Source of the DNA: Candidatus Sumerlaea chitinivorans
Lineage (GTDB): Bacteria > Sumerlaeota > Sumerlaeia > Sumerlaeales > Sumerlaeaceae
Assembly: GCA_003290465.1 (NCBI GenBank)
Contig: CP030759.1
Location: 1,116,001-1,180,000, forward strand
Length of the DNA stretch: 64,000 nt
Direction: 5' to 3'
Made by a program: the position numbers and the translations under genes. Positions 1 through 64,000 of the stretch are shown in pieces (position 1 is the first letter of the stretch; each line of letters begins with the position of its first letter). The notes beneath the pieces were generated by a model. That model searched no databases. It saw only the letters and a list, made by a program, of their open reading frames with translations, and was not told the DNA's origin.

Positions 1-168
1 CCCTTCCACGCAGTATGGGCGTTTGCACTGCAGGCATCGCAATGCTTCCTCGCGGGCAATTTTCTCATCGAACCCCAACGCAACCTCATCGTAGCATGTC
101 ACCCGCTTCTCAGGTGGGAGCGACGGCATTTCGTGTCGGGGAATTTTTAGTTTCTCTTGAGGGTTCAT
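1..168 (-). CDS. NADPH-dependent glutamate synthase small-subunit-like / NfnB-type large subunit, N-terminal fragment (runs off window)
   Basis: Only the first 56 codons are inside the window; the gene continues past position 1. The reading begins MNPQEKLKIPRHEMPSLPPE and reaches a cysteine cluster (CLQCKRPYC). This cluster is typical of the N-terminal Fe-S domain of the GltD / NfnB / SudA family, flavoproteins that bind 4Fe-4S clusters, FAD and NAD(P)H. The start ATG (166-168) overlaps the stop codon of the upstream gene as ATGA, which indicates translational coupling with the FAD/2Fe-2S partner subunit. In known systems such pairs form NADH-dependent reduced ferredoxin:NADP+ oxidoreductase (Nfn) or the related sulfide dehydrogenase. 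Which of these applies cannot be decided from the fragment. Confidence 0.85.
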   Translation of the reverse strand, partial: MNPQEKLKIPRHEMPSLPPEKRVTCYDEVALGFDEKIAREEALRCLQCKRPYCVEG

Positions 169-1028
169 TGCGCGACTCCTGCCTGAGATGCCTGTAAAGC
201 GTTCGCAGCAACTTCGAGCTTACAAAGATGTTCTTTTTCAAAGTCGCGGTACATTTGGGAACGTTTTGTCAGCTCGTCAAAATCCACCAAGTGGGCATCA
301 AACTCTGGCCCATCGACACAGGCAAAACGCATCTCCTCGCCCACATGCACTCGGCATCCGCCACACATTCCGGAGCCGTCCACCATAATTGGGTTGAGAC
401 TCACAATGGTTTTGATTCGATGAGGCCGCGTGAGTTCCGCCACCGCCCGCATCATGGGCATAGGCCCAATCGCGATCACGCGATCAACTCTCCTACCTTC
501 GGCAATCATTTCTGCCAAGGGCTCGGTCACCAAACCTTTGCGTCCGGCCGAACCGTCGTCCGTCATGACAATGAGCTCATCTGAGAGAGCGCGCATTTCG
601 GATTCCATGATCAGCAATTCGCGGGTGCGAGCTCCGATAATTGATACGATCCGGTTACCAACCTCTCTCAAGGCTTTTCCAATCAAATGAACTGCTGCAA
701 TGCCAAAGCCGCCCCCCATCAAAACGACGGTACCGAATCGCGAGATTTCGGAGGGGGTTCCAAGAGGACCAAGTAAATCACGGATTTCATCGCCGGCTTG
801 CAACTCTGCCATTTGCCGTGTTGTGGAACCAATTTCTTGAACGATGAGTGTGATAGAACCTTCTGCGCGATCAAGGTCTGCGATCGTGAGCGGGATTCTT
901 TCTCCTTTTTCGTGCAGGCGCAAAATGATGAATTGGCCCGCCTGAGCATGACTTGCCACCAGGGGGGCCTTCACGCGAAAGTAATGCGTCCGAGGTGCAA
1001 GCTCTCTTTTTTCAAGGATAATAGGCAT
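165..1028 (-). CDS. Sulfide/dihydroorotate dehydrogenase-like FAD/NAD-binding, 2Fe-2S subunit (NfnA/SudB type)
   Basis: This 287-residue protein has the ferredoxin-NADP reductase fold. An N-terminal FAD-binding barrel includes AGQFIILRLHEKGERIPLTI. A nucleotide-binding loop GGGFGIAA lies near residues 105-112. A C-terminal 2Fe-2S site has cysteines at about 222, 225 and 237 in the context GMCGGCRV and ACVDGPEFD. This arrangement is that of the small NfnA/SudB subunit and of PyrK relatives. The next gene is the large flavoprotein partner, overlapping by ATGA, so the pair is probably an electron-bifurcating transhydrogenase. A bifurcating role is inferred from the family; PyrK is less likely because no pyrD is adjacent and the partner resembles a GltD-type protein. 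Confidence 0.88.
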   Translation of the reverse strand: MPIILEKRELAPRTHYFRVKAPLVASHAQAGQFIILRLHEKGERIPLTIADLDRAEGSITLIVQEIGSTTRQMAELQAGDEIRDLLGPLGTPSEISRFGTVVLMGGGFGIAAVHLIGKALREVGNRIVSIIGARTRELLIMESEMRALSDELIVMTDDGSAGRKGLVTEPLAEMIAEGRRVDRVIAIGPMPMMRAVAELTRPHRIKTIVSLNPIMVDGSGMCGGCRVHVGEEMRFACVDGPEFDAHLVDFDELTKRSQMYRDFEKEHLCKLEVAANALQASQAGVAQ

Positions 1029-1147
1029 TGACGACCACTTCCCCTAAAAGAGCAAATCAACCACAATGAAATAACACTGTTGCGAGTGTCGCATGCGTAC
1101 TTTACTGAGCGTCAATTGATCGAACTCAAGAAAACAATGGATCTGAA

Positions 1148-1969
1148 ATGGACACTTCTAAAGAAAACCGCATCAGCATAATGTTCGAAACTTTACGGTC
1201 TAAGGGGGAATGCGCTCTCATCCCCTACCTGACCGCTGGCTTTCCAAAACCTGAAGCCACCAGTGCGCTTTTGGAGGCACTCGTTGCTGGTGGAGCGGAT
1301 TTGATCGAGCTGGGGGTCCCTTTTAGCGATCCGATCGCTGATGGGCCAACAATTCAAGCCGCGTGCAAAGTTGCATTGGATCAGGGAACCACAGTACGCA
1401 AAGTGCTGGAGATCTTGCGTGATTTCCGCTCGCGGCACACAACGCCTGTTGTTTTGTTTGGTGCATATAACCCGTTTTTCCGATACGGATTGAAGCAATT
1501 CGCGAAAGACGCGCGAGCGGCAGGAGCAGACGGGGTGCTCATCCCCGACCTGCCTGTGGAAGCCGCAGATGAAGTCGCGCCGATCCTCAAAGACGAAGGC
1601 TTGCACTTGATCCTACTGGTGGCGCCCACTACCCCACCTGAGCGCAAAGCCGCAATTGCCAGCCGAGCCCAAGGCTTCCTGTATTACATTTCCGTCAAGG
1701 GTGTCACTGGTGCGCGTAAAGACGGCTTGCCAGACCTCCGTGAGCCTATCCGCGAGTTGCGTAAAGTCACAGAGCTACCCATCGCTGTCGGATTTGGCAT
1801 TTCTTCACCTGAGCAAGCCGCAAGCGTTGCGCAGATTGGGGACGGCGTCATCGTGGGGAGCGCGCTCATCGAATTGATCCGGCAAAATGCAGATCAACCG
1901 GACCTGTGTGATCGGGTGAAAGAATTTGTGTCTGCGCTCAAGGCAGCAGTTCAATCAGCACGAAAGTGA
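1148..1969 (+). CDS. trpA: Tryptophan synthase alpha chain
   Basis: This cytoplasmic TIM-barrel enzyme cleaves indole-3-glycerol phosphate to indole and glyceraldehyde 3-phosphate, the first half-reaction of tryptophan synthase. At 273 residues it has the usual family length. The catalytic glutamate lies in DLIELGVPFSDP (about residue 54) and the catalytic aspartate in DPIADGPTIQ (about residue 65). The LIPDLPVEAA segment and the late phosphate-binding GFGISSPEQ region are also present. No trpB or other trp gene is adjacent, so it is either the end of a dispersed pathway or separately transcribed. It is divergent from the oxidoreductase pair, with 119 bp between them, and convergent with the membrane-protein gene at 1988. 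Confidence 0.96.
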   Translation: MDTSKENRISIMFETLRSKGECALIPYLTAGFPKPEATSALLEALVAGGADLIELGVPFSDPIADGPTIQAACKVALDQGTTVRKVLEILRDFRSRHTTPVVLFGAYNPFFRYGLKQFAKDARAAGADGVLIPDLPVEAADEVAPILKDEGLHLILLVAPTTPPERKAAIASRAQGFLYYISVKGVTGARKDGLPDLREPIRELRKVTELPIAVGFGISSPEQAASVAQIGDGVIVGSALIELIRQNADQPDLCDRVKEFVSALKAAVQSARK

Positions 1970-1987
1970 CCAAGACAGAGAGAGTCG

Positions 1988-2650
1988 TTATGATGCCTGG
2001 GCACTCGACTTTGCCAAGTCGCGAAGGATTACGAAAACGTCCTGTGCGGTGCGATAAATGCGCCCTTGCTCGCTAATCGAGGGTAGTTGCCTAAGCTGCG
2101 TCTCTATTTGAAGCAAGTTTTCCAAGCGGAGGCGCGCTTCAAGCGGAAACAGAGTGCGGTTCTGCTCGAACATCTCCTTGGCTGCAGCCAGAAAGCGGAT
2201 ATTCGCGCTGAAATCTTCCTGTCTCATGGGAAGGTCGTTTAGGTGCTGAAGCAACCATTCGGCACAAATTCTTGATACCTTGGGCTGAGTGTGAAAAGAG
2301 AGCGAAGTCGGGCCACTTCGCAGCTCGAAGATTATCCCAACGATGCCGGCAACAACAATCACAGTTAAGAGGAGCAGGCGAAGCTGAGGGCGGAGCACCG
2401 TTGAGGCCCGGCTGTCCGTATCAATCGAAGTCTGGATGGACGCGCTGTCGTTGGAAACGAGCCCACCCCACGGAGAATCGTTTACCTTCGGGGTTCGCGC
2501 AAGCCGCTTATGGTGGAGCAGCTCCACACCCAATAGGATCAGCCCGGCACACATGGAGAGAATGTAACAGCTAACGGAAATCATGGGTTCAGCCGCACAA
2601 TTTTCCGGCATGGAAGTCCCGCCAGCAGCGCCCTCCGCGCCTCGGGGCAC
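1988..2650 (-). CDS. Uncharacterised membrane protein downstream of RlpA
   Basis: I do not recognise a family. The frame starts with GTG at 2650; an internal ATG at 2584 (MISVSCYILSMC) is an equally plausible start because it places the first membrane segment at the N-terminus. Two hydrophobic segments are visible, CYILSMCAGLILLGVELL and LRLLLLTVIVVAGIVGIIF. They are separated by about 45 polar residues and followed by a helical, charged C-terminal domain of about 100 residues. The gene lies 16 bp after the rlpA-like gene on the same strand, so the two are probably co-transcribed, and an envelope role is plausible. Function unknown. Confidence 0.6.
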   Translation of the reverse strand: MPRGAEGAAGGTSMPENCAAEPMISVSCYILSMCAGLILLGVELLHHKRLARTPKVNDSPWGGLVSNDSASIQTSIDTDSRASTVLRPQLRLLLLTVIVVAGIVGIIFELRSGPTSLSFHTQPKVSRICAEWLLQHLNDLPMRQEDFSANIRFLAAAKEMFEQNRTLFPLEARLRLENLLQIETQLRQLPSISEQGRIYRTAQDVFVILRDLAKSSAQAS

Positions 2651-2666
2651 GCAGACACATATCGAA

Positions 2667-3545
2667 CTAATTCTTCACAAAGTTCTTGGCACCCCAATCG
2701 CCAACGGGCTCAACAAGGGAAAGGACCTCCACTTTGACTTTGGCGACTCCCCTTCCAATCATGCCCAGCTGTCGCGCTGCCGCCTTGGATAAATCGATGA
2801 TGCGATTTTTCACATAGGGTCCGCGGTTATTGACCCGAACAATCACATTTCGCCCGTTGTGAAGGTTGGTGACCCGCAGAAGCGTCCCAAAAGGTAGACT
2901 GCGATGTGCAGCAGTAAGCGACTCCATGTCGTAACGCTCCCCCGAAGCCGTACCGCCGCCATGGAAGTCCGCCCCATACCAAGAAGCAATGCCGGTTTGG
3001 ACATACCCCGTCGGAACCAGCTTCGGCTCCCGCTCAAACAAATGTACGGGATTTAAACGGCTGAGAAATGAGGTTTTCGTCGCCTCGCCACTACGTTTGG
3101 GCGACAAATCGGGAATTTCCTTACCTGAACGGGAGGTGAGGTACCTCGAAGGCTCAGTTGCCTTAGCCGCTGGCGAGCCGATTATGACTTCTTGTGAGCC
3201 GGGTTGCCCAATGTTTTCTTGCCCCTGCGAAACGGAAAGGCGTCGTACCGAATTCGCCTTAGCGACGGTAGAGGCTTTGCTTTGAGTACTATTGCTCTTC
3301 GACGTACGAGTCTCTTGCGGGCTCTGCACGACATAGAAGTTTGGGCTCGAAGCAGCTACTTTCGTTGCGGCTTTTGAACCCGCTTTTTGCGCACTCTCTC
3401 TACTTGCGCCTTGTCGATGGGTGGCAGTGCTGCTTCCACCTTGCCGAGAACTCGAGGCACTCGCCTGTGCAAGCGCCGGAACATATGCCGCTGTGATCGC
3501 AGCGCAAATTGCCATTAGCCGCGCTGCGTTCCGTATGGCGATCAT
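2667..3545 (-). CDS. rlpA: Septal ring lytic transglycosylase RlpA-like protein
   Basis: The C-terminal third is a double-psi beta-barrel domain typical of RlpA, with GIASWYGADFHGGGTASGE, AAHRSLPFGTLLRVTN and VRVNNRGPYVKNRIIDLSKAA. RlpA proteins cleave or bind denuded glycan strands of peptidoglycan in the periplasm. I place the start at ATG 3543-3545 because AGGAGG lies four bases upstream (3550-3555) and the product then begins with a signal peptide (MIAIRNAARLMAICAAITAA). The middle about 150 residues are Ser/Thr/Lys-rich and low complexity, a likely flexible linker. No SPOR domain is visible. The catalytic aspartate region (NRGPYVKNRIIDLS) is intact. The gene heads a short operon with the membrane protein at 1988. 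Confidence 0.88.
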   Translation of the reverse strand: MIAIRNAARLMAICAAITAAYVPALAQASASSSRQGGSSTATHRQGASRESAQKAGSKAATKVAASSPNFYVVQSPQETRTSKSNSTQSKASTVAKANSVRRLSVSQGQENIGQPGSQEVIIGSPAAKATEPSRYLTSRSGKEIPDLSPKRSGEATKTSFLSRLNPVHLFEREPKLVPTGYVQTGIASWYGADFHGGGTASGERYDMESLTAAHRSLPFGTLLRVTNLHNGRNVIVRVNNRGPYVKNRIIDLSKAAARQLGMIGRGVAKVKVEVLSLVEPVGDWGAKNFVKN

Positions 3546-4002
3546 ACGTCCTCCTTTCGCTAAATCCGGCAATAGATGCCTCTCTCGCTACCGCGAGAAG
3601 CTCTACCCGTAAAGCAAAAACGACACGCCCCTTTACATCTGCGGTCGGTCTGTATTCCAGATTCGGAAGGCGTGCGCTCCCACTCCCACGGGCACGGACC
3701 GCATTCTACATCAGTCTGACGACCCGTGACCTGACTTGTTTTGCGCTTGAATGGGCGCCCGATTCGGTGAAGATTGCTTTGTGCACAATAAATTGTATTA
3801 ACATAACTTAGAGACAATGTATGTTGGCAATACTTTAAGTTGATTTGTCCTCAGTGCATCCCGCGAAAGCATAACTTTTACTACTATGTCGGGGACCCAA
3901 GACCATCCCATAGCGTTGCTCACGAATTTACCGTTCGTTGGTTCCCCACAACTCACATACCGCTCAAGGACTGCCCTTCGATGATTTCGTAACCGAGCGT
4001 GT
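3546..4002. other. Divergent intergenic region between rlpA and the HD-domain gene
   Basis: This stretch of about 457 bp separates two divergent genes and must hold both promoters. The overlapping open frames on each strand have no recognisable product, so I do not call them. A perfect 10-bp palindrome TTGTGCACAA occurs at 3779-3788, and the sequence from about 3775 to 3900 is AT-rich compared with its surroundings, consistent with promoter DNA. I could not pick a confident -35/-10 pair. Confidence 0.4.
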
Positions 4003-4626
4003 ATGCATCGAGAGGCGCTCGACACTATGTCCACGCATCACTCGTACGTACTTCACGCCCGAGACACTCTGCTTGCCTACACTCGGCACAAGTGTGGCGA
4101 GGACGCCCTTGTGCGGAGGGCGCTTTCGCGGGCAGAGCAATCGCACCAAGGTCAAACGCGCGACGGCGGCGAGCCCTATATCATCCACCCGATTCGCGTT
4201 GCAACGCACTTCCTTGCGTTGTGGCCCGGCCCGGTCACTCAAGAACAGATCGCCAGCGCAGTTCTCCATGACGTTCTTGAAGATGATAGGACGCTACGCT
4301 ACGAAGACCTTGTGGCGGAATTTGGGCCGGAGGTTGCCTGTGCGGTTGAAGCGCTGAGCAAAGATACGGCCGAACATGTGCTCAGCCCCAGCGAATACCG
4401 CGAGCGAATTCTGGCTGCACCGCCTTTCGTTCGACTCATCAAGCTGTGCGACCGCCTCGACAATATCCTCTCGCTACGCAGTTGTCCGGATCACGACAAG
4501 GTGCGGCGGTATCTTGAGCGTACCGAGGCCTACTACCGCGTGATCGGTGAAAGCGTGGACCGTGCGCTTCTTGATATCATCTTAAAAGCCATCGAAGAAC
4601 TTAAAGTGGCCTGCGGGGAAGGATGA
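4003..4626 (+). CDS. HD-domain (p)ppGpp hydrolase-like protein (small alarmone hydrolase / MESH1-type)
   Basis: The protein matches the HD hydrolase half of RelA/SpoT proteins and stands alone at 207 residues, with no synthetase, TGS or ACT domain. Metal-binding features are GEPYIIHPIRVA (His about 62), SAVLHDVLEDD (His-Asp about 89-90) and KLCDRLDN (Asp about 150), all in the usual order. Such enzymes remove the 3'-pyrophosphate of (p)ppGpp, but stand-alone members also act on other nucleotides. The start is uncertain: ATG 4003 opens the frame, while ATG 4027 (MSTHHSYV) has a GAGAGG about 11 bases upstream. The genes on both sides are unrelated in function. Confidence 0.82.
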   Translation: MHREALDTMSTHHSYVLHARDTLLAYTRHKCGEDALVRRALSRAEQSHQGQTRDGGEPYIIHPIRVATHFLALWPGPVTQEQIASAVLHDVLEDDRTLRYEDLVAEFGPEVACAVEALSKDTAEHVLSPSEYRERILAAPPFVRLIKLCDRLDNILSLRSCPDHDKVRRYLERTEAYYRVIGESVDRALLDIILKAIEELKVACGEG

Positions 4627-4777
4627 ACACCGACTTTCCGCCTAAAGGTGCAAACTCCCAGCTCCAAGGAACGGATTGTTCGCTTGACTGCGCCGTGCCA
4701 AAAAGCATTGACGTCAAACCGGTTTTGCTTGTTCGATTTGGCATAAGATTGACAGAATTCGCAGGAAGAGCGAGGCC

Positions 4778-5371
4778 GTGATGAGATTTGCATGGTTGGT
4801 TAGTGTTACGATCGCCGCGTTGGGCTGTGGGTGCAGTGGCGTGGTCCAAGCCCCCCGAGCGAACGGAACGGCAAGTTCTTTTGGCGTACCGTTAGCTGTC
4901 CCTAAGGGCAGTTCCACAATCACCGTTGCGCCTGCAAAGCCCTCGACGGGGCTCTACAACATAGGGACAAAACAAAAGCAAACCCCTTCAAAACAACAGG
5001 TTGGCCCTCAAAGCAAAGCCCCAACGTCGCTGCCATCCAGCGGGGCTAAGCTCGCAACTTCTTCGAGCTCATTCCCCCATTCGAAGGAAGTTTCAGGCAG
5101 TCAATCTCCTACCCTTCGAAGCGCCTCAAATCGCGCTCAAAATGCGAAAGTTATTGATCTTACAGAGGATGATTTTCAGAAAAGCGGAAGCAGCGGCTCT
5201 TCCGCTGCTCCCTCTATTTCCCGGACAAAACCCTCTATGTACCCCGCGGCTCAAGACGAAACCGATGGTGGCGCGCCTTCCCGCACGCCACCTCCCAGCG
5301 AGCCAAACTCGATTGTACCAGTAAGCTCCCCACCAGAAGAAGCCAAGTTTGACGCGCGGTTTTCGTCGTAG
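4778..5371 (+). CDS. Exported Ser/Pro/Lys-rich lipoprotein-like protein
   Basis: The N-terminus (MMRFAWLVSVTIAALGCGC) is a short positively charged segment and hydrophobic core, followed by a cysteine that resembles a lipobox without matching the consensus strictly. The rest of the 197 residues is low complexity, rich in Ser, Pro, Lys, Gln and Ala, with no recognisable domain, and looks disordered. AGGAAGAG lies about 10 bases upstream of the start. The composition recalls the linker of the RlpA-like protein encoded about 2 kb away. Function unknown; a surface or periplasmic location is likely. Confidence 0.6.
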   Translation: MMRFAWLVSVTIAALGCGCSGVVQAPRANGTASSFGVPLAVPKGSSTITVAPAKPSTGLYNIGTKQKQTPSKQQVGPQSKAPTSLPSSGAKLATSSSSFPHSKEVSGSQSPTLRSASNRAQNAKVIDLTEDDFQKSGSSGSSAAPSISRTKPSMYPAAQDETDGGAPSRTPPPSEPNSIVPVSSPPEEAKFDARFSS

Positions 5372-5661
5372 GCCGCATCATCCCGTGTACTCGTCCATCA
5401 ACGCCCTCGTGATTTGGAGCGGGTTACTTCTGACGTCGAGTGACTACCCACACCATGGTTGACGCGGACGACTTTCCGCGCTCATCCCAAGGCTTTCCCG
5501 CAACGTAATTTTAGTTGTGGAGTTGATAAAGGCAAGGGAGGCTCCCGCAGCGACGGGAAAACCCTTCCACATGGAAGATAAAAGAGCACCATGTCAGCTG
5601 GGGAGCACCCTGGCCTTAGGCCTAAACCAAACAATCTGCCACAAGGGAGCACTAAGCGGTC

Positions 5662-7098
5662 TTAGAACGTCGAGTACCCCGGCTGCCCGTTGAAGTTGTA
5701 GAGGTTCTCCGTCTTGATGAATTCCAACCCCGCTTGTTGAACGCGGTTTAGCAAGGCGACAATATGTTCAAGACTGCATGGAGCAGCTTTGGCAATGAAG
5801 CGACACCGCCAGTGGTCCACACAGAACGTTTCCTCCAGACCACCGGGCCATACGCGTTGGCCACGATTGCTAATGCCAAACAATTCCCATCCCGGCTCCG
5901 CGAGCGGGAGAAGGAGGTTTGCGAGTTCATCAGGCTTGCCCGGTGTCCATTTGAGGAAAACGTCCACTCCGACGAGCTCTTGCGTCACGGCAGGAGCCGG
6001 GCGCACCGCTGGGCCACGCGGGGCTAATGAAGCTTGATTGTTGTATCGGACGGGTTTTAACACGCTTGGCTCTTGGCCGAGACGGGCAATGACCGCGTCC
6101 GCAAATTCTCGCGTGCCCACCTTTTGCTTACTAACGTTCGGGTCATAAATGTCGTAGGTATGGATGCCGTCTTCGATCGTTCGTAACCACGCGTTGTGGA
6201 TCTTCTCCGCCACATCTGGTTGACCGATGTGGACCAGCATCATCACGGCCCCAAGAAGTAGCCCCGAGGGGTTGGCAACGTTCTCGCCCGCATGCCGTGG
6301 CGCAGATCCGTGGATAGCCTCAAACATTGCACAATGATCCCCGATATTTGCGCTGCCGGCAAGCCCCACACTTCCGCCAATCTGGGCAGCCACGTCCGAG
6401 AGAATATCCCCATAGAGATTTGGCAAAACGATCACGTCGAAATTCTCTGGGGTGTCAGCCAATTTGGCTGCCCCGATATCGACTATCCAATGTTCTTTTT
6501 CGATTTCCGGGTACTCGGCCCCAATTTCGTCAAAGATCCGATGGAAGAGCCCATCGGTCTTCTTCATAATGTTATCTTTTGTAAAACAGCTGACTTTTTT
6601 GCGATTATTGCGAAGCGCGTATTCAAAGGCGTACCGCACGATCTTTTCGCACCCCGGGCGAGTGATTAGCTTTAGGCATTGCACGACATCCGGCGTTTGC
6701 TGATGCTCGATCCCTGCGTATAGGTCCTCTTCATTTTCGCGAATAATGACGACATTCATCCCGGGATGCTTGGTGCGCACGAAGGGATGATAGGAGATGC
6801 ATGGCCGCACATTGGCATAGAGACCAAACGCTTTGCGTGTTGTAACGTTCAGGCTCTTATATCCTCCCCCTTGTGGGGTGGTGATCGGCGCCTTAAGAAA
6901 CACTTTGGTACGGCGTAACGACTCAAACGCGCCGGGTTCGATGCCGGTGGGAATACCTTTGAGATAGACCTTCTCGCCAATTTCAATCACTTCCGGCGCG
7001 ATGCGCGCACCCGCGGCGTCAAGGATGCGTAGCGTAGCTTCCATAATTTCAGGGCCGATCCCATCGCCGTAAGCTACTGTAATCGGAACTCGCTCCAT
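5662..7098 (-). CDS. icd: NADP-dependent isocitrate dehydrogenase, long Thermus-type
   Basis: This enzyme catalyses oxidative decarboxylation of isocitrate to 2-oxoglutarate in the TCA cycle. Family features are GDGIGPEIMEATLRIL at the N-terminus, the substrate loop region KAPITTPQGGGYKSLNV, RENEEDLYAG, and FEAIHGSAPRHAG with NPSGLLLGAVMML. At 478 residues it is longer than the 330-420 of many homologues. An extra C-terminal domain of about 110 residues (from about residue 370) contains WTPGKPDELANLLLPLAEPG, as in the Thermus-type enzymes. AAGGAG lies upstream of the ATG. A 6-bp stem-loop (7128-7145) sits in the leader. It is divergent from secG. Confidence 0.93.
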   Translation of the reverse strand: MERVPITVAYGDGIGPEIMEATLRILDAAGARIAPEVIEIGEKVYLKGIPTGIEPGAFESLRRTKVFLKAPITTPQGGGYKSLNVTTRKAFGLYANVRPCISYHPFVRTKHPGMNVVIIRENEEDLYAGIEHQQTPDVVQCLKLITRPGCEKIVRYAFEYALRNNRKKVSCFTKDNIMKKTDGLFHRIFDEIGAEYPEIEKEHWIVDIGAAKLADTPENFDVIVLPNLYGDILSDVAAQIGGSVGLAGSANIGDHCAMFEAIHGSAPRHAGENVANPSGLLLGAVMMLVHIGQPDVAEKIHNAWLRTIEDGIHTYDIYDPNVSKQKVGTREFADAVIARLGQEPSVLKPVRYNNQASLAPRGPAVRPAPAVTQELVGVDVFLKWTPGKPDELANLLLPLAEPGWELFGISNRGQRVWPGGLEETFCVDHWRCRFIAKAAPCSLEHIVALLNRVQQAGLEFIKTENLYNFNGQPGYSTF

Positions 7099-7458
7099 GA
7101 TGTTGACTCCTTCTGCGTATCAATAGGTGCGACTTGTCAGTCGCAAAAAATCAATTTTTCGGAAACACAGTTTCACTCGCTCAATGGGAGCCAAGATTAC
7201 GCAGTTCGAGTAGGCTTCAGTCAATGCTGAAGAGTTAGAAAATCACTCTTTTCAAAATCCTGGCTCTTCGATTTCTTGGTCTTCCAGGTACCGCTCGATG
7301 TGCCCATGTCGTTTCTGCACAGAGACGAACATCAGACGGACACGTGCTCCAATCACGACACTTTTGGCACAATTTTTCTGGACCTTTGATGTAGAATTCG
7401 CGCTGGATTGTCGTGCTTTGGGACTTTGCTGTGTGCTGAAGAAAGGACGTAAGACGCA
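7099..7458. other. Divergent intergenic region icd / secG
   Basis: These 360 bp separate divergent icd and secG. Besides the dyad at 7128-7145 they contain A/T runs at 7145-7160. No open frame here looks like a gene. Promoters for both genes should lie here, but I see no -35/-10 pair with good spacing: TTGGCA at 7364 and TAGAAT at 7392 are 22 bp apart, too far for a standard promoter. Confidence 0.4.
7128..7145 (-). promoter_or_regulatory. Stem-loop or operator-like dyad in the icd leader
   Basis: TGCGAC (7128-7133) and GTCGCA (7140-7145) form a perfect 6-bp inverted repeat around a 6-base spacer, 30 bp before the icd start codon. It could be an operator or a leader hairpin; nothing else in the sequence identifies its role. 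Confidence 0.3.
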
Positions 7459-7902
7459 ATGGGTCTGGGCGTTATTGGCTTTTACTTGGTGATCATTATT
7501 TACTTCTTTGTCTGTCTCTTCCTGATTATGGTTATTCTCGCGCAGGAGGGAAAAGGTGGTGGGCTTTCCGGTCTTGGCGGTGCGAGCGCGATTGGTGAAA
7601 CCTTTGGTTTTGGCGGAGCAGCCACGGCCCTACGCAAATGGACGAGAAACATCGCGATTCTTTTCATTGTCCTCACGATCATTTTGACCTACTGGGGAGA
7701 GCGAATTGCGCGCAGCCGGATTCAGCAGTTCCGGTCAGGTGGAGCGGAAGCGATGGTACCTGTGGAGACACAGCCCATCCCGCAGCAACCCGTTCAGCCA
7801 GAAAGCGGCCAACCACAAGCGGTTCCGGGTTCGGCCAACAGTGCGGGTGAGGCCCCCGCGGGTCAACCCAGTACCCCAGCTCCCACCCAGCCAACGCAGT
7901 AG
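7459..7902 (+). CDS. secG: Preprotein translocase subunit SecG
   Basis: SecG is the small membrane subunit of the SecYEG channel. The family pattern is clear: a first transmembrane helix (VIIIYFFVCLFLIMVIL), the conserved loop QEGKGGGLSGLGGASA with ETFGFGGAATALRKWT, and a second helix (IAILFIVLTIILTYW). The C-terminus is an unusually long Gln/Pro-rich tail that brings the length to 147 residues, against about 75-110 in many bacteria. An AAGGAC lies about 12 bases upstream of the ATG. It is monocistronic as far as can be seen. Confidence 0.93.
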   Translation: MGLGVIGFYLVIIIYFFVCLFLIMVILAQEGKGGGLSGLGGASAIGETFGFGGAATALRKWTRNIAILFIVLTIILTYWGERIARSRIQQFRSGGAEAMVPVETQPIPQQPVQPESGQPQAVPGSANSAGEAPAGQPSTPAPTQPTQ

Positions 7903-7943
7903 CCAGAATCGCCAAGAGACTGTTCTATCCCCTCATAACTTTT

Positions 7944-8000
7944 GGAAAGGTGGGAGAACCAACATCTCCAGCGGAGCAGCATCTCTGGCTCCACCTTTCC
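7944..8000 (+). terminator. Long inverted repeat downstream of secG (terminator-like or RNA element)
   Basis: GGAAAGGTGG (7944-7953) pairs perfectly with CCACCTTTCC (7991-8000). Inside the 37-base spacer, CCAG (7968-7971) can pair with CTGG (7985-7988). It begins 41 bp after the secG stop. No T-run follows, so classical intrinsic termination is doubtful; mRNA 3'-end protection or a separate RNA is possible. Confidence 0.4.
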
Positions 8001-8105
8001 GCTTCTGAGTATGGCAAAACGCGCGAAGCTGCGGTGGGCTAAACTAAAATTAGCTAGCAAGTGAAGCTCAATACCTTGCAATTCTTGCTGGGTATTGGAC
8101 ACTAG

Positions 8106-8146
8106 GTGGGGAATCCTTCCCACGCCCGTCGTGTCCCGCGGACGGG
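8106..8146 (+). other. Two adjacent stem-loops upstream of the 8296 gene
   Basis: The first hairpin is GTGGG-(G)-AA / TT-CCCAC (8106-8123, one bulge, 3-base loop). The second is CCCGTC (8125-8130) with GACGGG (8141-8146) around a 10-base loop. They are contiguous, which makes chance less likely than for either alone, but no known RNA family is recognised. Confidence 0.3.
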
Positions 8147-8295
8147 TTGGGCACGTCATTCTCGAGTTTCCTGTTCCCAGTTTCTGTTGCGCACAGTGAA
8201 ATTCCAACAGTAGCTTTCAGATACGGAGAAGGCCATGGAAAAAACGTCTTTGGGCCGCTCTGTTGCATGCCTCTTGAGTCACTGGATACTCAGCC

Positions 8296-8523
8296 ATGCC
8301 AAATGAGGACATTGAAATACGGATCACGAAAAGTGGCGAGATTTATGTGAAGATCGTTGGTGCGGAAGAGGCGCGCGTCCGCGATTATCGGTCGTTCCTT
8401 GAGGAGATGATTGGTCCAATCAAGTCTGAAACACAGCTTTCTACACCCCCGTGGGAAAAACCTCTTTTTCAGGCAGATTTGGATGAGCATACACGCGAGC
8501 AAGAGCAAAAACGAGGCACTTAA
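8296..8523 (+). CDS. Small hypothetical protein (75 aa)
   Basis: The product begins MPNEDIEIRITKSGEIYVKI, a two-strand beta hairpin followed by a helix (RVRDYRSFLEEMIG) and a polar tail (DLDEHTREQEQKRGT). The layout recalls small DUF2997-type proteins, but the similarity I can see is limited and I do not assign a function. It ends 3 bp before the signal-peptidase-like gene, so the two are translationally linked. It has no signal peptide or membrane segment and should be cytoplasmic. Confidence 0.7.
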   Translation: MPNEDIEIRITKSGEIYVKIVGAEEARVRDYRSFLEEMIGPIKSETQLSTPPWEKPLFQADLDEHTREQEQKRGT

Positions 8524-8526
8524 GCC

Positions 8527-9789
8527 ATGCGTGTGTGTCCAGTATGTAGTTTTCGCAATCCCGAGACAAACCAGCGGTGCGCAAAATGCCAAGCTCTACT
8601 CGTCGATGACGAAACTGTTTGGCAAGAAAGTCTTCGTCGTAGCCGACACGCGACGTTGTCTGCCTTAACATATCGAGTCGCGGGCCTTGTTCAACGAGGC
8701 TGGGCATCCCTTCCCTTCCGAAATTGGTGGGACATTCCACCGGCTGTACAGCATCGCTTCCCAGCTCTCGCTGGCTTTCTCTCGCTTATTCCCGGAGCTG
8801 GGCAGATATACAACCGGCAATACGCCAAAGCGATTCTCTTCGCCGTACTCTGGAGCACACTTGCGGCCACTGGGTGGGTCACCATCCGCGAATGGTACAG
8901 CAATTACCTTTTGTTCGGACTCTTGGGAGTGCACCTGCTGATCATTACGGACGCAGTGGCTACGGCTATCCGTGCAAACGGCCAATTCTGGAGCTTTCGC
9001 AACACAATCGCTCTGTGGTTTGCGATTCTCTTTTACGCGGGTGTGGTAATTACTGCGGCCCAGTATCTCTTACCAGCTATCTTTGTTGTTCTTAGCACGG
9101 TCGCGCTGTCCGTGCTCGGCGCATACACTGAGTTCTCAGGTAAGCGCTTGCTCGCCATGCCGGTCGTTATCTTAGCGATCGTTGCCGTTGTCGTGGGGGC
9201 CTACGTGATCTCGCGTCCACACAGCGCACGGATTTTTGCGTTTGTTCGGCTCACCAAACCCGTGGGCGGCAGCATTTTGCGAAAAGGTGATCTTCTCTTG
9301 GTGGACTACCGTGCGTACTGGTTCGCGAGGCCATCACTGGGTGAGATTGTGCATTTTGATCCCCCCCCATTTCGGCTGCAGCACAACAAGGATGAGTATC
9401 TCGTGAACATTATGGACTACTTTCAGCGCGTGGCGGGCATGCCGGGAGATCGCATTGAGAAGCGAAACGGGATTTTTTATCGCAATGGCAACCGCATGCC
9501 AGACGGCCTCATCCCGTGGGGAGGAGAGCGCATTCCGGACTGGACCTTCGATGTGCCAGAAAAGCATTATTTTGTCCCCGTGACGAAAATACCCGATGAC
9601 GTCCTAACCAGTCTCATGGGGAGCCTCACGGGAGGCTCAGCCCAAATGCCAGAGTTGTTTGCTCCCGGCTGGCTGTTTATCGGATGGAAAGAAGCAACGA
9701 TGGTACCCTCGGACCAGATCTATGGTCGAGTCCTTGCAATCGTCAATCCGCCAGAACGGCGCCGTTGGCTTTTTTCGTCAGGCGAATAA
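8527..9789 (+). CDS. Zinc-ribbon, multi-pass membrane protein with a degenerate signal peptidase I (S26) domain
   Basis: This 420-residue protein has three parts. An N-terminal zinc ribbon has Cys4, Cys7, Cys18 and Cys21 (CPVCSF, CAKCQ). A membrane block (about residues 76-230) starts with PALAGFLSLIPGAGQIYN, a motif of small TM2-like proteins. A C-terminal S26-type domain has GDLLLVDYRAYWF, GEIVHFDPP, RVAGMPGDRIE, NGIFYRNG and IYGRVLAIV. In active signal peptidases a Ser lies 8 residues before the GD and a Lys precedes RV-GLPGD. Here those positions appear to be Val246 and Gln300. Catalysis by the usual Ser/Lys dyad is therefore unlikely, and the protein may be a regulatory or binding homologue. 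It is coupled to the 75-residue protein before it. Confidence 0.8.
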   Translation: MRVCPVCSFRNPETNQRCAKCQALLVDDETVWQESLRRSRHATLSALTYRVAGLVQRGWASLPFRNWWDIPPAVQHRFPALAGFLSLIPGAGQIYNRQYAKAILFAVLWSTLAATGWVTIREWYSNYLLFGLLGVHLLIITDAVATAIRANGQFWSFRNTIALWFAILFYAGVVITAAQYLLPAIFVVLSTVALSVLGAYTEFSGKRLLAMPVVILAIVAVVVGAYVISRPHSARIFAFVRLTKPVGGSILRKGDLLLVDYRAYWFARPSLGEIVHFDPPPFRLQHNKDEYLVNIMDYFQRVAGMPGDRIEKRNGIFYRNGNRMPDGLIPWGGERIPDWTFDVPEKHYFVPVTKIPDDVLTSLMGSLTGGSAQMPELFAPGWLFIGWKEATMVPSDQIYGRVLAIVNPPERRRWLFSSGE

Positions 9790-9948
9790 CGCAAAGGGCT
9801 TTTTAGGGTGCAACTTTAGGGCCGCCTGAATCAAAGAAGGGAAACGCCTGCGGAGCTAAGGGAAGTCTTGCCTTCACGAACGCATTTCTCTTATGGAAGA
9901 AACGTATAGTAGGAGAGAGATAATCGTTGCTATTGTCCGGAAGTCGAA

Positions 9949-10062
9949 ATGTTCGAAGACATTCGTAGGCGTCAACTCACCCAACGCCCAGATAGAGGGG
10001 GTCGAGGAAGTGTCTTTGACGTTTGCCGATTGCACGAATTGAAAGCGATCCCGGGCAAGTAA
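9949..10062 (+). CDS. Possible 37-residue ORF upstream of hsp20
   Basis: A short frame beginning MFEDIRRRQLTQRPDRG has GGAAG six bases before its ATG and ends 17 bp before the hsp20 start. It is Arg-rich and has no recognisable family. The spacing would suit a leader peptide or the first gene of the hsp20-lon unit, but a frame this short can arise by chance. Confidence 0.22.
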   Translation: MFEDIRRRQLTQRPDRGGRGSVFDVCRLHELKAIPGK

Positions 10063-10079
10063 AGTGAGGTTTCGAAATT

Positions 10080-10526
10080 ATGCGTTGGTTCCTTCATCAT
10101 CAGCAGCATGCCGCACACGGCAACCCAATCGACGACGAGTTTTCTCGGTTGTTTCATTTGTTTTTCGGCTCGCATCAGCCCAAGTTTTGTCCAACCGAAC
10201 GAGCCTGGACCCCACTGACCGATATCTATGAGACCCAAGACGCCATCCATGTCCGCATGGAACTGGCGGGAGTCAAGCGAGAGGACATTGAAATCACAGC
10301 TCACGGCCACTACGTGACCATCCGGGGTCAACGTCACGAAGTTCCACAGTGTGACAAGGAGAAGTACCACCTGCTCGAAATCCAATACGGGAAATTCGAA
10401 CGCGTGATTAAGCTCCCCTTCAATCTCAGCACGACCTCAATTACGGCTGAATTGCAGAATGGGTTTCTTTTGATCACCATCCCCAAGCCTTCTGAGCCGC
10501 AAGAAATCCGAATTGAGATCCAGTAA
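10080..10526 (+). CDS. Small heat-shock protein, Hsp20/alpha-crystallin family
   Basis: This is an ATP-independent holdase chaperone of the cytoplasm. The 148-residue product has the alpha-crystallin domain from about residue 42: PLTDIYETQDAIHVRMELAG, VKREDIEITAHGHYVTIRGQR, the conserved block FERVIKLPFNLSTTSITAEL and NGFLLITIPK. The N-terminal about 40 residues are His/Phe-rich. It lies 29 bp upstream of lon on the same strand, so a joint proteostasis operon is likely. An AGTGAGG is about 10 bases before the ATG. I do not see a CIRCE element upstream. Confidence 0.92.
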   Translation: MRWFLHHQQHAAHGNPIDDEFSRLFHLFFGSHQPKFCPTERAWTPLTDIYETQDAIHVRMELAGVKREDIEITAHGHYVTIRGQRHEVPQCDKEKYHLLEIQYGKFERVIKLPFNLSTTSITAELQNGFLLITIPKPSEPQEIRIEIQ

Positions 10527-10555
10527 CTTTATCCAAGCGAGAACCAGGACACGCC

Positions 10556-12958
10556 ATGAGCGAAACGATCATACCCGACCAAACAGCAACTCTGGACGTT
10601 GATGGGCCAGCAATTCCAGCAGTTTTGCCTATCTTGCCGGTGGAACAGTTTGTCTTATTCCCGTCGATGGTGGCTCCGATCATCGTCGGCGACGAGAAAA
10701 GCAAGCAACTAATTGACGACGCGCTGAGAGGGAACCGTCTCGTTGGGGTTTTGACGAAGAAGCCAGAGGCCCCCAACATCGCCACCTTCGAAAACCTCTA
10801 TTCCGTGGGCACAGTCGCAAAGCTTCTACGTATGCTAAAAATGCCAGACGGAACAGTCCGGTTGCTTGTTCACGGTGTGACACGCTTTCGCGTCGTTGAT
10901 GCGATTGCGACGGTACCCTACCTCCGGGCTCGCATTGAAGTCCTTAATGAGGTCAACGATCAAGAGAATCCAGAGACGATCGCGATGGTGCGAAACATCC
11001 ACCGCCTTCTTGCGCGTGGGGTTGAGCTGACGTCGCTGCCCGAGGACCTTGCACTCACTGCAGCTAACATCACAAATCCGGGGCGGCTTGCCGATTTGGT
11101 TGCCTCAAATCTTTCCCTCAAGATTCCCGAACAAATCGAGATTCTTGAACTTGTCGACGTTAAAGAGCGACTAAAGCGCGTCCTCTTCCTCCTAACGCGC
11201 GAAATTGAGTATCTTGAATTGGGCAGCAAGATCCAGTCGCAAGTTCGGACGGAGCTTGATCGCACTCAGCGCGAATACTTCCTGCGTGAGCAACTCAAAG
11301 CTATTCGCAAAGAGCTGGGTGAGGAGGAAGGGACCTCGCGCGAGCTTGAGGAACTGGCTGAACGAATCAAGGCCAAGCAAATGCCCGACTATGCGCGGGC
11401 AGTTGCGGAGAAGGAACTCAACCGCCTAAGGATGATGCAGCCAGCAAGCGCAGAGTACACGGTCTCGCGTACGTATCTGGAGTGGATTCTCGACCTACCG
11501 TGGTGCGAAAGCACGAAAGATAATCTTAACGTTGCGCGTGCAAAACGCATTCTCGATGCTGATCACTACGACCTCGAAAAGGTCAAAGAGCGCATCCTCG
11601 AATACCTGAGTGTGCTCAAACTGAAAAAGAACATGAAAGGCCCTATCCTGTGCTTTGTGGGGCCGCCGGGGGTTGGTAAGACCTCGCTTGGCCGATCGAT
11701 TGCGCGAGCGATGGGCCGGAAATTCTACCGCATTGCCTTGGGTGGGATGCGGGACGAGGCAGAAATTCGCGGGCACCGACGCACCTACATTGGCGCCATG
11801 CCCGGGCGCATCCTGAAGGGCCTCAAACAGGTGGGGTCGAATAATCCAGTGCTCATGCTCGACGAAATCGACAAAATTGGGTCGGACTATCGAGGAGACC
11901 CTGCGGCTGCGCTCTTAGAGGTTCTCGATCCGGAGCAAAACAATACGTTCACCGATAACTATCTCGACATGCCGTTTGATCTCTCCAACGTCATGTTCAT
12001 CACGACGGCAAACCATATGGACCCCGTGCCCGCTCCGCTTCGTGATCGCATGGAAGTGATCGAGCTCCCCGGCTATACGCTGAAGGAGAAAGTGCAGATC
12101 GCCAAGCGCTATCTTATCCCTAAGCAACTGGAGGAGAATGGAATCTCAGCAAAGCATCTCACATTTGCCGAGTCGGCCATCGTCGCAATCATCGAAAATT
12201 ACACCCGTGAGGCGGGACTGCGGAATCTCGAGCGTGAAATCTCAAATATCTGCCGGAAAGTGGCGCGGCAAGTCGCAGAGAAGAAAGCAACCCGCGTGAC
12301 CGTGTCCAGCCGCAACCTAAAGCAGTATCTTGGTCCCCCAAAGTATTTCAGCGAGGTTGCCACACGAATGGGTGTTCCCGGTGTGGCAATTGGTCTGGCG
12401 TGGACACCTGTGGGAGGCGAAATCCTATTTATTGAAGCTGCGATGACGCCGGGATCAGGGCGACTCACCCTAACAGGGCAGTTGGGCGAAGTGATGAAGG
12501 AAAGCGCGCAAGCGGCCTTGACTTACCTGCGCTCAAACGCCGAGCAATGGCACATCGACGACCAACTCTTTGCCCAGCGCGACATCCATGTCCACGTACC
12601 CGCTGGGGCCATACCGAAGGATGGACCGTCCGCCGGAATAACGATTTGCACAGCGCTGGCCTCGCTGCTCACTGGACGTCTGGTGAAGGACTATCTTGCC
12701 ATGACAGGCGAGATCACATTGAAGGGCAACGTGCTTCCAGTGGGAGGAATCAAAGAGAAGGTTCTTGCTGCAGCACGAGCAAAAATCCACGAGGTCATTT
12801 TGCCCGAACGTAATATGCAGGATCTGGACGAGCTCCCGGAAGACGTCCGCAAGCGAATCACGTTCCATCCAGTCAAAACGATGGACCAAGTGCTCAGTTT
12901 GGCGCTCGAGCTTAATCAGTCTACCGAAGCAGCGCCGCAGACACCAGCGGAGCAGTGA
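10556..12958 (+). CDS. lon: ATP-dependent protease Lon
   Basis: Lon is a cytoplasmic AAA+ serine protease that degrades misfolded and regulatory proteins. All three domains are present in its 800 residues. The LON substrate-binding domain begins around residue 20 ([19 protein letters not shown]). The AAA+ module has Walker [10 protein letters not shown] near residues 369-377 and Walker [10 protein letters not shown]. The protease domain has the catalytic Ser in KDGPSAGI (about residue 692) and the Lys in the [13 protein letters not shown] segment (about 735). AGGA lies six bases before the ATG. It is preceded by hsp20. A 6-bp hairpin (AATGGG/CCCATT, 12985-13002) follows the stop, without a T-run. 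Confidence 0.97.
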
Positions 12959-13191
12959 GCAGAGGTCGGATGGACAATGGAGCAAATGGGCCGAGCCCCA
13001 TTCACAAGAGCGACGGATGAAGAGATGCCTTAGCTTTTTCGTGTGTCAGTCGGCAGTGAACAAGGTCTCTTCGTCGGCGTTCACTTGGGCTCGAATGGAG
13101 CCGACAAACGAATGGTAAATATCAAGCGGTTGACAGCCGAGTGGGTAGGACGTCTGCCCTACCGGATGTGAGGGCAGGAATTAAAAATTGC

Positions 13192-13264
13192 GCGCCCGTA
13201 GCTCAGTGGATAGAGCTGCTGACTTCGGATCAGCGGGTCGGGAGTTCGAATCTCTCCGGGCGCG
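13192..13264 (+). tRNA. tRNA-Arg (anticodon TCG)
   Basis: A complete cloverleaf can be drawn over 73 nt. The acceptor stem is GCGCCCG (13192-13198) with CGGGCGC (13257-13263). The D stem is GCTC/GAGC. The anticodon stem GCTGA/TCAGC has the 7-base loop CTTCGGA, giving anticodon TCG (reads CGA). A 5-base variable loop and a TTCGAAT T-loop on a GGGAG/CTCTC stem complete it. The discriminator base is G. No CCA is encoded; a T-rich run follows. Confidence 0.95.
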
Positions 13265-13284
13265 CTTCTTCTTTTTCTAGTCTT

Positions 13285-13494
13285 TCACCACTCCGCCAAG
13301 CTGTCGTCTGGCGTAATAATAATTTCCCTACTCGCGAACTCCCCGTTTACCGGGTCATGCACACGTTTCTCGCGCCACTCGAACAGCTCCCCAATTGTTG
13401 TGGAAGCCTGCACAGTACGCGTCACAGTGAACTGCCGGGAAGAACCATCAGCGTGTCGCTCAAGAACCGTGATCCGAACAATATACTGAGTCAT
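13285..13494 (-). CDS. Small hypothetical protein downstream of dnaB (69 aa)
   Basis: The frame is open further upstream, but ATG 13492-13494 is the better start because GAGGAG lies just before it. The product begins MTQYIVRITVLERHADGSSR, followed by a beta-rich stretch with EFASREIIITPDDS near the end. It has no membrane segment and no family that I recognise. It lies 57 bp after the dnaB stop on the same strand, so it is probably the last gene of the dnaB transcript, and it converges with the tRNA. Confidence 0.6.
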   Translation of the reverse strand: MTQYIVRITVLERHADGSSRQFTVTRTVQASTTIGELFEWREKRVHDPVNGEFASREIIITPDDSLAEW

Positions 13495-13551
13495 AGCTCT
13501 CCTCTTAGCCCTCCGCGTTTGTGACTTGGATGTTCCGAGTCTCGGCAAGGG

Positions 13552-14970
13552 TCAATACCCAACATCGTCGGGTGGCAAATCGCGAGACAACGATTGGAAT
13601 GTTGCGATATCTTTGAAGAACACTAACCTGATGTCGCCAGTGGGGCCATTGCGGTGTTTCCCAATAATGAGGGTCGCTTCCTGGCCCATGTTTTCGGCTC
13701 CATCTTCCTCCTCACGCTCGGTCTTACCCATCTCGCGGTGGATAAACATTACGATATCCGCGTCCTGTTCAATGGCTCCGCTCTCACGGAGATCGCTCAA
13801 CATGGGACGAGCCTGCTTTTTGCCGCGCCGTTGCTCGATTTGGCGACTTAGCTGGCTCAAAGCAATGATCGGAAGGTCAAGCTCGCGCGCTAATGCCTTT
13901 AGGGAACGGGTGATTTCCGCCACCTCTTGCTGCCGGTTCTCAATTCTTCCACCGCTGTGCATCAATTGGAGGTAGTCGACCACAAGCAGCGAAAGATTAG
14001 GCTCCCGGCTCTTCAGCCGTCTGGCTTTTGAGCGCAATTCTGCAATGGAGATGTTTGGCGTGTCGTCAATGTGGATGGGGGCGGTCGCAAGAATTTTCGC
14101 TGCATTGTGAATCTTCTCTTTCTCGCGTTTGGACAAGCGACCGTTTCGCATGCGAAACATCGAGACCTCTGCGAGCGTCGCCAGCAACCGTTGGGTCACT
14201 TGCTGATAGCTCATCTCAAGTGAGAAGACCCCCACGGGGCGTTGAAGCTCTGACTCAATTCTCTTTCCACGCAATCCAGTTCCAACGCGGACCACAATGT
14301 TCAGAGCAAAAGCCGTTTTTCCCATTGCTGGACGGGCCGCCAAAATAATGAGATCACTGCGTTGGAGCCCGCCGGTCATGGCATCGAGGTCGGGGTAGCC
14401 GGTTTCCACCCCAGTGATCTCGTGGGACTGACGCGAGCGCGCCTCGATTTCGTCTACGACCTCACTGATCAGCGAGCCCACATCCACAAAATCCCGGACT
14501 CGGCGCTCTTGGCTAATCGCATAGAGATTGTTTTCCGCGAGTTCGATGACCGCTTGGACGTCCTCGTCCTTCTGAAGCACGTGTTCCTGAATTTGCTCCG
14601 CAACACGGACCAGCTCGCGTAGCTGATACTTTTCATGGACGATTCGGGCGTAGTACTCGACGTTTGCGGGGCTAAAAACCTGCATAGGCAATGCGGCAAG
14701 GTAGGCAGGCCCACCAACCGTGGCGAGAAGCTTACGGTCCTTAAGCTCATCCACGACCGTCGTGAGATCCACAGCCATGTGTTTCGCGTGAAGATCCAGA
14801 ATGACTTGGTAGATCTGCGCATGCCGCGAATCATAGAAGTGTTTGGGTTGAAGGAACTGGGCCGCGACATCAATGGCTGTCTCATCAAGCAACAAAGCAC
14901 CTAACACGGCCTGCTCTGCTTCAAGGCTTGCGGGAACGGTTGTGCTGAGCGTTTTTTCAGTTGCACTCAT
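13552..14970 (-). CDS. dnaB: Replicative DNA helicase DnaB
   Basis: DnaB is the hexameric 5'-3' helicase at the replication fork. The 472 residues show the N-terminal domain (ASLEAEQAVLGALLLDETAI, the primase/loader-interacting part), a linker, and the RecA-like domain. That domain has the Walker A loop ARPAMGKT (about residues 212-219), VGVFSLEMSYQQVTQRLLA and LSLLVVDYLQLM (Walker B). The SQLSRQIEQR and RESGAIEQDADIV motifs follow, with MGQEATLIIGKHRNGPTGD near the end. No intein is present. Three near-consensus DnaA boxes lie 146-186 bp upstream of the start. Confidence 0.96.
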   Translation of the reverse strand: MSATEKTLSTTVPASLEAEQAVLGALLLDETAIDVAAQFLQPKHFYDSRHAQIYQVILDLHAKHMAVDLTTVVDELKDRKLLATVGGPAYLAALPMQVFSPANVEYYARIVHEKYQLRELVRVAEQIQEHVLQKDEDVQAVIELAENNLYAISQERRVRDFVDVGSLISEVVDEIEARSRQSHEITGVETGYPDLDAMTGGLQRSDLIILAARPAMGKTAFALNIVVRVGTGLRGKRIESELQRPVGVFSLEMSYQQVTQRLLATLAEVSMFRMRNGRLSKREKEKIHNAAKILATAPIHIDDTPNISIAELRSKARRLKSREPNLSLLVVDYLQLMHSGGRIENRQQEVAEITRSLKALARELDLPIIALSQLSRQIEQRRGKKQARPMLSDLRESGAIEQDADIVMFIHREMGKTEREEEDGAENMGQEATLIIGKHRNGPTGDIRLVFFKDIATFQSLSRDLPPDDVGY

Positions 14971-15115
14971 GGAGTCGTGTTGCCTGCCACTTCCAACGAC
15001 GATTTGGCGATCTACTTACGGACAAATCTTACTGAGTGCCAGTCTGATTCGGGTTCGCAACTTCAAATAGAGAGGCCGTATCAAATTACCGGGGCCACAT
15101 TCGAGAAAGTGAATT

Positions 15116-15156
15116 TTACCCACAGCTATTCACAGGTTTCCCCCAACTTTTCCACA
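15116..15156 (+). promoter_or_regulatory. Cluster of three DnaA-box-like sites upstream of dnaB
   Basis: Three nonamers each differ by one base from TTATNCACA: TTACCCACA (15116-15124), CTATTCACA (15126-15134) and TTTTCCACA (15148-15156). All have the same orientation within 41 bp, 146-186 bp before the dnaB start. They could regulate dnaB by DnaA or mark an origin-like locus. There is no dnaA or dnaN nearby and no evident AT-rich unwinding element. Confidence 0.4.
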
Positions 15157-15178
15157 GCAGCCACAACTTGCGCGAGAC

Positions 15179-16120
15179 TTACGCGAGGGAGTTCACCGGT
15201 GCCGCACTTACTTGACGACCCTGTAGCCTTTCTTTCAGCCGCTGCCGCCATTCGTCCACCGTAAAAGAAAAAGTAGTCGCCCGCGAAACGCGTTCACCCC
15301 ACAACACTAAGATGATCCCTGCATTGAGCACAATAAACGCAAGAACGGCGGATATTGAGCTGACACCCATCAGCACCACGGTCGACAGCATTAGCACCAA
15401 TCCAACTGGACCAATCCAGACCCCCTCGCGTACCTGCTCTCGTAAGGAGAGCAGGGGTTTCTCGGCATCCCACGGGGCAACGCTTTCAAACAGGTGGGGC
15501 TGAGTGCGGTACGCAATAAGAATTGCAGCAACACAAGCGCACAGAACACCGGTGACCAGCCACTGGCCAAAGGAAACCACGGCGAGTCCTATGAGCATGG
15601 TTACGACGATCCAGATTCGGTGAGTGCGTATCGCAAGGCTCAATGCACTTGCAATCGCGAGTGGGTCCGCACCGTTAGATAGTAACTCACGAAAAACTCC
15701 AGTCCGATGAAATTTTTCGATGAGCACATGCTCAGCAGCAAGAACGACCCCCCATGTGACAGCAACGGCAATAATCCAAAACGTCGTCCACAGCGCAAGG
15801 TCGGCGCTCGAAGGACTCAAAGCTAAGCGAGCAATTAACAGCACAAAACAAACTCCCGTCAAAAAACCGAGTGAAAAAATCTGAACGGGAACAAGGGCTT
15901 GTGACACCGTTGCGTAGACAGGTGCGATTCGCGCTGGTTCGGAAAGACGAATGAGAATTAGCTCGCGATTGCTACCAACGTAAGTCGTACAACCGTCAGT
16001 GGCCACCGCGGTTGCTGACCGGATCTCGTTCGAAAAATGACGCCATACCAGATAAGCAACCAGAGCGATGAACACGCACATTGCACCCGTCGCTTCGATC
16101 ACCTTGCACCTCGCTATCAA
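15179..16120 (-). CDS. Uncharacterised polytopic membrane protein
   Basis: The 313-residue product has about seven hydrophobic segments (roughly residues 9-27, 78-100, 108-130, 168-186, 187-204, 233-255 and 258-276). A loop of about 45 residues between the first two, probably periplasmic, contains TDGCTTYVGSNRELILIRLS. The C-terminus is polar and positively charged (WRQRLKERLQG), so probably cytoplasmic. I recognise no catalytic motif or family. It lies about 60 bp upstream of the DnaA-box cluster and 134 bp after the mqnE stop, with all three genes on the minus strand. Confidence 0.65.
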   Translation of the reverse strand: MIARCKVIEATGAMCVFIALVAYLVWRHFSNEIRSATAVATDGCTTYVGSNRELILIRLSEPARIAPVYATVSQALVPVQIFSLGFLTGVCFVLLIARLALSPSSADLALWTTFWIIAVAVTWGVVLAAEHVLIEKFHRTGVFRELLSNGADPLAIASALSLAIRTHRIWIVVTMLIGLAVVSFGQWLVTGVLCACVAAILIAYRTQPHLFESVAPWDAEKPLLSLREQVREGVWIGPVGLVLMLSTVVLMGVSSISAVLAFIVLNAGIILVLWGERVSRATTFSFTVDEWRQRLKERLQGRQVSAAPVNSLA

Positions 16121-16254
16121 AAATGCTTCGTTGCAACCTAATTACTTTCGACAAAATAGACTTCAGATTGTTCCCCCGCACGGGGCATCGGGCCATTGGA
16201 GTGCAGTCGTGCAGAACACTGAAATTAAAAGCCTTCCGTGCCGACTGCAGTTGC

Positions 16255-17409
16255 CTATTCCCACTCGCGAAGGATTTTGTACAGTGAATCACGCTCGGCT
16301 GGCTTTCGGCCGGCCTCGCGAATCAGAGCCACCAGTTCGTCGACGCTAAGGGCAAGTGGTGTCTGTGCCCCGGCTTCGTGAACAATAGTCTCATTGATCA
16401 CGGTCCCATCTAAATCGTCGGCACCGAAAGCGAGCGCCACTTGAGCTAATTTGGGAGTAAGCATTACCCAGTATGCCTTGATGTGGTCAAAGTTGTCGAG
16501 CATGAGGCGAGAGACCGCAATGGTACGCAAATCTGTGCATCCTGATGGCATCATAAGATGCGCTAATTCCGTGTTTTCGGGGTGAAACGCAAGTGGGACA
16601 AAGGCTTGAAAACCGCCTGTCTCATCCTGTAGCTCCCGCAGCTTTACCATATGCTCGAGGCGTTCTTCTATCGTCTCCACATGACCATACAACATTGTGG
16701 CAGTTGTTCGAAGTCCGCAGCGATGTGCCAAGCGCTGGAGCTCAAGCCATCGCGCTGGCCCAATCTTGAGCGGATAGAGCTCTTTTCGAACCCTGTCACT
16801 CAGCACTTCTGCACCGCCCCCGGGACACGAGTCCAATCCTGCTTCCCGTAGAGCCATGAGCGTTTCTTCAGGGGTCAACCTTGAAACTTTGATAATCTGT
16901 TCCAGTTCTACCATTGTGAAGGCCTTGATGTGCACGTTCGGGAGCTCGCTTTTCACCCAGCGTAGGAGGTCCAGATAATAAGTAAACGGAAGGCGCGGGT
17001 TGATCCCTCCCACCATGTGAACTTCCGTGATATTATATGCTCGAGCTGCACGAATCCTTTCCACGATATCCTCTTGCTCGAGCACGTACCCCCCTGGCTC
17101 ACCAGGCAAACGATCGAAGGCACAAAAAAGGCACTTTTTGTTACAAATGTTTGTGTAGTCAATCCGCAGATTCCGGTTGAAAAAAGCGTACTCCCCCACC
17201 TTGCGCCGCCGAACAATGTCTGCCAGCAAAGCCAGCAGCCCAAGTTGGGGAGTATGGTAAAGGCGCAACCCATCCGAAATCGTTAGGCGCACCCCTGCTT
17301 GCACTTTTTCGTAAAGGTCCGCTAAGCCCTCGCGATAGATAAGGTCCTCCATGAAGGAGGGTAGTTTACCCGGCGCGTCATTCGAGGTATCCACAATCGT
17401 TGGTGTCAC
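16255..17409 (-). CDS. mqnE: Aminodeoxyfutalosine synthase MqnE (radical SAM)
   Basis: MqnE joins SAM to 3-((1-carboxyvinyl)oxy)benzoate to give 6-amino-6-deoxyfutalosine, in the futalosine route to menaquinone. The radical-SAM cluster motif CxxxCxxC is at Cys89, Cys93 and Cys96 (CNKKCLFC) within FFNRNLRIDYTNICNKKC. Further family landmarks are EVHMVGGINPRLPFTYY, LDSCPGGGAEVLSDRVR, TATMLYGHVET and LAFGADDLDGTVINE. Length (384) is as expected. MqnC is a related enzyme, but the GGINPRLPFTYY and DLDGTV segments favour MqnE. The other mqn genes are not in the window. It is divergent from an SsnA-type aminohydrolase. Confidence 0.92.
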   Translation of the reverse strand: MTPTIVDTSNDAPGKLPSFMEDLIYREGLADLYEKVQAGVRLTISDGLRLYHTPQLGLLALLADIVRRRKVGEYAFFNRNLRIDYTNICNKKCLFCAFDRLPGEPGGYVLEQEDIVERIRAARAYNITEVHMVGGINPRLPFTYYLDLLRWVKSELPNVHIKAFTMVELEQIIKVSRLTPEETLMALREAGLDSCPGGGAEVLSDRVRKELYPLKIGPARWLELQRLAHRCGLRTTATMLYGHVETIEERLEHMVKLRELQDETGGFQAFVPLAFHPENTELAHLMMPSGCTDLRTIAVSRLMLDNFDHIKAYWVMLTPKLAQVALAFGADDLDGTVINETIVHEAGAQTPLALSVDELVALIREAGRKPAERDSLYKILREWE

Positions 17410-17610
17410 GTCGGAATCCGCCTTGCATCAAAGCTTTAGTTAAATGTACCTATAAAGGCCTACATTGAACTATTCGGGTACTGCTGAGCCTGAACATTGG
17501 CATGGGTACAGTTGAGGATCAGATAGAGCGCCCAGTGGGGCACTTGACCCACCCAATTACAGCAGCGCATTGAATGCGTCCCTGTGAGAAGGAAAGAGGA
17601 TTTGGGGAAG

Positions 17611-18945
17611 ATGAGCATTGAACCACAAAAAGCCGAAACTTGGCTCCTTGAGAATGTCGTAACGGTGGACTTCCCAACACTGTCCGTTTCCAACGCCTCG
17701 GTGCGGATTGAGAACGGCGTGATTGCAGAAGTCGCAAATGCTGGAGGCCATGAGGATGTCCCCCGGTCTCAACGTGTGAATTGCCACGGCATGTTATTGC
17801 TGCCGGCATTGGTGGTAGGTCACACGCACCTTTACTCAGCTCTTGCCCCCGGCATGCCGCCTGCCAAACGGCAACCGGAAAACTTTGTGCAGATCCTCGA
17901 GGAAATTTGGTGGAAGCTTGATCGAGCTCTGGATGACGAGGGTGTGTACTACAGTGCTCTTGTTGGGGCCATACGGGCCGCGCAATGCGGCGTGGGAACG
18001 CTTGTTGACCACCATGCGTCTCCCAACGCAATTGCTGGCTCGCTGGATCTTGTGCGCAACGCACTAGCGCGAGTTGGGCTGAGGGGGGTGCTTTGTTACG
18101 AAGTGACCGATCGCAATGGGAAGGACGGGGCGCGAGCCGGACTGGAGGAAAATGCTCGATTCATCCGCAACTGCCCCCAGGATGGGAGGTTTTCGGGGCT
18201 CGTCGGCGCACACGCCTCCTTCACGCTGAGCGATGAGACCCTCGGTGCATTAGCTGATTTGGCGGATGAAACGCGACGTGGGGTTCATATCCACTGCGCA
18301 GAAGCAAACTCGGACAACGAGGACTCTTTGCGGCGGTGTGGTAAGCGAGTTCTCGGCCGTTTGATGGAAGCACGAATCGTACGGCCTGGGACCGTTTTGG
18401 GACATTGTACCCATCTCATGCCAGAAGAGGTCGAAGTGGCGTACGACCATGGCTGCTGGATCGCTCACAATTGTCGTTCGAACATGAACAATGCTGTGGG
18501 CTACGCACCGATCGAATCGCTGGCACGTGGTCGCCTTGCGTTAGGCACGGATGGGATTGACCACGATCTGTTCGCTGAGTCGCGAACGGCGTTTTTCCGA
18601 ATGCGTGAAGCTAGAGCGCGGTTACCTTTCCACGCCCCCCTTCACTGGCTTACGGGGGCTTCGCAACTTGCCTCAGAAAACTTAGGAATCCCGCTGGGGC
18701 GCGTGGCAAAAGGTTATCCGGCAGATCTACTTCTTCTCGACTACGTGCCTGCTACGCCGCTTACGTCATCGAATTTCGCCGGACACTGGTTTTTTGCGAT
18801 CAACGCTCAGCACGTGCATTCGCTAATGGTCGGGGGAAAATGGATCTTACGCAATCGCGAATTGTCGGATACTACTCTGCAAGAGGAACTCGAGCGAGCG
18901 CGCATAGTGGCCCAACGCATGTGGCAAAGATTCGAGACTCTGTAA
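17611..18945 (+). CDS. ssnA: SsnA-type metal-dependent aminohydrolase (amidohydrolase superfamily)
   Basis: The protein is a cyclic amidohydrolase of the TRZ/ATZ-deaminase group, closest in pattern to the putative aminohydrolase SsnA. The first metal motif is in ALVVGHTHLYSALAPGMP (His71 and His73 with this start). Further landmarks are CYEVTDRNGKDG, GAHASFTLSDETL, VHIHCAEAN, GHCTHL, NCRSNMNNAVGYAP and the metal Asp in ALGTDGID. I prefer ATG 17611, which follows a purine-rich GAGGATTTGGGGAAG, over the in-frame GTG at 17584. Members deaminate purine- or triazine-like rings. Standing divergent from mqnE, it could be an aminodeoxyfutalosine deaminase; this is inference from position. Confidence 0.82.
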   Translation: MSIEPQKAETWLLENVVTVDFPTLSVSNASVRIENGVIAEVANAGGHEDVPRSQRVNCHGMLLLPALVVGHTHLYSALAPGMPPAKRQPENFVQILEEIWWKLDRALDDEGVYYSALVGAIRAAQCGVGTLVDHHASPNAIAGSLDLVRNALARVGLRGVLCYEVTDRNGKDGARAGLEENARFIRNCPQDGRFSGLVGAHASFTLSDETLGALADLADETRRGVHIHCAEANSDNEDSLRRCGKRVLGRLMEARIVRPGTVLGHCTHLMPEEVEVAYDHGCWIAHNCRSNMNNAVGYAPIESLARGRLALGTDGIDHDLFAESRTAFFRMREARARLPFHAPLHWLTGASQLASENLGIPLGRVAKGYPADLLLLDYVPATPLTSSNFAGHWFFAINAQHVHSLMVGGKWILRNRELSDTTLQEELERARIVAQRMWQRFETL

Positions 18946-19052
18946 TCTCTTGCATCGTCCCCACTGCTTGATTTTCTGATTGCGGTGCTAAAACGTTTTT
19001 TTAATTTGGAATTGAAATCATTGCCCCAGAGGAGCCTCGGGACTGACGCCTT

Positions 19053-19742
19053 ATGAACGAATGGTCACCTCCAACACCTGAGCCGGAAACTTATCGGTGC
19101 CCGAAGTGCGGATTTGCTTCCACAAATCCGGAAATCTGTGATGCTTGCGGCGCCGTCTTTGCAAAGGTCAGGGAGCGAGATGCAGCCCAAGAAACGTATG
19201 CTCCTTCATCCAGTTACACAGCCTATGAGGATCTGGGAGCAGGCGGCAGTATCTTCAGTGCGTTTTGGTTTAAGTTTCTGATTTTCCTACTTGTGATCGG
19301 TGGAGCAGCCTACCTCACGACGCAGGCTTTCGTACAAACTGCCTCTTCCCCAAACTTAAATACCCTGATTACGAAGCATCGCACGCTGATTACCAAAGCT
19401 CGCAGGGTGATTGCCCAAGAACTCGAAGCCAAAGAGTCGCTGGCTGAGCACAAGAACCTTTATAACGCAACTCTCGACTTAGCAGTTGTACTTCAGAAGC
19501 TCCCCCCTGCTCGAGGCGAAGAAGAAGCGGCGCGGCGCGAAGCTCTCATGGAGGCAAATGCTACTTTGATCGACCTTTTGCAAATGTCCCCACAAGAGTT
19601 TGAGCAGCTGTTGCTCAAAAAACAGGGAGCCGACCCATTTCTCGAGGCAGAAAAGAAACTTCAGTTCGCGGAGAATCCCTCGCTCGAAACGAAAGATGCG
19701 GATGACCGTGACGGTCGCACGAGGCCGCCACAAAAACGATAA
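19053..19742 (+). CDS. Zinc-ribbon protein with one membrane segment
   Basis: The 229-residue product starts with a four-cysteine zinc ribbon (YRCPKCGFASTNPEICDACG, residues about 11-30) and a short acidic linker. A single transmembrane helix follows (FKFLIFLLVIGGAAYLTTQA, about residues 74-93). After it comes a helical domain of about 130 residues with many Glu, Leu and Ala, probably coiled-coil, and a charged C-terminus. The order zinc ribbon-TM-helical domain predicts a cytoplasmic N-terminus and an exported remainder. No enzyme motif is seen. It follows the aminohydrolase by 107 bp on the same strand. Function unknown. Confidence 0.7.
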   Translation: MNEWSPPTPEPETYRCPKCGFASTNPEICDACGAVFAKVRERDAAQETYAPSSSYTAYEDLGAGGSIFSAFWFKFLIFLLVIGGAAYLTTQAFVQTASSPNLNTLITKHRTLITKARRVIAQELEAKESLAEHKNLYNATLDLAVVLQKLPPARGEEEAARREALMEANATLIDLLQMSPQEFEQLLLKKQGADPFLEAEKKLQFAENPSLETKDADDRDGRTRPPQKR

Positions 19743-19939
19743 ACTTGGGAACTCGTGCCCCTCTCGTGAGAAACTGACAGGTAGCGTGCGGTCAGCTTAT
19801 CGTGTGTGAACGCCGCACACGTCCTTGGGCCCGCCCCCCGGAAGCAATTGCCAACTGAGGAGGCACCTTTTTATGCGGCACCAATTCGTCAAACGGTGGC
19901 TCATACCAGTCGCATGGTTCCAGCGTGTGAACATCTCCC

Positions 19940-20686
19940 TCAGATGCTCGGGGAACCGCCGCATGATGAGTCACGTGCATTCAAAGATTGGACGAAAAAG
20001 CGTTCGAGTTTTTGAGCGAGGAACTCGGCGACTGGCCAGTCTTCATGGGTTGTGACCTTGAGGTTCCAGCGGCTTCCAACAACAATTTGGGGATGAATGC
20101 CCATGGCCTCAACTGCAGCAGCATCATCGGTGACTGTGCACTTTTGCTCTCGGGCATGAGCTAATGCAGCGGCCAAAAGATCGCGCCGGAATATTTGCGG
20201 CGTTTGCGCGGCCCATAGAGAGGTTCGGTCCACAGTCGCCTCAACTGCTTCCCCGGTTACTCTCTTGAGTGTATCGGTAACCGGGACAGCAAAGAGCGCA
20301 GCACCCGTAGCAAACGCGGCCTGCAGAAGTTCATCGAAATTCTGTGGCGGGAAGGGGCGCGCGGCATCGTGAATCCCTACCAACGGGCAGTCACTGCTGA
20401 GCGCATGGACCCCGATTTCTACAGAATCCTGGCGGAGCTCTCCGCCGCGAACGCATGACCGAACTTTGCTCAGTCGCAGTTGAGCCGTTTCTTCGGCTAC
20501 GCGCCGCTCATATCCCGCTGGTACGACCACAACAATTTCACGTACTGCTGGGAGCGCCTGAAAGTAGTGAAGAGACCACAAATATAGCGGCATTCCACAA
20601 AGGGGGAGAAATTGCTTTGGGATCACAGAACCCATTCTTTGGCCTTGTCCAGCGGCCACAAGGACAATTCCACACTCAACGTTCAT
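19940..20686 (-). CDS. ispD: 2-C-methyl-D-erythritol 4-phosphate cytidylyltransferase
   Basis: IspD transfers CMP from CTP to MEP in the non-mevalonate isoprenoid pathway. The nucleotide-binding signature GIVLVAAGQGQRMGSVIPKQ is at the N-terminus. Later motifs are VGIHDAARPFPPQNF, AVPVTDTLKRV, LWAAQTPQIFRRDLL, DDAAAVEAMG and GSRWNLKVTTHEDW. The length of 248 is slightly above the usual about 230, because of a tail after the VTTHEDWPVAEFLAQ segment. Its start overlaps the end of the glycosyltransferase gene by 11 bp, so the two are co-translated. No ispF is adjacent. Confidence 0.94.
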   Translation of the reverse strand: MNVECGIVLVAAGQGQRMGSVIPKQFLPLCGMPLYLWSLHYFQALPAVREIVVVVPAGYERRVAEETAQLRLSKVRSCVRGGELRQDSVEIGVHALSSDCPLVGIHDAARPFPPQNFDELLQAAFATGAALFAVPVTDTLKRVTGEAVEATVDRTSLWAAQTPQIFRRDLLAAALAHAREQKCTVTDDAAAVEAMGIHPQIVVGSRWNLKVTTHEDWPVAEFLAQKLERFFVQSLNARDSSCGGSPSI

Positions 20687-21791
20687 GGTGCTTAGTTCGA
20701 ATGACTCGTTCGAAGACTTTCAACAACTTCTCGGCCGCTGATCTCCATGTGTACTCCGCTGCCCGCCGACGTCCTGTTTCTCTGAGCTCTTTCAAACGCG
20801 CTTGGTCGCGCATCAGCTCAGCTAATCGAGCCGCGACGCGTTCGGCACCTTCCTCAAGTTCAAACAAAAAGGCAGCCGATCCAGCCACCTCGGGGATTGC
20901 CCCTCGCTTCGCGGCAGCGACCGGACAACCACTCGCCATCGCCTCCAACACTGGAACCCCAAAGCCCTCATCCACGGACGGAAACAAAAACAAGTCAGCC
21001 CTTCGATAAAAGTTGGCTAACTTCTCGAGAGGCTGAGGCGGCACACCAATCACGTTTTTTGGAAGATGGTCACAATTGCCAACTACAACGTAGGAGTAGG
21101 GCATCCCATGCTGCGTACGCAGGCACTCAACGACAGCTGCACCAAAGTTGAGGTTTTTGCGTGGGCTTCCGGCCCCAACGCTGAGTATGTAACGCTCGGG
21201 CAGATTTCCAACCATCTCTTCCCCAGCATTATGATCGAAAAATTCCGGTGCCACGCCGTTTGGAACAACTTCGATTGTCTTCTCCGTGGGATGCATCAAC
21301 GATCGGAGTTTTGCAGCGACGTATGAGCTGTCCGCGAGAACCGCATCTGCCCACCGACAAGATCTGCGGATTACCTGACGCAAATAGGCCGCAAACAATG
21401 GCGGATACTCTCGCGGAAGCGTGAATACCGTGAGGTCATGAATTGTGACCACACGGCCAAATGACTGCAGCCCCCACGGAATCAGGAAAGCAGGTCCCCA
21501 AACAAGATCCGCTCGGATGCGTCCTGCAAAACGGGGCAACACAAGATGTTCCCACAAATCGCCAGTCGGGTGGGCTTCATAGTCCACACGCGAGTGATGG
21601 ATCTGTAGGTTTGGAGCGCTCGCCTTTCCCCACAATTCTGGGTAGAGGGTGAGTACATGGAACTCCCACCCCTCGGCCAGCCGCGCAGCTTCCCTCGTAA
21701 GCGCAAGCGTATAGTGCCCCACCCCCGTCATGCCAGGGCGGACAGTCCGACCATCCACGAGAATTTGGATCTTTCGGCCCATCCCTTCCAA
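20676..21791 (-). CDS. Glycosyltransferase family 4 (GT-B fold)
   Basis: The protein carries the GT4 pattern. An N-terminal Rossmann half has GMTGVGHYTLALTREAARL and VVTIHDLTVFTLPREYPP. A linker ADAVLADSSYVAAKL precedes the sugar-nucleotide domain, which has RYILSVGAGSPRKNLNF and ADLFLFPSVDEGFGVPVLEA. The EX7E-type motif falls in EGFGVPVLEAMASG. These enzymes transfer a sugar from a nucleotide donor to a cell-envelope or storage glycan; the substrate is not predictable here. The frame opens with TTG at 21791 and an ATG occurs at 21782; the true start is uncertain. It is followed by ispD with an 11-bp overlap. Confidence 0.86.
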   Translation of the reverse strand: MEGMGRKIQILVDGRTVRPGMTGVGHYTLALTREAARLAEGWEFHVLTLYPELWGKASAPNLQIHHSRVDYEAHPTGDLWEHLVLPRFAGRIRADLVWGPAFLIPWGLQSFGRVVTIHDLTVFTLPREYPPLFAAYLRQVIRRSCRWADAVLADSSYVAAKLRSLMHPTEKTIEVVPNGVAPEFFDHNAGEEMVGNLPERYILSVGAGSPRKNLNFGAAVVECLRTQHGMPYSYVVVGNCDHLPKNVIGVPPQPLEKLANFYRRADLFLFPSVDEGFGVPVLEAMASGCPVAAAKRGAIPEVAGSAAFLFELEEGAERVAARLAELMRDQARLKELRETGRRRAAEYTWRSAAEKLLKVFERVIRTKHHER

Positions 21792-21989
21792 GATCGTGAA
21801 GGATATCGCCGGCGCAACGAAAGATTTTTAACCCACCCAAGAATTGGTAAGAGCGCGTCGCTGGGGTCGCCACACACCTTTAGAGCGGGCCGGCCGCTCA
21901 TCCAAGCGAAGGCCGCATGGATACTGCCCGGAAGACTTGTGCGTTACCTCGCTTGCTAAGGGGAGCCGTGGTCTGTGCCCAACAAGCGG

Positions 21990-24836
21990 CTAATCATTTA
22001 CCCCAAGCAACTTGCTAAACTCAGCGAGTCCGCCCTCAATATCCTCGCCGAGATTAACGAGAACCGCGCGACGTCCATGGGCCTCAAGCGCACGAAAATC
22101 GCCCAGAGCTTGGGCTCGACTTAGCACGCTAAACGAATAGGCCTCTCCAGGAATCTCCACATCCTTGAACGCATTGGCAATGAACACGAAGTAGATACCT
22201 GTGTTGGGTCCGCCCTTGTGCAATTGCCCAGTGCTATGCAGATAGCGCGGACCATACCCCAAAGTCGTTGCCGCATGAGTAGAATCCCGAAGGGCAAAGC
22301 GAAGCGCCTGCAGTCGCGATTCTACACGTTTCGTGGGATGCAAGAAGGCCAGCAAAGCAAGATAGTCGCCCTCTTCGGCTGATAGCGCAAGCGCGCGGAG
22401 GGCATCCTTGGGGCGACTAATTCTCTCCCCCACAATCTTACGCGCTGCCCCCGTGAAGCTCAGCGTTAGGCGATTCGTTTTGTAATGCGGCTGAGGATAA
22501 GCCAGTCGCCCGCTCTTACAATAAGACTCCAAGAGCTCGCTCGTATTGCGCTTACTCTCGGTAACGTTCGGCTCGTCAAAGGGATTGATTCCCAGAAGGG
22601 AACCACAAATCGCCGTGGCGATCTCCCACCGCAAAAACTCAATGCCAAGATCATAAAGATCATTGAGCTGAATGCGCACGACGGGATGGCCTTGCTTTTC
22701 GAGAGCACTTACCCGAGCTTCTTCCTTGTCTCCCCGGAGCGCAATACTCACGAAACAGCGATCTGCTTGGTACATTGAGACCGAGGCAAGCCGCTCGCCG
22801 ATCACAGGCAGAATCCCTTTGCCACACTTCCCCGTGCTTTCGGCTACAAGCTGTTCAATCCAGTCTCCGAGCGAGGCCAATTTAGGCGATAACACCAACG
22901 TCATCTTGTCGCGCTTGGCCTTTGCCGCTTCACCCAAAATGATGCCCAAGCGCACGCCTGAGTCGAGCTGTGCCGACACCAAGTTTCCAGCGCCCCGCGA
23001 AAACGCGAGCACCCGGTCCAGTAGAAGCCCCAGATCCATGCCAATCAGAGCCATCGGGACTAATCCGAATAACGAGAGCGCACTAAATCGGCCTCCAATA
23101 TCCGATGGATTGATGAACACACGCCGGAACTTTTCTCGCCGAGCCAACTCAACCAAAGGTGTCCCTTCGTCAGTAATCGCGACAAAATGGTTTCCGGCAT
23201 TTGAGACCCCCAGTTTCTCGAGCTCTGCACGGAAATACTTGTAGAAAACGTTTGTCTCGATTGTCGTTCCTGACTTGCTTGCTGCGATAAAGAGTGTGTG
23301 GGGCAGAGAAACTGCGGCACGAACAGCCTGAACAGCGGCAGGGTCAGTGTTGTCGAGAATTCGCAGATCCGGATAATCTTTAGCAGCTCCAAACGTCTTC
23401 GCACAGACCTCTGGACACAGGCTACTCCCCCCCATGCCTAACAGCACCACATGGCGGAATCCATCGCGCCGTACCTGCGCGGCAAAGTGCGTGAGGTCCT
23501 TGACCATTGGACGCATTTTGGCCGCGACATCCAACCATCCCAGCCGGTTGGCAATTGCACGGGCAACCTTTTCATCCTGCGTCCACAAGGAGGTGTCCTT
23601 GCCCCACAAGCGAGGGATATAGAGTGCTTCCGTTGCAGCTTGGGAACTTTCCTGAACCGTTCGGGCATTCGGTAACGTTTCCACCTGAATGCGCGTCACG
23701 CCGAGCGCCTTCTGGCGCTTGGCCTCTATCGCGGCGAGCAGCTTATCAAACGGCTGCAGAAATTTCGCGATCCCTTCTTCCTGAAGCTGGGCACCGACCG
23801 CATCCAACGAGATTCCAACTTGCTCGAGCCCCACAGCTACAGACTTCGCCCATTCAACGTCCGCCTCTACAGCGTCCTCAACGACGATCCCGTGGTCCAA
23901 CCATGCGTGTAGGGTGACGAGCGGCATCGTATTGACGGTGTGTCGCCCCACAAGTGGCCCCACGTACTTGGTGTCTGGGTAAAGAGGATTCTTCGTGCTC
24001 GTACTGGCCCACAAGGGGCGCTGAAGATTCGCGCCTGCCTGAGACAGCTTTCTGAAACGCGCGGAACCAAAAACCGACTTAAATTCCTGATAGGCGAGCT
24101 TGGCTGCGGCAACAGCTGCGGTTCCGAGCCACTTTTCAGCTTTCACCGGCGAGAACTCCGGCAGGTTCGTAAGACGACTCGCAAGCAGCCGATCCACAAG
24201 GGTATCAATCCGGCTTACAAAGAAGCTTGCCACAGAGTGCACGGTATCCAGCGGCTGTTTCGAGGCGCGACGTGCCTCAAGGCCCTCAAGATATGCTTCC
24301 ATGACATCGCGATAGTTCGGAATCGAGAACAGCAACGTCACATTAACATTGATTCCCTCAGCGATCAGTTCAGCGATGGCTTGGAGGCCGGCTTTCGTCG
24401 CTGGGACTTTGATCATCAAGTTCGGCCGACCAACAGCTTGCCAAAGCCTTTTCGCTTCCGCCACGGTTCCAGCCGCGTCATGCGCCAAGTACGGCGACAC
24501 CTCAAGTGAGACGTAGCCATCGGCACGTTTGGTCTTCTTGTATAGCGGCAACAGGAGATCTGCAGCGCGTCGCACGTCCTCGACCGCAAGCCGTTCATAG
24601 ATCTCAAGGGCTGTCAGCCCCCGTTTTGCCAGCTGGTCAATTTGCGAGTCGTAAATGCTACTGCCGGTGATGGCTTTGTGAAAGATGTCGGGATTCGAAG
24701 TGACCCCGCGAACACCTAACGCCACCAAACGCCGGAGCTCGCCTTTCGCGATCATGTCCCGGCTAATGGTGTCGAGCCAAACACTCTGGCCAACGCCTGC
24801 AAGTTGTTCGATTGGGTTTTTCGTGCGCTTACTCAT
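21990..24836 (-). CDS. tal-pgi: Bifunctional transaldolase / glucose-6-phosphate isomerase
   Basis: The 948-residue protein fuses two sugar-phosphate enzymes. Residues 1 to about 370 are a transaldolase: SVWLDTISRDMI, GVTSNPDIFHKAI, and the Schiff-base lysine at about 143 in MIKVPATKAG. From about residue 400 to 900 it is a phosphoglucose isomerase: VVLLGMGGSSLCPEV, FIAASKSGTTIETNVFYKYF, IGGRFSALSLFG, ESTGKCGKGILPV and a C-terminal GPRYLHSTGQLHKGGPNTG. It links the non-oxidative pentose phosphate branch to glycolysis. Its ATG overlaps the transketolase stop (ATGA), giving a two-gene operon in which three steps of carbon rearrangement are made together. Confidence 0.95.
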   Translation of the reverse strand: MSKRTKNPIEQLAGVGQSVWLDTISRDMIAKGELRRLVALGVRGVTSNPDIFHKAITGSSIYDSQIDQLAKRGLTALEIYERLAVEDVRRAADLLLPLYKKTKRADGYVSLEVSPYLAHDAAGTVAEAKRLWQAVGRPNLMIKVPATKAGLQAIAELIAEGINVNVTLLFSIPNYRDVMEAYLEGLEARRASKQPLDTVHSVASFFVSRIDTLVDRLLASRLTNLPEFSPVKAEKWLGTAAVAAAKLAYQEFKSVFGSARFRKLSQAGANLQRPLWASTSTKNPLYPDTKYVGPLVGRHTVNTMPLVTLHAWLDHGIVVEDAVEADVEWAKSVAVGLEQVGISLDAVGAQLQEEGIAKFLQPFDKLLAAIEAKRQKALGVTRIQVETLPNARTVQESSQAATEALYIPRLWGKDTSLWTQDEKVARAIANRLGWLDVAAKMRPMVKDLTHFAAQVRRDGFRHVVLLGMGGSSLCPEVCAKTFGAAKDYPDLRILDNTDPAAVQAVRAAVSLPHTLFIAASKSGTTIETNVFYKYFRAELEKLGVSNAGNHFVAITDEGTPLVELARREKFRRVFINPSDIGGRFSALSLFGLVPMALIGMDLGLLLDRVLAFSRGAGNLVSAQLDSGVRLGIILGEAAKAKRDKMTLVLSPKLASLGDWIEQLVAESTGKCGKGILPVIGERLASVSMYQADRCFVSIALRGDKEEARVSALEKQGHPVVRIQLNDLYDLGIEFLRWEIATAICGSLLGINPFDEPNVTESKRNTSELLESYCKSGRLAYPQPHYKTNRLTLSFTGAARKIVGERISRPKDALRALALSAEEGDYLALLAFLHPTKRVESRLQALRFALRDSTHAATTLGYGPRYLHSTGQLHKGGPNTGIYFVFIANAFKDVEIPGEAYSFSVLSRAQALGDFRALEAHGRRAVLVNLGEDIEGGLAEFSKLLGVND

Positions 24837-26686
24837 CCCTGCACCAGCTCCCTCACTCGCCGTTCGATTGCGGCCGCATCGATTCCATAGCGGGCCAACA
24901 GCTCTTCGGGCTTACCGGACCGCGGAAGCTCTCGAACTGCCAGACTGACGACCTTAATATCCGTGTCAGCAAGAGCAGCCATTACAGCCTCGCCGATTCC
25001 GCCTTCCGGATAGTGATCCTCAACCGTTAGGATAAGTTTCTTCGTTGCTTGAGCACACTCGAGGAGCGTTTCGCGATCCACGGGCTTTACCGTGAACAAG
25101 TCCACAATCCGTACGCTAATGCCGTCTTTCTGCAGAGCATCGGCAGCCTTCAAAGCCTCAAACAAAGTAACCCCACCCGTTACAATCGTGATCTGGTCTT
25201 GGGTGCTCTTGCGCACCAACTTTGCTTTGCCGATCTCGAATTTTTCGTCGTTCGCATAGATGACTGGCGTCTTCGGGCGGGAAGTTCGAATGTAGGCGAT
25301 ACCGTTGTATTCGGCTGCAAGAGCGACGGCGTTCTCCGTTGCCACGGCATCCGATGGGTAGAACACAACGGAATTGGGAATCGCTCGAAAGAGAGCTAAA
25401 TCTTCGAGGCCCATTTGCGACGGCCCGTCCTCGCCAATGCTAACACCCACGTGGGACCCGCAGAGATTGAGGTTGGATTGCGAGATACCGGCCATGCGCA
25501 CTTGATCGAAGCCGCGTGAGAGGAATACAGCAAACGAGCTCGCAAAGACAATTTTGCCGCGTGCAGCCAGCCCAGTCGCCATGCTAATCACGTTTTGTTC
25601 GGCGATGAATCCCTCGAAGAAACGATCGGGGTAAGCCTTCAAGAACTTTTCGGAGTAGGTTGAATTCTTGGTGTCACCATCAAGAACCACCACCCGGGAG
25701 TCAGCAGCGCCCAGCCGCACGAGCGCTTCGCCATAAGCCTCACGCGTTGCCACCATGTCACCGACACGGTAGGCAGGTTTCTCCATTGGTTTTTTCTCAA
25801 ACTTGGGTAGCTCGGCCACGATCGGCGAAGGGGGTGCGAGGTTCTCTCCGCCAACAATGCCACATTTCTCAATGTCAGCAATCGCTTGTTGTTCCTCTTC
25901 GCCTTTCTTGAATGGCTTACCGTGCCAACCGTCCTTGTCTTCGGCAAAGCTCACCCCTTTGCCCTTAAGAGTCTTCGCGATAATTGCGAAAGGCTTTTCA
26001 CTGGAGCTCTTGGCAAGCTCGAATGCGTTGAGCAGCTCACTGACGGAGTGCCCTTCCACCGTCACGGCATTCCAACCGAAGGCCTCGAAGCGAGCCTTAT
26101 AGACGTCCAGTCGGTGTTCGAGCATGGTCGCTTGGCTTTGACCCAGACGGTTCACGTCAACGATCGCGACCAGATTATCAAGCTTGTAGTAGCTCGCGAG
26201 TTCAGCAGCTTCCCACACAGCACCCTCAGCCACTTCCCCATCACCAAGCAAGACGTAGGTGCGATAGCCGGTCTTGTCCAGATACTTGGAGTTCAACGCT
26301 AAACCCACTCCCGCGCCTAATCCTTGGCCAAGGGAGCCCGTCGCCACATCAACGAAAGGAAGCCGCGGGGTTGGATGCCCCTCAAGGTCCGAGTCAATCC
26401 TGCGCAACGTTAGCAGCTTCTCCACCGGGAAAAGGCCTGCTTCAGCCCAAGCCGCATATAGAATTGGAGCGGCATGTCCTTTCGAGAGGACAAATCGATC
26501 GTTCAGCGGGTGCTGAGGATTTTTCGGATCGTAGCGCATGACGTGGAAAAACAAAGTGGCCACGATCTCAGCACATGACAAACAGGTGGTTGGGTGCCCC
26601 GATCCCGCAGCGGAAGTGGCCCGGATCGAGTGAATGCGGAGGACGTTCGCTTTCGCCTGCAAAGCGTTTACGAGTTCGGTATTCAT
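24833..26686 (-). CDS. tkt: Transketolase
   Basis: This thiamine-diphosphate enzyme moves two-carbon units between sugar phosphates in the pentose phosphate pathway. It is a single-chain form of 617 residues. The N-terminal part shows SGHPTTCLSCAEIVATLFF, RFVLSKGHAAPILYAAWAE and the ThDP motif region LLGDGEVAEGAVWEAAELAS. The pyrimidine-binding half shows GFIAEQNVISMATGLAARG and GVSIGEDGPSQMGLEDLALF. The C-terminal domain is present (LTVEDHYPEGGIGEAV). The His/Asp pattern at the active site looks intact. It is the first gene of the tkt/tal-pgi operon and is divergent from the microcompartment-type aldehyde dehydrogenase. Confidence 0.95.
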   Translation of the reverse strand: MNTELVNALQAKANVLRIHSIRATSAAGSGHPTTCLSCAEIVATLFFHVMRYDPKNPQHPLNDRFVLSKGHAAPILYAAWAEAGLFPVEKLLTLRRIDSDLEGHPTPRLPFVDVATGSLGQGLGAGVGLALNSKYLDKTGYRTYVLLGDGEVAEGAVWEAAELASYYKLDNLVAIVDVNRLGQSQATMLEHRLDVYKARFEAFGWNAVTVEGHSVSELLNAFELAKSSSEKPFAIIAKTLKGKGVSFAEDKDGWHGKPFKKGEEEQQAIADIEKCGIVGGENLAPPSPIVAELPKFEKKPMEKPAYRVGDMVATREAYGEALVRLGAADSRVVVLDGDTKNSTYSEKFLKAYPDRFFEGFIAEQNVISMATGLAARGKIVFASSFAVFLSRGFDQVRMAGISQSNLNLCGSHVGVSIGEDGPSQMGLEDLALFRAIPNSVVFYPSDAVATENAVALAAEYNGIAYIRTSRPKTPVIYANDEKFEIGKAKLVRKSTQDQITIVTGGVTLFEALKAADALQKDGISVRIVDLFTVKPVDRETLLECAQATKKLILTVEDHYPEGGIGEAVMAALADTDIKVVSLAVRELPRSGKPEELLARYGIDAAAIERRVRELVQG

Positions 26687-26965
26687 AGCAGTTTCAAATC
26701 CGTCAAGTTTGGACGGCTAAGGTCCAGAAAAAAAGAATATCTTTTCTAACTCGCAAAAAGTGTGACATCCGCGTAGGGTGCGGGTCGCGGTCGCGGGTCG
26801 CGAGGCCAGCACTTGTGCGCAACCACGCAGTCATCAGCGCAAACGTGAGCTAGTGATTTTCATTGATTCTCTTGCTGGCATTTTCACACGATTCTCCGTT
26901 CGTGACACAAGCTTAGTAGCAATCAAGGTATAGACCCTCATCAATCGCAAATACGGTGAGAACCA

Positions 26966-28450
26966 ATGAACGTGGATGAAGCAAAAATTTCAGCCATCGT
27001 GGAAGAAGTTGTCCGCCGCCTGAAGGAACAGGGTTTCGCAAGTGGCTCTCTCCCACAAAGCAGCGCTGGGGCGGGGGCAGTGGCAACTCGAAGCCGTGGC
27101 ACGAGCGGACTGCGTGGCGTCTTCTCAACCATCGAAGAGGCCATCGAGGCTGCATGGCAATCTCAGAAGATCTATGCGGATGCTTCGATGGAAACCCGCA
27201 AGAAAGTTGTGGCAGCCATTCGACAGGTCGGCGAAGAGCACAAGGAAGATTTTGCACGGCGGATCTACGAAGAGACGAAGCTTGGGCGCATTGACCATAA
27301 GATTCGCAAACACGAGATCGTCATCCGGTTAACCCCGGGACCAGAGGACTTGGTCACGCGGTGTTGGAGCGGCGACCACGGGCTTACGGTCGAGGAATAT
27401 GCGCCGTATGGTCTCATCGGGGCAGTAACGCCGGTCACACACCCCGTCGAGACGGCGATCAATAATGGCATCAGCATCCTTTCGGGTGGAAACACCGTGG
27501 TGTTTAACCCTCACCCAGCTTCTAAGCGCGTGTTTGCTTACGCCATACATCTCTTCAATGAAGCTATCTATCGGGCTACCGGACTCGAAAACTTGATGAC
27601 GACTATCGAAGAGCCAACCATCGAGACCGGCAAAACGATGTTCCGACATCCGAAGGTGCGAGTGTTATTGGTTACGGGTGGGCCCGGCGTGGTGCGCGAG
27701 GCACTCAACAGCGGGAAAAAATGCATTACTGCTGGCCCGGGCAATCCGCCGGTGGTCGTGGACGAGACAGCAATTATCCCAAAAGCTGCCAAGGATATCA
27801 TCGATGGGGCTGGTTTCGATAACAACATCCTGTGCATAGGAGAAAAGGAAGTTTTTGTCGTGGAGAGCGTGGCCGATCAGCTGATTGCAGAAATGAAAAA
27901 GCTTGGATGCGTCATGCTTTCGCGCGAACAAATCTCGGCATTAGCAGAGAAAGCTTTCCGATGCGAAGGTCAACATGGGAGTGGAAAATCCTGTGGCGGC
28001 GCGGTTTTGAACCGTGATCTCGTTGGACGCAGCCCACAGGTCTTAGCGCGCGCGATTGGCTTAGAGGTTCCGCCTGACTGCCCCATGCTGATTGGCGAAA
28101 CGGAGTTCGATAACCCTTGGGTCCAGCACGAGCAAATGATGATGTTCCTGCCCATCGTGCGCTGTCGCAATTTTGACGAAGCGCTCGACATGGCTGTAAA
28201 AGCCGAGCACGGGTATGGACACACCGCTGTGATTCACTCTCTGAATGTAGCCAACATGACGAAGATGGGCAAGGCAATGAACTGCTCCATTTTCGTGAAA
28301 AACGGGCCGTCGTACGCTGGCCTTGGAGCTGGCGGTGAAGGGCATACCTCCTTTTCTATTGCGAGCCCGACCGGCGAGGGACTAACCACCGCCCGCACAT
28401 TCTGCCGAATCCGTCGCTGTACGCTCGTCGATTACTTACGCATCGTTTAG
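26966..28450 (+). CDS. CoA-acylating aldehyde dehydrogenase with microcompartment encapsulation peptide (PduP/EutE type)
   Basis: The 494-residue enzyme converts an aldehyde and CoA to acyl-CoA with NAD+. The catalytic Cys is about residue 290 in FDNNILCIGEKEVFV. Other landmarks are YAPYGLIGAVTPVTHP, SGGNTVVFNPHPAS, LLVTGGPGVV and ITAGPGNPPVVVD. The N-terminus (residues about 7-22, KISAIVEEVVRRLKEQG) is an amphipathic helix, followed by a Ser/Gly/Ala-rich linker of about 25 residues before the core. This is the layout of encapsulation peptides that send PduP into bacterial microcompartments. No shell gene is adjacent, but a EutN/CcmL vertex protein is encoded at 46129. A rho-independent-type terminator follows (28509-28550). 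Confidence 0.92.
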   Translation: MNVDEAKISAIVEEVVRRLKEQGFASGSLPQSSAGAGAVATRSRGTSGLRGVFSTIEEAIEAAWQSQKIYADASMETRKKVVAAIRQVGEEHKEDFARRIYEETKLGRIDHKIRKHEIVIRLTPGPEDLVTRCWSGDHGLTVEEYAPYGLIGAVTPVTHPVETAINNGISILSGGNTVVFNPHPASKRVFAYAIHLFNEAIYRATGLENLMTTIEEPTIETGKTMFRHPKVRVLLVTGGPGVVREALNSGKKCITAGPGNPPVVVDETAIIPKAAKDIIDGAGFDNNILCIGEKEVFVVESVADQLIAEMKKLGCVMLSREQISALAEKAFRCEGQHGSGKSCGGAVLNRDLVGRSPQVLARAIGLEVPPDCPMLIGETEFDNPWVQHEQMMMFLPIVRCRNFDEALDMAVKAEHGYGHTAVIHSLNVANMTKMGKAMNCSIFVKNGPSYAGLGAGGEGHTSFSIASPTGEGLTTARTFCRIRRCTLVDYLRIV

Positions 28451-28508
28451 CGGGCACGCTTCATAGCGCGGTGAGGGCCAAGGCAGTTGAGCATTTCTTG
28501 CGGCGCAT

Positions 28509-28550
28509 GCCCCCACCCTGAACGACGGAGGTGGAGGCCCCGCATTTTTT
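28509..28550 (+). terminator. Rho-independent terminator after the aldehyde dehydrogenase
   Basis: GCCCCCACC (28509-28517) pairs with GGTGGAGGC (28530-28538) with one mismatch around a 12-base loop. Six T residues follow at 28545-28550. It lies between the aldehyde dehydrogenase and hisH on the same strand and separates their transcripts. Confidence 0.7.
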
Positions 28551-28616
28551 CACGATCGAGCTACCCTCACGCGTTGCCGAAATAAAGATCCGCATATCCT
28601 CTATTGAGTGCATAAG

Positions 28617-29237
28617 ATGATTTCGATCGTTGATTACGGAATGGGAAATTTGCGCAGCGTCGCGAAGGCCTTCGAGAAGATCGGGGCAAAGGTCGAGCTT
28701 ATCGAGACCTTAGACGACGTTCGCCGCGCGCACACCCTTGTGGTTCCGGGCGTCGGAGCTTTTGGCGACGCGATGGCAGGCTTGGAGCAACGCAAGCTCA
28801 CAGGGGCAATCCGTGAGCATGTGGAAGCAGGAAAACCACTTCTCGGAATATGCTTGGGACTCCAAATTCTCTTCGAGCGCAGTGAAGAATCCCCGAGCGT
28901 TCCCGGCTTGGGAATCTTGCGAGGAGACGTGCGACGTTTCGTTTCCGCTGACCTAAAAATCCCGCAGATGGGATGGAATAAGATCGAGGTCAATCCTCAA
29001 AGCCGCCTGCTGAGAGGCTTAGGTGACAATCCCTACGTCTACTTTGTGCATTCGTACTACGTGGCTCCGATTGACCAGGAAGTGATCGCCGCCACTACTG
29101 AGTACGGGATCCAATTTGTTTCCGCGATTGAGCGTGGAAACCTCTTTGGAGTGCAATTTCACCCAGAAAAAAGCCAGCAAATTGGGCTTCAGATTCTTCG
29201 CAATTTTGCAACGTTGGTGGGTGAAATTCCTGGATAG
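28617..29237 (+). CDS. hisH: Imidazole glycerol phosphate synthase glutaminase subunit
   Basis: HisH releases ammonia from glutamine for HisF in histidine biosynthesis. The class I glutaminase features are present: N-terminal MISIVDYGMGNLRSVAKAFE, LVVPGVGAFGDAM (oxyanion strand), the nucleophile Cys in KPLLGICLGLQILFE, and the His-Glu pair in FGVQFHPEKS. I use ATG 28617 rather than the GTG three codons earlier because the family starts directly with the beta-strand. At 206 residues the length is normal. hisF is not adjacent, so the histidine genes are dispersed. It converges with cimA across a strong stem-loop at 29335-29371. Confidence 0.95.
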   Translation: MISIVDYGMGNLRSVAKAFEKIGAKVELIETLDDVRRAHTLVVPGVGAFGDAMAGLEQRKLTGAIREHVEAGKPLLGICLGLQILFERSEESPSVPGLGILRGDVRRFVSADLKIPQMGWNKIEVNPQSRLLRGLGDNPYVYFVHSYYVAPIDQEVIAATTEYGIQFVSAIERGNLFGVQFHPEKSQQIGLQILRNFATLVGEIPG

Positions 29238-29334
29238 CGGGCCTGTTCAAAGCACCCAGCCAATATCTGCCGACAGGCGAGTAGCGCACGATCGGTGCGG
29301 TGAAAGCCAATGCGCTGGGCCGCCTTAAATGGAA

Positions 29335-29371
29335 AGCGGTGAGGTGTTGCCGATCGCAAAACCTCACCGCT
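29335..29371 (-). terminator. Terminator-like stem-loop between hisH and cimA
   Basis: AGCGGTGAGGT (29335-29345) and ACCTCACCGCT (29361-29371) form a perfect 11-bp stem with a 15-base loop between two convergent genes. On the minus strand the 3' side continues TTCCATTT, so it suits termination of cimA best, and may act in both directions. Confidence 0.6.
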
Positions 29372-29400
29372 CGGCTTGTATGCGCGTCGCTTGAGACAGG

Positions 29401-31008
29401 CTACTCACCTACATTGGCGCGTTCGCTCTCCGCCGAACGCAGCAACCGATATTCGATAGAATCCACAAGGGCCTGCCAACTTGCCTCGATGATGTTCTCC
29501 GAGACACCGACCGTTGTCCAAGCTTGCTCACCATCAGAACTTTCAATGAGCACGCGGACCTTTGCAGCGGTCCCCGCCCGAGCGTTGATCACTCGGACTT
29601 TGAAGTCCGTCAGATGCACTTTCTCGAGCTCGGGATATGCGCGAGAAAGAGCCTTACGTAGAGCCCGATCCAGCGCGTTGACCGGCCCATCGCCATCCGC
29701 GACCACATGGTGCTCCTTGCCTTTTACATTGAGCCGAATGATGGCCTCAGCCGGACACGGTGCATACGGGCTTTTGCCATAGGTGATCACCTTGAAATCC
29801 TTGAGTTCAAAGAACGGTGTGTACTGACCTTTGGCCTTTTTCACGAGTAACTCAAAGCTCGCTTCTGCCGCTTCAAACTGATACCCGTCGGCCTCCAGCT
29901 CCTTGATCTGTTGGACGATCTGCTTGACGTCTTCAGAAGTTGCCGCGAGGTCGATTCCCAGCTCTTCGAGTTTCGACTGAATGTTGCTTTGCCCGCTTAG
30001 CTCGCTCACCAGAACTCGACGGACGTTCCCCACGGTTTCTGGCGGAATATGCTCGTAGGTCGCTGGGTTGCGTCGCACGGCGCTCACATGTACGCCGCCC
30101 TTATGGGCAAAGACGGTTTGTCCCACATAGGGTTGTCGCGGATCTGGCGGGATGTTCGCAATCTCAGCCACAAAGTGCGATACTGCAGTCAGTTCCCGAA
30201 GTTTCCCCGGTGGCAAGCAGCGCTTCTTTAGCTTAAGCTCAAGATTAGGGATGACTTGGATGAGGTCCGCGTTGCCGCACCGCTCACCATAGCCATTAAT
30301 AGTCCCCTGAACGTGTGTCGCGCCGTGGTACACGGCGACTACTGAGTTTGCAACTGCCATACCAGCGTCATTGTGAGTATGAACGCCGATAGGGAGTTTC
30401 ACGGTCTCCCGAACCTTTGCCATGATTGCCGGGATTTCCGTGGGCATGGTGCCACCGTTTGTATCGCAGAGCACAATGCAATCGGCCCCAGCTTCTTCGG
30501 CCGCCTTCAAAGTTTGCAGTGCGTAGGCTTCATTGCTCTTGAAGCCGTCGAAGAAGTGCTCTGCGTCGTAAATGACCTCTCGACCGTGGCTCTTGAGGAA
30601 ACTGACAGAGTCGCGAATCATTTCGAGGTTCTCTTCCAAGGACACCCGAAGCGCCTCGTGCACATGCAAATCCCAAGTCTTGCCGAAAATGGTGACCACG
30701 GGTGTTTCCGCTTCCAAAAGTGTGAGAATCTGGGAATCCTCCGACGCCTTCATGTTCTTTCGGCGCGTACTCCCGAAAGCAGCCAACTTCGCGTGGCGCA
30801 AAGGGATGTTCTTCATTTTCCGGAAGAAATTGATCGCTTTGGGATTCGAGCCGGGCCAGCCTCCCTCGATGTAGTCGACGCCAAAGTCATCGAGCCGCTG
30901 CGCGATGTGAATCTTGTCCTCTAAGGAATACGAGATAAACTCACCTTGCTCACCATCCCGAAGAGTCGTGTCATAGATCAGAACATCTTTTTGGACTTTA
31001 TCACTCAT
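29401..31008 (-). CDS. cimA: Citramalate synthase (2-isopropylmalate synthase family)
   Basis: A 535-residue TIM-barrel acyltransferase of the DRE-TIM group. The metal/substrate motif is IYDTTLRDGEQGEFISYS, followed by DYIEGGWPGSNPKAINFF, typical of CimA rather than LeuA. CDTNGGTMPTE, GVHTHNDAGMAVANS, GTINGYGERCGNADL and FAHKGGVHVSAV complete the active site. A C-terminal LeuA-type allosteric domain (about 150 residues) is present. CimA makes (R)-citramalate from acetyl-CoA and pyruvate for isoleucine synthesis. Family members are sometimes annotated as alpha-isopropylmalate synthase, but the GGWPGSNPK motif makes citramalate the better call. A small hairpin (ATTGG/CCAAT, 31128-31149) lies in its leader. 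Confidence 0.88.
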   Translation of the reverse strand: MSDKVQKDVLIYDTTLRDGEQGEFISYSLEDKIHIAQRLDDFGVDYIEGGWPGSNPKAINFFRKMKNIPLRHAKLAAFGSTRRKNMKASEDSQILTLLEAETPVVTIFGKTWDLHVHEALRVSLEENLEMIRDSVSFLKSHGREVIYDAEHFFDGFKSNEAYALQTLKAAEEAGADCIVLCDTNGGTMPTEIPAIMAKVRETVKLPIGVHTHNDAGMAVANSVVAVYHGATHVQGTINGYGERCGNADLIQVIPNLELKLKKRCLPPGKLRELTAVSHFVAEIANIPPDPRQPYVGQTVFAHKGGVHVSAVRRNPATYEHIPPETVGNVRRVLVSELSGQSNIQSKLEELGIDLAATSEDVKQIVQQIKELEADGYQFEAAEASFELLVKKAKGQYTPFFELKDFKVITYGKSPYAPCPAEAIIRLNVKGKEHHVVADGDGPVNALDRALRKALSRAYPELEKVHLTDFKVRVINARAGTAAKVRVLIESSDGEQAWTTVGVSENIIEASWQALVDSIEYRLLRSAESERANVGE

Positions 31009-31250
31009 AAGCTGCGCATCCTTTCGATATAAGAACTGTGGGCAATGTGTGCGGAATCTGCCCGCTCATCACAGAGATTATTTTCTGAGGGTGATTGCTG
31101 AATATAGGAGATGTGGGATGTGCGCTTATTGGACCCGTGAGGGCCCAATAATACCGATGGCAATTATGCAGGTGGGCGATATGTGGCGCAGTTGTGCCAT
31201 TGTTGCTCTGTGATACCGCCGTGCTCCTTTTGCATTCAAAAAGTCAACTC

Positions 31251-32078
31251 TTACCAATACTTTTCGTAATGGATTTCGCCTTCGCCTGTTGCAGGATCAA
31301 ACAGCCTGTACCCCTCGCTGGAAAGAATCCCGATCATCGACTCGATCATAGTGGGGTTCCCACACAGGAATACGTGTGTTGTCCCCGGCGAAGGATTGAA
31401 CCCCCAACAAATACCGATTTTGCGCTCGCGCCACACATTTTGTACATACCCGGTCAAACCACTCCACGGAACTGGCTCGAGGTAGGGGCGGCTGACAACG
31501 GGCAAATAGGCAAAGTTTTTACGGAGTCGCGCCATGGTGATGAGTTCAGCGTGGTACCCAAGATCCCATGAGCATTTTGCCCCATGGATGACCGCGAAGT
31601 GACGTTCGTGATCGTGAGCAAGGTGGGTCCGGAGCATACTCATGTAGGGCGCAATGCCTGTGCTTGTTGCCACCAAAACTACGTGGCGATCGGGTGGAAC
31701 TTGATCCAACGTAAACAGCCCGCTGACTTTTTTCCCAAGCCACAGTTTATCCCCTACCTTCAAGGCAAACAAACGAGGCGTCAGCTCCCCCGTCCGCACC
31801 AGACTGATGTAAAACTCAAAATACTCTTCTGCTTTTGAGGATGAAGCGATCGAATATGCTCGACGAATCAGCTTTGAGGGCTCTTGGGGCTCGGAAGATT
31901 CGGACTCGGAAATCCAGACGCGAGGGGCTGAAGCGGGTAAGCCAAGAACTGCGAACTGGCCCGGGATAAACGAGGGCAAAGGCCAATCGACCGGAGCCAC
32001 CCGAAGGATCATCAGCTCAGGAGTCACATCGATCCTATGCAAGACTACAGCATTAAGCTGAGCGTCGGCATCACTCAT
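31251..32078 (-). CDS. fpr: Ferredoxin--NADP+ reductase
   Basis: This flavoprotein passes electrons between ferredoxin or flavodoxin and NADP(H). FAD-binding motifs are IPGQFAVLGLPA and RRAYSIASS. The NADP site has VLVATSTGIAPYMSMLRTHL and the segment TTHVFLCGNPTMIESM. It ends in YEKYW, whose terminal aromatic residue is typical of bacterial Fpr proteins and stacks on the flavin. At 275 residues the length is standard. There is no fused 2Fe-2S domain. It lies 93 bp downstream of the ABC permease gene on the same strand, so it may or may not share that transcript. Confidence 0.9.
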   Translation of the reverse strand: MSDADAQLNAVVLHRIDVTPELMILRVAPVDWPLPSFIPGQFAVLGLPASAPRVWISESESSEPQEPSKLIRRAYSIASSSKAEEYFEFYISLVRTGELTPRLFALKVGDKLWLGKKVSGLFTLDQVPPDRHVVLVATSTGIAPYMSMLRTHLAHDHERHFAVIHGAKCSWDLGYHAELITMARLRKNFAYLPVVSRPYLEPVPWSGLTGYVQNVWRERKIGICWGFNPSPGTTHVFLCGNPTMIESMIGILSSEGYRLFDPATGEGEIHYEKYW

Positions 32079-32171
32079 GGGTTCAGTGCCTTACGTGGAC
32101 AGAAGCATATTTCAATGCTATTCGTACAAACTCGAGGACAGGCTGAGCGAACGCCGCCACACCGGCAGAGA

Positions 32172-32993
32172 TCACTGTTGTTCTACGCCTTCACGAAGAG
32201 CGTGTTCGCGTTGAGTAAAGAGAAACCACGACAACGTTGCCATGAGTGCCCCAAAGATCAGGAGGGACGAAGCCGCAGAGAAGTCGGTCACTTCTGCATC
32301 TTTCATTATAAGCTCCAAGGGGCCATCCGTCATGAGCGACTGCGGGCAACCGCTCAAGATCAGGACGCAAAACCGAGGTGAGAGCAACTTGAGCGAACTT
32401 GGAATGATCATCACCACAAATTCGACAAAGAACAAAAAACCACCGCCGTACGTCAGAGGTTTGCGGGTGAAGAGGGATAGAAACATTCCTAAGTAAAAGT
32501 ATGGAAATGCACCGAGTAGGGCGGCCAGCACATGCCAAGAAATGATGCCAGCTTCCTTTGCTAACATCTGGGGATTTTCCATCAACCCACACACGACATA
32601 GGTGGCCAATAATGTGATTACCAAAAAGAGACTCAGCCACCCAAAAGCGACGAGGCTCTTAGTCCCCCAAAGGAGCGTCCGAGACACTGGGCGAGTCCAA
32701 AGATGCACGAGCGTTCGAGATTCAAGTTCTTCGCTAAGAACGAGAATCCCGGCATATAGTGCAGAAGCAGGTAGAATCAAGCCTACAAAAAGCCCCACAA
32801 AAAGCTCAAAATACTCATCGATGGGCGAGATGGGAATGTGAGATCCTTGGTTACTGGCGAGCAGCCGACTCAAGAGCTTGACGAGAGACGGTAGTAACCC
32901 CACCCACAGCAACAGCACAAGACGCACTTTCCCGCGGAAGAACTGATAGTTAGTAATCCGCGTGAGAGCTTGTATCTGGCTCAGCATGGACAT
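32172..32993 (-). CDS. ABC-2 type transporter permease (second pair)
   Basis: I place the start at ATG 32991-32993 (MSMLSQIQALTRITN), just after the stop of the upstream ATPase; the open frame runs further upstream, but that would overlap the ATPase. Hydrophobic segments (VRLVLLLWVGLLPSLVKLL, LFVGLFVGLILPASALYAG, SLVAFGWLSLFLVITLLA, GGGFLFFVEFVVMIIP, LLIFGALMATLSWFLFT) give about six transmembrane helices. The motif LSEELESRTLVHLWTRPVSR is typical of ABC-2 permeases of the NosY/CcmB-like group. It is the partner of the ATPase at 33002. Substrate unknown. Confidence 0.8.
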   Translation of the reverse strand: MSMLSQIQALTRITNYQFFRGKVRLVLLLWVGLLPSLVKLLSRLLASNQGSHIPISPIDEYFELFVGLFVGLILPASALYAGILVLSEELESRTLVHLWTRPVSRTLLWGTKSLVAFGWLSLFLVITLLATYVVCGLMENPQMLAKEAGIISWHVLAALLGAFPYFYLGMFLSLFTRKPLTYGGGFLFFVEFVVMIIPSSLKLLSPRFCVLILSGCPQSLMTDGPLELIMKDAEVTDFSAASSLLIFGALMATLSWFLFTQREHALREGVEQQ

Positions 32994-33001
32994 TGGGTGG
33001 C

Positions 33002-33946
33002 TCACTCTTTCACCAAGTACTGGAAGACCGCGTCCAAATTGTCGTCCACCGCATAGACTTCCTCGACCGACCATTGGCGGGCGACCACCCCATTTTGAAT
33101 CACCTCGAACAGTTCCGCTGGTCTATTAGTGCGCACCTCGAGGGCGTCCTCCGGGGGCTCTGCAAATGTCAAGGCCATCACAGATTCGAGTTTCGCGAGC
33201 TCGCCAGCAATTCTTCTGCGCTCGCGGCTCACGATACGGTAAGTAAGTGGCTGGTTTTCGATCAGAAACCGAATTTCCTCAATTCGTCCCTCGGCAAGAA
33301 CACGTCCACGATGTATAAGCAAAATCCGATCTGTGAGAGCCTCAATCTCGTGCAGAATGTGACTCGACACAAGGACAGTTCGTCCTTCGGTCCCCAATTT
33401 TCCGAGTAAATCGAGTACAAGCTTGCGGCCCGGCGGATCTAAGCCGTTTAAGGGTTCGTCTAAAATAAGGACTTCCGGGCCGTGAATCAGCGCTGCGGCC
33501 AACTTGACGCGCTGGCGCATCCCCTTTGAGTATTCTCGGATCCGGCGATGCGCAAACGCACTCATTTGGAGAAGTTCGATGCGTTCTCGCGCTCGCACCA
33601 GACTTTCATCGCGAGGAAAACCGCTGAGCTGCCCCATGAGGGTTATAAACTCTTCGGCATTCATGTCCTCATAAAAACTATCGGTATCAGGACAGTAGCC
33701 AACCCTACGCATGACCTGAGGTTCCCGCCACGGATTGCAGCCAAGTACGCGAACTTGCCCACGGCTTGGACGCAGACGCCCTGTGATTAAATTGAGCAAC
33801 GTTGATTTTCCCGCGCCGTTTGGCCCCAGAATGCCAGTGACCCCAGCACCAAATGAAGCGGTGAGCTGGTTGACGCCAATCACCTCTCCGTACCATTTGC
33901 TGACGTCACGCAATTCTATCACTGAGCCGTTTGACTGGCGACTCAC
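33002..33946 (-). CDS. ABC transporter ATP-binding protein (second pair)
   Basis: The frame is open for another 130 codons upstream, but GTG 33944-33946 is the likely start: GGAGG lies seven bases before it, and its GTGA overlaps the stop of the preceding permease. The product then starts directly with IELRDVSKWYGEVIGVNQL. Walker A is GPNGAGKST, the signature is YSKGMRQRVKLAAALIHG and Walker B is VLILDEPLNGLDP. A C-terminal domain of about 80 residues follows the H-loop (VLVSSHILHEIE). It energises an ABC-2 exporter together with the permease at 32172. Confidence 0.88.
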   Translation of the reverse strand: MSRQSNGSVIELRDVSKWYGEVIGVNQLTASFGAGVTGILGPNGAGKSTLLNLITGRLRPSRGQVRVLGCNPWREPQVMRRVGYCPDTDSFYEDMNAEEFITLMGQLSGFPRDESLVRARERIELLQMSAFAHRRIREYSKGMRQRVKLAAALIHGPEVLILDEPLNGLDPPGRKLVLDLLGKLGTEGRTVLVSSHILHEIEALTDRILLIHRGRVLAEGRIEEIRFLIENQPLTYRIVSRERRRIAGELAKLESVMALTFAEPPEDALEVRTNRPAELFEVIQNGVVARQWSVEEVYAVDDNLDAVFQYLVKE

Positions 33947-34866
33947 CGGACGACCTCCACGGAGCGCATGCGTCTGACAATTATCAGGACGAACAGGCAC
34001 AGGTAAGCCACGAAGGTCAGGAGAGCAATCTCGGGATACTCGGCAGCCTCCCGGAATAAACGATCGCGGTGCCAAATCCGGCTTGGTTGCAATAGGTTTT
34101 GGAGTAATACTTGGATATTCGTCAGTGGGGAGAATAAAAGAAAAATTGGGAGTCCTGCCATCTTTGCGAGTGCGCGCACAGTCGTAGGCAACAGAAACCA
34201 GAAGATGAGATAGATGGCACCCGCATAACGCTCCGAGCTGGCCAATGCGGACGCAGCAAGAAGCGACAAGACTGGCACCGCTGTGAATGCAACGCTCGCA
34301 AGAACTCCGCGGGCCACAACCCAAAGAGCGCTCCACGCCTGATTGGCATTCAGCACGAGACTCACAGCCTGAACATATGCTACAAGGATGGTGACCACAA
34401 GAATGCTGACTGGGAGGACCAAGAGCCCAAGAATCTTCCCAACGACGTAATCTCGAGTTCGCAATGGTCTCGAGAAATACAAGGTGTAGGCACCGTTGCG
34501 TAGGTCATTACAGATTATACCTGCTTGCTGAAGCATCATGAGCCACACAATCACAAGCGATGAGGAGAGAAACAGGAAACACAGGGTCTGGAGGTCCATA
34601 TTGAGACCCGGTAAGGGGAAACGCGCTGCTGCCCCAACTGAGCCAAGCTGATCTTGAGCCTCTTTGGGGACCAAAGTTCGAGCCTGCCCTGCAATATAGA
34701 ACAACACCCCGCTTACAATCATGTAGCAACAAAGGAGAAGCGGCAAGAAGAGATTGCGCTTGTTGGCCCAATAGGGGCGCATCGTCATGCGCATAATCGG
34801 AAGCCAACGCCGCGCCACGGTGCGAGGCCCATCATAATGACGGTATGTTTGCTCATAAACGGGCAC
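33943..34866 (-). CDS. ABC-2 type transporter permease (first pair)
   Basis: The 307-residue protein begins MPVYEQTYRHYDGPRTVARR, a start typical of ABC-2 permeases of this group, followed by helix 1 (LFLPLLLCCYMIVSGVLFYIA). It has a periplasmic loop, then five further helices including LQTLCFLFLSSSLVIVWLMML and LPVSILVVTILVAYVQAVSL. The cytoplasmic coupling segment DLRNGAYTLYFSRPLRTRDYV is conserved in kind with the second permease (LESRTLVHLWTRPVSR). Its start overlaps the ATPase at 34853 by 14 bp and its stop overlaps the next ATPase, so five genes are tightly coupled. Substrate unknown. Confidence 0.82.
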   Translation of the reverse strand: MPVYEQTYRHYDGPRTVARRWLPIMRMTMRPYWANKRNLFLPLLLCCYMIVSGVLFYIAGQARTLVPKEAQDQLGSVGAAARFPLPGLNMDLQTLCFLFLSSSLVIVWLMMLQQAGIICNDLRNGAYTLYFSRPLRTRDYVVGKILGLLVLPVSILVVTILVAYVQAVSLVLNANQAWSALWVVARGVLASVAFTAVPVLSLLAASALASSERYAGAIYLIFWFLLPTTVRALAKMAGLPIFLLFSPLTNIQVLLQNLLQPSRIWHRDRLFREAAEYPEIALLTFVAYLCLFVLIIVRRMRSVEVVR

Positions 34867-35806
34867 TGGTGGTCTCCTTGATGGCGTCTAAGACGATGTC
34901 TTCAACCTTCTGGCGCACAAGTTCGAGTCGTTGCACCATCGCACCGGCAGCATGGGCTGCATCAAAAATCAGATCGACCGCTGCATGACTGGGAAGAACG
35001 ACGTAGCCATTTGAGCCGGCCGTTTCTTCCACAAGCCGTGCTCCAAGGCCAGCAAGCTCCTCACCAAAACGCTTCATATCTCCGCGGATTCGCACCAAAT
35101 AGACCAGCTGTTCTTCAGCAGCTCTGTGTGGAGCGCGAAGCTGACGGGATGCCACACGGCCGTCACTCAGGATGATGATTTCCCGCGCAAGGTCTTCGAC
35201 ATCATTCAGCAAATGCGTGGAGAGAATCACATTCATCCCGCGATTCTCCACGAGGTCTCGGATGAGATCGAGCATTTGAGCTCGCCCCGTGGGATCCATC
35301 CCGCTCGTCGGCTCGTCCAAGAGCAGGAGCTGAGGATCATGGATAATGGCCTGAGCCAGTTTCACCCGCTGACGCATACCTGTAGAAAAAGTCTCGAGCG
35401 GACGGTAACGCTCTTCTCCCACCCCCGTGTAATCCAACATTTCATGGGCTCGTTCCATAGCTGCTCCCCGTGGCAGCCCCGACAGCTCGCCCATGTAGGC
35501 AACAAGCTGCACCGCACTGAGCTTGGGGATGAATGCGTCGACCTCTGGCATATACCCCAAGTGGGCGCGGGCTTCAAGAGAGTGCCGGGGCAACTCGTAC
35601 CCAGCCACCTTGACACTCCCGCTGTAGGGTGTAACAAAGCCCAGAATTGTGCGTAACAGTGTCGTCTTCCCTGCCCCATTCGGGCCGACCAAGCCTGCAG
35701 CTCCTCCATGAAACGTCAGGCAAACGTCATGGAGCACAGCTTTTCTGCCATAACCAGTGGTGAGATTCTTGATTTCTATCAGCGGGCCGCTGTCACGGCC
35801 GTTCAT
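34853..35806 (-). CDS. ABC transporter ATP-binding protein (first pair)
   Basis: The product shows an A-loop tyrosine (LTTGYGRKAV), Walker A GPNGAGKTTLL, Q-loop, signature FSTGMRQRVKLAQAIIHD, Walker B LLLLDEPTSGMDP and H-loop VILSTHLLNDVEDL. It is followed by a C-terminal domain of about 90 residues. I prefer ATG 35804-35806, with AAGGAAA upstream, over the in-frame GTG at 35827. It overlaps the following permease gene by 14 bp. The upstream CPBP protease gene ends 28 bp before this start. The paralogous ATPase at 33002 has the same layout, so the two pairs probably arose by duplication. Confidence 0.88.
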   Translation of the reverse strand: MNGRDSGPLIEIKNLTTGYGRKAVLHDVCLTFHGGAAGLVGPNGAGKTTLLRTILGFVTPYSGSVKVAGYELPRHSLEARAHLGYMPEVDAFIPKLSAVQLVAYMGELSGLPRGAAMERAHEMLDYTGVGEERYRPLETFSTGMRQRVKLAQAIIHDPQLLLLDEPTSGMDPTGRAQMLDLIRDLVENRGMNVILSTHLLNDVEDLAREIIILSDGRVASRQLRAPHRAAEEQLVYLVRIRGDMKRFGEELAGLGARLVEETAGSNGYVVLPSHAAVDLIFDAAHAAGAMVQRLELVRQKVEDIVLDAIKETTSARL

Positions 35807-35834
35807 TCGCGTTTTCCTTTTTCTCACTCAGATG

Positions 35835-36692
35835 TTAAGTGAGCAAAACCATACTGACATTGAACCATGCATGGAATAGAATAGTGACCTCAATTCCGAA
35901 TTTCTTTTGGCATACCAGCGTGCAAAGAGAGAGCAAAGCCACCTGAAACAATTTCGCGCCGATTGGTTCCATGGTCCCACTGTGTGCGATTGCGAAAAGC
36001 ACGGTCACGAGGGCAGCTGAGACGACAAGTGCAACGTGTTTCTTAAGTACAAAGCTTCCCGCCCACGCGAAAAAGGGAAACAAGAACTGTCGATACGTAC
36101 ACTCCTCCCATACCGCGGCATTCACTGCGAATACCAGCATGAGGCCAGCATGTCGCTGAAGCTGTTGAAGCACGGGATCTTCCAATGCGCGACCGGTACG
36201 GACGTCGAAAGCAGAAACTAGCCAAGCCGTGCTCATAAAGCACACAGCCCACATCAGTACAAAAATCAGAACCGAACGCCACGATGGTCGGAGTTTCCTC
36301 CACTCGCCTCGCAGGCAGCGACGAGTCAGAGGAAAAAATGGCAACGCGAGACGTGGAGACAGGGCTGCGCCTCCGACCACAAAAAACAGAATGCTCACCC
36401 CCCGCATGATTGCCTCAATACCATAGGACCAACGAAAATAAGCGGGGGCACTCAACCACAACGTGGCGCAAAAGACGACTGCGTAGCTGCCGCCGAGGAC
36501 TCCCCCGAGAACCACAGGAAACCAAAGATGACGTGCAGATACACTCTGATGACGGTGTCGCCGAAGGTGAATGTCCCTCAATCGGTACAAGAAAAAACAA
36601 TACGCAGCAAGCAGGGCCCCAGAGTGGCCAAGCACTGTGATTCGTTCGGTCACTTGAAGGAAGGACTCAACAGTGGGGGCGCCAATCATCAA
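35835..36692 (-). CDS. CPBP-family intramembrane glutamic endopeptidase (CAAX protease/Abi-like)
   Basis: The 285-residue polytopic membrane protein has about eight hydrophobic segments. The family's catalytic motifs are visible in order: the Glu pair at about 196-197 and Arg at about 201 in AAVWEECTYRQFLF, His at about 237 in LFAIAHSGT, and His at about 274 in ILFHAWFNVSM. CPBP enzymes cleave within or next to membrane helices and include prenyl-protein proteases and bacteriocin-immunity proteins. It is the first gene of the unit with two ABC-2 exporters. Processing or protection linked to their cargo is a reasonable inference, not shown by sequence. Confidence 0.85.
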   Translation of the reverse strand: MMIGAPTVESFLQVTERITVLGHSGALLAAYCFFLYRLRDIHLRRHRHQSVSARHLWFPVVLGGVLGGSYAVVFCATLWLSAPAYFRWSYGIEAIMRGVSILFFVVGGAALSPRLALPFFPLTRRCLRGEWRKLRPSWRSVLIFVLMWAVCFMSTAWLVSAFDVRTGRALEDPVLQQLQRHAGLMLVFAVNAAVWEECTYRQFLFPFFAWAGSFVLKKHVALVVSAALVTVLFAIAHSGTMEPIGAKLFQVALLSLCTLVCQKKFGIEVTILFHAWFNVSMVLLT

Positions 36693-36709
36693 GTTCGCTC
36701 CCAGCGTCC

Positions 36710-39586
36710 TTATTCGCAGATCAGTGCTTTGGGACGTTTCACCGAGCCACGCAACACTTGCCGGAGGTAGTGTCCAGTAATGGAGTCGTTGTTCTCTGCT
36801 ACCTCTTCGGGTGTCCCTGTTGCCACGACTCTCCCTCCCTCCTCGCCACCTTCCGGCCCAAGATCAATGACGTAGTCCGCACATTTGATGACATCCAGAT
36901 TGTGCTCGATGACGATGACCGTATTGCCTTGGTCAACGAGAGAGTGCAGTACGTGAAGCAACTGCCGAATGTCTTCGAAGTGCAGTCCTGTGGTGGGCTC
37001 ATCCAGAATGTACACGGTCCGACCAGTCGCTCGGCGTGAAAGTTCTTTGGCTAACTTCACACGTTGAGCCTCTCCCCCACTGAGTGTTGTGGCGCTTTGG
37101 CCAAGGGAAATATAGCCAAGCCCAACATCGCAAAGCACCTGAAGTTTCTGGGCAATGGGCGGAACGGAACTGAATAGCTCAAGAGCCTCTGCAACCGTCA
37201 TTTCGAGAACGTCGGCAATCGAAGCGCCGCGATACGTGATTTCCAACGTCTCGCGGTTGTAGCGACGCCCCTTACAAACCTCGCACTGCACAAAGATGTC
37301 CGGCAAGAAATGCATCTCCACCTTGACAAGCCCGTCTCCTTGGCATGCCTCGCACCGCCCACCTTTGACATTAAAGCTGAAACGCCCGGCTGTGTAGCCG
37401 CGCGCCCGAGCCTCAGGAAGCTGCGCAAACCATTCTCGAATCGGTGTGAGTACGCCCGTGTAAGTCCCGGGGTTTGAGCGTGGGGTTCGTCCAATCGGCG
37501 TTTGGTCAACATCCACAACTTTGTCCACATGTTCAAGTCCATCGATCGAGTCATGGTCCCCGGGTCGCAAATGCGAGTGATACAGCTTCACTGAAAGCGC
37601 ACGATAAAGGATCTCGTTCACTAAGGTGGACTTTCCGCTTCCGCTCACGCCAGTGACGCACGTAAAGACGCCCAACGGAAAAGCTACAGTGATGTTCTTC
37701 AAATTGTGTTCGCGGGCTCCCCTGACGATTAGTTCATAGCCACGACGCACCGGACGCCGTTGCTTAGGAGTCTCAATAGATAGCTCGCCACGAAGATACC
37801 TGCCGGTGATCGACTCGGGCGCCCGAGCCACCTCTTCTGGAGTTCCTGCCGCCACCAAATGCCCCCCCTCGCGACCAGCACGCGGCCCCAAATCCACGAC
37901 AAAGTCTGCTGATCGAATGGTGCTCTCATCATGCTCAACCACCAGCACCGTATTCCCCAAATCACGCAACTGGCGAAGCGTGGCAAGGAGACGTTGATTG
38001 TCGCGTTGATGCAGGCCAATCGAGGGCTCGTCCAGAACGTACAGCACCCCAACCAACTGCGAACCGATTTGCGTTGCCAGCCGGATGCGTTGTGCTTCCC
38101 CACCCGCGAGAGTCCCCGCAGGACGGTCCAATGTCAGATAGCTCAGCCCAACATTTAGCAGAAACTGAAGTCGGTCTTCGATCTCCTTGAGTAGCGGCGC
38201 TGCAACTTGCCTCTGTCGGGAGCTCAGTTCCAAGTTCGCAAAAAAACGCCTACACTGCTCAATCGTCAGTGCACATAACTCACTGATGTTGAGTCCCCCA
38301 ACGCGCACGGCAAGGGCCTCTGGCTTTAGCCGCTGACCGTTGCAGGCCGAGCATTTGATTTCACGCAGGTATTGGGCAAGCTCAAGGTGTTCATCCTCAT
38401 GATAGCGCCGGCGAATGCGTGGGATCATTCCTTCCCAATCGCTCTCGGCGCGATATTCCGAGCCTGTGCGTGAGCGATAGACGACAGGGAACTTTTCTCC
38501 TCCGTTCCCCCAAAGTAACAGCTTTTGGATACGCTTGGGCAACTTCTTGAATGGGACATCGAGGCGAAAACCGTAGTGGTCAGCCATCGCCTTCAGAAAC
38601 TGGTTCTGCCACGCAGTCCTCTCCCGCCCATCGCTTTCATCCGTTAGATGTGCCCATGGAGCGAGGGCTCCCTCGGATAACGATAGCTCAGGGTTTGGCA
38701 CAATCAGCGATTCGTCCGGCTCCATCAGAACCCCTAAGCCGTTACACTTTTGGCACGCGCCTACAGGAGAGTTAAAGGAGAATAGGCGGTGGGTAAGCTC
38801 TTCGAGCGCGATACCGCAATCCGGACAAGAAAACTTCTCACTGAAGAGCATGACGCGGCCTTCATCCACAAGCTGGACCTCGACAAGGCCATCCGCCCGC
38901 TTTAGAGCAATTTCGAGAGATTCCGCCAAACGCGATCGAACGTCGGGGTGAACCGTCAAGCGATCCACCACAAGCGAGATAGTGTGCTTGCGCGTCTTTT
39001 GCAGTCTGGGAATTGTGTCCAACTCGACGAGTTGGCCATCCACGATCGCTCGCGTGAATCCATTTTTGCGCGCCTCCTCGAAAAGCTCGCGATATTCGCC
39101 CTTTCGCCCACGCACGACGGGGGCCATGACGAAAAAACGCGTTTGGGGCGGCAGCGACAAAATCGCCTCCGTCATCTGCTCGGTTGTTTGCTGCTGAATG
39201 GGCTTCCCGCACTGGGGACAATGTGGCTGGCCGATTGTGGCGTAGAGCACTCGCAGATAGTCGTAAATTTCCGTGACCGTGCCGACCGTGGAGCGGGGGT
39301 TCGAGCTGATCGTCTTTTGCTCAATAGAAATTGCCGGCGACAGCCCGGTGATCAGCTCAACTTTGGGCTTGGGCATCTGCTCGAGGAATTGCCGCGCATA
39401 CGCTGATAGGCTCTCGACATACCGACGCTGCCCTTCCGCGTAGATGGTATCAAAAGCAAGTGAGCTTTTGCCGCTGCCACTTAGCCCCGTGATTACGGTC
39501 AAGGAGTTTCGCGGAATGTCGAGGTCAATGTTTTTCAGGTTATGTTCGGCGGCACCACGAATGACAATACAGTCCCGCGTATGCAT
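36710..39586 (-). CDS. uvrA: Excinuclease ABC subunit A
   Basis: UvrA is the damage-sensing ATPase of nucleotide excision repair. The 958-residue protein has two ABC modules: Walker [21 protein letters not shown] near the N-terminus and [19 protein letters not shown] in the second half, with ABC signatures [12 protein letters not shown] and [18 protein letters not shown]. Zinc-finger cysteines are in [12 protein letters not shown] ... ACQKCNGLG and in [20 protein letters not shown] ... [10 protein letters not shown]. Length and domain order are normal. Its start lies 111 bp from the divergent RNase HI gene. The best Shine-Dalgarno candidate (AGGAGA) is rather far, about 17 bases from the ATG. 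Confidence 0.97.
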
Positions 39587-39697
39587 CTTAACCGTTTGTT
39601 CGTCTCCTCTTCCTCACGATTAGTGGCAGGTCGAACTCCTCAACCGCCCGGCAATTTTCTTTTGCATGCTCGGCTGATGCGCTCACATGCATTTACC

Positions 39698-40555
39698 ATG
39701 AGTCTTTCACCAGAAATACGGCGTCTTCTTCAGAAGACACTTAGGATCAAAGGAAGCGATGTCCCTTTGCACCGGGTGTTGGACATTTTGGCTACGGAGG
39801 ACGGCGACGTCAGTGAAGTAGTGAACCGGTTTCGGGACATCGAGAATACTGCTCTGCGTACGGCCTTTCATAACTGTGCAGTCTTGCTTCGCATGTTGGA
39901 GGCGCAAGCCGGGCTCACCCCCACGTGGGAAGGGGGGCCGGGTGCTGAAACGCAACAGGCGGTAGCCAGTAACACGAAATCCACCGATTCATCCCCACCG
40001 ACTAAGAATGCTCCCAAGCGACGCTTCACTCCGCAAGAGCTTCAGCCGTTTGTGGATGAGACACAGCGAGGAAAGGTCTCGGTAGCGAAAGTCTATGTGG
40101 ACGGAGCAAGCCGAGGGAATCCCGGTCCCGCGGGGATCGGTGTGGCACTCTTCACCATGGACGGCAAAAAGATTGCTCAAATCTCCCGTGCCATCGGCAC
40201 GACCACCAACAATGCAGCTGAGTACACAGCTCTCATTGAAGCCCTCAAATTAGCAAAGGACCTCGGCATCCAACAACTTTATGTCCTTAGCGACAGTCAG
40301 CTCATGGTTAACCAAATGACCGGTCGGTATAAAGTGAAGCATCCACAAATTGCTGAGTTTGTCGCACAAGCTCAAGAATTGGCAAAGCAGTTCGCAAAAG
40401 TCTCGTTTCACTTTATCGAGCGCGAAAACAATCGGTTGGCAGACGCGCTTTCAACCGCCCCGATCGCGAAAATCCCAAACCAGAGAACAGACTCGTCGAG
40501 CCAAGAACTGATGGCTTTACTGGACGATAATCCGGATGAGGGCCGCACAGAATAA
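39698..40555 (+). CDS. RNase HI-domain protein with N-terminal helical extension
   Basis: The C-terminal half is a type 1 RNase H: KVYVDGASRGNPGPAGIGVA (first Asp), TTNNAAEYTALIEALKLA (Glu), LYVLSDSQLMVNQMTGRYKV (Asp), and FIERENNRLADALS (last Asp). All four acidic positions are kept, so cleavage of RNA in RNA/DNA hybrids is expected. The pattern is that of the RNase HI family of YpdQ/RnhA-like proteins. The N-terminal about 90 residues (MSLSPEIRRLLQKTLRIKGS onward) form an unassigned helical domain joined by a Thr/Ser/Pro linker. The open frame extends upstream into uvrA; ATG 39698 avoids that overlap. No clear ribosome-binding site. Confidence 0.85.
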   Translation: MSLSPEIRRLLQKTLRIKGSDVPLHRVLDILATEDGDVSEVVNRFRDIENTALRTAFHNCAVLLRMLEAQAGLTPTWEGGPGAETQQAVASNTKSTDSSPPTKNAPKRRFTPQELQPFVDETQRGKVSVAKVYVDGASRGNPGPAGIGVALFTMDGKKIAQISRAIGTTTNNAAEYTALIEALKLAKDLGIQQLYVLSDSQLMVNQMTGRYKVKHPQIAEFVAQAQELAKQFAKVSFHFIERENNRLADALSTAPIAKIPNQRTDSSSQELMALLDDNPDEGRTE

Positions 40556-40918
40556 GCGCCGGTGACCCACAGGCACGCGCCAGCAACTACCCAATCTTTC
40601 TGCAGAAACTCCAGTCGCCTTGCAGCGCGAACGAAGCGAGGGTTCTCGGTTCCGATTCATTTCCCCCAAAAACGTGACGGCCCGGCGGAGGGGGTGCGGA
40701 CGCCGGGCCGTTGGAGGAACCCTCGCGAGCCCCTCCAAATCTTGTTCTTATTTCAATTGGCCAAAAAACCAAACCTAAGCGCTCGCAATTCGATAAACCT
40801 AAACCGAGAATTGCAAGGATGATTTCGGGGGCTGCCGATACCCTAAGCTAAAGAGTTGACGTCTGGGCGATTCGCTCCCCAACCTTCTGCCAAAATTTAG
40901 GCAGAAACGGAATAACGG
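40556..40918. other. Intergenic region with tandem stem-loops after the RNase HI gene
   Basis: These 363 bp hold two adjacent hairpins (40677-40711 and 40711-40738) followed by a T-rich run. The remainder shows no gene. AGGCAGAAACGG (40908-40919) precedes the next gene's ATG, without a strong Shine-Dalgarno sequence. Confidence 0.45.
40677..40755 (+). terminator. Tandem terminator hairpins
   Basis: Hairpin 1 has ACGGCCCGGCG (40677-40687) paired perfectly with CGCCGGGCCGT (40701-40711), 11 bp with a 13-base loop. Hairpin 2 has TTGGAGG (40711-40717) paired with CCTCCAA (40732-40738). It is followed by the T-rich ATCTTGTTCTTATTTC. Together they look like a strong intrinsic terminator for the RNase HI transcript. 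Confidence 0.65.
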
Positions 40919-41695
40919 ATGCCACACATTGCTCTTCAGCTCTACACGCTTCGCAACGAGTGCGAGAAGAATTTTGAAGCAGTGTTAGACCAAGTGGCAC
41001 AGATGGGCTACGAAGGCGTTGAATTTGCGGGTTATTGGGGACGGCCTGCGGCAGCGCTCCGCGCGCAATTGGATAGACTTGGGATCGTGGCTGTCTCCAC
41101 TCACGTGGGGATGGATACGATCCGAGAAAAATTTCCTCAAGTCCTCCGGGATGCAAAAACGCTTGGATGCAAATACGTCACGGTACCTGCGCCCCCTTCG
41201 AACTTCGCAGGCGACGAGCCCGCATGGCGCATTTTCCGAGAGGAGCTGAAGTTCTATCACGTGCTCCTTCAGCACTCCGGTTTGGCGCTGTGCTATCACA
41301 ACCATGCCCGCGAATTCGAGCCCGTGGAGGAGGACTTTGTACCATTCGACTGGTTTTTCAGCAAACCCCACGGGTTTCTCTGTCAACTCGACGTGTATTG
41401 GGCCAGTTTTGCAGGATGCGACCCTTCACAGCAGCTGCGTCAGCTTGTTGGCAGGTGTCCGCTAATCCACGTTAAGGACATGTCCAAAGATGAAACGCGG
41501 CGCGATGAGATTCCCGGGGACGGGTGCTTACCGTGGCGTGACATTCTGGGTGCCGCGTTAGAAGCGCAAACCGAATGGCTTATCGTGGAGCAGGACAATC
41601 CTCGCGAGAATGCCATGCTTGCAGTGCAACGTGGATTGCACTTTGTGAAACGATGCCTTAGGGAAATCGCCTCTCAGCGCCCCACTACTCAGTAA
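40919..41695 (+). CDS. Sugar phosphate isomerase/epimerase family (xylose isomerase-like TIM barrel)
   Basis: The 258-residue protein has the AP endonuclease 2/IolE-type TIM barrel. The start MPHIALQLYTLRNECEKNFE is typical, followed by VAQMGYEGVEFAGYWG. Metal-ligand positions fit STHVGMDT, LCYHNHAREFEPVE, QLDVYWASFAG and PLIHVKDMSKDE, with a final Glu in EWLIVEQDNPREN. Such enzymes isomerise or epimerise sugars, inosose or hydroxy-acids; the substrate is not deducible. It stands alone after a strong terminator and is followed by galT on the other strand. Confidence 0.85.
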   Translation: MPHIALQLYTLRNECEKNFEAVLDQVAQMGYEGVEFAGYWGRPAAALRAQLDRLGIVAVSTHVGMDTIREKFPQVLRDAKTLGCKYVTVPAPPSNFAGDEPAWRIFREELKFYHVLLQHSGLALCYHNHAREFEPVEEDFVPFDWFFSKPHGFLCQLDVYWASFAGCDPSQQLRQLVGRCPLIHVKDMSKDETRRDEIPGDGCLPWRDILGAALEAQTEWLIVEQDNPRENAMLAVQRGLHFVKRCLREIASQRPTTQ

Positions 41696-41919
41696 GCTAA
41701 GCGGAACCCGTCCCTGCCGATGAGCGAACACGCGTTACCACCGGCGAACATTGGTCTCGGAGCAGAGGGCGGGGTGAGAAGATTTGTTGCCTTTCTTTCG
41801 ATGAGTGCAACGGAGTAGGTGTCTAACTTTTTCTGCCGCCCACCCGCATTGCTTTTCTACGCTGAGATGATTTCTGACAAAGCCTGCATAACCCGATTCA
41901 ACATGTGCGGTAGGCGACG

Positions 41920-42981
41920 TCAGCTACTCCCTACACTAATAGCACTTACCACTTGAGGCGCTGCTTGAGGTTGGCCTTCTTTCGATGCCAGTTCACGCAG
42001 ATGCCTCGCTGCATCCTCGGGTGGCGTCGGGTTGATATAAAACCCACTACCCCACTCAAAACCCGCAACCCGTGTTAGTTTTGGCATAATCTCGATGTGC
42101 CAGTGATAGTAGGGAGCACTGCCAGACTCGTCATAAGGCGTCGTGTGGATCACAAAGTTGTAGGGCGGATCGTCAAGCGCCTGTTTGATTAAAGAGAACG
42201 TCTTCTTCATAATCCGCGCCAGATCCACGATTTCGTTTTTCGTAATGTCCGAAAAGAACGACGTGTGCTGCTTGGGGACGATGCACGTTTCGAAGGGGAA
42301 ACGACTCGCAAAGGGCATGTAGCTCAAAAACGTGTCGTTCTCGGCCACAGTGCGGATATTGTCCTCGAGCTCCTGATGAATCATGTCGCAAAACACGCAC
42401 CGTTCTTTGTAGTCAAAATAGCGGCCTGCCCCTTGGAGCTCCTCCTGAACACGTTTCGGTACGATTGGGAGCGCAATGATTTGAGAGTGAGGATGCTCGA
42501 TTGAAGCGCCGGCTTCTCGCCCCCAATTTTTGAAAATCATGATGTAGCGCATGCGCGTATCTTTGCGCATTTCCACCATTCGGTCGCGGAACGCCCAAAG
42601 AATCTCTTGGATTTGCTCTTCCCCAAGATCCGCATAGGTTTGGGCGTGGCTTGGACTTTCCACCACGACCTCATGGCGCCCAATCCCGCTCATACGGTCG
42701 TACATTCCCTCGCCGGAACGGCGAAGTTCGCCCTCGGGTTGAAGCGCTGGGAATTTGTTGGGCACCACGCGGACCCACCAACCTTCACTATCGCGCGGCG
42801 TATTGGGATGACGGTAGCTCAGGACCTCGGGGGGCGTGCTGGACTCATTTCCGGGACAAAATGGGCAAAAGCCTCCCCGTTTCTCTTCCTCGATCTTAAC
42901 GTACTGATTTGGCCGCTTGGCTCGCTCGGTGGCGATGATCACCCAGCGACCCGTAACCGGATCCTTACGAAGTTCTGGCAC
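41920..42981 (-). CDS. galT: Galactose-1-phosphate uridylyltransferase
   Basis: GalT exchanges UMP between UDP-glucose and galactose 1-phosphate in the Leloir pathway. The 353-residue protein starts (GTG) with MPELRKDPVTGRWVIIATER. It has the HIT-superfamily active site GASIEHPHSQIIALP, whose His-Pro-His holds the nucleophilic His. Further conserved segments are GFCPFCPGNE and CVFCDMIHQE (paired Cys for metal), FPFETCIVPKQH and YHWHIEIMPKL. AAGGTGA precedes the start. Related enzymes (ADP-glucose phosphorylase) share this fold, so specificity should be treated as probable. It is convergent with the isomerase-like gene; galK and galE are absent nearby. Confidence 0.9.
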   Translation of the reverse strand: MPELRKDPVTGRWVIIATERAKRPNQYVKIEEEKRGGFCPFCPGNESSTPPEVLSYRHPNTPRDSEGWWVRVVPNKFPALQPEGELRRSGEGMYDRMSGIGRHEVVVESPSHAQTYADLGEEQIQEILWAFRDRMVEMRKDTRMRYIMIFKNWGREAGASIEHPHSQIIALPIVPKRVQEELQGAGRYFDYKERCVFCDMIHQELEDNIRTVAENDTFLSYMPFASRFPFETCIVPKQHTSFFSDITKNEIVDLARIMKKTFSLIKQALDDPPYNFVIHTTPYDESGSAPYYHWHIEIMPKLTRVAGFEWGSGFYINPTPPEDAARHLRELASKEGQPQAAPQVVSAISVGSS

Positions 42982-43467
42982 GATACTTCACCTTACGCTG
43001 TGTAGTCTGGCACTTCGCTTTGGCACAATAAAATATAGATCGATCCAATTCCATTGCCTACTCTACTTCCCGCATCTACATTCGCAAATAAAATGTGAAG
43101 CAAACCGTGACGACATTTTTGTGTAAAACATCTACATTAATTGTTCGATTTTAAGTATTCATGTTTCAATTGTCTGACTTGGGCACATTCTCTCCGATTT
43201 CCGGTCGCGATCCGGCCCGGACAAGATCAACACGGACACTTTCCACCCTCATCCTTCCACCATCCGCTCTGCTACTCGCTCGACCACCTCTTGCTCGTGC
43301 AGCAGTCGGAGGATTCACTACGCCGCTTAAGACCCCGGAGAATACGCTACCCACGAAGCTTCCTCGAGACCACTTTCATGGAGTCTACGCGTTAGCTCCT
43401 TTGGCGGCTAATCAGGTTTTCCTCGCAGATTTCGAATCAGCAATCCAAAATCTGAACGCCATCCACC
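42982..43467. other. Upstream region of galT (486 bp without a supported gene)
   Basis: The region separates galT from the end of the metallophosphatase-like gene, both on the minus strand. Open frames of up to 118 codons (plus strand, 43161-43517) show no recognisable product, biased composition and overlap with the neighbour's 3' end. The part 43020-43160 is AT-rich and carries a promoter candidate and a 10-bp direct repeat, CATCTACATT, at 43073-43082 and 43129-43138. Confidence 0.4.
43032..43060 (-). promoter_or_regulatory. Candidate sigma-70-type promoter of galT
   Basis: On the minus strand TAGGCA (43055-43060) and TATATT (43032-43037) are 17 bp apart, about 50 bp upstream of the galT start. 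The -35 matches 4 of 6 consensus bases and the -10 matches 5 of 6. It lies in the AT-rich stretch. The assignment is by pattern alone. Confidence 0.3.
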
Positions 43468-44577
43468 CTAATTCACTGGCTGCTGGGAATCTGTTAACTC
43501 CTTTAGGTAATCCGTAATGAAATGTGAGTAGTCGGGGTGAGGAGGAATCGTCTGTTCAATGTCGACAAGTTTGTTGAGGGCTTGGGAAATCTTGCCGTTT
43601 TGCATTTGCAGGAGGAGATGTCCGACATGTCGCCCTTCGAACCCACCGCTCACCATGCGCACCCCATTCACGTTATCAATTTGATGAAAGACACCCAGGA
43701 ACTCGCCGGCGATGGCCACATCAATGCCGGGATCGGGCCCGAGCTGTTCGAGGGTTTGCCGCAAAGTCTCACGATTCATGTAAGCGAGGAGAATAATGAA
43801 GTCGCAGTTGCCTTGGAGCTCTTTCACAACTTCCTTGATTGCAGGAAGTGGGTCCAGAACCTGAAAGGTGGGCGCCTGCGGCGACACGCCAATACGTTGG
43901 CGGGTAACGCCCGTGACCCCAATTCGAACTTGGGTTCCATCCCCCAGCTTAACTTCAATGATCCGGTATTTGCTGAACAGTGGAGCACTTGATGTGGGGT
44001 CAACGATGTTCGCACTAACCAAGCGGTCCGCATGCTTTCCGAGGTTTTCGGCCAAGAAACTTTTACCTGCCAGCGCATCTGGGGCACCAACATTCAAAAC
44101 ATCGTAATCAAGAGCAGCGAGCGCCTTTAAAAGATGCTTTGACGCTACGCGGAAATTCTCGGATGCAAGCGCGTTGTCCCGAATGTAGCCGCCTGCTTCG
44201 AGCTTCACTACGGGAAGCGACAGCTCCTTGAGTCGCTCGACAACCTGCGCCTCTCGGTTAATCCCACCCAATTTGTGGCTCACACAACCACACGGCTCTA
44301 ACGAAGACCGTCGATAGCCGTTGTAAACTACGGAAAGCACACTACGTCGGTCCGGAGGTGCTCCCGCAGGCATAATATGGGTATCAAGCTCTTGGGGGGA
44401 CATTGGAACAGGCGTGACCTTTACTGGGCCCGTCGTTGCGCCAACGTGGCTAACCGGAGCAGACGCACTTCCCTGCACATTTTTCGCTGATTTTGAGGGT
44501 GCTGTTACTGCGCGTGTCTCGACAGCACACGCGATGCTTACAAGGATCAAGAAGAGTAACCTAACCATTTGAGACAT
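43468..44577 (-). CDS. Exported metallophosphatase/5'-nucleotidase-like protein
   Basis: The start ATG 44575-44577 is chosen because AAAGGAG lies seven bases upstream and the product then begins with a signal sequence (MSQMVRLLFLILVSIACAVE). After a low-complexity Ser/Ala/Val linker the core shows SSLEPCGCVSHKLGGINREA, then YDVLNVGAPDAL, LVSANIVDPTSSAPLFSKYR, VRIGVTGVTR, FIILLAYMNRETL, GIDVAIAGE and RMVSGGFEGRHVGHL. This order resembles the N-terminal half of UshA-type 5'-nucleotidases. The usual first metal motif (D-H) is absent and the CGC/GG segment stands in its place. Activity is therefore uncertain. It is divergent from the GT-C-like gene. Confidence 0.7.
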   Translation of the reverse strand: MSQMVRLLFLILVSIACAVETRAVTAPSKSAKNVQGSASAPVSHVGATTGPVKVTPVPMSPQELDTHIMPAGAPPDRRSVLSVVYNGYRRSSLEPCGCVSHKLGGINREAQVVERLKELSLPVVKLEAGGYIRDNALASENFRVASKHLLKALAALDYDVLNVGAPDALAGKSFLAENLGKHADRLVSANIVDPTSSAPLFSKYRIIEVKLGDGTQVRIGVTGVTRQRIGVSPQAPTFQVLDPLPAIKEVVKELQGNCDFIILLAYMNRETLRQTLEQLGPDPGIDVAIAGEFLGVFHQIDNVNGVRMVSGGFEGRHVGHLLLQMQNGKISQALNKLVDIEQTIPPHPDYSHFITDYLKELTDSQQPVN

Positions 44578-44714
44578 CAAAATCTCCTTTGGTTTTAAGT
44601 CGAACCTCGTTTGGTCACGACCCATCAAGAGCAAGAAATAGACCACTTGCTTTTTGCGAACGCTGACTTGAAATCAGCCGTGCTTGCAGAAAGTCAATGT
44701 TCTAATTTTATGCG

Positions 44715-46106
44715 ATGAAATCATCTAATGCTGAGCACCGAAGGTTAGCGCTGAGCGACAACGATAAGTATTTAGCTATTCTTGTCGCACTGCTTCTTTG
44801 CGCATTGCCCATTGTGTTGCGACCTTCTATACGCGGGAATGACGGTGTCCAAAACTATGCTTATTTACGATCGCTCCTCTTTGACCGCGATTTGGATTTT
44901 GCAAATGAGTATGCGTACTATTTCGAGCGCAACCCCTCTTGGTTTAATCATCAGGAACTAGGCCGGGATCCAGTTACCAGTCGCCCCATCAATCTTTACG
45001 GTATCGGCAACTCACTGCTGTGGTCTCCGTGGGTTTTGGCGATGCACGGTGTGGGGCTTCTTGCTCGAACGTTCGGGTGGGGTGGTCAACTCGACGGCTT
45101 CTCCCATCTTTACGAGTGGGGTGTTGGCCTCGGTTCGAGCGTTTATGCGACGATTGGCCTGATCTTCTTGTTTCTCTTATTGCGGAGGCAGGTGGAACCT
45201 CGTGCCGCTTTCTGGGCAACCATGTCCGTGTGGCTGGCATCCCCGCTGTTCTTCTACATGTATCTACATCCATCAATGAGTCACGCCAATTCGTTTTTCC
45301 TGTCCGTCATCTTCGCGTATTTGTATTTAGCAGTTCCTGATACTCTCCGAAAGTGGTTCGTCTCAGGGTGCGTGGGAGGGCTCCTTGCGCTGACTCGCTA
45401 TCAGGATGCAATCCTGTTAGTTGCCCTTGGTGTAGGTGAAATCCTATTGTTGCTTGAAGGTTTGTGCGAGAACGCACGCTCGTCGCAACCCAACGATTCT
45501 TTTCGGTGGGCCGTAAGCTGGTTCTCTCAACGCAGCGGCCGTTATGCCGTATTTCTCGCGTGCACACTTCTTGTTTTTTCGCCCCAGCTTGTGTGCTGGC
45601 ATATCCTGCAAGGAAGCCCGCTTAGCGGACCAAGAGGCTATCTAACGCAAGGGACTTTTAACCTCTTTGCACCACGTCACTTGCTTGACGTGCTTTTTAG
45701 CTCACGCCACGGGTTGTTCTTTTGGCATCCGTTTCTATTCTTAGGCGTAGTGGGACTACTCAGCCAACGAATTCCGCGGCATTGGCGGGTATTCGCCCTC
45801 ACCGCGTTTGTGATGCAAAGCTGGCTTGTGGGCTCGTGGAGCCATTGGTGGGCTGGGGCAAGCTTTGGCCATCGCATGTTCATCAGTACGCTTCCTCATC
45901 TGGCCATAGGGTTGAGCGCCGCGCTGGGTTGGGACAAACGACTGACCCGCTGGGTGCCTGTCGTGGTGATCGCTTTTGCATTATGGAACTTCGGTTACAT
46001 CGTGCAATATGCCACCGGAATGGTTCCGCGGCAGGATCCCGTGAGCCTGTTTCAACTGATACGCAATAACGTCATTGAGGTCCCCAAGTTATTGCTCGGC
46101 CGGTAA
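44715..46106 (+). CDS. Polytopic membrane protein, GT-C/PMT glycosyltransferase-like
   Basis: The 463-residue protein has about ten transmembrane helices, beginning YLAILVALLLCALPIVL. A first exported loop carries the acidic motif RGNDGVQNYAYLRSLLFDRD, in the position where GT-C enzymes of the GT39/GT83 type have their catalytic Asp-containing loop. Later segments include GNSLLWSPWVLAMHGVGLLA, LASPLFFYMYLHPSMSHANS and WLVGSWSHWWAGASFGHRMF. This resembles lipid-linked-sugar-dependent protein or glycan glycosyltransferases, but the family is broad and I cannot name a substrate. It is divergent from the metallophosphatase-like gene (137 bp apart) and convergent with the EutN-like gene. Confidence 0.65.
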   Translation: MKSSNAEHRRLALSDNDKYLAILVALLLCALPIVLRPSIRGNDGVQNYAYLRSLLFDRDLDFANEYAYYFERNPSWFNHQELGRDPVTSRPINLYGIGNSLLWSPWVLAMHGVGLLARTFGWGGQLDGFSHLYEWGVGLGSSVYATIGLIFLFLLLRRQVEPRAAFWATMSVWLASPLFFYMYLHPSMSHANSFFLSVIFAYLYLAVPDTLRKWFVSGCVGGLLALTRYQDAILLVALGVGEILLLLEGLCENARSSQPNDSFRWAVSWFSQRSGRYAVFLACTLLVFSPQLVCWHILQGSPLSGPRGYLTQGTFNLFAPRHLLDVLFSSRHGLFFWHPFLFLGVVGLLSQRIPRHWRVFALTAFVMQSWLVGSWSHWWAGASFGHRMFISTLPHLAIGLSAALGWDKRLTRWVPVVVIAFALWNFGYIVQYATGMVPRQDPVSLFQLIRNNVIEVPKLLLGR

Positions 46107-46128
46107 TGTCGCGACCATCGTTGTCCCG

Positions 46129-46404
46129 CTACGGGACGATATCAATTGAATCAACAATACCGACAATTGCTGCGTCCACGGGAATATCCTCCCCCCGAAG
46201 GCCCGTGAAAACAGCGTCGCCACTTGCGACATAATAGACGATTTCGCCCACCCCGTGACGTGCCGTCGCATCGGTGGCAATGAGGGGCTCTCCTACGGGT
46301 TCAAGCTTCTCATTGAGCGGCTGAATCACACATAGCACAGCACTCTCCAGCGACGAGACCTTACGCGTGGAGACGATGGTACCGATGATTCGTGCAATAT
46401 CCAT
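46129..46404 (-). CDS. EutN/CcmL-family microcompartment vertex protein (BMC-P)
   Basis: The 91-residue protein matches the pentameric shell-vertex family of bacterial microcompartments. It starts MDIARIIGTIVSTRKVSSLE, continues AVLCVIQPLNEKLEPVGEPL and ATDATARHGVGEIVYYVA, and ends DIPVDAAIVGIVDSIDIV. All strands of the small OB-like barrel are present and the length is normal for CcmL/EutN (80-100). Vertex proteins cap icosahedral shells built of BMC-H/T tiles, none of which is in the window. An aldehyde dehydrogenase with an encapsulation peptide is encoded 18 kb away. The gene stands alone, convergent with the GT-C-like gene and divergent from a TPR gene. No clear ribosome-binding site. 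Confidence 0.92.
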   Translation of the reverse strand: MDIARIIGTIVSTRKVSSLESAVLCVIQPLNEKLEPVGEPLIATDATARHGVGEIVYYVASGDAVFTGLRGEDIPVDAAIVGIVDSIDIVP

Positions 46405-46432
46405 ACGGATTTAGCTTGTTCAGCAGCGATCG

Positions 46433-47437
46433 GTGAGGCAAATGCTTTTTGCCATGCTTGACGCACTTGGGAAAGCCTCCTGGCTTGAACAAAAGGGAAA
46501 GAGCGACGAAGCGCTTCAGCTCTTGGAGCGTGAAGCGCAGCGCCACCCGAACGATCTAAGATACGTTCTCCAGCAATCTCAGGTTCTTGCCCGGCTTGGT
46601 CGCTATGAAGAAGCAAACGCCCGACTTACAGAATGCCTCAAACGAGATCCGGGCTTTGCCCCAGCCCATCTCTTCGCAGGCGTTCTCGCCTTGGACAGCG
46701 GCGATCCGACATCAGCAGAAACGCATTTCTCCGAAGTCGCGAATCTCCAACCATCGAACAGCTTGGCGCATGCCTACCTCGGTTTAGCCCGTCTCATGAA
46801 CGGAAAAGAGAGCGAGGGAAGGACGCTCCTGAAATTACACGGACAGAGTGACAATGTCGGGTTTCTTATCCGACTGACGGAGTGGGCGGAAAGTCAATGG
46901 TTGGAGGCAGGGCGCTTCTTTGCTCCACGTCGTGTGGAGCTTCAACCCCCTGTGTCCGTGCATGGAATGAAAAAGCTAATGCTCGCCCAAAAAGCTGAGA
47001 GACTCTTCTATCAGCGACGGTATAGAGAATTCCTCGAACTTGCGGAAGTCATTCTTGCGCGACGACCTAACGATGAAAGTTTCCTTTTTGCCGCGGGCGT
47101 GGCAGCCGAAATGCTATGCGATTACGAACATGCCCTAGGCTATTGGTCGGCTATTGAGGCAGATGAAAGCGACGGCTACGACCCGTTACGCGCCGCGCAG
47201 GGTCGAGTGTGGGTTCGGCTTGGAGAATACGATCGGGCCTTGGATGCGTTCTCGCATGTGACCATCCTCGGTCCAGAAGACTACGGGGTAAACTACTTTT
47301 TGGGGGTGCTTTGCTTGGCGCATTCTGATCGCCCGCTTGCTCGCCGTTTTTTCCAACGGGCGTTCACTCAGTACCTCGTGGATACGCTCGAGTACCAGTA
47401 TGCACACACATTACGCGAGATCCTCGGCGAACATTAG
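46433..47437 (+). CDS. Tetratricopeptide-repeat protein
   Basis: The 334-residue product is an all-helical TPR protein. Repeats can be read at ASWLEQKGKSDEALQLLERE, VLARLGRYEEANARLTECLK, LALDSGDPTSAETHFSEV-type, YQRRYREFLELAEVILARRP, CDYEHALGYWSAIE, VRLGEYDRALDAFSHVTILG and LAHSDRPLARRFFQRAFTQY. There is no signal peptide. Start codon choices are GTG 46433, ATG 46442 and ATG 46454; a GAGG just upstream fits either ATG. It is divergent from the microcompartment vertex gene with under 30 bp between starts, so the two may share regulation. The role is presumably protein-protein interaction. Confidence 0.75.
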   Translation: MRQMLFAMLDALGKASWLEQKGKSDEALQLLEREAQRHPNDLRYVLQQSQVLARLGRYEEANARLTECLKRDPGFAPAHLFAGVLALDSGDPTSAETHFSEVANLQPSNSLAHAYLGLARLMNGKESEGRTLLKLHGQSDNVGFLIRLTEWAESQWLEAGRFFAPRRVELQPPVSVHGMKKLMLAQKAERLFYQRRYREFLELAEVILARRPNDESFLFAAGVAAEMLCDYEHALGYWSAIEADESDGYDPLRAAQGRVWVRLGEYDRALDAFSHVTILGPEDYGVNYFLGVLCLAHSDRPLARRFFQRAFTQYLVDTLEYQYAHTLREILGEH

Positions 47438-47467
47438 AGCATCTCTGTGGAATCGTTCCGGGCGCTT

Positions 47468-47626
47468 CTATTGTCGTTTGGCCTTCCACCACGTTGTGCC
47501 TAATACTAAGGCGTAGCCGAGCAGCAAAAGCACCGCGAGCGACATGCGTTTGTTCCAGCCCAGCCACAGTGCCGTGGGAATTACTACAACCGCGGCAAGA
47601 GCAATGAGAGATGCAACTTGCTTCAC
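47468..47626 (-). CDS. Small two-helix membrane protein (52 aa)
   Basis: This gene is easily missed because of its size. GTG 47624-47626 is preceded by CGGAGG (47634-47639) seven bases away, an excellent ribosome-binding site. The product has two hydrophobic helices, VASLIALAAVVVIPTALWLG and LAVLLLLGYALVLGTTW, separated by NKRMS and followed by the basic tail KAKRQ. Positive charges in the loop and tail suggest a small inner-membrane hairpin. It begins 18 bp after the uridine kinase stop on the same strand, so it belongs to the ribD-udk unit. No family recognised. Confidence 0.6.
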   Translation of the reverse strand: MKQVASLIALAAVVVIPTALWLGWNKRMSLAVLLLLGYALVLGTTWWKAKRQ

Positions 47627-47644
47627 CTCGCGCCTCCGCTAAGC

Positions 47645-48259
47645 CTACTCATCGAGGAGCGTTTTGAGCTTTGTGACAATAAAGTCAATGGCCACCTTGT
47701 TGTAGCCACCCTCCGGCACGATAATGTCCGCATAACGCTTGGAGGGCTCGACAAATTCAAGGTGCATCAAACGCACGACATTGAGATATTGATCGATCAC
47801 CGACTGCAGGGAACGCCCACGCTCTTTCACGTCCCGAGATAAGCGGCGGATAAAGCGCACATCGGCATCCGTATCCACAAAGATTCGCACATTCATCATA
47901 TCACGCAGAGCTGGGATTGCGAGCACCAAGATCCCTTCCACAATAATGATGGGTGCTGGCTCAACATGAATAGTTTCGGGCGCTCGAGCATGGGCTGCAT
48001 AGTTGTACACAGGCATCTCGATCGCCTCACCCCGCATCAACTTGTGTAGGTGCTCGAGAAGCAGCGGGATGTCGAATGCATCGGGATGATCATAATTAAT
48101 CTTGGCTCGTTCTTCGAAGGGCAAATCCGAGCGATCCAAGTAGTATGAGTCTAAGCCGAGAATGACGACTTGCTTACCGACAGCTTCGCCGATCGACTTG
48201 GCGACAAGAGTCTTGCCGGAGCCAGTACCACCGGCAATTCCCAACAGCATGCGCTTCAC
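47645..48259 (-). CDS. udk: Uridine kinase
   Basis: Udk phosphorylates uridine and cytidine in pyrimidine salvage. The 204-residue protein has the P-loop GIAGGTGSGKTLVAKSIGEA, the substrate segment LGLDSYYLDRSDLPFEERAK, INYDHPDAFDIPLLLEHLHK, YNYAAHARAPET, IIIVEGILVLAIPALRDMMN and RLSRDVKERGRSL. Length and motifs are standard. The start is a GTG whose GTGA overlaps the ribD stop, so translation is coupled to ribD. A relation to phosphoribulokinase is excluded by the YNYAAH substrate motif and length. Confidence 0.94.
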   Translation of the reverse strand: MKRMLLGIAGGTGSGKTLVAKSIGEAVGKQVVILGLDSYYLDRSDLPFEERAKINYDHPDAFDIPLLLEHLHKLMRGEAIEMPVYNYAAHARAPETIHVEPAPIIIVEGILVLAIPALRDMMNVRIFVDTDADVRFIRRLSRDVKERGRSLQSVIDQYLNVVRLMHLEFVEPSKRYADIIVPEGGYNKVAIDFIVTKLKTLLDE

Positions 48260-49503
48260 GCGTTGCTGCCTCCTGTAGAGTTTTGAGAGTTTGGGGCAAG
48301 GTCCTTGAGCGCGGTGACGGGAGTCAGCTCCGCCGAGCTGTCGCCATGATTTTCAGTGCCCGTCTTGCTCCATTCCTGAGGCGCAATGTATCCCTCGATG
48401 CAGACATCCGATCCAAACGAGCGAATCGACACATCGCTCAACGAGAGCGCGCGATCCATGTGGAGCACCCCCCACCCAGCGATCGGAATCTTTGCGTTCT
48501 TGCCTCCCACAATTTTCGGCGCGACAAACGCAACGACTTTGTCTACTAACTGAGCTTCGAAAAGGGCGCCCGTCAAACTGCTGCCGCCTTCGCAGAGGAT
48601 TGACTGGATCCCCAATTTATGGAACTCGGCCATCACTTCGTGAAAATCGAGTAATCCTCGCCCGGGAAATACCAAGACGCGGTGACCGGCTTTCTCGAGC
48701 TCATGGCGTTTATCGCGAGATGAGGCCGAGCTGGTGCAAATAATGACCGACCCCGGACTCGCCTTCGTAAGACACTTGGCCCGAGAAGGAATGCGTAGGT
48801 TTCCATCGACGATGATTCGCAACGGCTGGCGACCCGAATAGCCCTCAAGACGCACGGTCAGGAGCGGATTATCCATAAGTACTGTGCCGACGCCAACCAT
48901 TACCGCGTCCACCTGAGCGCGCAGTTCATGGGCGTACGCTCGGCTCATCTCGTTGGTGATCCAGCGCGAGTGGCCTGTCTCCGTTGCAATTTTGCCGTCC
49001 AGCGTCATGGCCCATTTCGAAATGATAAATGGGCGTTTTTTCTCGTGATAGGTGAAAAAGAATTCATTCTGGCGCCGCGCTTCAAGCTCGCAGAGCCCCA
49101 CCTCGACTCGAATTTGAGCTGCTCGCAGTTCCTCAATCCCTTTTCCGGAGACAAGCGGGTTTGGATCGCGAGCTGCTACCACCACACGCTCGAATTTGTG
49201 TTTAATAATCTCCTGTGTGCAGGGAGGGGTTTTTCCAAAATGGCAGCATGGCTCCAAAGTAACGTAAAGCGTCGCCCCTTCGAGCGGCTCCTGCGCAGAC
49301 CGAATGGCTTCGATCTCGGCGTGGGGAGCACCTGCTTGGCGATGCCACCCCTCTGCAATGACTCTCCCGCGCTTCACAATGAGCGCACCCACCATCGGAT
49401 TCGGGGAGGTCGCACCTCGCCCCCGCGCCGCGAGCTCAAGAGCTCGCTCCATGTAAGCGCGATCTTCCTTCGTAAAAGTGAATTGTTCGTTGTGCTTATT
49501 CAC
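48256..49503 (-). CDS. ribD: Bifunctional diaminohydroxyphosphoribosylaminopyrimidine deaminase / 5-amino-6-(5-phosphoribosylamino)uracil reductase
   Basis: RibD carries out the second and third steps of riboflavin synthesis. The N-terminal deaminase has NPMVGALIVKRGRVIAEGWH, the zinc site GAPHAEIEAI and LEPCCHFGKTPPCTQEI. The C-terminal reductase begins near residue 150 with PFIISKWAMTLDGKIATETG and has VDAVMVGVGTVLMDNPLLTV, ILCEGGSSLTGALFEA and FVAPKIVGGKNA. An extra Ser/Glu-rich tail of about 35 residues brings the length to 415. No other rib gene is adjacent. Its end overlaps udk (GTGA), so a riboflavin and a pyrimidine-salvage gene are joined. Confidence 0.94.
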   Translation of the reverse strand: MNKHNEQFTFTKEDRAYMERALELAARGRGATSPNPMVGALIVKRGRVIAEGWHRQAGAPHAEIEAIRSAQEPLEGATLYVTLEPCCHFGKTPPCTQEIIKHKFERVVVAARDPNPLVSGKGIEELRAAQIRVEVGLCELEARRQNEFFFTYHEKKRPFIISKWAMTLDGKIATETGHSRWITNEMSRAYAHELRAQVDAVMVGVGTVLMDNPLLTVRLEGYSGRQPLRIIVDGNLRIPSRAKCLTKASPGSVIICTSSASSRDKRHELEKAGHRVLVFPGRGLLDFHEVMAEFHKLGIQSILCEGGSSLTGALFEAQLVDKVVAFVAPKIVGGKNAKIPIAGWGVLHMDRALSLSDVSIRSFGSDVCIEGYIAPQEWSKTGTENHGDSSAELTPVTALKDLAPNSQNSTGGSNA

Positions 49504-49552
49504 GTCACCAAGACCACTAACCCAACGCGGCTGGAAGGCGGCAACAGAAAAT

Positions 49553-50380
49553 TCATTGTTTGGCCATGAATCGTCGACGCTTTGGACAAATCCCGCAATC
49601 GTTATGTGTGCACAGGAGCATGGTGGGATCCGCGTGGAGCAGTTCTTTCATAGCATTTACAAGGTCGTTCAGCCGAAGCAACTGACTCACCGAAGGCCCC
49701 ACACGAACGTCCCGAAGAACTCCCACTTGGCGAAGCGGTTCCTCCACGACACGAAAACCCCGCGAGCAACCTGGAACCTCAAAAATCTGCGTGTATTCCA
49801 CTTGACCATCCTCGTTGATAAACCAAGCAATTTCGAAATCTTGCCCTTCCGTGAAGGCTACACGAACATAGGGAAGTCCGGCCAAAACCTCACAAAGATG
49901 AAGCGAGCTATTGGTATCCTGAAACGTTCCCAACATGAGAATTTTTGCATCGAACTTCCGCATTCGATCGAACGGGCAGTCTGCGCCCAACGGCGTCGCA
50001 TGAAGATGATTGCGAATAATGTCCTCTGCGTGCGGGCCGATAACCGCGACCGAGTGGGTCGGATGGAAGCTTCGATGAGCATCGGGCCGTTGACGCAAGA
50101 CCTCGGGAATTACGCCAACCCGCGCCTTGGAAGTTTTGGGATCAAACGGTTCGACATGCCACATCGGAAGCGAATAGGTAAATGTCGGTACCAACAAATG
50201 CCCGTGTGGCCCAACCGCATCAAGCAATGCGTCAATCACAGTGTTTGGCCCCCCATCCACCGTCCCGAGACTCTTAAACGAACTGTGGAGAATCACAGCA
50301 TCCCCTTGCTGAATTCCAATTTCTGCAAATGCGTCCGCAAGTTGCTGCCGGGTTAGAACTTGATCGGGTCTATTTGACAT
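49553..50380 (-). CDS. AAC(3)-family N-acetyltransferase
   Basis: The 275-residue protein has the fold signature of the aminoglycoside 3-N-acetyltransferase family: LADAFAEIGIQQGDAVILHS, LLVPTFTYSLPMWHVEPFDP, VGVIPEVLRQRPDAHRSFHP and TPLGADCPFDRMRKFDAKIL. It also has LMLGTFQDTNSSLHL and a late CTHNDCGICPKRR with clustered cysteines that could bind metal. Chromosomal members often act on other amines, such as in surface-sugar or spore-coat synthesis, so antibiotic resistance should not be assumed. It is on the minus strand upstream of ribD, 49 bp apart, and may share its transcript. Divergent from mnmE. Confidence 0.8.
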   Translation of the reverse strand: MSNRPDQVLTRQQLADAFAEIGIQQGDAVILHSSFKSLGTVDGGPNTVIDALLDAVGPHGHLLVPTFTYSLPMWHVEPFDPKTSKARVGVIPEVLRQRPDAHRSFHPTHSVAVIGPHAEDIIRNHLHATPLGADCPFDRMRKFDAKILMLGTFQDTNSSLHLCEVLAGLPYVRVAFTEGQDFEIAWFINEDGQVEYTQIFEVPGCSRGFRVVEEPLRQVGVLRDVRVGPSVSQLLRLNDLVNAMKELLHADPTMLLCTHNDCGICPKRRRFMAKQ

Positions 50381-50402
50381 CGCTCTCGTACCGTGGGTTA
50401 TT

Positions 50403-50442
50403 CTCGCTTCGCGCAGGTTTCGGAGTGCGGGCTCGAAGCGAG
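50403..50442. promoter_or_regulatory. Inverted repeat between the acetyltransferase gene and mnmE
   Basis: CTCGCTTCG (50403-50411) and CGAAGCGAG (50434-50442) form a perfect 9-bp inverted repeat with a 22-base spacer, 23 bp before the acetyltransferase start and in the only space between divergent genes. It may be an operator or a leader hairpin. No regulator is encoded next to it. Confidence 0.3.
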
Positions 50443-50661
50443 GAAATCAAGCGGATTGCAGTGAGCTATCGCATGGATTTCGGAAAGGGAGACATTGCTC
50501 TTTCGTCAGCTGCCATGAAGAGAGTTCTGACCAATGTGATGGGAAAGATATGTGTATGCGGAAAGACTCATGATGCGCACGGCGCTAAAGAACAGAGGAT
50601 ACGCGGTGAGTAGATTCATTGGAGAGGCAAACTCGCGACTGTTAACAAAGGACCGCACTCA

Positions 50662-52059
50662 ATGAACAAACTGCTTAATCTCGACGATACAATCGTTGCT
50701 CCGGCGACTGGCTCACCGCCTGCGGCAATTGCAATTGTTCGCCTCAGTGGGAAGAAGAGCTTCGAGATTCTAGAGAAAATTTTTCGTCCCCGTTCGAATC
50801 GCCCGGTCGCTGAACTGCCATCCCATAGGATGGTACTTGGGATGGTCCACCGTTTGTCCGGAGAACCGATCGACGAAGTCCTTGGAGTCCTTATGCGAGC
50901 CCCCCGAAGTTTTACGGGCGAAGACGTTGCAGAACTCCATACTCATGGAAGTGCAGCTGTGGTGCGCGCGGTGGTCGAGGCCTGTGTCGAAGCAGGGGCA
51001 CGCGTTGCAGAACCCGGCGAATTTACGCGACGGGCTTTTCTCAATGGCAGAATGGATCTCGTCCAAGCAGAAGCCCTTGCTGACCTCATCCACGCGCAAA
51101 CTCAACAAGCCCGAAGGCTCGCACTCCGCCAGCTTCAGGGTGGGCTCTCCAGCAAAGTTATGAAGCTACGTGAATGGTTGCTGGACGTTGCTGCGGAGCT
51201 GGAAGCGTGGATTGATTTCCCAGAGGAAGAAATCCCAATTCCGACGATCGCGAGACACTTAGAGATTTTTGCGGACGTCACCCGCGAACTCCAACGTCTG
51301 ACGCAAGGCCTACGCGCAGGATTGTTGCTGAGTGAGGGAGCAAGGGTTGTAATCGCTGGCCGCCCCAATGCGGGAAAATCCAGCCTCTTCAATATGCTGG
51401 TTGGTCGAGAGCGAGCCATAGTCACCCCGCATCCGGGGACCACGCGCGACACCATCGAGTCAACGGTCGAGCTTGGAGGCATTGCTGTGACTCTTGTCGA
51501 CACAGCTGGCCTTAGACATACAGCGGATGAAATTGAGGGAATAGGCATTGAGCGTGCGCGACAAGAAATCCGGCTGGCGGATCTTGTCCTTCTTGTCGTG
51601 GACGCTTCACACCCCACGAATATCCGAGGCGATCTCGAGCTGGTCGAGCACGACTACGAAACCAAGATTGTCGTGGTGCTAAACAAAACTGATTTGGCCT
51701 CCGAAGAACAAATCGGTGAACTGACCGCCCAGCTCCAAGGTCTAACGTATCCGTGCGTGCAAGTGTCCTGCAATACGCGGGAGGGACTGGAGGCCTTAGT
51801 TCACACAATCCAGCTCCAACTGATGGGTTCAATTTCGCCGGAAGAGGTTTACCTGACGCGCGAACGTCACGCAGAATGTCTGCGCGCTGCTGAGGCTGCG
51901 TTGCAGCGCGCTACCCATGCCCTCAAGCAATCACTCTCCCCCGAGTTTGTCATGGTGGACGTAAACGAAGCGCTTGCTCAGCTTGGGGAATTGCTGGGCG
52001 TGGGAACGTCAGAAGAGATTCTCGATCGCATTTTCTCGCGTTTTTGTCTTGGGAAATAA
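50662..52059 (+). CDS. mnmE: tRNA modification GTPase MnmE
   Basis: MnmE, with MnmG, installs the aminomethyl or carboxymethylaminomethyl group on uridine 34 of certain tRNAs. The 465-residue protein has the folate-binding N-terminal domain (TIVAPATGSPPAAIAIVRLS, GEDVAELHTHGS, EPGEFTRRAFLNGRMDL) and a helical domain. The inserted G domain has GRPNAGKSSLFNMLVGRERA, TPHPGTTRDTIESTVEL, DTAGLRHTADEIEGIGIERA and NKTD. It ends in FCLGK, with the conserved cysteine. AAAGGA lies about nine bases before the ATG. mnmG is not in the window. Confidence 0.96.
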   Translation: MNKLLNLDDTIVAPATGSPPAAIAIVRLSGKKSFEILEKIFRPRSNRPVAELPSHRMVLGMVHRLSGEPIDEVLGVLMRAPRSFTGEDVAELHTHGSAAVVRAVVEACVEAGARVAEPGEFTRRAFLNGRMDLVQAEALADLIHAQTQQARRLALRQLQGGLSSKVMKLREWLLDVAAELEAWIDFPEEEIPIPTIARHLEIFADVTRELQRLTQGLRAGLLLSEGARVVIAGRPNAGKSSLFNMLVGRERAIVTPHPGTTRDTIESTVELGGIAVTLVDTAGLRHTADEIEGIGIERARQEIRLADLVLLVVDASHPTNIRGDLELVEHDYETKIVVVLNKTDLASEEQIGELTAQLQGLTYPCVQVSCNTREGLEALVHTIQLQLMGSISPEEVYLTRERHAECLRAAEAALQRATHALKQSLSPEFVMVDVNEALAQLGELLGVGTSEEILDRIFSRFCLGK

Positions 52060-52165
52060 ACAAAGGTCGAGAATCATTGCATACGCGAGTTCTGGGACTT
52101 TTCGTGACGGTGAGGTCTTTAGCAGACGGAAGACGGAACATTATGGCATAGATGCGAAGATAGCG

Positions 52166-52396
52166 ATGGAGCGACAGCTGGTAGTAGTAAAAGTGCACCC
52201 GGGCTCGCGACGTGAAGAGGTCAAACAGTTGGGTCCAACGTCGTTCGAGGTGTGGACACCCGTTGCAGCAGACAGAGGACGAGCCAATGTGGAGGTTGCA
52301 AAGCTACTTGCCAAACACCTTGGCGTTGCCCCAAGCTCTATCGTACTGAAACGAGGGGCAACATCTCGCACGAAATTCTTCGAAATAGTCAGCTGA
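52166..52396 (+). CDS. DUF167 (YggU-like) small protein
   Basis: The 76-residue product has the DUF167 pattern: VKVHPGSRREEVKQLG, WTPVAADRGRANVEVAKLLA, and LGVAPSSIVLKRGATSRTK. Family members are small alpha/beta proteins of unknown cellular role. The open frame extends into the end of mnmE, but ATG 52166 starts directly at the family's first strand. No strong ribosome-binding site is visible. It is followed, 51 bp on, by the RMD1-like gene on the same strand. Confidence 0.85.
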   Translation: MERQLVVVKVHPGSRREEVKQLGPTSFEVWTPVAADRGRANVEVAKLLAKHLGVAPSSIVLKRGATSRTKFFEIVS

Positions 52397-52447
52397 TCCA
52401 GCCCGTTCGGTCAGCTCGTGCATACTGAAAAGGAGCACAGTGAGGCG

Positions 52448-53566
52448 ATGAACGCATCAATGCCAACACTACGGATTAAGTCTGGGCGATGCAGCGCGTT
52501 ATTTGCATACGACGTGGGGATGCTTATAGACCTCGATGCTGCGGAAGCACGCATTACTGAGGTCGCACAACGCGGAGGTCTGAAACACAAACGGCGCGCA
52601 CCGATCTATTTTGAGTATCGGCCACTCCCCCTTCGTATCACGCGACGCGTTCCGAACTTCGCCATTGCCGGCTTTCGCAGCGAAGCCACAATTGAGGTGA
52701 CCCTGTTTGACTTTGGCGCGGCCCAGCTAAGCTACACCATCCCAATTTCGGGCGATCTCGAAGCGCTTCACGCCTTGAGCATGGCCTTGTACGATAATGT
52801 GCTCTTACTAAGCGATTCGAAGCAACAACTGGAACAAATTCTCGCGATGGTTGCACCAGCAGTAACGCGTCCTCGCATCTCAGACTTTGTCGAGGATTAC
52901 TTCATATACGAGCTCCAGTTAGAAGATCCCCAGCCGCCGCTCGACGAGGTGGTGCAGACGCATGCGCACAAACTCGCCCAAATCCTGCGTGCGGAAGAAT
53001 CTCCCCTGTCCGCCCAAGAAGTCGCCGACGCTCTCAGTGTGCGTATGAGCTTCACGCCTTCGGATTTGGCTCTAATTGACTGGGGGGCAGCGATCGTTTT
53101 TGATCAGGACGCTGAGGACGTGCGCACAGTTCTGGAATTCGCGAATGTAGAGCTCCTTGAAATGCGTCACATGGACCAAGAATTGGACGACGCCTTGGAG
53201 CAAGCCTATACGATGCTTTCGGGGCCTGCGTTACCGTGGTGGCAACGCCTCTTCCATCCGCATTCCGCGATGGAAAAAATAGCTCAGCTTCAGGTGGATA
53301 ATGCGCTGCTCTTCGAGAGTGTCAACAATGCACTCAAGCTGCTCGGTGACCAGTACATGGCACGCGTCTATACGAATGCCGCAAAGCGTTTCCATTTAGC
53401 GGATTGGGATGCCAGCATTCTCCGGAAGCTAAGTACGCTGGAGAGCATTTATGAAAAGATCACGGAGCGAGTTGCTTCTCAGCGCATGGAACTTCTTGAA
53501 TGGATTATCATTGTTCTCATCGCGCTTTCGATCGTGGTCACTCTGCCGGGGATTGCTGGCAAATAG
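52448..53566 (+). CDS. RMD1/DUF155-family membrane-anchored protein
   Basis: The product matches the RMD1/YagE (DUF155) family: SALFAYDVGMLIDLDAAEAR, PIYFEYRPLPLRITRRVP, IEVTLFDFGAAQLSYTIPI, VEDYFIYELQLEDPQP and a C-terminal single membrane anchor in RMELLEWIIIVLIALSIVVT. Eukaryotic relatives act at mitochondria; the bacterial function is not established. I choose ATG 52448, which has GAGG and AAGGAG upstream, over GTG 52418. Length is about 372 residues. It converges with the YyaL-type gene, with only 7 bp between the stops. Confidence 0.82.
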   Translation: MNASMPTLRIKSGRCSALFAYDVGMLIDLDAAEARITEVAQRGGLKHKRRAPIYFEYRPLPLRITRRVPNFAIAGFRSEATIEVTLFDFGAAQLSYTIPISGDLEALHALSMALYDNVLLLSDSKQQLEQILAMVAPAVTRPRISDFVEDYFIYELQLEDPQPPLDEVVQTHAHKLAQILRAEESPLSAQEVADALSVRMSFTPSDLALIDWGAAIVFDQDAEDVRTVLEFANVELLEMRHMDQELDDALEQAYTMLSGPALPWWQRLFHPHSAMEKIAQLQVDNALLFESVNNALKLLGDQYMARVYTNAAKRFHLADWDASILRKLSTLESIYEKITERVASQRMELLEWIIIVLIALSIVVTLPGIAGK

Positions 53567-53573
53567 TCCCTGC

Positions 53574-55649
53574 TCATGAAATTGACCGGAGGAGCTGCTC
53601 TAACTCGCGGGGCGATGCTGCTGGGGGCTGACACGCACGATCCACGCAGACATACGCATGTGCTTCGCCAGCAGATGGGCGATAGTCTCGAGCAAGAGCT
53701 GGAACATCGCTCGCTCCGTCATTGAAAGCCACAACACGTGACGGATGGAATACGCGGGAGATCGTCCAAAGCATCGCTTCGCTCTCGGGGCTTCCCGTGC
53801 CTCCCGTCACAACGACCGAAACGTTTGCGCCACACAAAAAACGGTACGCTTTGAGCATGCTTGCATAAGCCGTAGGAGCTTGGCTGGCTCGAGCGCCAAC
53901 CGTATCAAGCACCGCCTCGGCCATTTCCCGTAGCGGCATTTCGCCAGTAAGTTCTGCCAACCGGAGTAGGTTCATAACGGCCACGGAGTTGGGTGAAGGG
54001 AGTGCCCCGTCATGAAACTCCTTGAGCCGAAACGGGAGCTGCGCGTCTGTTGCTTCTGAAAAATAGTACCCGTCACCGGCCCAAAATCGGTCCTTAGCCG
54101 CAGCCATCAATTTGTATGCTGCGTTGAAGTAGCGGGCCTCACCGGAAACTTCGTATAGATCCAGTAGCCCTGCAGCAAGGTAGGTATAGTCATCGAGCAT
54201 GCCCGGTATCTTGGCTACGCCATCGCAGTACACGCGCAAGAGTCGGTGCGGTGGTTCCCACAGTCGCTCGAGAATAAATTCCGCAGCTTCACGGGCCGCC
54301 TGCACGAATCGGGACTCGCCAAGCACAGCGCCCCCCTTGGCCAACGCGCTTATGGTAAGACCATTCCACGACGTCAGGCATTTGCTATCAAGTGCAGGCG
54401 GGATCTTTTGTTCGCGTGCTGCAAACAACCGTTCTCGAATCGAAGCAAGCTTATCTTTCCAAGCTTGCAGTTCCATGTTGTGGACTTCCGCAAATTGCTC
54501 GTCTGGGATTAGGACCCGCAAAACACTCTTGCCGTCCTCCCAATTGCCCTCAGGCGTAACGTCAAAGTACTCACAAGCCAACTCGCCATCTGACCGGCCG
54601 AGCACCTGCAGGATTTCGGAACGAGACCAGACGTAATATTTCCCCTCGACTCCTTCGCTGTCCGCATCGAGCGCGGAATAAAACATTCCCGATGGATCGC
54701 GCATCGAGCGGAGCAACCAATCCAGAGTCTCCCGCGCAACGCGGGCGTATGGCGGCTCACTCGTCTGTAAAAACATGTCGAGATAGACCGGCACAAGTAA
54801 GGCCTGATTATAGAGCATCTTCTCAAAATGTGGAACGTGCCATTCGTCATCAACGCTATAACGAGCAAAACCTCCCGCGAGATGGTCATAAATTCCCCCA
54901 TGGGCCATACCGTCTAATGTGGCTCGTATCATCCCGAGCACTTTGGCGTCGCGCGAATCATGATAGATGATCTGCAAAAGCGCGAGGAGTTGGTCCGGCG
55001 GGAATTTTGGAGCAGATCCAAAACCACCGTAGCGAGGATCAAACTCTCGCAGTGCATGTGTGACCACCTTGGTAAACACATCAGGTTGGATGGGGCCCGC
55101 TGGCGCATCCGCCAATAAGCGCCGGAGTTCGCGGGTCATCGTATCCGCTTGAGTAAGGATGGCATCGCGATTCTCCCGCCATAGAGATGCAATGCGGCTG
55201 AGTAACGTGGGAAAGCCCGGGCGCCCGTAGCGATCTTCAGGCGGGAAATAGGTCCCTGCAAAAAAGGGTTGAAGTGACGGCGTGACGAAAACGTTTAGCG
55301 GCCAGCCTCCCTGGCCGTTGAGCGCAACACAAACGTTCATGTAAACTGCATCTACGTCTGGGCGTTCTTCACGATCCACCTTCACCGGAACGACCGTCTC
55401 GTTGATGAGCTGAGCAATCGCCTCATTGTCGAAGCACTCACGCTCCATCACGTGACACCAGTGACAGGAGCTATAGCCGATTGAAATGAGGAGCGGCTTA
55501 TCCTCGCGCTTCGCTTTCTCGAAGGCCTCCTCGCCCCATGGATACCAATCCACTGGATTATATTGATGCTGACGCAAGTAGGGCGACGTCTCCTTCGAAA
55601 GACGATTCGGCTGGCGGGGCTTGCCAGCGTGATGGGGCTCGTAGCTCAT
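53574..55649 (-). CDS. Thioredoxin-domain protein YyaL/Spermatogenesis-associated protein 20 family (DUF255)
   Basis: The 691-residue protein starts with the DUF255 thioredoxin-like domain: [40 protein letters not shown] and [20 protein letters not shown] (CxxC), then [19 protein letters not shown] and [19 protein letters not shown]. From about residue 200 an alpha/alpha toroid resembling N-acylglucosamine 2-epimerases follows ([54 protein letters not shown]). The architecture and length are those of YyaL. Its biochemical role is unknown; a redox-linked sugar enzyme has been suggested only from the domains. Cytoplasmic, with no signal peptide. Confidence 0.9.
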
Positions 55650-55740
55650 GAGTCAATACTTTCTCTGTTTATTCTCAGTTAGAAATTAGTACTTATTAAG
55701 CCCTTTATCATGCATATACCTTTCGCTTCTCACTTATTTC

Positions 55741-56501
55741 TCACGCTTGCTGCAGACGTCTGCTCATGAGGTTCATCTCAATTAGAAATGGCTTGTCGTG
55801 CAGAATCTCGGTGATATTGCCGCATCTCTTGAGCTGATGGTCCCGCGAAAGCACCGCACATGTTTCACCCAGTATTCTTGCGCTGTGAAGATCATGCGTA
55901 GCAGAAATGACCGTCCCGCCATCGCGTTTACGGAACTCTTCCAACCAATCGAAGAGATCATCACAAGTCTCGGCATCCAAGTTGGCGGTGGGTTCGTCGA
56001 GAAGCAAGATCCTCGGCCTGAGCGCAAGCACGGATGCAAAAGCGACTTTACGTTTCTCACCCCCGCTCAGGGCGAAGGGGGCAAGTCCGCAAAGGCCTCC
56101 AAGCCAAACATCGCGAGCAATTCATCAGTAACTTGAAGTGCTTGTTTTGCGCCGAAAATCTGGAGTGGTCCAAAGGCAATTTCTTCCCGGACGGTGGGAC
56201 AAAAAAGCTGGGCATCGGTATTTTGAAACAAGATGCCGACCTCGGTTCGGAAGCGCCGGCGAAAATTCTCGTCGCGTTGTAGACGCTCCTCACTCAGTAC
56301 CTCACCATGAAAAAGGACCTCACCTTTCGCAGGGAAATAGAGTCCGGCAAGAATGTGAAGGAGTGAGCTTTTGCCACTTCCGTTTGCCCCAAGAAGTACC
56401 AGCCCTGTGCCTTCGGGAATCGAGAGAGTAACGCGATCCAGCGCACAGCGGCCGTCTGGATAAACAAAACTAACATCACGAAGAGTGTAAACGTCTGTCA
56501 T
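55741..56501 (-). pseudogene. cbiO: Cobalt/nickel ECF transporter ATPase CbiO, interrupted by a one-base frameshift
   Basis: The 5' frame (56067-56501) encodes YTLRDVSFVYPDGRCALDRV, Walker A LGANGSGKSSLLHILAGLYF, the Q-loop GILFQNTDAQLFCPTVREEI, and stops at DLPPSP. The next frame resumes LSGGEKRKVAFASVLALRPR with Walker B ILLLDEPTANLD and the H-loop ATHDLHS, ending at 55741. The two join at a run of five C on the coding strand (five G at 56077-56081); one more C restores a single frame of about 253 residues with the expected PPFALSGGEK. The loss is thus one base in a homopolymer. It may be a real mutation, an assembly error, or less likely a -1 slippage site. It overlaps cbiQ by one base (TAATG). 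Confidence 0.85.
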
Positions 56502-57301
56502 TACAGATAGCCTAAGAATCCAAGCATGATCGCGCCAACAATTGCGACTACATCACGCGCTCCAACCGGTTGGCTTTTTGGAAGAATGCCGTAGGAACCG
56601 TTGAAACCACGAGCAAGCATGGCCCGATGTGTCGCCTCTGCTGCGTGGACACAATTCTGTAGGAGGACACTTCCTTGGACCCCGAGGATCGCGTACGCGC
56701 GTCGGATGCCAGTTGGGGAGATTGTGCGCGCACGCAGTGATGACGCCATAGAGTGGGCTTCTCTGCCAATCACGTGGAGGTAGCTCCACATAGTTGAGAA
56801 GAGGCTAACAACCGAGGCGGGGACACGAAGCTGAAGGAGTCCACGAAGAATCTCTGGCACACCCATAGTCGCAATCAGGAGCTGCACAAGGCTAATCGCG
56901 CAAAGAGCTCGCGTTGAAATGATGAGAAAGCTTTGAATGCCGTGAACAGAAAATATACCCCATGAGTCGAGCGGAGTCCCGCCGGCGATCGCTACGAATA
57001 TGGCTGGAAGCGAGAGCGGAACAACAAATACCAGAACGAGAACAAGATTTCGCTGAATCAGTTCTTTGAGGGGGATTCTAAGCAGGTAGGCGCATGTCAA
57101 TAAAACGGCATAGATGCCGATGAGATACTCCAATCTTCTCGCGATCAGGACGCCGAACAAAATGAGAGCACACACAATTAATGCGGTAGCTGACGTCCAC
57201 GGGAGCGGTCGTATTTGCCTCAAACGGGCGCTCTGGCTGGCTCGATGATGGAGCAACCAGAAGCGTTCAAAATGACGAATTGTGTGGTTTATATATTTCA
57301 C
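56501..57301 (-). CDS. cbiQ: ECF cobalt/nickel transporter transmembrane protein CbiQ
   Basis: CbiQ is the scaffold membrane subunit linking CbiM to the CbiO ATPase. The 266-residue protein has five to six hydrophobic segments (ATALIVCALILFGVLIARRL, LVLVLVFVVPLSLPAIFVA, LLIATMGVPEIL region and a C-terminal VVAIVGAIMLGFLGYL). The conserved cytoplasmic Ala-Arg-Gly motifs are seen as ASSLRARTI and HRAMLARGFNGSY, which couple to the ATPases. The frame starts with GTG at 57301 and has no recognisable ribosome-binding site; a 7-bp hairpin (57306-57327) sits directly before it. It overlaps cbiO by one base. Confidence 0.88.
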   Translation of the reverse strand: MKYINHTIRHFERFWLLHHRASQSARLRQIRPLPWTSATALIVCALILFGVLIARRLEYLIGIYAVLLTCAYLLRIPLKELIQRNLVLVLVFVVPLSLPAIFVAIAGGTPLDSWGIFSVHGIQSFLIISTRALCAISLVQLLIATMGVPEILRGLLQLRVPASVVSLFSTMWSYLHVIGREAHSMASSLRARTISPTGIRRAYAILGVQGSVLLQNCVHAAEATHRAMLARGFNGSYGILPKSQPVGARDVVAIVGAIMLGFLGYL

Positions 57302-57305
57302 CGAG

Positions 57306-57327
57306 GAAACAGAACCAGTCCTGTTTC
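57306..57327 (-). promoter_or_regulatory. Hairpin between cbiM and cbiQ
   Basis: GAAACAG (57306-57312) and CTGTTTC (57321-57327) form a 7-bp stem with an 8-base loop. It sits five bases before the cbiQ start, where a Shine-Dalgarno sequence would be expected. It could limit cbiQ translation relative to cbiM. Confidence 0.3.
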
Positions 57328-57385
57328 AAGAATACATAAAGTGCATTTCGAGACCACCGTGCCTAACCCTTGCGACGGAAGCACG

Positions 57386-58444
57386 CTACGCGGCTTGATC
57401 GCTTTGCGTCTGTTCCGTGCTTTGCTTTTCCTGACGTTTTCCGAGACCCCAGAAGATTGCAGTGATCGCCAAAAGCCCAAGAAGGCCCGCTACAATGTAC
57501 TGAACGGATTCACTAAGAGCCGAATCTGTTTCACGGAAAGCGTAATCAGGAATCGGAGCCTTCCAGAGCTCCGCCCATTTGATCATGCCGCTTGGGGGCG
57601 CTGGAAGACTTGCTAATCGAGCGACCTCCTCGGGTGACCACTCACCCCACGCCTCGCCTGCGCCAGCAACCTCAGGTAACCAAAGCCCGACCGGAGCAAG
57701 GAGAACGAGTGCAAGCGTCGCAATCCAAAACCCTCGACGGCGCCAGAACGGAACCGGCGCACTCGGCAGCTGGTGGATCACATGAACCCGGAAGCCCGAC
57801 CGCACCAATGCTTGAAGAGCAAAAGCGGTGACAGCTCCTTCGAGGACACCAACCAACAAGTGACTCAGCCCCATCGCCGGAACAGAAACAGACAGCGGGA
57901 AGGGACAATAGAGTGGCGTCCCATCAGCAGCGCGTTCGAGGGCTGGTTGTAAGCCAAATTGAAAAGCTGTGGCCAATGCCGCGGCGAGTATTCCGAAATA
58001 GCCGGCCGCGAATGCTGCTGCCCATGAGCGTTTTGTCCAACCGCAGCCATTTCGCGGAGCGATCAAGCGCCATACGACAAGTGCGACAAGCGGCTGAATA
58101 ACTGCCATGTTGAGGCAATTCGCGCCGATCGCTGTAATTCCCCCGTCGCCAAAAATCAAAGCTTGCACAATGAGGGCGCACGATATGGCAATGACAGCTG
58201 GCCAGAAACCCAGCGCCAAAGCTACCAAAGAGGCGCCAGTGACGTGCCCACTCGTCCCGCCCGGGATCGGAACATTGAACATCATCACTAGGAACACAAA
58301 TGCGGCTGCAACGGAAAGATAAGGAACCTCCAAGGAGCCAAGTCGATCGCGCAGACGTCGCCACGCAACAATCCAGAACGGTGAGACCGCAGCAAAACAA
58401 GCCACGCAGGTTGTTGGTCCTAAGTATCCATCAGGAATGTGCAT
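57386..58444 (-). CDS. cbiM: ECF cobalt/nickel transporter substrate-binding protein CbiM fused to a CbiN/PDGLE-like domain
   Basis: CbiM binds Co2+ or Ni2+ with its mature N-terminus; the start MHIPDGYLGPTTCVACFAAV keeps the required Met-His. Family landmarks are NVPIPGGTSGHVTGASLVAL, LIVQALIFGDGGITAIGANC, LNMAVIQPLVALVVWRLIAP and the His in MGLSHLLVGVLEGAVTAFAL. From about residue 240 a second part follows, with one helix (FWIATLALVLLAPVGLWLPE), an exported loop and a final helix (YIVAGLLGLLAITAIFWGL). This is the CbiN/PDGLE-type extension found in fused NikMN or CbiMN proteins, giving 352 residues. Cobalt versus nickel cannot be told. No cobalamin riboswitch fits in the 95-bp leader. Confidence 0.9.
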   Translation of the reverse strand: MHIPDGYLGPTTCVACFAAVSPFWIVAWRRLRDRLGSLEVPYLSVAAAFVFLVMMFNVPIPGGTSGHVTGASLVALALGFWPAVIAISCALIVQALIFGDGGITAIGANCLNMAVIQPLVALVVWRLIAPRNGCGWTKRSWAAAFAAGYFGILAAALATAFQFGLQPALERAADGTPLYCPFPLSVSVPAMGLSHLLVGVLEGAVTAFALQALVRSGFRVHVIHQLPSAPVPFWRRRGFWIATLALVLLAPVGLWLPEVAGAGEAWGEWSPEEVARLASLPAPPSGMIKWAELWKAPIPDYAFRETDSALSESVQYIVAGLLGLLAITAIFWGLGKRQEKQSTEQTQSDQAA

Positions 58445-58462
58445 ACTCTACATCCGTTGAAT

Positions 58463-58505
58463 AACCATCATGTTGGTGATACGGAGCTAAAGTTTGCGAC
58501 TCCGT
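58463..58505 (-). promoter_or_regulatory. Dyad elements upstream of cbiM
   Basis: ACGGAG (58481-58486) pairs with CTCCGT (58500-58505). Next to it ACCATCATGTTGGT (58463-58476) is an imperfect palindrome. Both lie 19-61 bp upstream of the cbiM start, where a metal-responsive repressor would bind. Neither matches the NikR or Zur operators known to me. Confidence 0.3.
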
Positions 58506-58539
58506 GACAAGGTTCACTATTCACACGATCATTGAAAAT

Positions 58540-59592
58540 TTATGACAAAAAGTGTTGAAAGGTTTTATCCCGGACTTCGAGGGATTGTCCGGCTTCGCCG
58601 ATGAGGCGAACCGCAGGCGGGGGCTCTTTGATTTGTCCAATCTTGGTGATACTTACTGGCTTAGCGAGATCTTTGATACACGCATGGATCTCCTCGTCAT
58701 CGGCTGTGCATGCAAATAGAAGTTCGTATTCTTCGCCACTGAATAGAGCGTATTCTAATGGATCTCGACCTAACGTAGTGCAAAACTTCCGGACCTCTTT
58801 CGCGATGGGGATTGCATCCGCCCAAACTTCGATACTCACCCCACTACACTTCGACAGAATCCCCAGCTCATTCCAAAGCGAGTCGCTGATATCGATCATC
58901 GCTAAATCGGCAAAGCGCACCGCGAGCGCTTGGCCAAGTGCAACGTGTGCAGTTGGATTGAGTTGCCTCTGAATAAGCCGCTCAGCCAATGAGGAAGGAA
59001 TTTGCCCAGACAAATTCTTGTCCAGCAACAGCTCTAAACCTGCGCGTGAGGCGCCAAGGTGGCCCGACACGTAGAGCCATTGACCGGGGCGGCAATTCGA
59101 TCTGAGCGCATTGCGAAAGCACGCTTGACGCTCGCCGAGCAGAGCGATCGAGATGATCACCACCGGGCTCGCAACGGTGTCCCCTCCCACCAAGCTAAAA
59201 CCATGCTCCCCTGCTATTTCGGCCATGCCGGTGTAAAGCTCAAGAACCGCTCCTACATGAAGCTCGCGAGGGAGGCCAAGACTTATTAGGGCGTATCGAG
59301 GGTTTCCTGCCATCGCAGCGACGTCACTCACATTGGAGGTCATGGCTTTTCTGCCAATCAGTCTCCACGGCGCACTTGAGCGGTCGGGAAAGTGCACGCC
59401 CTCGACCAACATATCACAGGTAAGCACCGCAAACGCGTTATTGTTGGAACCGCATGTCACGACAGCCGCATCGTCTCCCGGCCCGACTATCACATTTTGA
59501 GAGAGCGTCCTTACCAGATAAGGCTCTATCAAAGCGATGAGCTCGAGTTCCCCGACATCCGCAATTGTGCGTTCGTACTCGCTCCCTGCCAT
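58540..59592 (-). CDS. thiL: Thiamine-monophosphate kinase
   Basis: ThiL phosphorylates thiamine monophosphate to the active diphosphate. I use ATG 59590-59592 (MAGSEYERTIADVGELELIA), with AGGA nine bases upstream; the frame extends 15 codons further. Landmarks are VIVGPGDDAAVV (metal/ATP aspartates), TCDMLVEGVHFPD, RLIGRKAMTSNVSDVAAMAG, FSLVGGDTVASPVVIISIAL and AMIDISDSLWNELGILSKCS with the late SGEEYELLFAC. In many homologues the Asp-Gly in IDxSDGL is conserved; here it reads ISDSLWNE, a small deviation. It lies 67 bp downstream of thiE, in a likely thiE-thiL unit. Confidence 0.92.
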   Translation of the reverse strand: MAGSEYERTIADVGELELIALIEPYLVRTLSQNVIVGPGDDAAVVTCGSNNNAFAVLTCDMLVEGVHFPDRSSAPWRLIGRKAMTSNVSDVAAMAGNPRYALISLGLPRELHVGAVLELYTGMAEIAGEHGFSLVGGDTVASPVVIISIALLGERQACFRNALRSNCRPGQWLYVSGHLGASRAGLELLLDKNLSGQIPSSLAERLIQRQLNPTAHVALGQALAVRFADLAMIDISDSLWNELGILSKCSGVSIEVWADAIPIAKEVRKFCTTLGRDPLEYALFSGEEYELLFACTADDEEIHACIKDLAKPVSITKIGQIKEPPPAVRLIGEAGQSLEVRDKTFQHFLS

Positions 59593-59659
59593 TGTGTGAA
59601 TTCCTGTGGTTAAGTGTTTTTCATTTAGCCGGCTCACTCATCTGCCAAGTATCCGCGAA

Positions 59660-60337
59660 TCAACGTGCGCCGGGTTGCTGCTCAAACAGTGCTTTTGCAT
59701 TTTCAAACGTTTGGACGAGACTTTCCATCTTCTCTCGGAGATGCGCTGCTCGCATGAGTTCGCCAATCATTGCCACGTTGTCCGCTCCGGCAGCAACCAG
59801 TTCTGGGATGCATTGCTCAGTGATGCCGCCGATCGCGACAATTGGGAGCGCAACACGCTTTTTGACCTTGCGAACGAGTTCAACTCCGACGACTGGCCAC
59901 GGATTCTCTTTCGTGCTGGTTGCGTATACTGGTCCGACACCGATGTAATCCACAGGCAATTCCATCGCAGCGAGCGCTTGATCAAGGGTGTGTGTCGATA
60001 GCCCCACAATCTTGTCTCGCCCCACAAGTTGGCGTGCTTCATGAACTGCGCGGTCTTCTTGCCCCAGGTGGACGCCGTCGGCATCTACCTCCACGGCCAC
60101 TTCGGGGTAATCATTTACAATAAAGGTAACTCCCGCAGCCCGCGTGAGCTGACGGAGTTCCCGCCCGATTTCGACCAATTCGCTGCGCGAGGCATGCTTG
60201 TCGCGAAGTTGGATCACACGCGCACCGCCCGCAATGACCTCCCGCGCAATCTCTAAGTGGGACTTTTTCGCCAAGTAGCGATCAAGAATGACGTAGATCC
60301 CCCAGCGGCACTTCTCTGCGTGGCGGTGAAGACTCAC
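59660..60337 (-). CDS. thiE: Thiamine phosphate synthase
   Basis: ThiE couples the pyrimidine and thiazole moieties of thiamine. The 225-residue TIM barrel has IYVILDRYLAKKSHLEIARE, IQLRDKHASRSELVEIGREL, FIVNDYPEVAVEVDADGVHL, GQEDRAVHEARQLVG, IVGLSTHTLDQALAAM, YIGVGPVYATSTKENPWPVV and LPIVAIGGITEQCIPELVAA. All binding motifs are intact. Its GTG start overlaps the stop of the mechanosensitive-channel gene (GTGA). thiL follows on the same strand, so thiamine synthesis is finished by adjacent enzymes. Confidence 0.94.
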   Translation of the reverse strand: MSLHRHAEKCRWGIYVILDRYLAKKSHLEIAREVIAGGARVIQLRDKHASRSELVEIGRELRQLTRAAGVTFIVNDYPEVAVEVDADGVHLGQEDRAVHEARQLVGRDKIVGLSTHTLDQALAAMELPVDYIGVGPVYATSTKENPWPVVGVELVRKVKKRVALPIVAIGGITEQCIPELVAAGADNVAMIGELMRAAHLREKMESLVQTFENAKALFEQQPGAR

Positions 60338-63300
60338 GATGCGTCTCCTCGTGTGTCATGATTCAGAAACCGCTCGGCGCTTGTTCCGAATTTCCCATGC
60401 GAATCGCGGAGGTTCACCACATAAGTGGGGAACGCCATCATGATGCCAGCCTCCGCAAAAGCCCGCGCAATCGCGGCATTAAGCTCATTGATGGTCTGCA
60501 GGCGGTGCTCGAGGGCTGCAACGTGCACGAACAGCTTGAAACGCAAATCCCACGATCCAAACCCATCGAACAAAACGGCGGGGGCTGGATCACTAAGTAC
60601 CAGAGGATGGTTCTTCGCCACCTGAAGAAGCACGTCCTGAACCCTCTCGGGTTCGGTTCCGTACTCTACCCCGACGACAAAAGTCAGGCGGGTAATTTTG
60701 TCGGAAAGAGTCCAGTTCACGACTTCTCCTGTGATGAGCTGTTTATTGGGAATCACGAGGTCTTTTCCATCAAAGTCGCGAATAGTTGTCGCGCGAGTAC
60801 GAATTTGCATCACGGTGCCGGTCGTCTGGCCGATCGTGACGAGATCGCCAACGCGTATCGGGCGTTCGAAAAGAAGAATCAGCCCCGAGACGAAATTTGC
60901 AAAAATCTCTTGGAGCCCGAACCCCAAACCCACTGTCACGGCCGCGGCAAGCCACTGAACGTTGTTCCAACTAACCCCAAGCTTTCGGGCAACAACGACG
61001 ATACCGATAAGAAACAAGACATAACGCGCAAGCGCAGCAAATGCATAACGTACGCCGGAATCGACGCGCAGTCGTTGGAGTAAGACAAGCTCAATGACCG
61101 CAGGGATATTGCGCGAAGCAATAATCGTGAGGATTCCAATCAAGAGTGCGATCAGAAGATCAGCTGCCGTGACCGATTGCATCACCAGTGTCGTGACAGT
61201 CTGCTCCGATGATTTGTCTCCAGAAGGAACAGGTTGAGTTGCGTGTTGCCACAGCACGATGCGATCCAGAAACGACAAGGCGGGTGCGACATCGCGCCAG
61301 ATTTCCCAGAGCCCCCATGCCACGATCACAATCGCACCAGCGAGGACAAGGCGGTGAACACGTTGACTTAAGGAGTGAACATCAACCCCTAAGTCCGGGC
61401 TATGGATAGAAGCTTCCGCGACTCCGGTTAGGTCGCTTGGCTCATGATGGGGCGGTTTGCCACTGTTTCCCCGCTGCGTTAGCAACGCAACGAGTCGAGC
61501 ACTAAATTGCCCAATTAGCCTCTCTCCCAAAGCCACTGCAAGATACAGAGCAACGCATAACGCGAGGGACTCGGCAAAGCGTTTTGTAAGTTCCACAGCC
61601 GTGTACATGTAGCCCACTAACGCGAGAAGAGCTAAAACGATGGGGAGTGTGGCGCTACTCCACTGCCACAGCGTTTTGTACCTGCTAAGCCAGTGCGTTG
61701 GCTTCTCCTGCCACGAACCCGCAAGGGGGCCTGAGTGTGGATCGAAGACTTTCCAAAATACCCAACACAACACCAGTTGCAACACTGTGAAGATCAGGCG
61801 GTGAAGGGCATCCCATTTCACTCGGTCCGTGAGTTCACCGGTCAAGATGGCAAAGAAAATGATTCCTACGAAAAGATAGGTGTACCGCCGAAAGATTCTA
61901 TGCCACGCAAGACATGTTTGTTCGGACCACCCCAAAAGCGACTGTGCGAGACACCCCGGTGCGGAGATTTCGGCAAACAACTGCATCGCGGCCAATACAA
62001 TTGAGCTTTTCTCAAGGGCAACGGCAAAGACTGTGATGAATTCCGAATCTGTCGGAACAACTCGGAGTCGGCTTGCGATCAAATAAAGCACGGCTGGGCC
62101 AGCCAAAGCACTTCCTGCTGCTGCCAAGAACTGACGGAGCACCGACCTGTGGTCGCGCCTCTCGTCATGACTGCTCTGTTCTCCGATCGCTCTGCCATCT
62201 CGGTGGCGAATCCAGACAATCACAAACAAGAGGCAGACAAGTAAATAATACGCCGGCGCTTCGAACAAATCCCGTGCTGTCGCCGAAAAGAGAACTCCCC
62301 AGAACTGTGGATGAAAAAGATCGCGGATACCTTCCCCTGCGCGACGGAAATCCGTCAGACCGATCGGTTTTGTGCTTCGAACCCAGAAAATTCGCTCTTC
62401 CAAAAATTCTGCGTATTCCCGGACCTGCTTATAAAGCTGCGTTTCTGCCGTTTGCAAATCTACGAGTTTTGAAAAAAGCGCGTTGAGGTCGCTCAAAAGG
62501 GCTGCCAGCATAGTCCGCCGCGTCTGAACGAGCTCGCGCACCGCTGTGTCAACTTCAGATGGAGAAAGCTTCAGGTCAGTGGCCAGAGCCTCGCGTAGCT
62601 TTTTTTCTGCTTGCGGGATTTCCAGCCGCTGCCCCTCCAGTTCCAGTAACTCGAGTTGTACTGAGGAGATATCAGCTTTGGTCTTTGCGATGGCACGCTC
62701 AATTTCACGGATGTCGGGAAGCTCATCGCGTTGGCGACGCATCAGTTGCCCAATTGCATCTGAGTTTCCAGCAGCCTCGAGACGTTTCTTCAGCGTCGCA
62801 AATTGCTCCCGTAGGCGCTCGCGCTGCGCGTTCGCCTGATCCACAGCTTCACTGGATCGGGCAAGTTTCGCGGTTGAACCGTCTGGACCTGTTCGCCGCC
62901 GAGCCAGCCGTTCTGTCTCTTCCGCAAAAGCTTTAACAAGTGGGTGCGCATTGGCGGACTCAATTTTCTGCCTTTGAGCGAGGCGCACGGCCTCCTCTGC
63001 TTCCTGCTGCTTGCGCACTGCAAGCGCCTCGCGCAAGGCCTTGAGCCTTTGCTCTGCGCTCTCCAATTGCCGCTGAGCATGTTCGATCTGCAGGCTAAGC
63101 TGTTCCGCAGTTGCTTCATACATCTGCTGTTCGGCACTGAGGACCTCCAGCTCCCGCTCTGCCGCGGCACGCACCAGCGCTCGCAGACTATTTGTAAATT
63201 CTGAGAGGTCGGGCTGAGATGGGGGGATTGGTGGAGTCAGTTTTTCGGCATCTTCGATCTTTTGTCGAGCCGCCGCGATTAGCTTCGGAAATTCGGTTTG

Positions 63301-63810
63301 CCGAGCAGCGCGGCGTTTCTGCTCCTCGTTGAGCTCTTGAAGCCGTTTCTGACGGGCCGCCAGTTCGGCTTCAGCAGAACTTACCATTGCCGTTAGCTGT
63401 GTCGCTGAGGCGGTGGTGGGAATGCTCACGTCTTGCGTCTGAGGTGCAGAGGTTAGACCTTCCCTTAATGCCTCGATTTGCTGGGGTGCAGCCTTGGCCG
63501 CCGCCTCATGTTCGGCTTTTTGCTTGGCAAAAGCGTCAGCAGTTCGCAACGCCTCCAGAGCGATTGCAAAGGTTTCTCCAGCCCATTTCTTTGTCGTTTC
63601 ATCAACGTCCGGCAGCTCCTGAATCTTCTTAAGCCGTGCCTCTAAGCGCCCCAGATCTGATTCCAAGGGTGCAAAAAGCAGTGTGGTTGAAGTAACTGCC
63701 GGTTCCTTTTCTTGGCGACCCTGCGAAGAAGGCTTTGGGGCGCCGGTACCCACATTCACCCCAAAGAAAACGATGATTCCGATGACGAACCAAGTTCTGA
63801 CTTTCATCAT
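60334..63810 (-). CDS. Large mechanosensitive channel, MscS/MscK (KefA) family
   Basis: The protein has about 1158 residues. I use ATG 63808-63810, with AGGGG upstream, so that it begins with a signal sequence (MMKVRTWFVIGIIVFFGVNV). A periplasmic region of about 450 residues follows, rich in Glu, Arg, Gln and Ala with strong coiled-coil heptads. About eleven membrane helices come next, from LFEAPAYYLLVCLLFVIVWI onward. The MscS core is near the C-terminus: the pore helix VTVGLGFGLQEIFANFVSGL, the beta domain LLFERPIRVGDLVTIGQTTG and VIPNKQLITGEVVNWTL. It should open on membrane tension to release solutes. thiE follows with a GTGA overlap. Confidence 0.92.
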   Translation of the reverse strand: MMKVRTWFVIGIIVFFGVNVGTGAPKPSSQGRQEKEPAVTSTTLLFAPLESDLGRLEARLKKIQELPDVDETTKKWAGETFAIALEALRTADAFAKQKAEHEAAAKAAPQQIEALREGLTSAPQTQDVSIPTTASATQLTAMVSSAEAELAARQKRLQELNEEQKRRAARQTEFPKLIAAARQKIEDAEKLTPPIPPSQPDLSEFTNSLRALVRAAAERELEVLSAEQQMYEATAEQLSLQIEHAQRQLESAEQRLKALREALAVRKQQEAEEAVRLAQRQKIESANAHPLVKAFAEETERLARRRTGPDGSTAKLARSSEAVDQANAQRERLREQFATLKKRLEAAGNSDAIGQLMRRQRDELPDIREIERAIAKTKADISSVQLELLELEGQRLEIPQAEKKLREALATDLKLSPSEVDTAVRELVQTRRTMLAALLSDLNALFSKLVDLQTAETQLYKQVREYAEFLEERIFWVRSTKPIGLTDFRRAGEGIRDLFHPQFWGVLFSATARDLFEAPAYYLLVCLLFVIVWIRHRDGRAIGEQSSHDERRDHRSVLRQFLAAAGSALAGPAVLYLIASRLRVVPTDSEFITVFAVALEKSSIVLAAMQLFAEISAPGCLAQSLLGWSEQTCLAWHRIFRRYTYLFVGIIFFAILTGELTDRVKWDALHRLIFTVLQLVLCWVFWKVFDPHSGPLAGSWQEKPTHWLSRYKTLWQWSSATLPIVLALLALVGYMYTAVELTKRFAESLALCVALYLAVALGERLIGQFSARLVALLTQRGNSGKPPHHEPSDLTGVAEASIHSPDLGVDVHSLSQRVHRLVLAGAIVIVAWGLWEIWRDVAPALSFLDRIVLWQHATQPVPSGDKSSEQTVTTLVMQSVTAADLLIALLIGILTIIASRNIPAVIELVLLQRLRVDSGVRYAFAALARYVLFLIGIVVVARKLGVSWNNVQWLAAAVTVGLGFGLQEIFANFVSGLILLFERPIRVGDLVTIGQTTGTVMQIRTRATTIRDFDGKDLVIPNKQLITGEVVNWTLSDKITRLTFVVGVEYGTEPERVQDVLLQVAKNHPLVLSDPAPAVLFDGFGSWDLRFKLFVHVAALEHRLQTINELNAAIARAFAEAGIMMAFPTYVVNLRDSHGKFGTSAERFLNHDTRGDAS

Positions 63811-64000
63811 TACTTGACCCCTAATGGGTGGCGCTTCCTCTGGCAACGGATATGTGCGCTTGCGAGTTTACGTGCCCTTTGGGATAAGTCGGTCGCTAAA
63901 GTTGGCGACGTCGAACAATTGCAAACAGTCATGGATAAGTGAAGTGATGGTACTGGCAAGACAAGTGTGGACAAACGGTGTACTGTATTACTCTGCGTCC

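What the first reader, a model, noticed from the sequence alone, without database searches (positions are those of the whole stretch)
26966..46404. Two microcompartment parts in one window without a shell operon
A CoA-acylating aldehyde dehydrogenase with an amphipathic N-terminal helix (residues about 7-22) and flexible linker looks targeted to a microcompartment lumen. A EutN/CcmL vertex protein lies 18 kb away as a single gene. Known Pdu, Eut and planctomycete-type loci keep these together with BMC-H tiles. Either the locus is scattered in this lineage or these are satellite copies. The window also has transketolase, a tal-pgi fusion and a sugar isomerase-like enzyme, which could feed an aldehyde-producing sugar pathway.
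Basis: partly seen in the sequence, partly recalled or inferred. Interest (0 to 1): 0.75.

Follow-up and report, generated by a model that had tools for sequence, protein, structure and literature searches.

The report
Protein organelle with genes scattered genome-wide
The two genes are real parts of a bacterial protein organelle whose pieces are spread over about nine places on one chromosome of a deep-aquifer bacterium, and a shared address tag on its enzymes suggests it breaks down the sugar of DNA, a job not previously assigned to such scattered organelles.

Summary
Confirmed, with a better explanation. The window lies in a closed 3,289,105-bp genome of the exact length published for Candidatus Sumerlaea chitinivorans BY40 (Sumerlaeota). 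It holds an EutE-type CoA-acylating aldehyde dehydrogenase (AldDH) with a predicted encapsulation helix, and a solo EutN/CcmL vertex gene. The vertex gene is P2 of a P1-P2-P3 triplet that is tandem in seven related genomes and split here. The helix motif IVEEVVRR recurs in one other protein found by a whole-genome profile search: the only deoxyribose-phosphate aldolase (DERA) gene, which has an ~80-residue extension. An RpiB paralogue carries a C-terminal module resembling one on PVM-type aldolases. The parts list matches the SPU microcompartment type (DERA + RpiB + AldDH), although the AldDH does not group with SPU/EUT1 enzymes. Best reading: a dispersed metabolosome that cleaves deoxyribose-5-phosphate to acetaldehyde and makes acetyl-CoA inside the shell. 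FRAG has had no assigned signature enzyme, so this gives a testable one. The transketolase/tal-pgi feeder idea has no support. No binding, assembly or activity was tested.

The parts
26966..28450 (+). EutE-type CoA-acylating aldehyde dehydrogenase (494 aa), predicted lumen enzyme; single copy in the genome
   Evidence: PRK15398 630 bits; single copy; conserved in all family members of good completeness, 64-87% identity; tree
26978..27028 (+). predicted N-terminal encapsulation helix, residues 5-21 (EAKISAIVEEVVRRLKE)
   Evidence: AlphaFold2 helix 5-21; motif shared with the DERA N-terminus
27029..27115 (+). flexible linker, residues 22-50
   Evidence: pLDDT under 50 for residues 23-45; length-variable in relatives
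46129..46404 (-). BMC-P vertex protein P2 (EutN/CcmL family), a solo gene between a PMT-type glycosyltransferase (44715-46106) and a TPR protein (46433-47437)
   Evidence: PF03319 74.5 bits; P2 orthologue group (98/96 support) across Sumerlaeota, tandem with P1 and P3 in other families; same neighbours in G001, G003 and G004

Best explanation
The window holds two parts of one complete bacterial microcompartment whose genes are dispersed over about nine places of the chromosome. Shell: BMC-H1 (C1:586306-586611), BMC-H2 (C1:874647-874967), a PduT-like BMC-T (C1:90950-91504) and three vertex proteins, P1 (C1:905822-906133), P2 (window 46129-46404) and P3 (C1:2849810-2850139). Predicted contents: AldDH (window 26966-28450) and the only deoxyribose-5-phosphate aldolase gene of the genome (C1:672487-673395), both with an N-terminal helix of the pattern IxxIVDEVVRR; an RpiB-like isomerase (C1:3237641-3238255) with a C-terminal module; a flavoprotein (C1:585406-586224) with helical ends; and a PduS-like electron carrier (C1:91517-92875) encoded 12 bp from the BMC-T. 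[quoted passage not shown] Shown here by sequence: the gene set, its dispersal, the shared tag and the conservation. Inferred: encapsulation, assembly of one shell, the substrate and the electron path. The lineage probably inherited a more clustered set that broke up.
For: Shell genes elsewhere in the genome. The same set, AldDH + 3 BMC-P + BMC-H, in all five other family members at least 92% complete, scattered there too. The tag profile finds only AldDH (E 3.6e-10) and DeoC (4e-8) in the whole genome. Not only circular: a profile made from DeoC tags alone finds AldDH as best other hit (E 0.005), and the AldDH-only profile finds DeoC next (E 0.65), scaled to the genome; a motif pattern hits 2 of 153 ORFs. 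DeoC: TIGR00126 293 bits starting at residue 84; the first 78 or more residues are aligned to no solved DERA; an extension of at least 77 residues recurs in shell-bearing relatives with a DHT-type DERA, against 48 in shell-less G026 and G032. Of 41 genomes, the 14 with two RpiB genes all have shell genes; the second RpiB has the C-terminal module. In G004 that RpiB lies one gene from BMC-H2. BMC-T matches PduT and keeps the Cys38 position. G039, outside the window's class in the same phylum, has one compact contig with DeoC, RpiB, PduT-like, PduS-like, AldDH, 3 BMC-P, BMC-H and part of PduL.
Against: The AldDH tree puts the scattered Sumerlaeota enzymes with PVM-type AldDHs, away from EutE and the SPU-type G039 and G056 (long branches), so substrate by descent could differ. 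PduL is absent here; the Pta that could replace it (C1:68472) was not found by the tag search and sits 22 kb from the BMC-T, though it adjoins BMC-T in G001 and G007. G014, G016 and G022 have shell genes but no tagged DERA was found, and shell-less G037 has a tag-like start on its DERA. The tag profile scores poorly on DERA of more distant families. The RpiB paralogue has Asp where solved RpiBs have the active-site Cys, so its activity is unsure. No expression or binding data.
Confidence: 0.72

Rival explanations
1. A dispersed PVM-like compartment: the AldDH acts on lactaldehyde from fucose or rhamnose, and the tagged DERA is a minor or secondary cargo.
For: AldDH groups with PVM AldDHs of Planctomycetota and of G015/G034. 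Two Sumerlaeota relatives carry compact PVM-type loci with a class II aldolase.
Against: The only other tag carrier found genome-wide is DERA. The three vertex proteins form their own Sumerlaeota groups, apart from the vertex proteins of the G015/G034 PVM loci. RpiB and PduS/PduT fit the SPU set.
Confidence: 0.15
2. Decaying remnant: the pieces are relics of a once clustered organelle that no longer assembles.
For: Genes scattered, PduL lost in this genome, no operon.
Against: All shell classes and the AldDH are intact; the AldDH is kept at 64-87% identity across several genera, and three vertex paralogues are found in the 16 shell-bearing genomes among the 20 of good quality; P2 keeps the same neighbours across genera. 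Relics would be lost or broken in some.
Confidence: 0.07
3. Two unrelated stray genes: the AldDH is a soluble EutE-like enzyme and the EutN homologue does something else.
For: Solo genes among housekeeping neighbours (transketolase, hisH, TPR protein).
Against: Full shell set in the genome; conserved encapsulation helix shared with DERA.
Confidence: 0.03

Closest known systems
FRAG-type microcompartments (Sutter et al. 2021, PMC8217296)
   Same: No locus organisation, shell genes at up to six places, a BMC-P triplet, AldDH mostly remote
   Different: FRAG is described without an obvious aldehyde-producing signature enzyme; here a tagged DERA and an RpiB paralogue are proposed. Whether this genome is in that catalogue could not be checked.
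SPU (sugar phosphate utilisation) microcompartments
   Same: DERA (pfam01791), RpiB (pfam02502), AldDH, PduS
   Different: SPU is a compact locus and its AldDH (other than SPU6) lies on the EUT1 branch; here genes are dispersed, the AldDH groups with PVM enzymes, and PduL is absent
HO-type microcompartment of Haliangium ochraceum
   Same: BMC-P triplet; DERA-family gene elsewhere in the genome, sometimes with an EP-like N-terminus
   Different: HO keeps a main locus and has BMC-Tdp proteins; none was found here
BRC1 satellite-like loci (Axen et al. 2014, PMC4207490)
   Same: Same phylum; satellite loci, several with PduL or AldDH, noted in single-cell genomes of Poribacteria and BRC1
   Different: There it was open whether the core locus was simply unsequenced; the closed genome shows the dispersal is real

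Membership tests
FRAG microcompartment | Shell genes dispersed, no defined locus | tested here: met
   Six shell genes at six places in one closed contig
FRAG microcompartment | BMC-P triplet | tested here: met
   Exactly three BMC-P, three orthologue groups with 98-99 bootstrap support
FRAG microcompartment | Shell-protein HMM composition of a FRAG subtype | not testable with these tools
   BMC Caller HMMs and the supplementary data were not available
SPU microcompartment | DeoC-type pfam01791 aldolase as cargo | tested here: inconclusive
   Gene present, with an EP-like extension; encapsulation itself not tested
SPU microcompartment | RpiB pfam02502 as cargo | tested here: inconclusive
   RpiB paralogue with C-terminal module, but active-site Cys replaced by Asp
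SPU microcompartment | AldDH on the EUT1/SPU branch | tested here: not met
   Tree groups it with PVM-type AldDHs
SPU microcompartment | Genes in one locus | tested here: not met
   About nine places
PVM microcompartment | Class II aldolase pfam00596 with encapsulation peptide | not tested
   The own genome was not searched for PF00596
ACI microcompartment | Acidobacteria, main locus with BMC-P triplet and class II aldolase | tested here: not met
   Sumerlaeota; the triplet is split
Metabolosome in general | Encapsulation peptide on the AldDH | tested here: met
   Helix 5-21, linker, conserved; binding not tested
Metabolosome in general | Phosphotransacylase for CoA recycling | tested here: inconclusive
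   PduL absent; Pta present at C1:68472

The most novel reading that the evidence does not exclude
The enigmatic FRAG microcompartments, at least in Sumerlaeota, are deoxyribose-phosphate metabolosomes recognisable by the shared encapsulation tag rather than by gene neighbourhood; the organelle persists without any operon after an ancestral cluster broke up, suggesting constitutive, housekeeping use.
Probability: 0.55. Interest if true: 0.75.

Novelty: new variant of a known kind. Interest (0 to 1): 0.62.

Why it matters
FRAG microcompartments are described as having no obvious signature enzyme (PMC8217296). A tag shared by AldDH and DERA gives a specific, testable function and a way to find cargo of scattered organelles without gene neighbourhood. 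It also suggests that an organelle can survive complete break-up of its gene cluster, and it settles in a closed genome the question left open in 2014 about BRC1 satellite loci.

Tried and rejected
Transketolase and tal-pgi as cargo: no tag. The 18-kb linkage as proof of a cluster: about one in three by chance. RpiB at C1:880191 near BMC-H2: it is the housekeeping-type copy, beside what looks like glyA, without the module. Phosphopentomutase (deoB) 2 kb from BMC-H1: true only in G000, G001 and G007 of those compared, so not used as evidence. ACI type: rejected by phylum and layout. Filing it as SPU: rejected because the AldDH branch and the locus criterion are not met. The flavoprotein helix is weak by hydrophobic moment (44% of shuffles as high), so it is not counted as a tag.

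Full report
Observation. Both genes are real. The AldDH at 26966-28450 scores 630 bits on the EutE-type model and is the only copy in the genome. The vertex gene at 46129-46404 scores 74.5 bits on PF03319. AlphaFold2 places a helix at residues 5-21 and a low-confidence linker at 23-45 ahead of the enzyme domain.

Organism. The genome is one contig of 3,289,105 bases, the exact size listed for Candidatus Sumerlaea chitinivorans BY40 in PMC8092238; the nearest named AldDH relatives are Sumerlaeota MAGs. The identification rests on length and kinship, not on a name in the record.

BMC-H genes exist at C1:586342 and C1:874722, a two-domain BMC-T at C1:90980-91495, and BMC-P genes at C1:905885, C1:2849810 and in the window. 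So the window genes are satellites of a dispersed shell.

Relatives. The other family members of at least 92% completeness all keep the AldDH, three BMC-P genes and BMC-H genes. The vertex proteins form three orthologue groups, P1, P2 and P3. In G009, G010, G014, G018, G019, G028 and G030 the three are tandem; in G013, G031, G033 and G036 P2 and P3 are tandem with P1 elsewhere, and G035 has the same layout by position; in G016 and G022 P1 and P2 are tandem; in the family of the window all are split. The simplest reading is an ancestral triplet that broke up. P2 sits between the same two neighbours in G000, G001, G003 and G004.

Cargo. The AldDH N-terminus (SAIVEEVVRRL) is nearly repeated in the DERA N-terminus (SLIVEEVVRRV). 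A tag profile over the whole genome finds only these two (both were among its rows). Profiles built from one enzyme alone rank the other next: E 0.005 and 0.65, scaled to genome size. The pattern occurs in 2 of 153 ORFs. The DERA is an equivalog match (293 bits) with an extension not aligned to any solved DERA, and it is the only PF01791 gene. A second RpiB has a C-terminal module that weakly matches the N-terminal module of a PVM-type aldolase (E 0.013). BMC-T is PduT-like with the Cys38 position kept (the Fe-S role is from general knowledge of PduT) and is encoded next to a PduS-like protein. The flavoprotein by BMC-H1 is conserved beside BMC-H1 in the family.

Compact cousins. G039, outside the window's class in the same phylum, has in one 6.9-kb contig a flavoprotein-DERA fusion, RpiB, PduT-like BMC-T, PduS-like protein, AldDH, three BMC-P, BMC-H and part of PduL. 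This is the SPU set and mirrors the dispersed parts list. G015 and G034 instead have compact PVM-type loci.

Descent. The AldDH tree groups the dispersed Sumerlaeota enzymes with PVM AldDHs, apart from EutE, G039 and G056. So it works like SPU but is not filed as SPU; by layout and triplet it is FRAG-type.

Mechanism. Deoxyribose-5-phosphate is cleaved by DERA inside the shell; AldDH converts acetaldehyde to acetyl-CoA; PduS and the PduT-like protein would carry electrons out. CoA recycling is unsettled: no PduL, a stand-alone Pta at C1:68472. Everything beyond gene content, tag and conservation is inference.

Literature. FRAG and SPU: PMC8217296. BRC1 satellites: PMC4207490. The Sumerlaeota physiology paper PMC8092238 does not mention compartments, deoxyribose or acetaldehyde. 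No held paper on Sumerlaeota microcompartments was found; the one paper with both terms cites a planctomycete study.

Noticed in passing
L198:6007-6888 (G013), L195:5190-6128 (G031); also G009:C311:5576-6394, G033:C18:142981-143811, G035:C86:459-1298: Shell proteins of about 300 aa with three tandem BMC (PF00936) domains in one frame. The catalogue text read here describes one- and two-domain proteins; no solved chain matched all three domains in one stretch. Would presumably form a dimer-based pseudohexamer.
   Followed up: partly
L193:5641-6255 (C1:3237641-3238255): The compartment-type RpiB has LVDGAGY where the housekeeping copy has LVCGSG: the active-site Cys is Asp in the module-bearing copies read, so its substrate or chemistry may differ.
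   Followed up: partly
L192:5487-6395, residues 30-80: The DERA linker often carries a Cys-rich stretch (for example CECPDC here, CTACGSC in G010) followed by a GA-R-I/V motif in several families; function unknown.
   Followed up: no
L111, L112 (G015:C63, G034:C107): Compact PVM-type loci with class II aldolase, LDH-like enzyme and PduL (AckA-like in L111) in two Sumerlaeota genomes, which shows more than one microcompartment type in the phylum.
   Followed up: partly
L272:4650-5684 and L279 (G001, G007): Pta adjoins the PduT-like BMC-T in G001 and G007, while in the window's genome the Pta lies 22 kb away: a possible PduL substitute that moved apart.
   Followed up: partly
L010:11604-12821: Phosphopentomutase (deoB), which would supply deoxyribose-5-phosphate, lies 2 kb from BMC-H1 in G000, G001 and G007 only.
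   Followed up: yes
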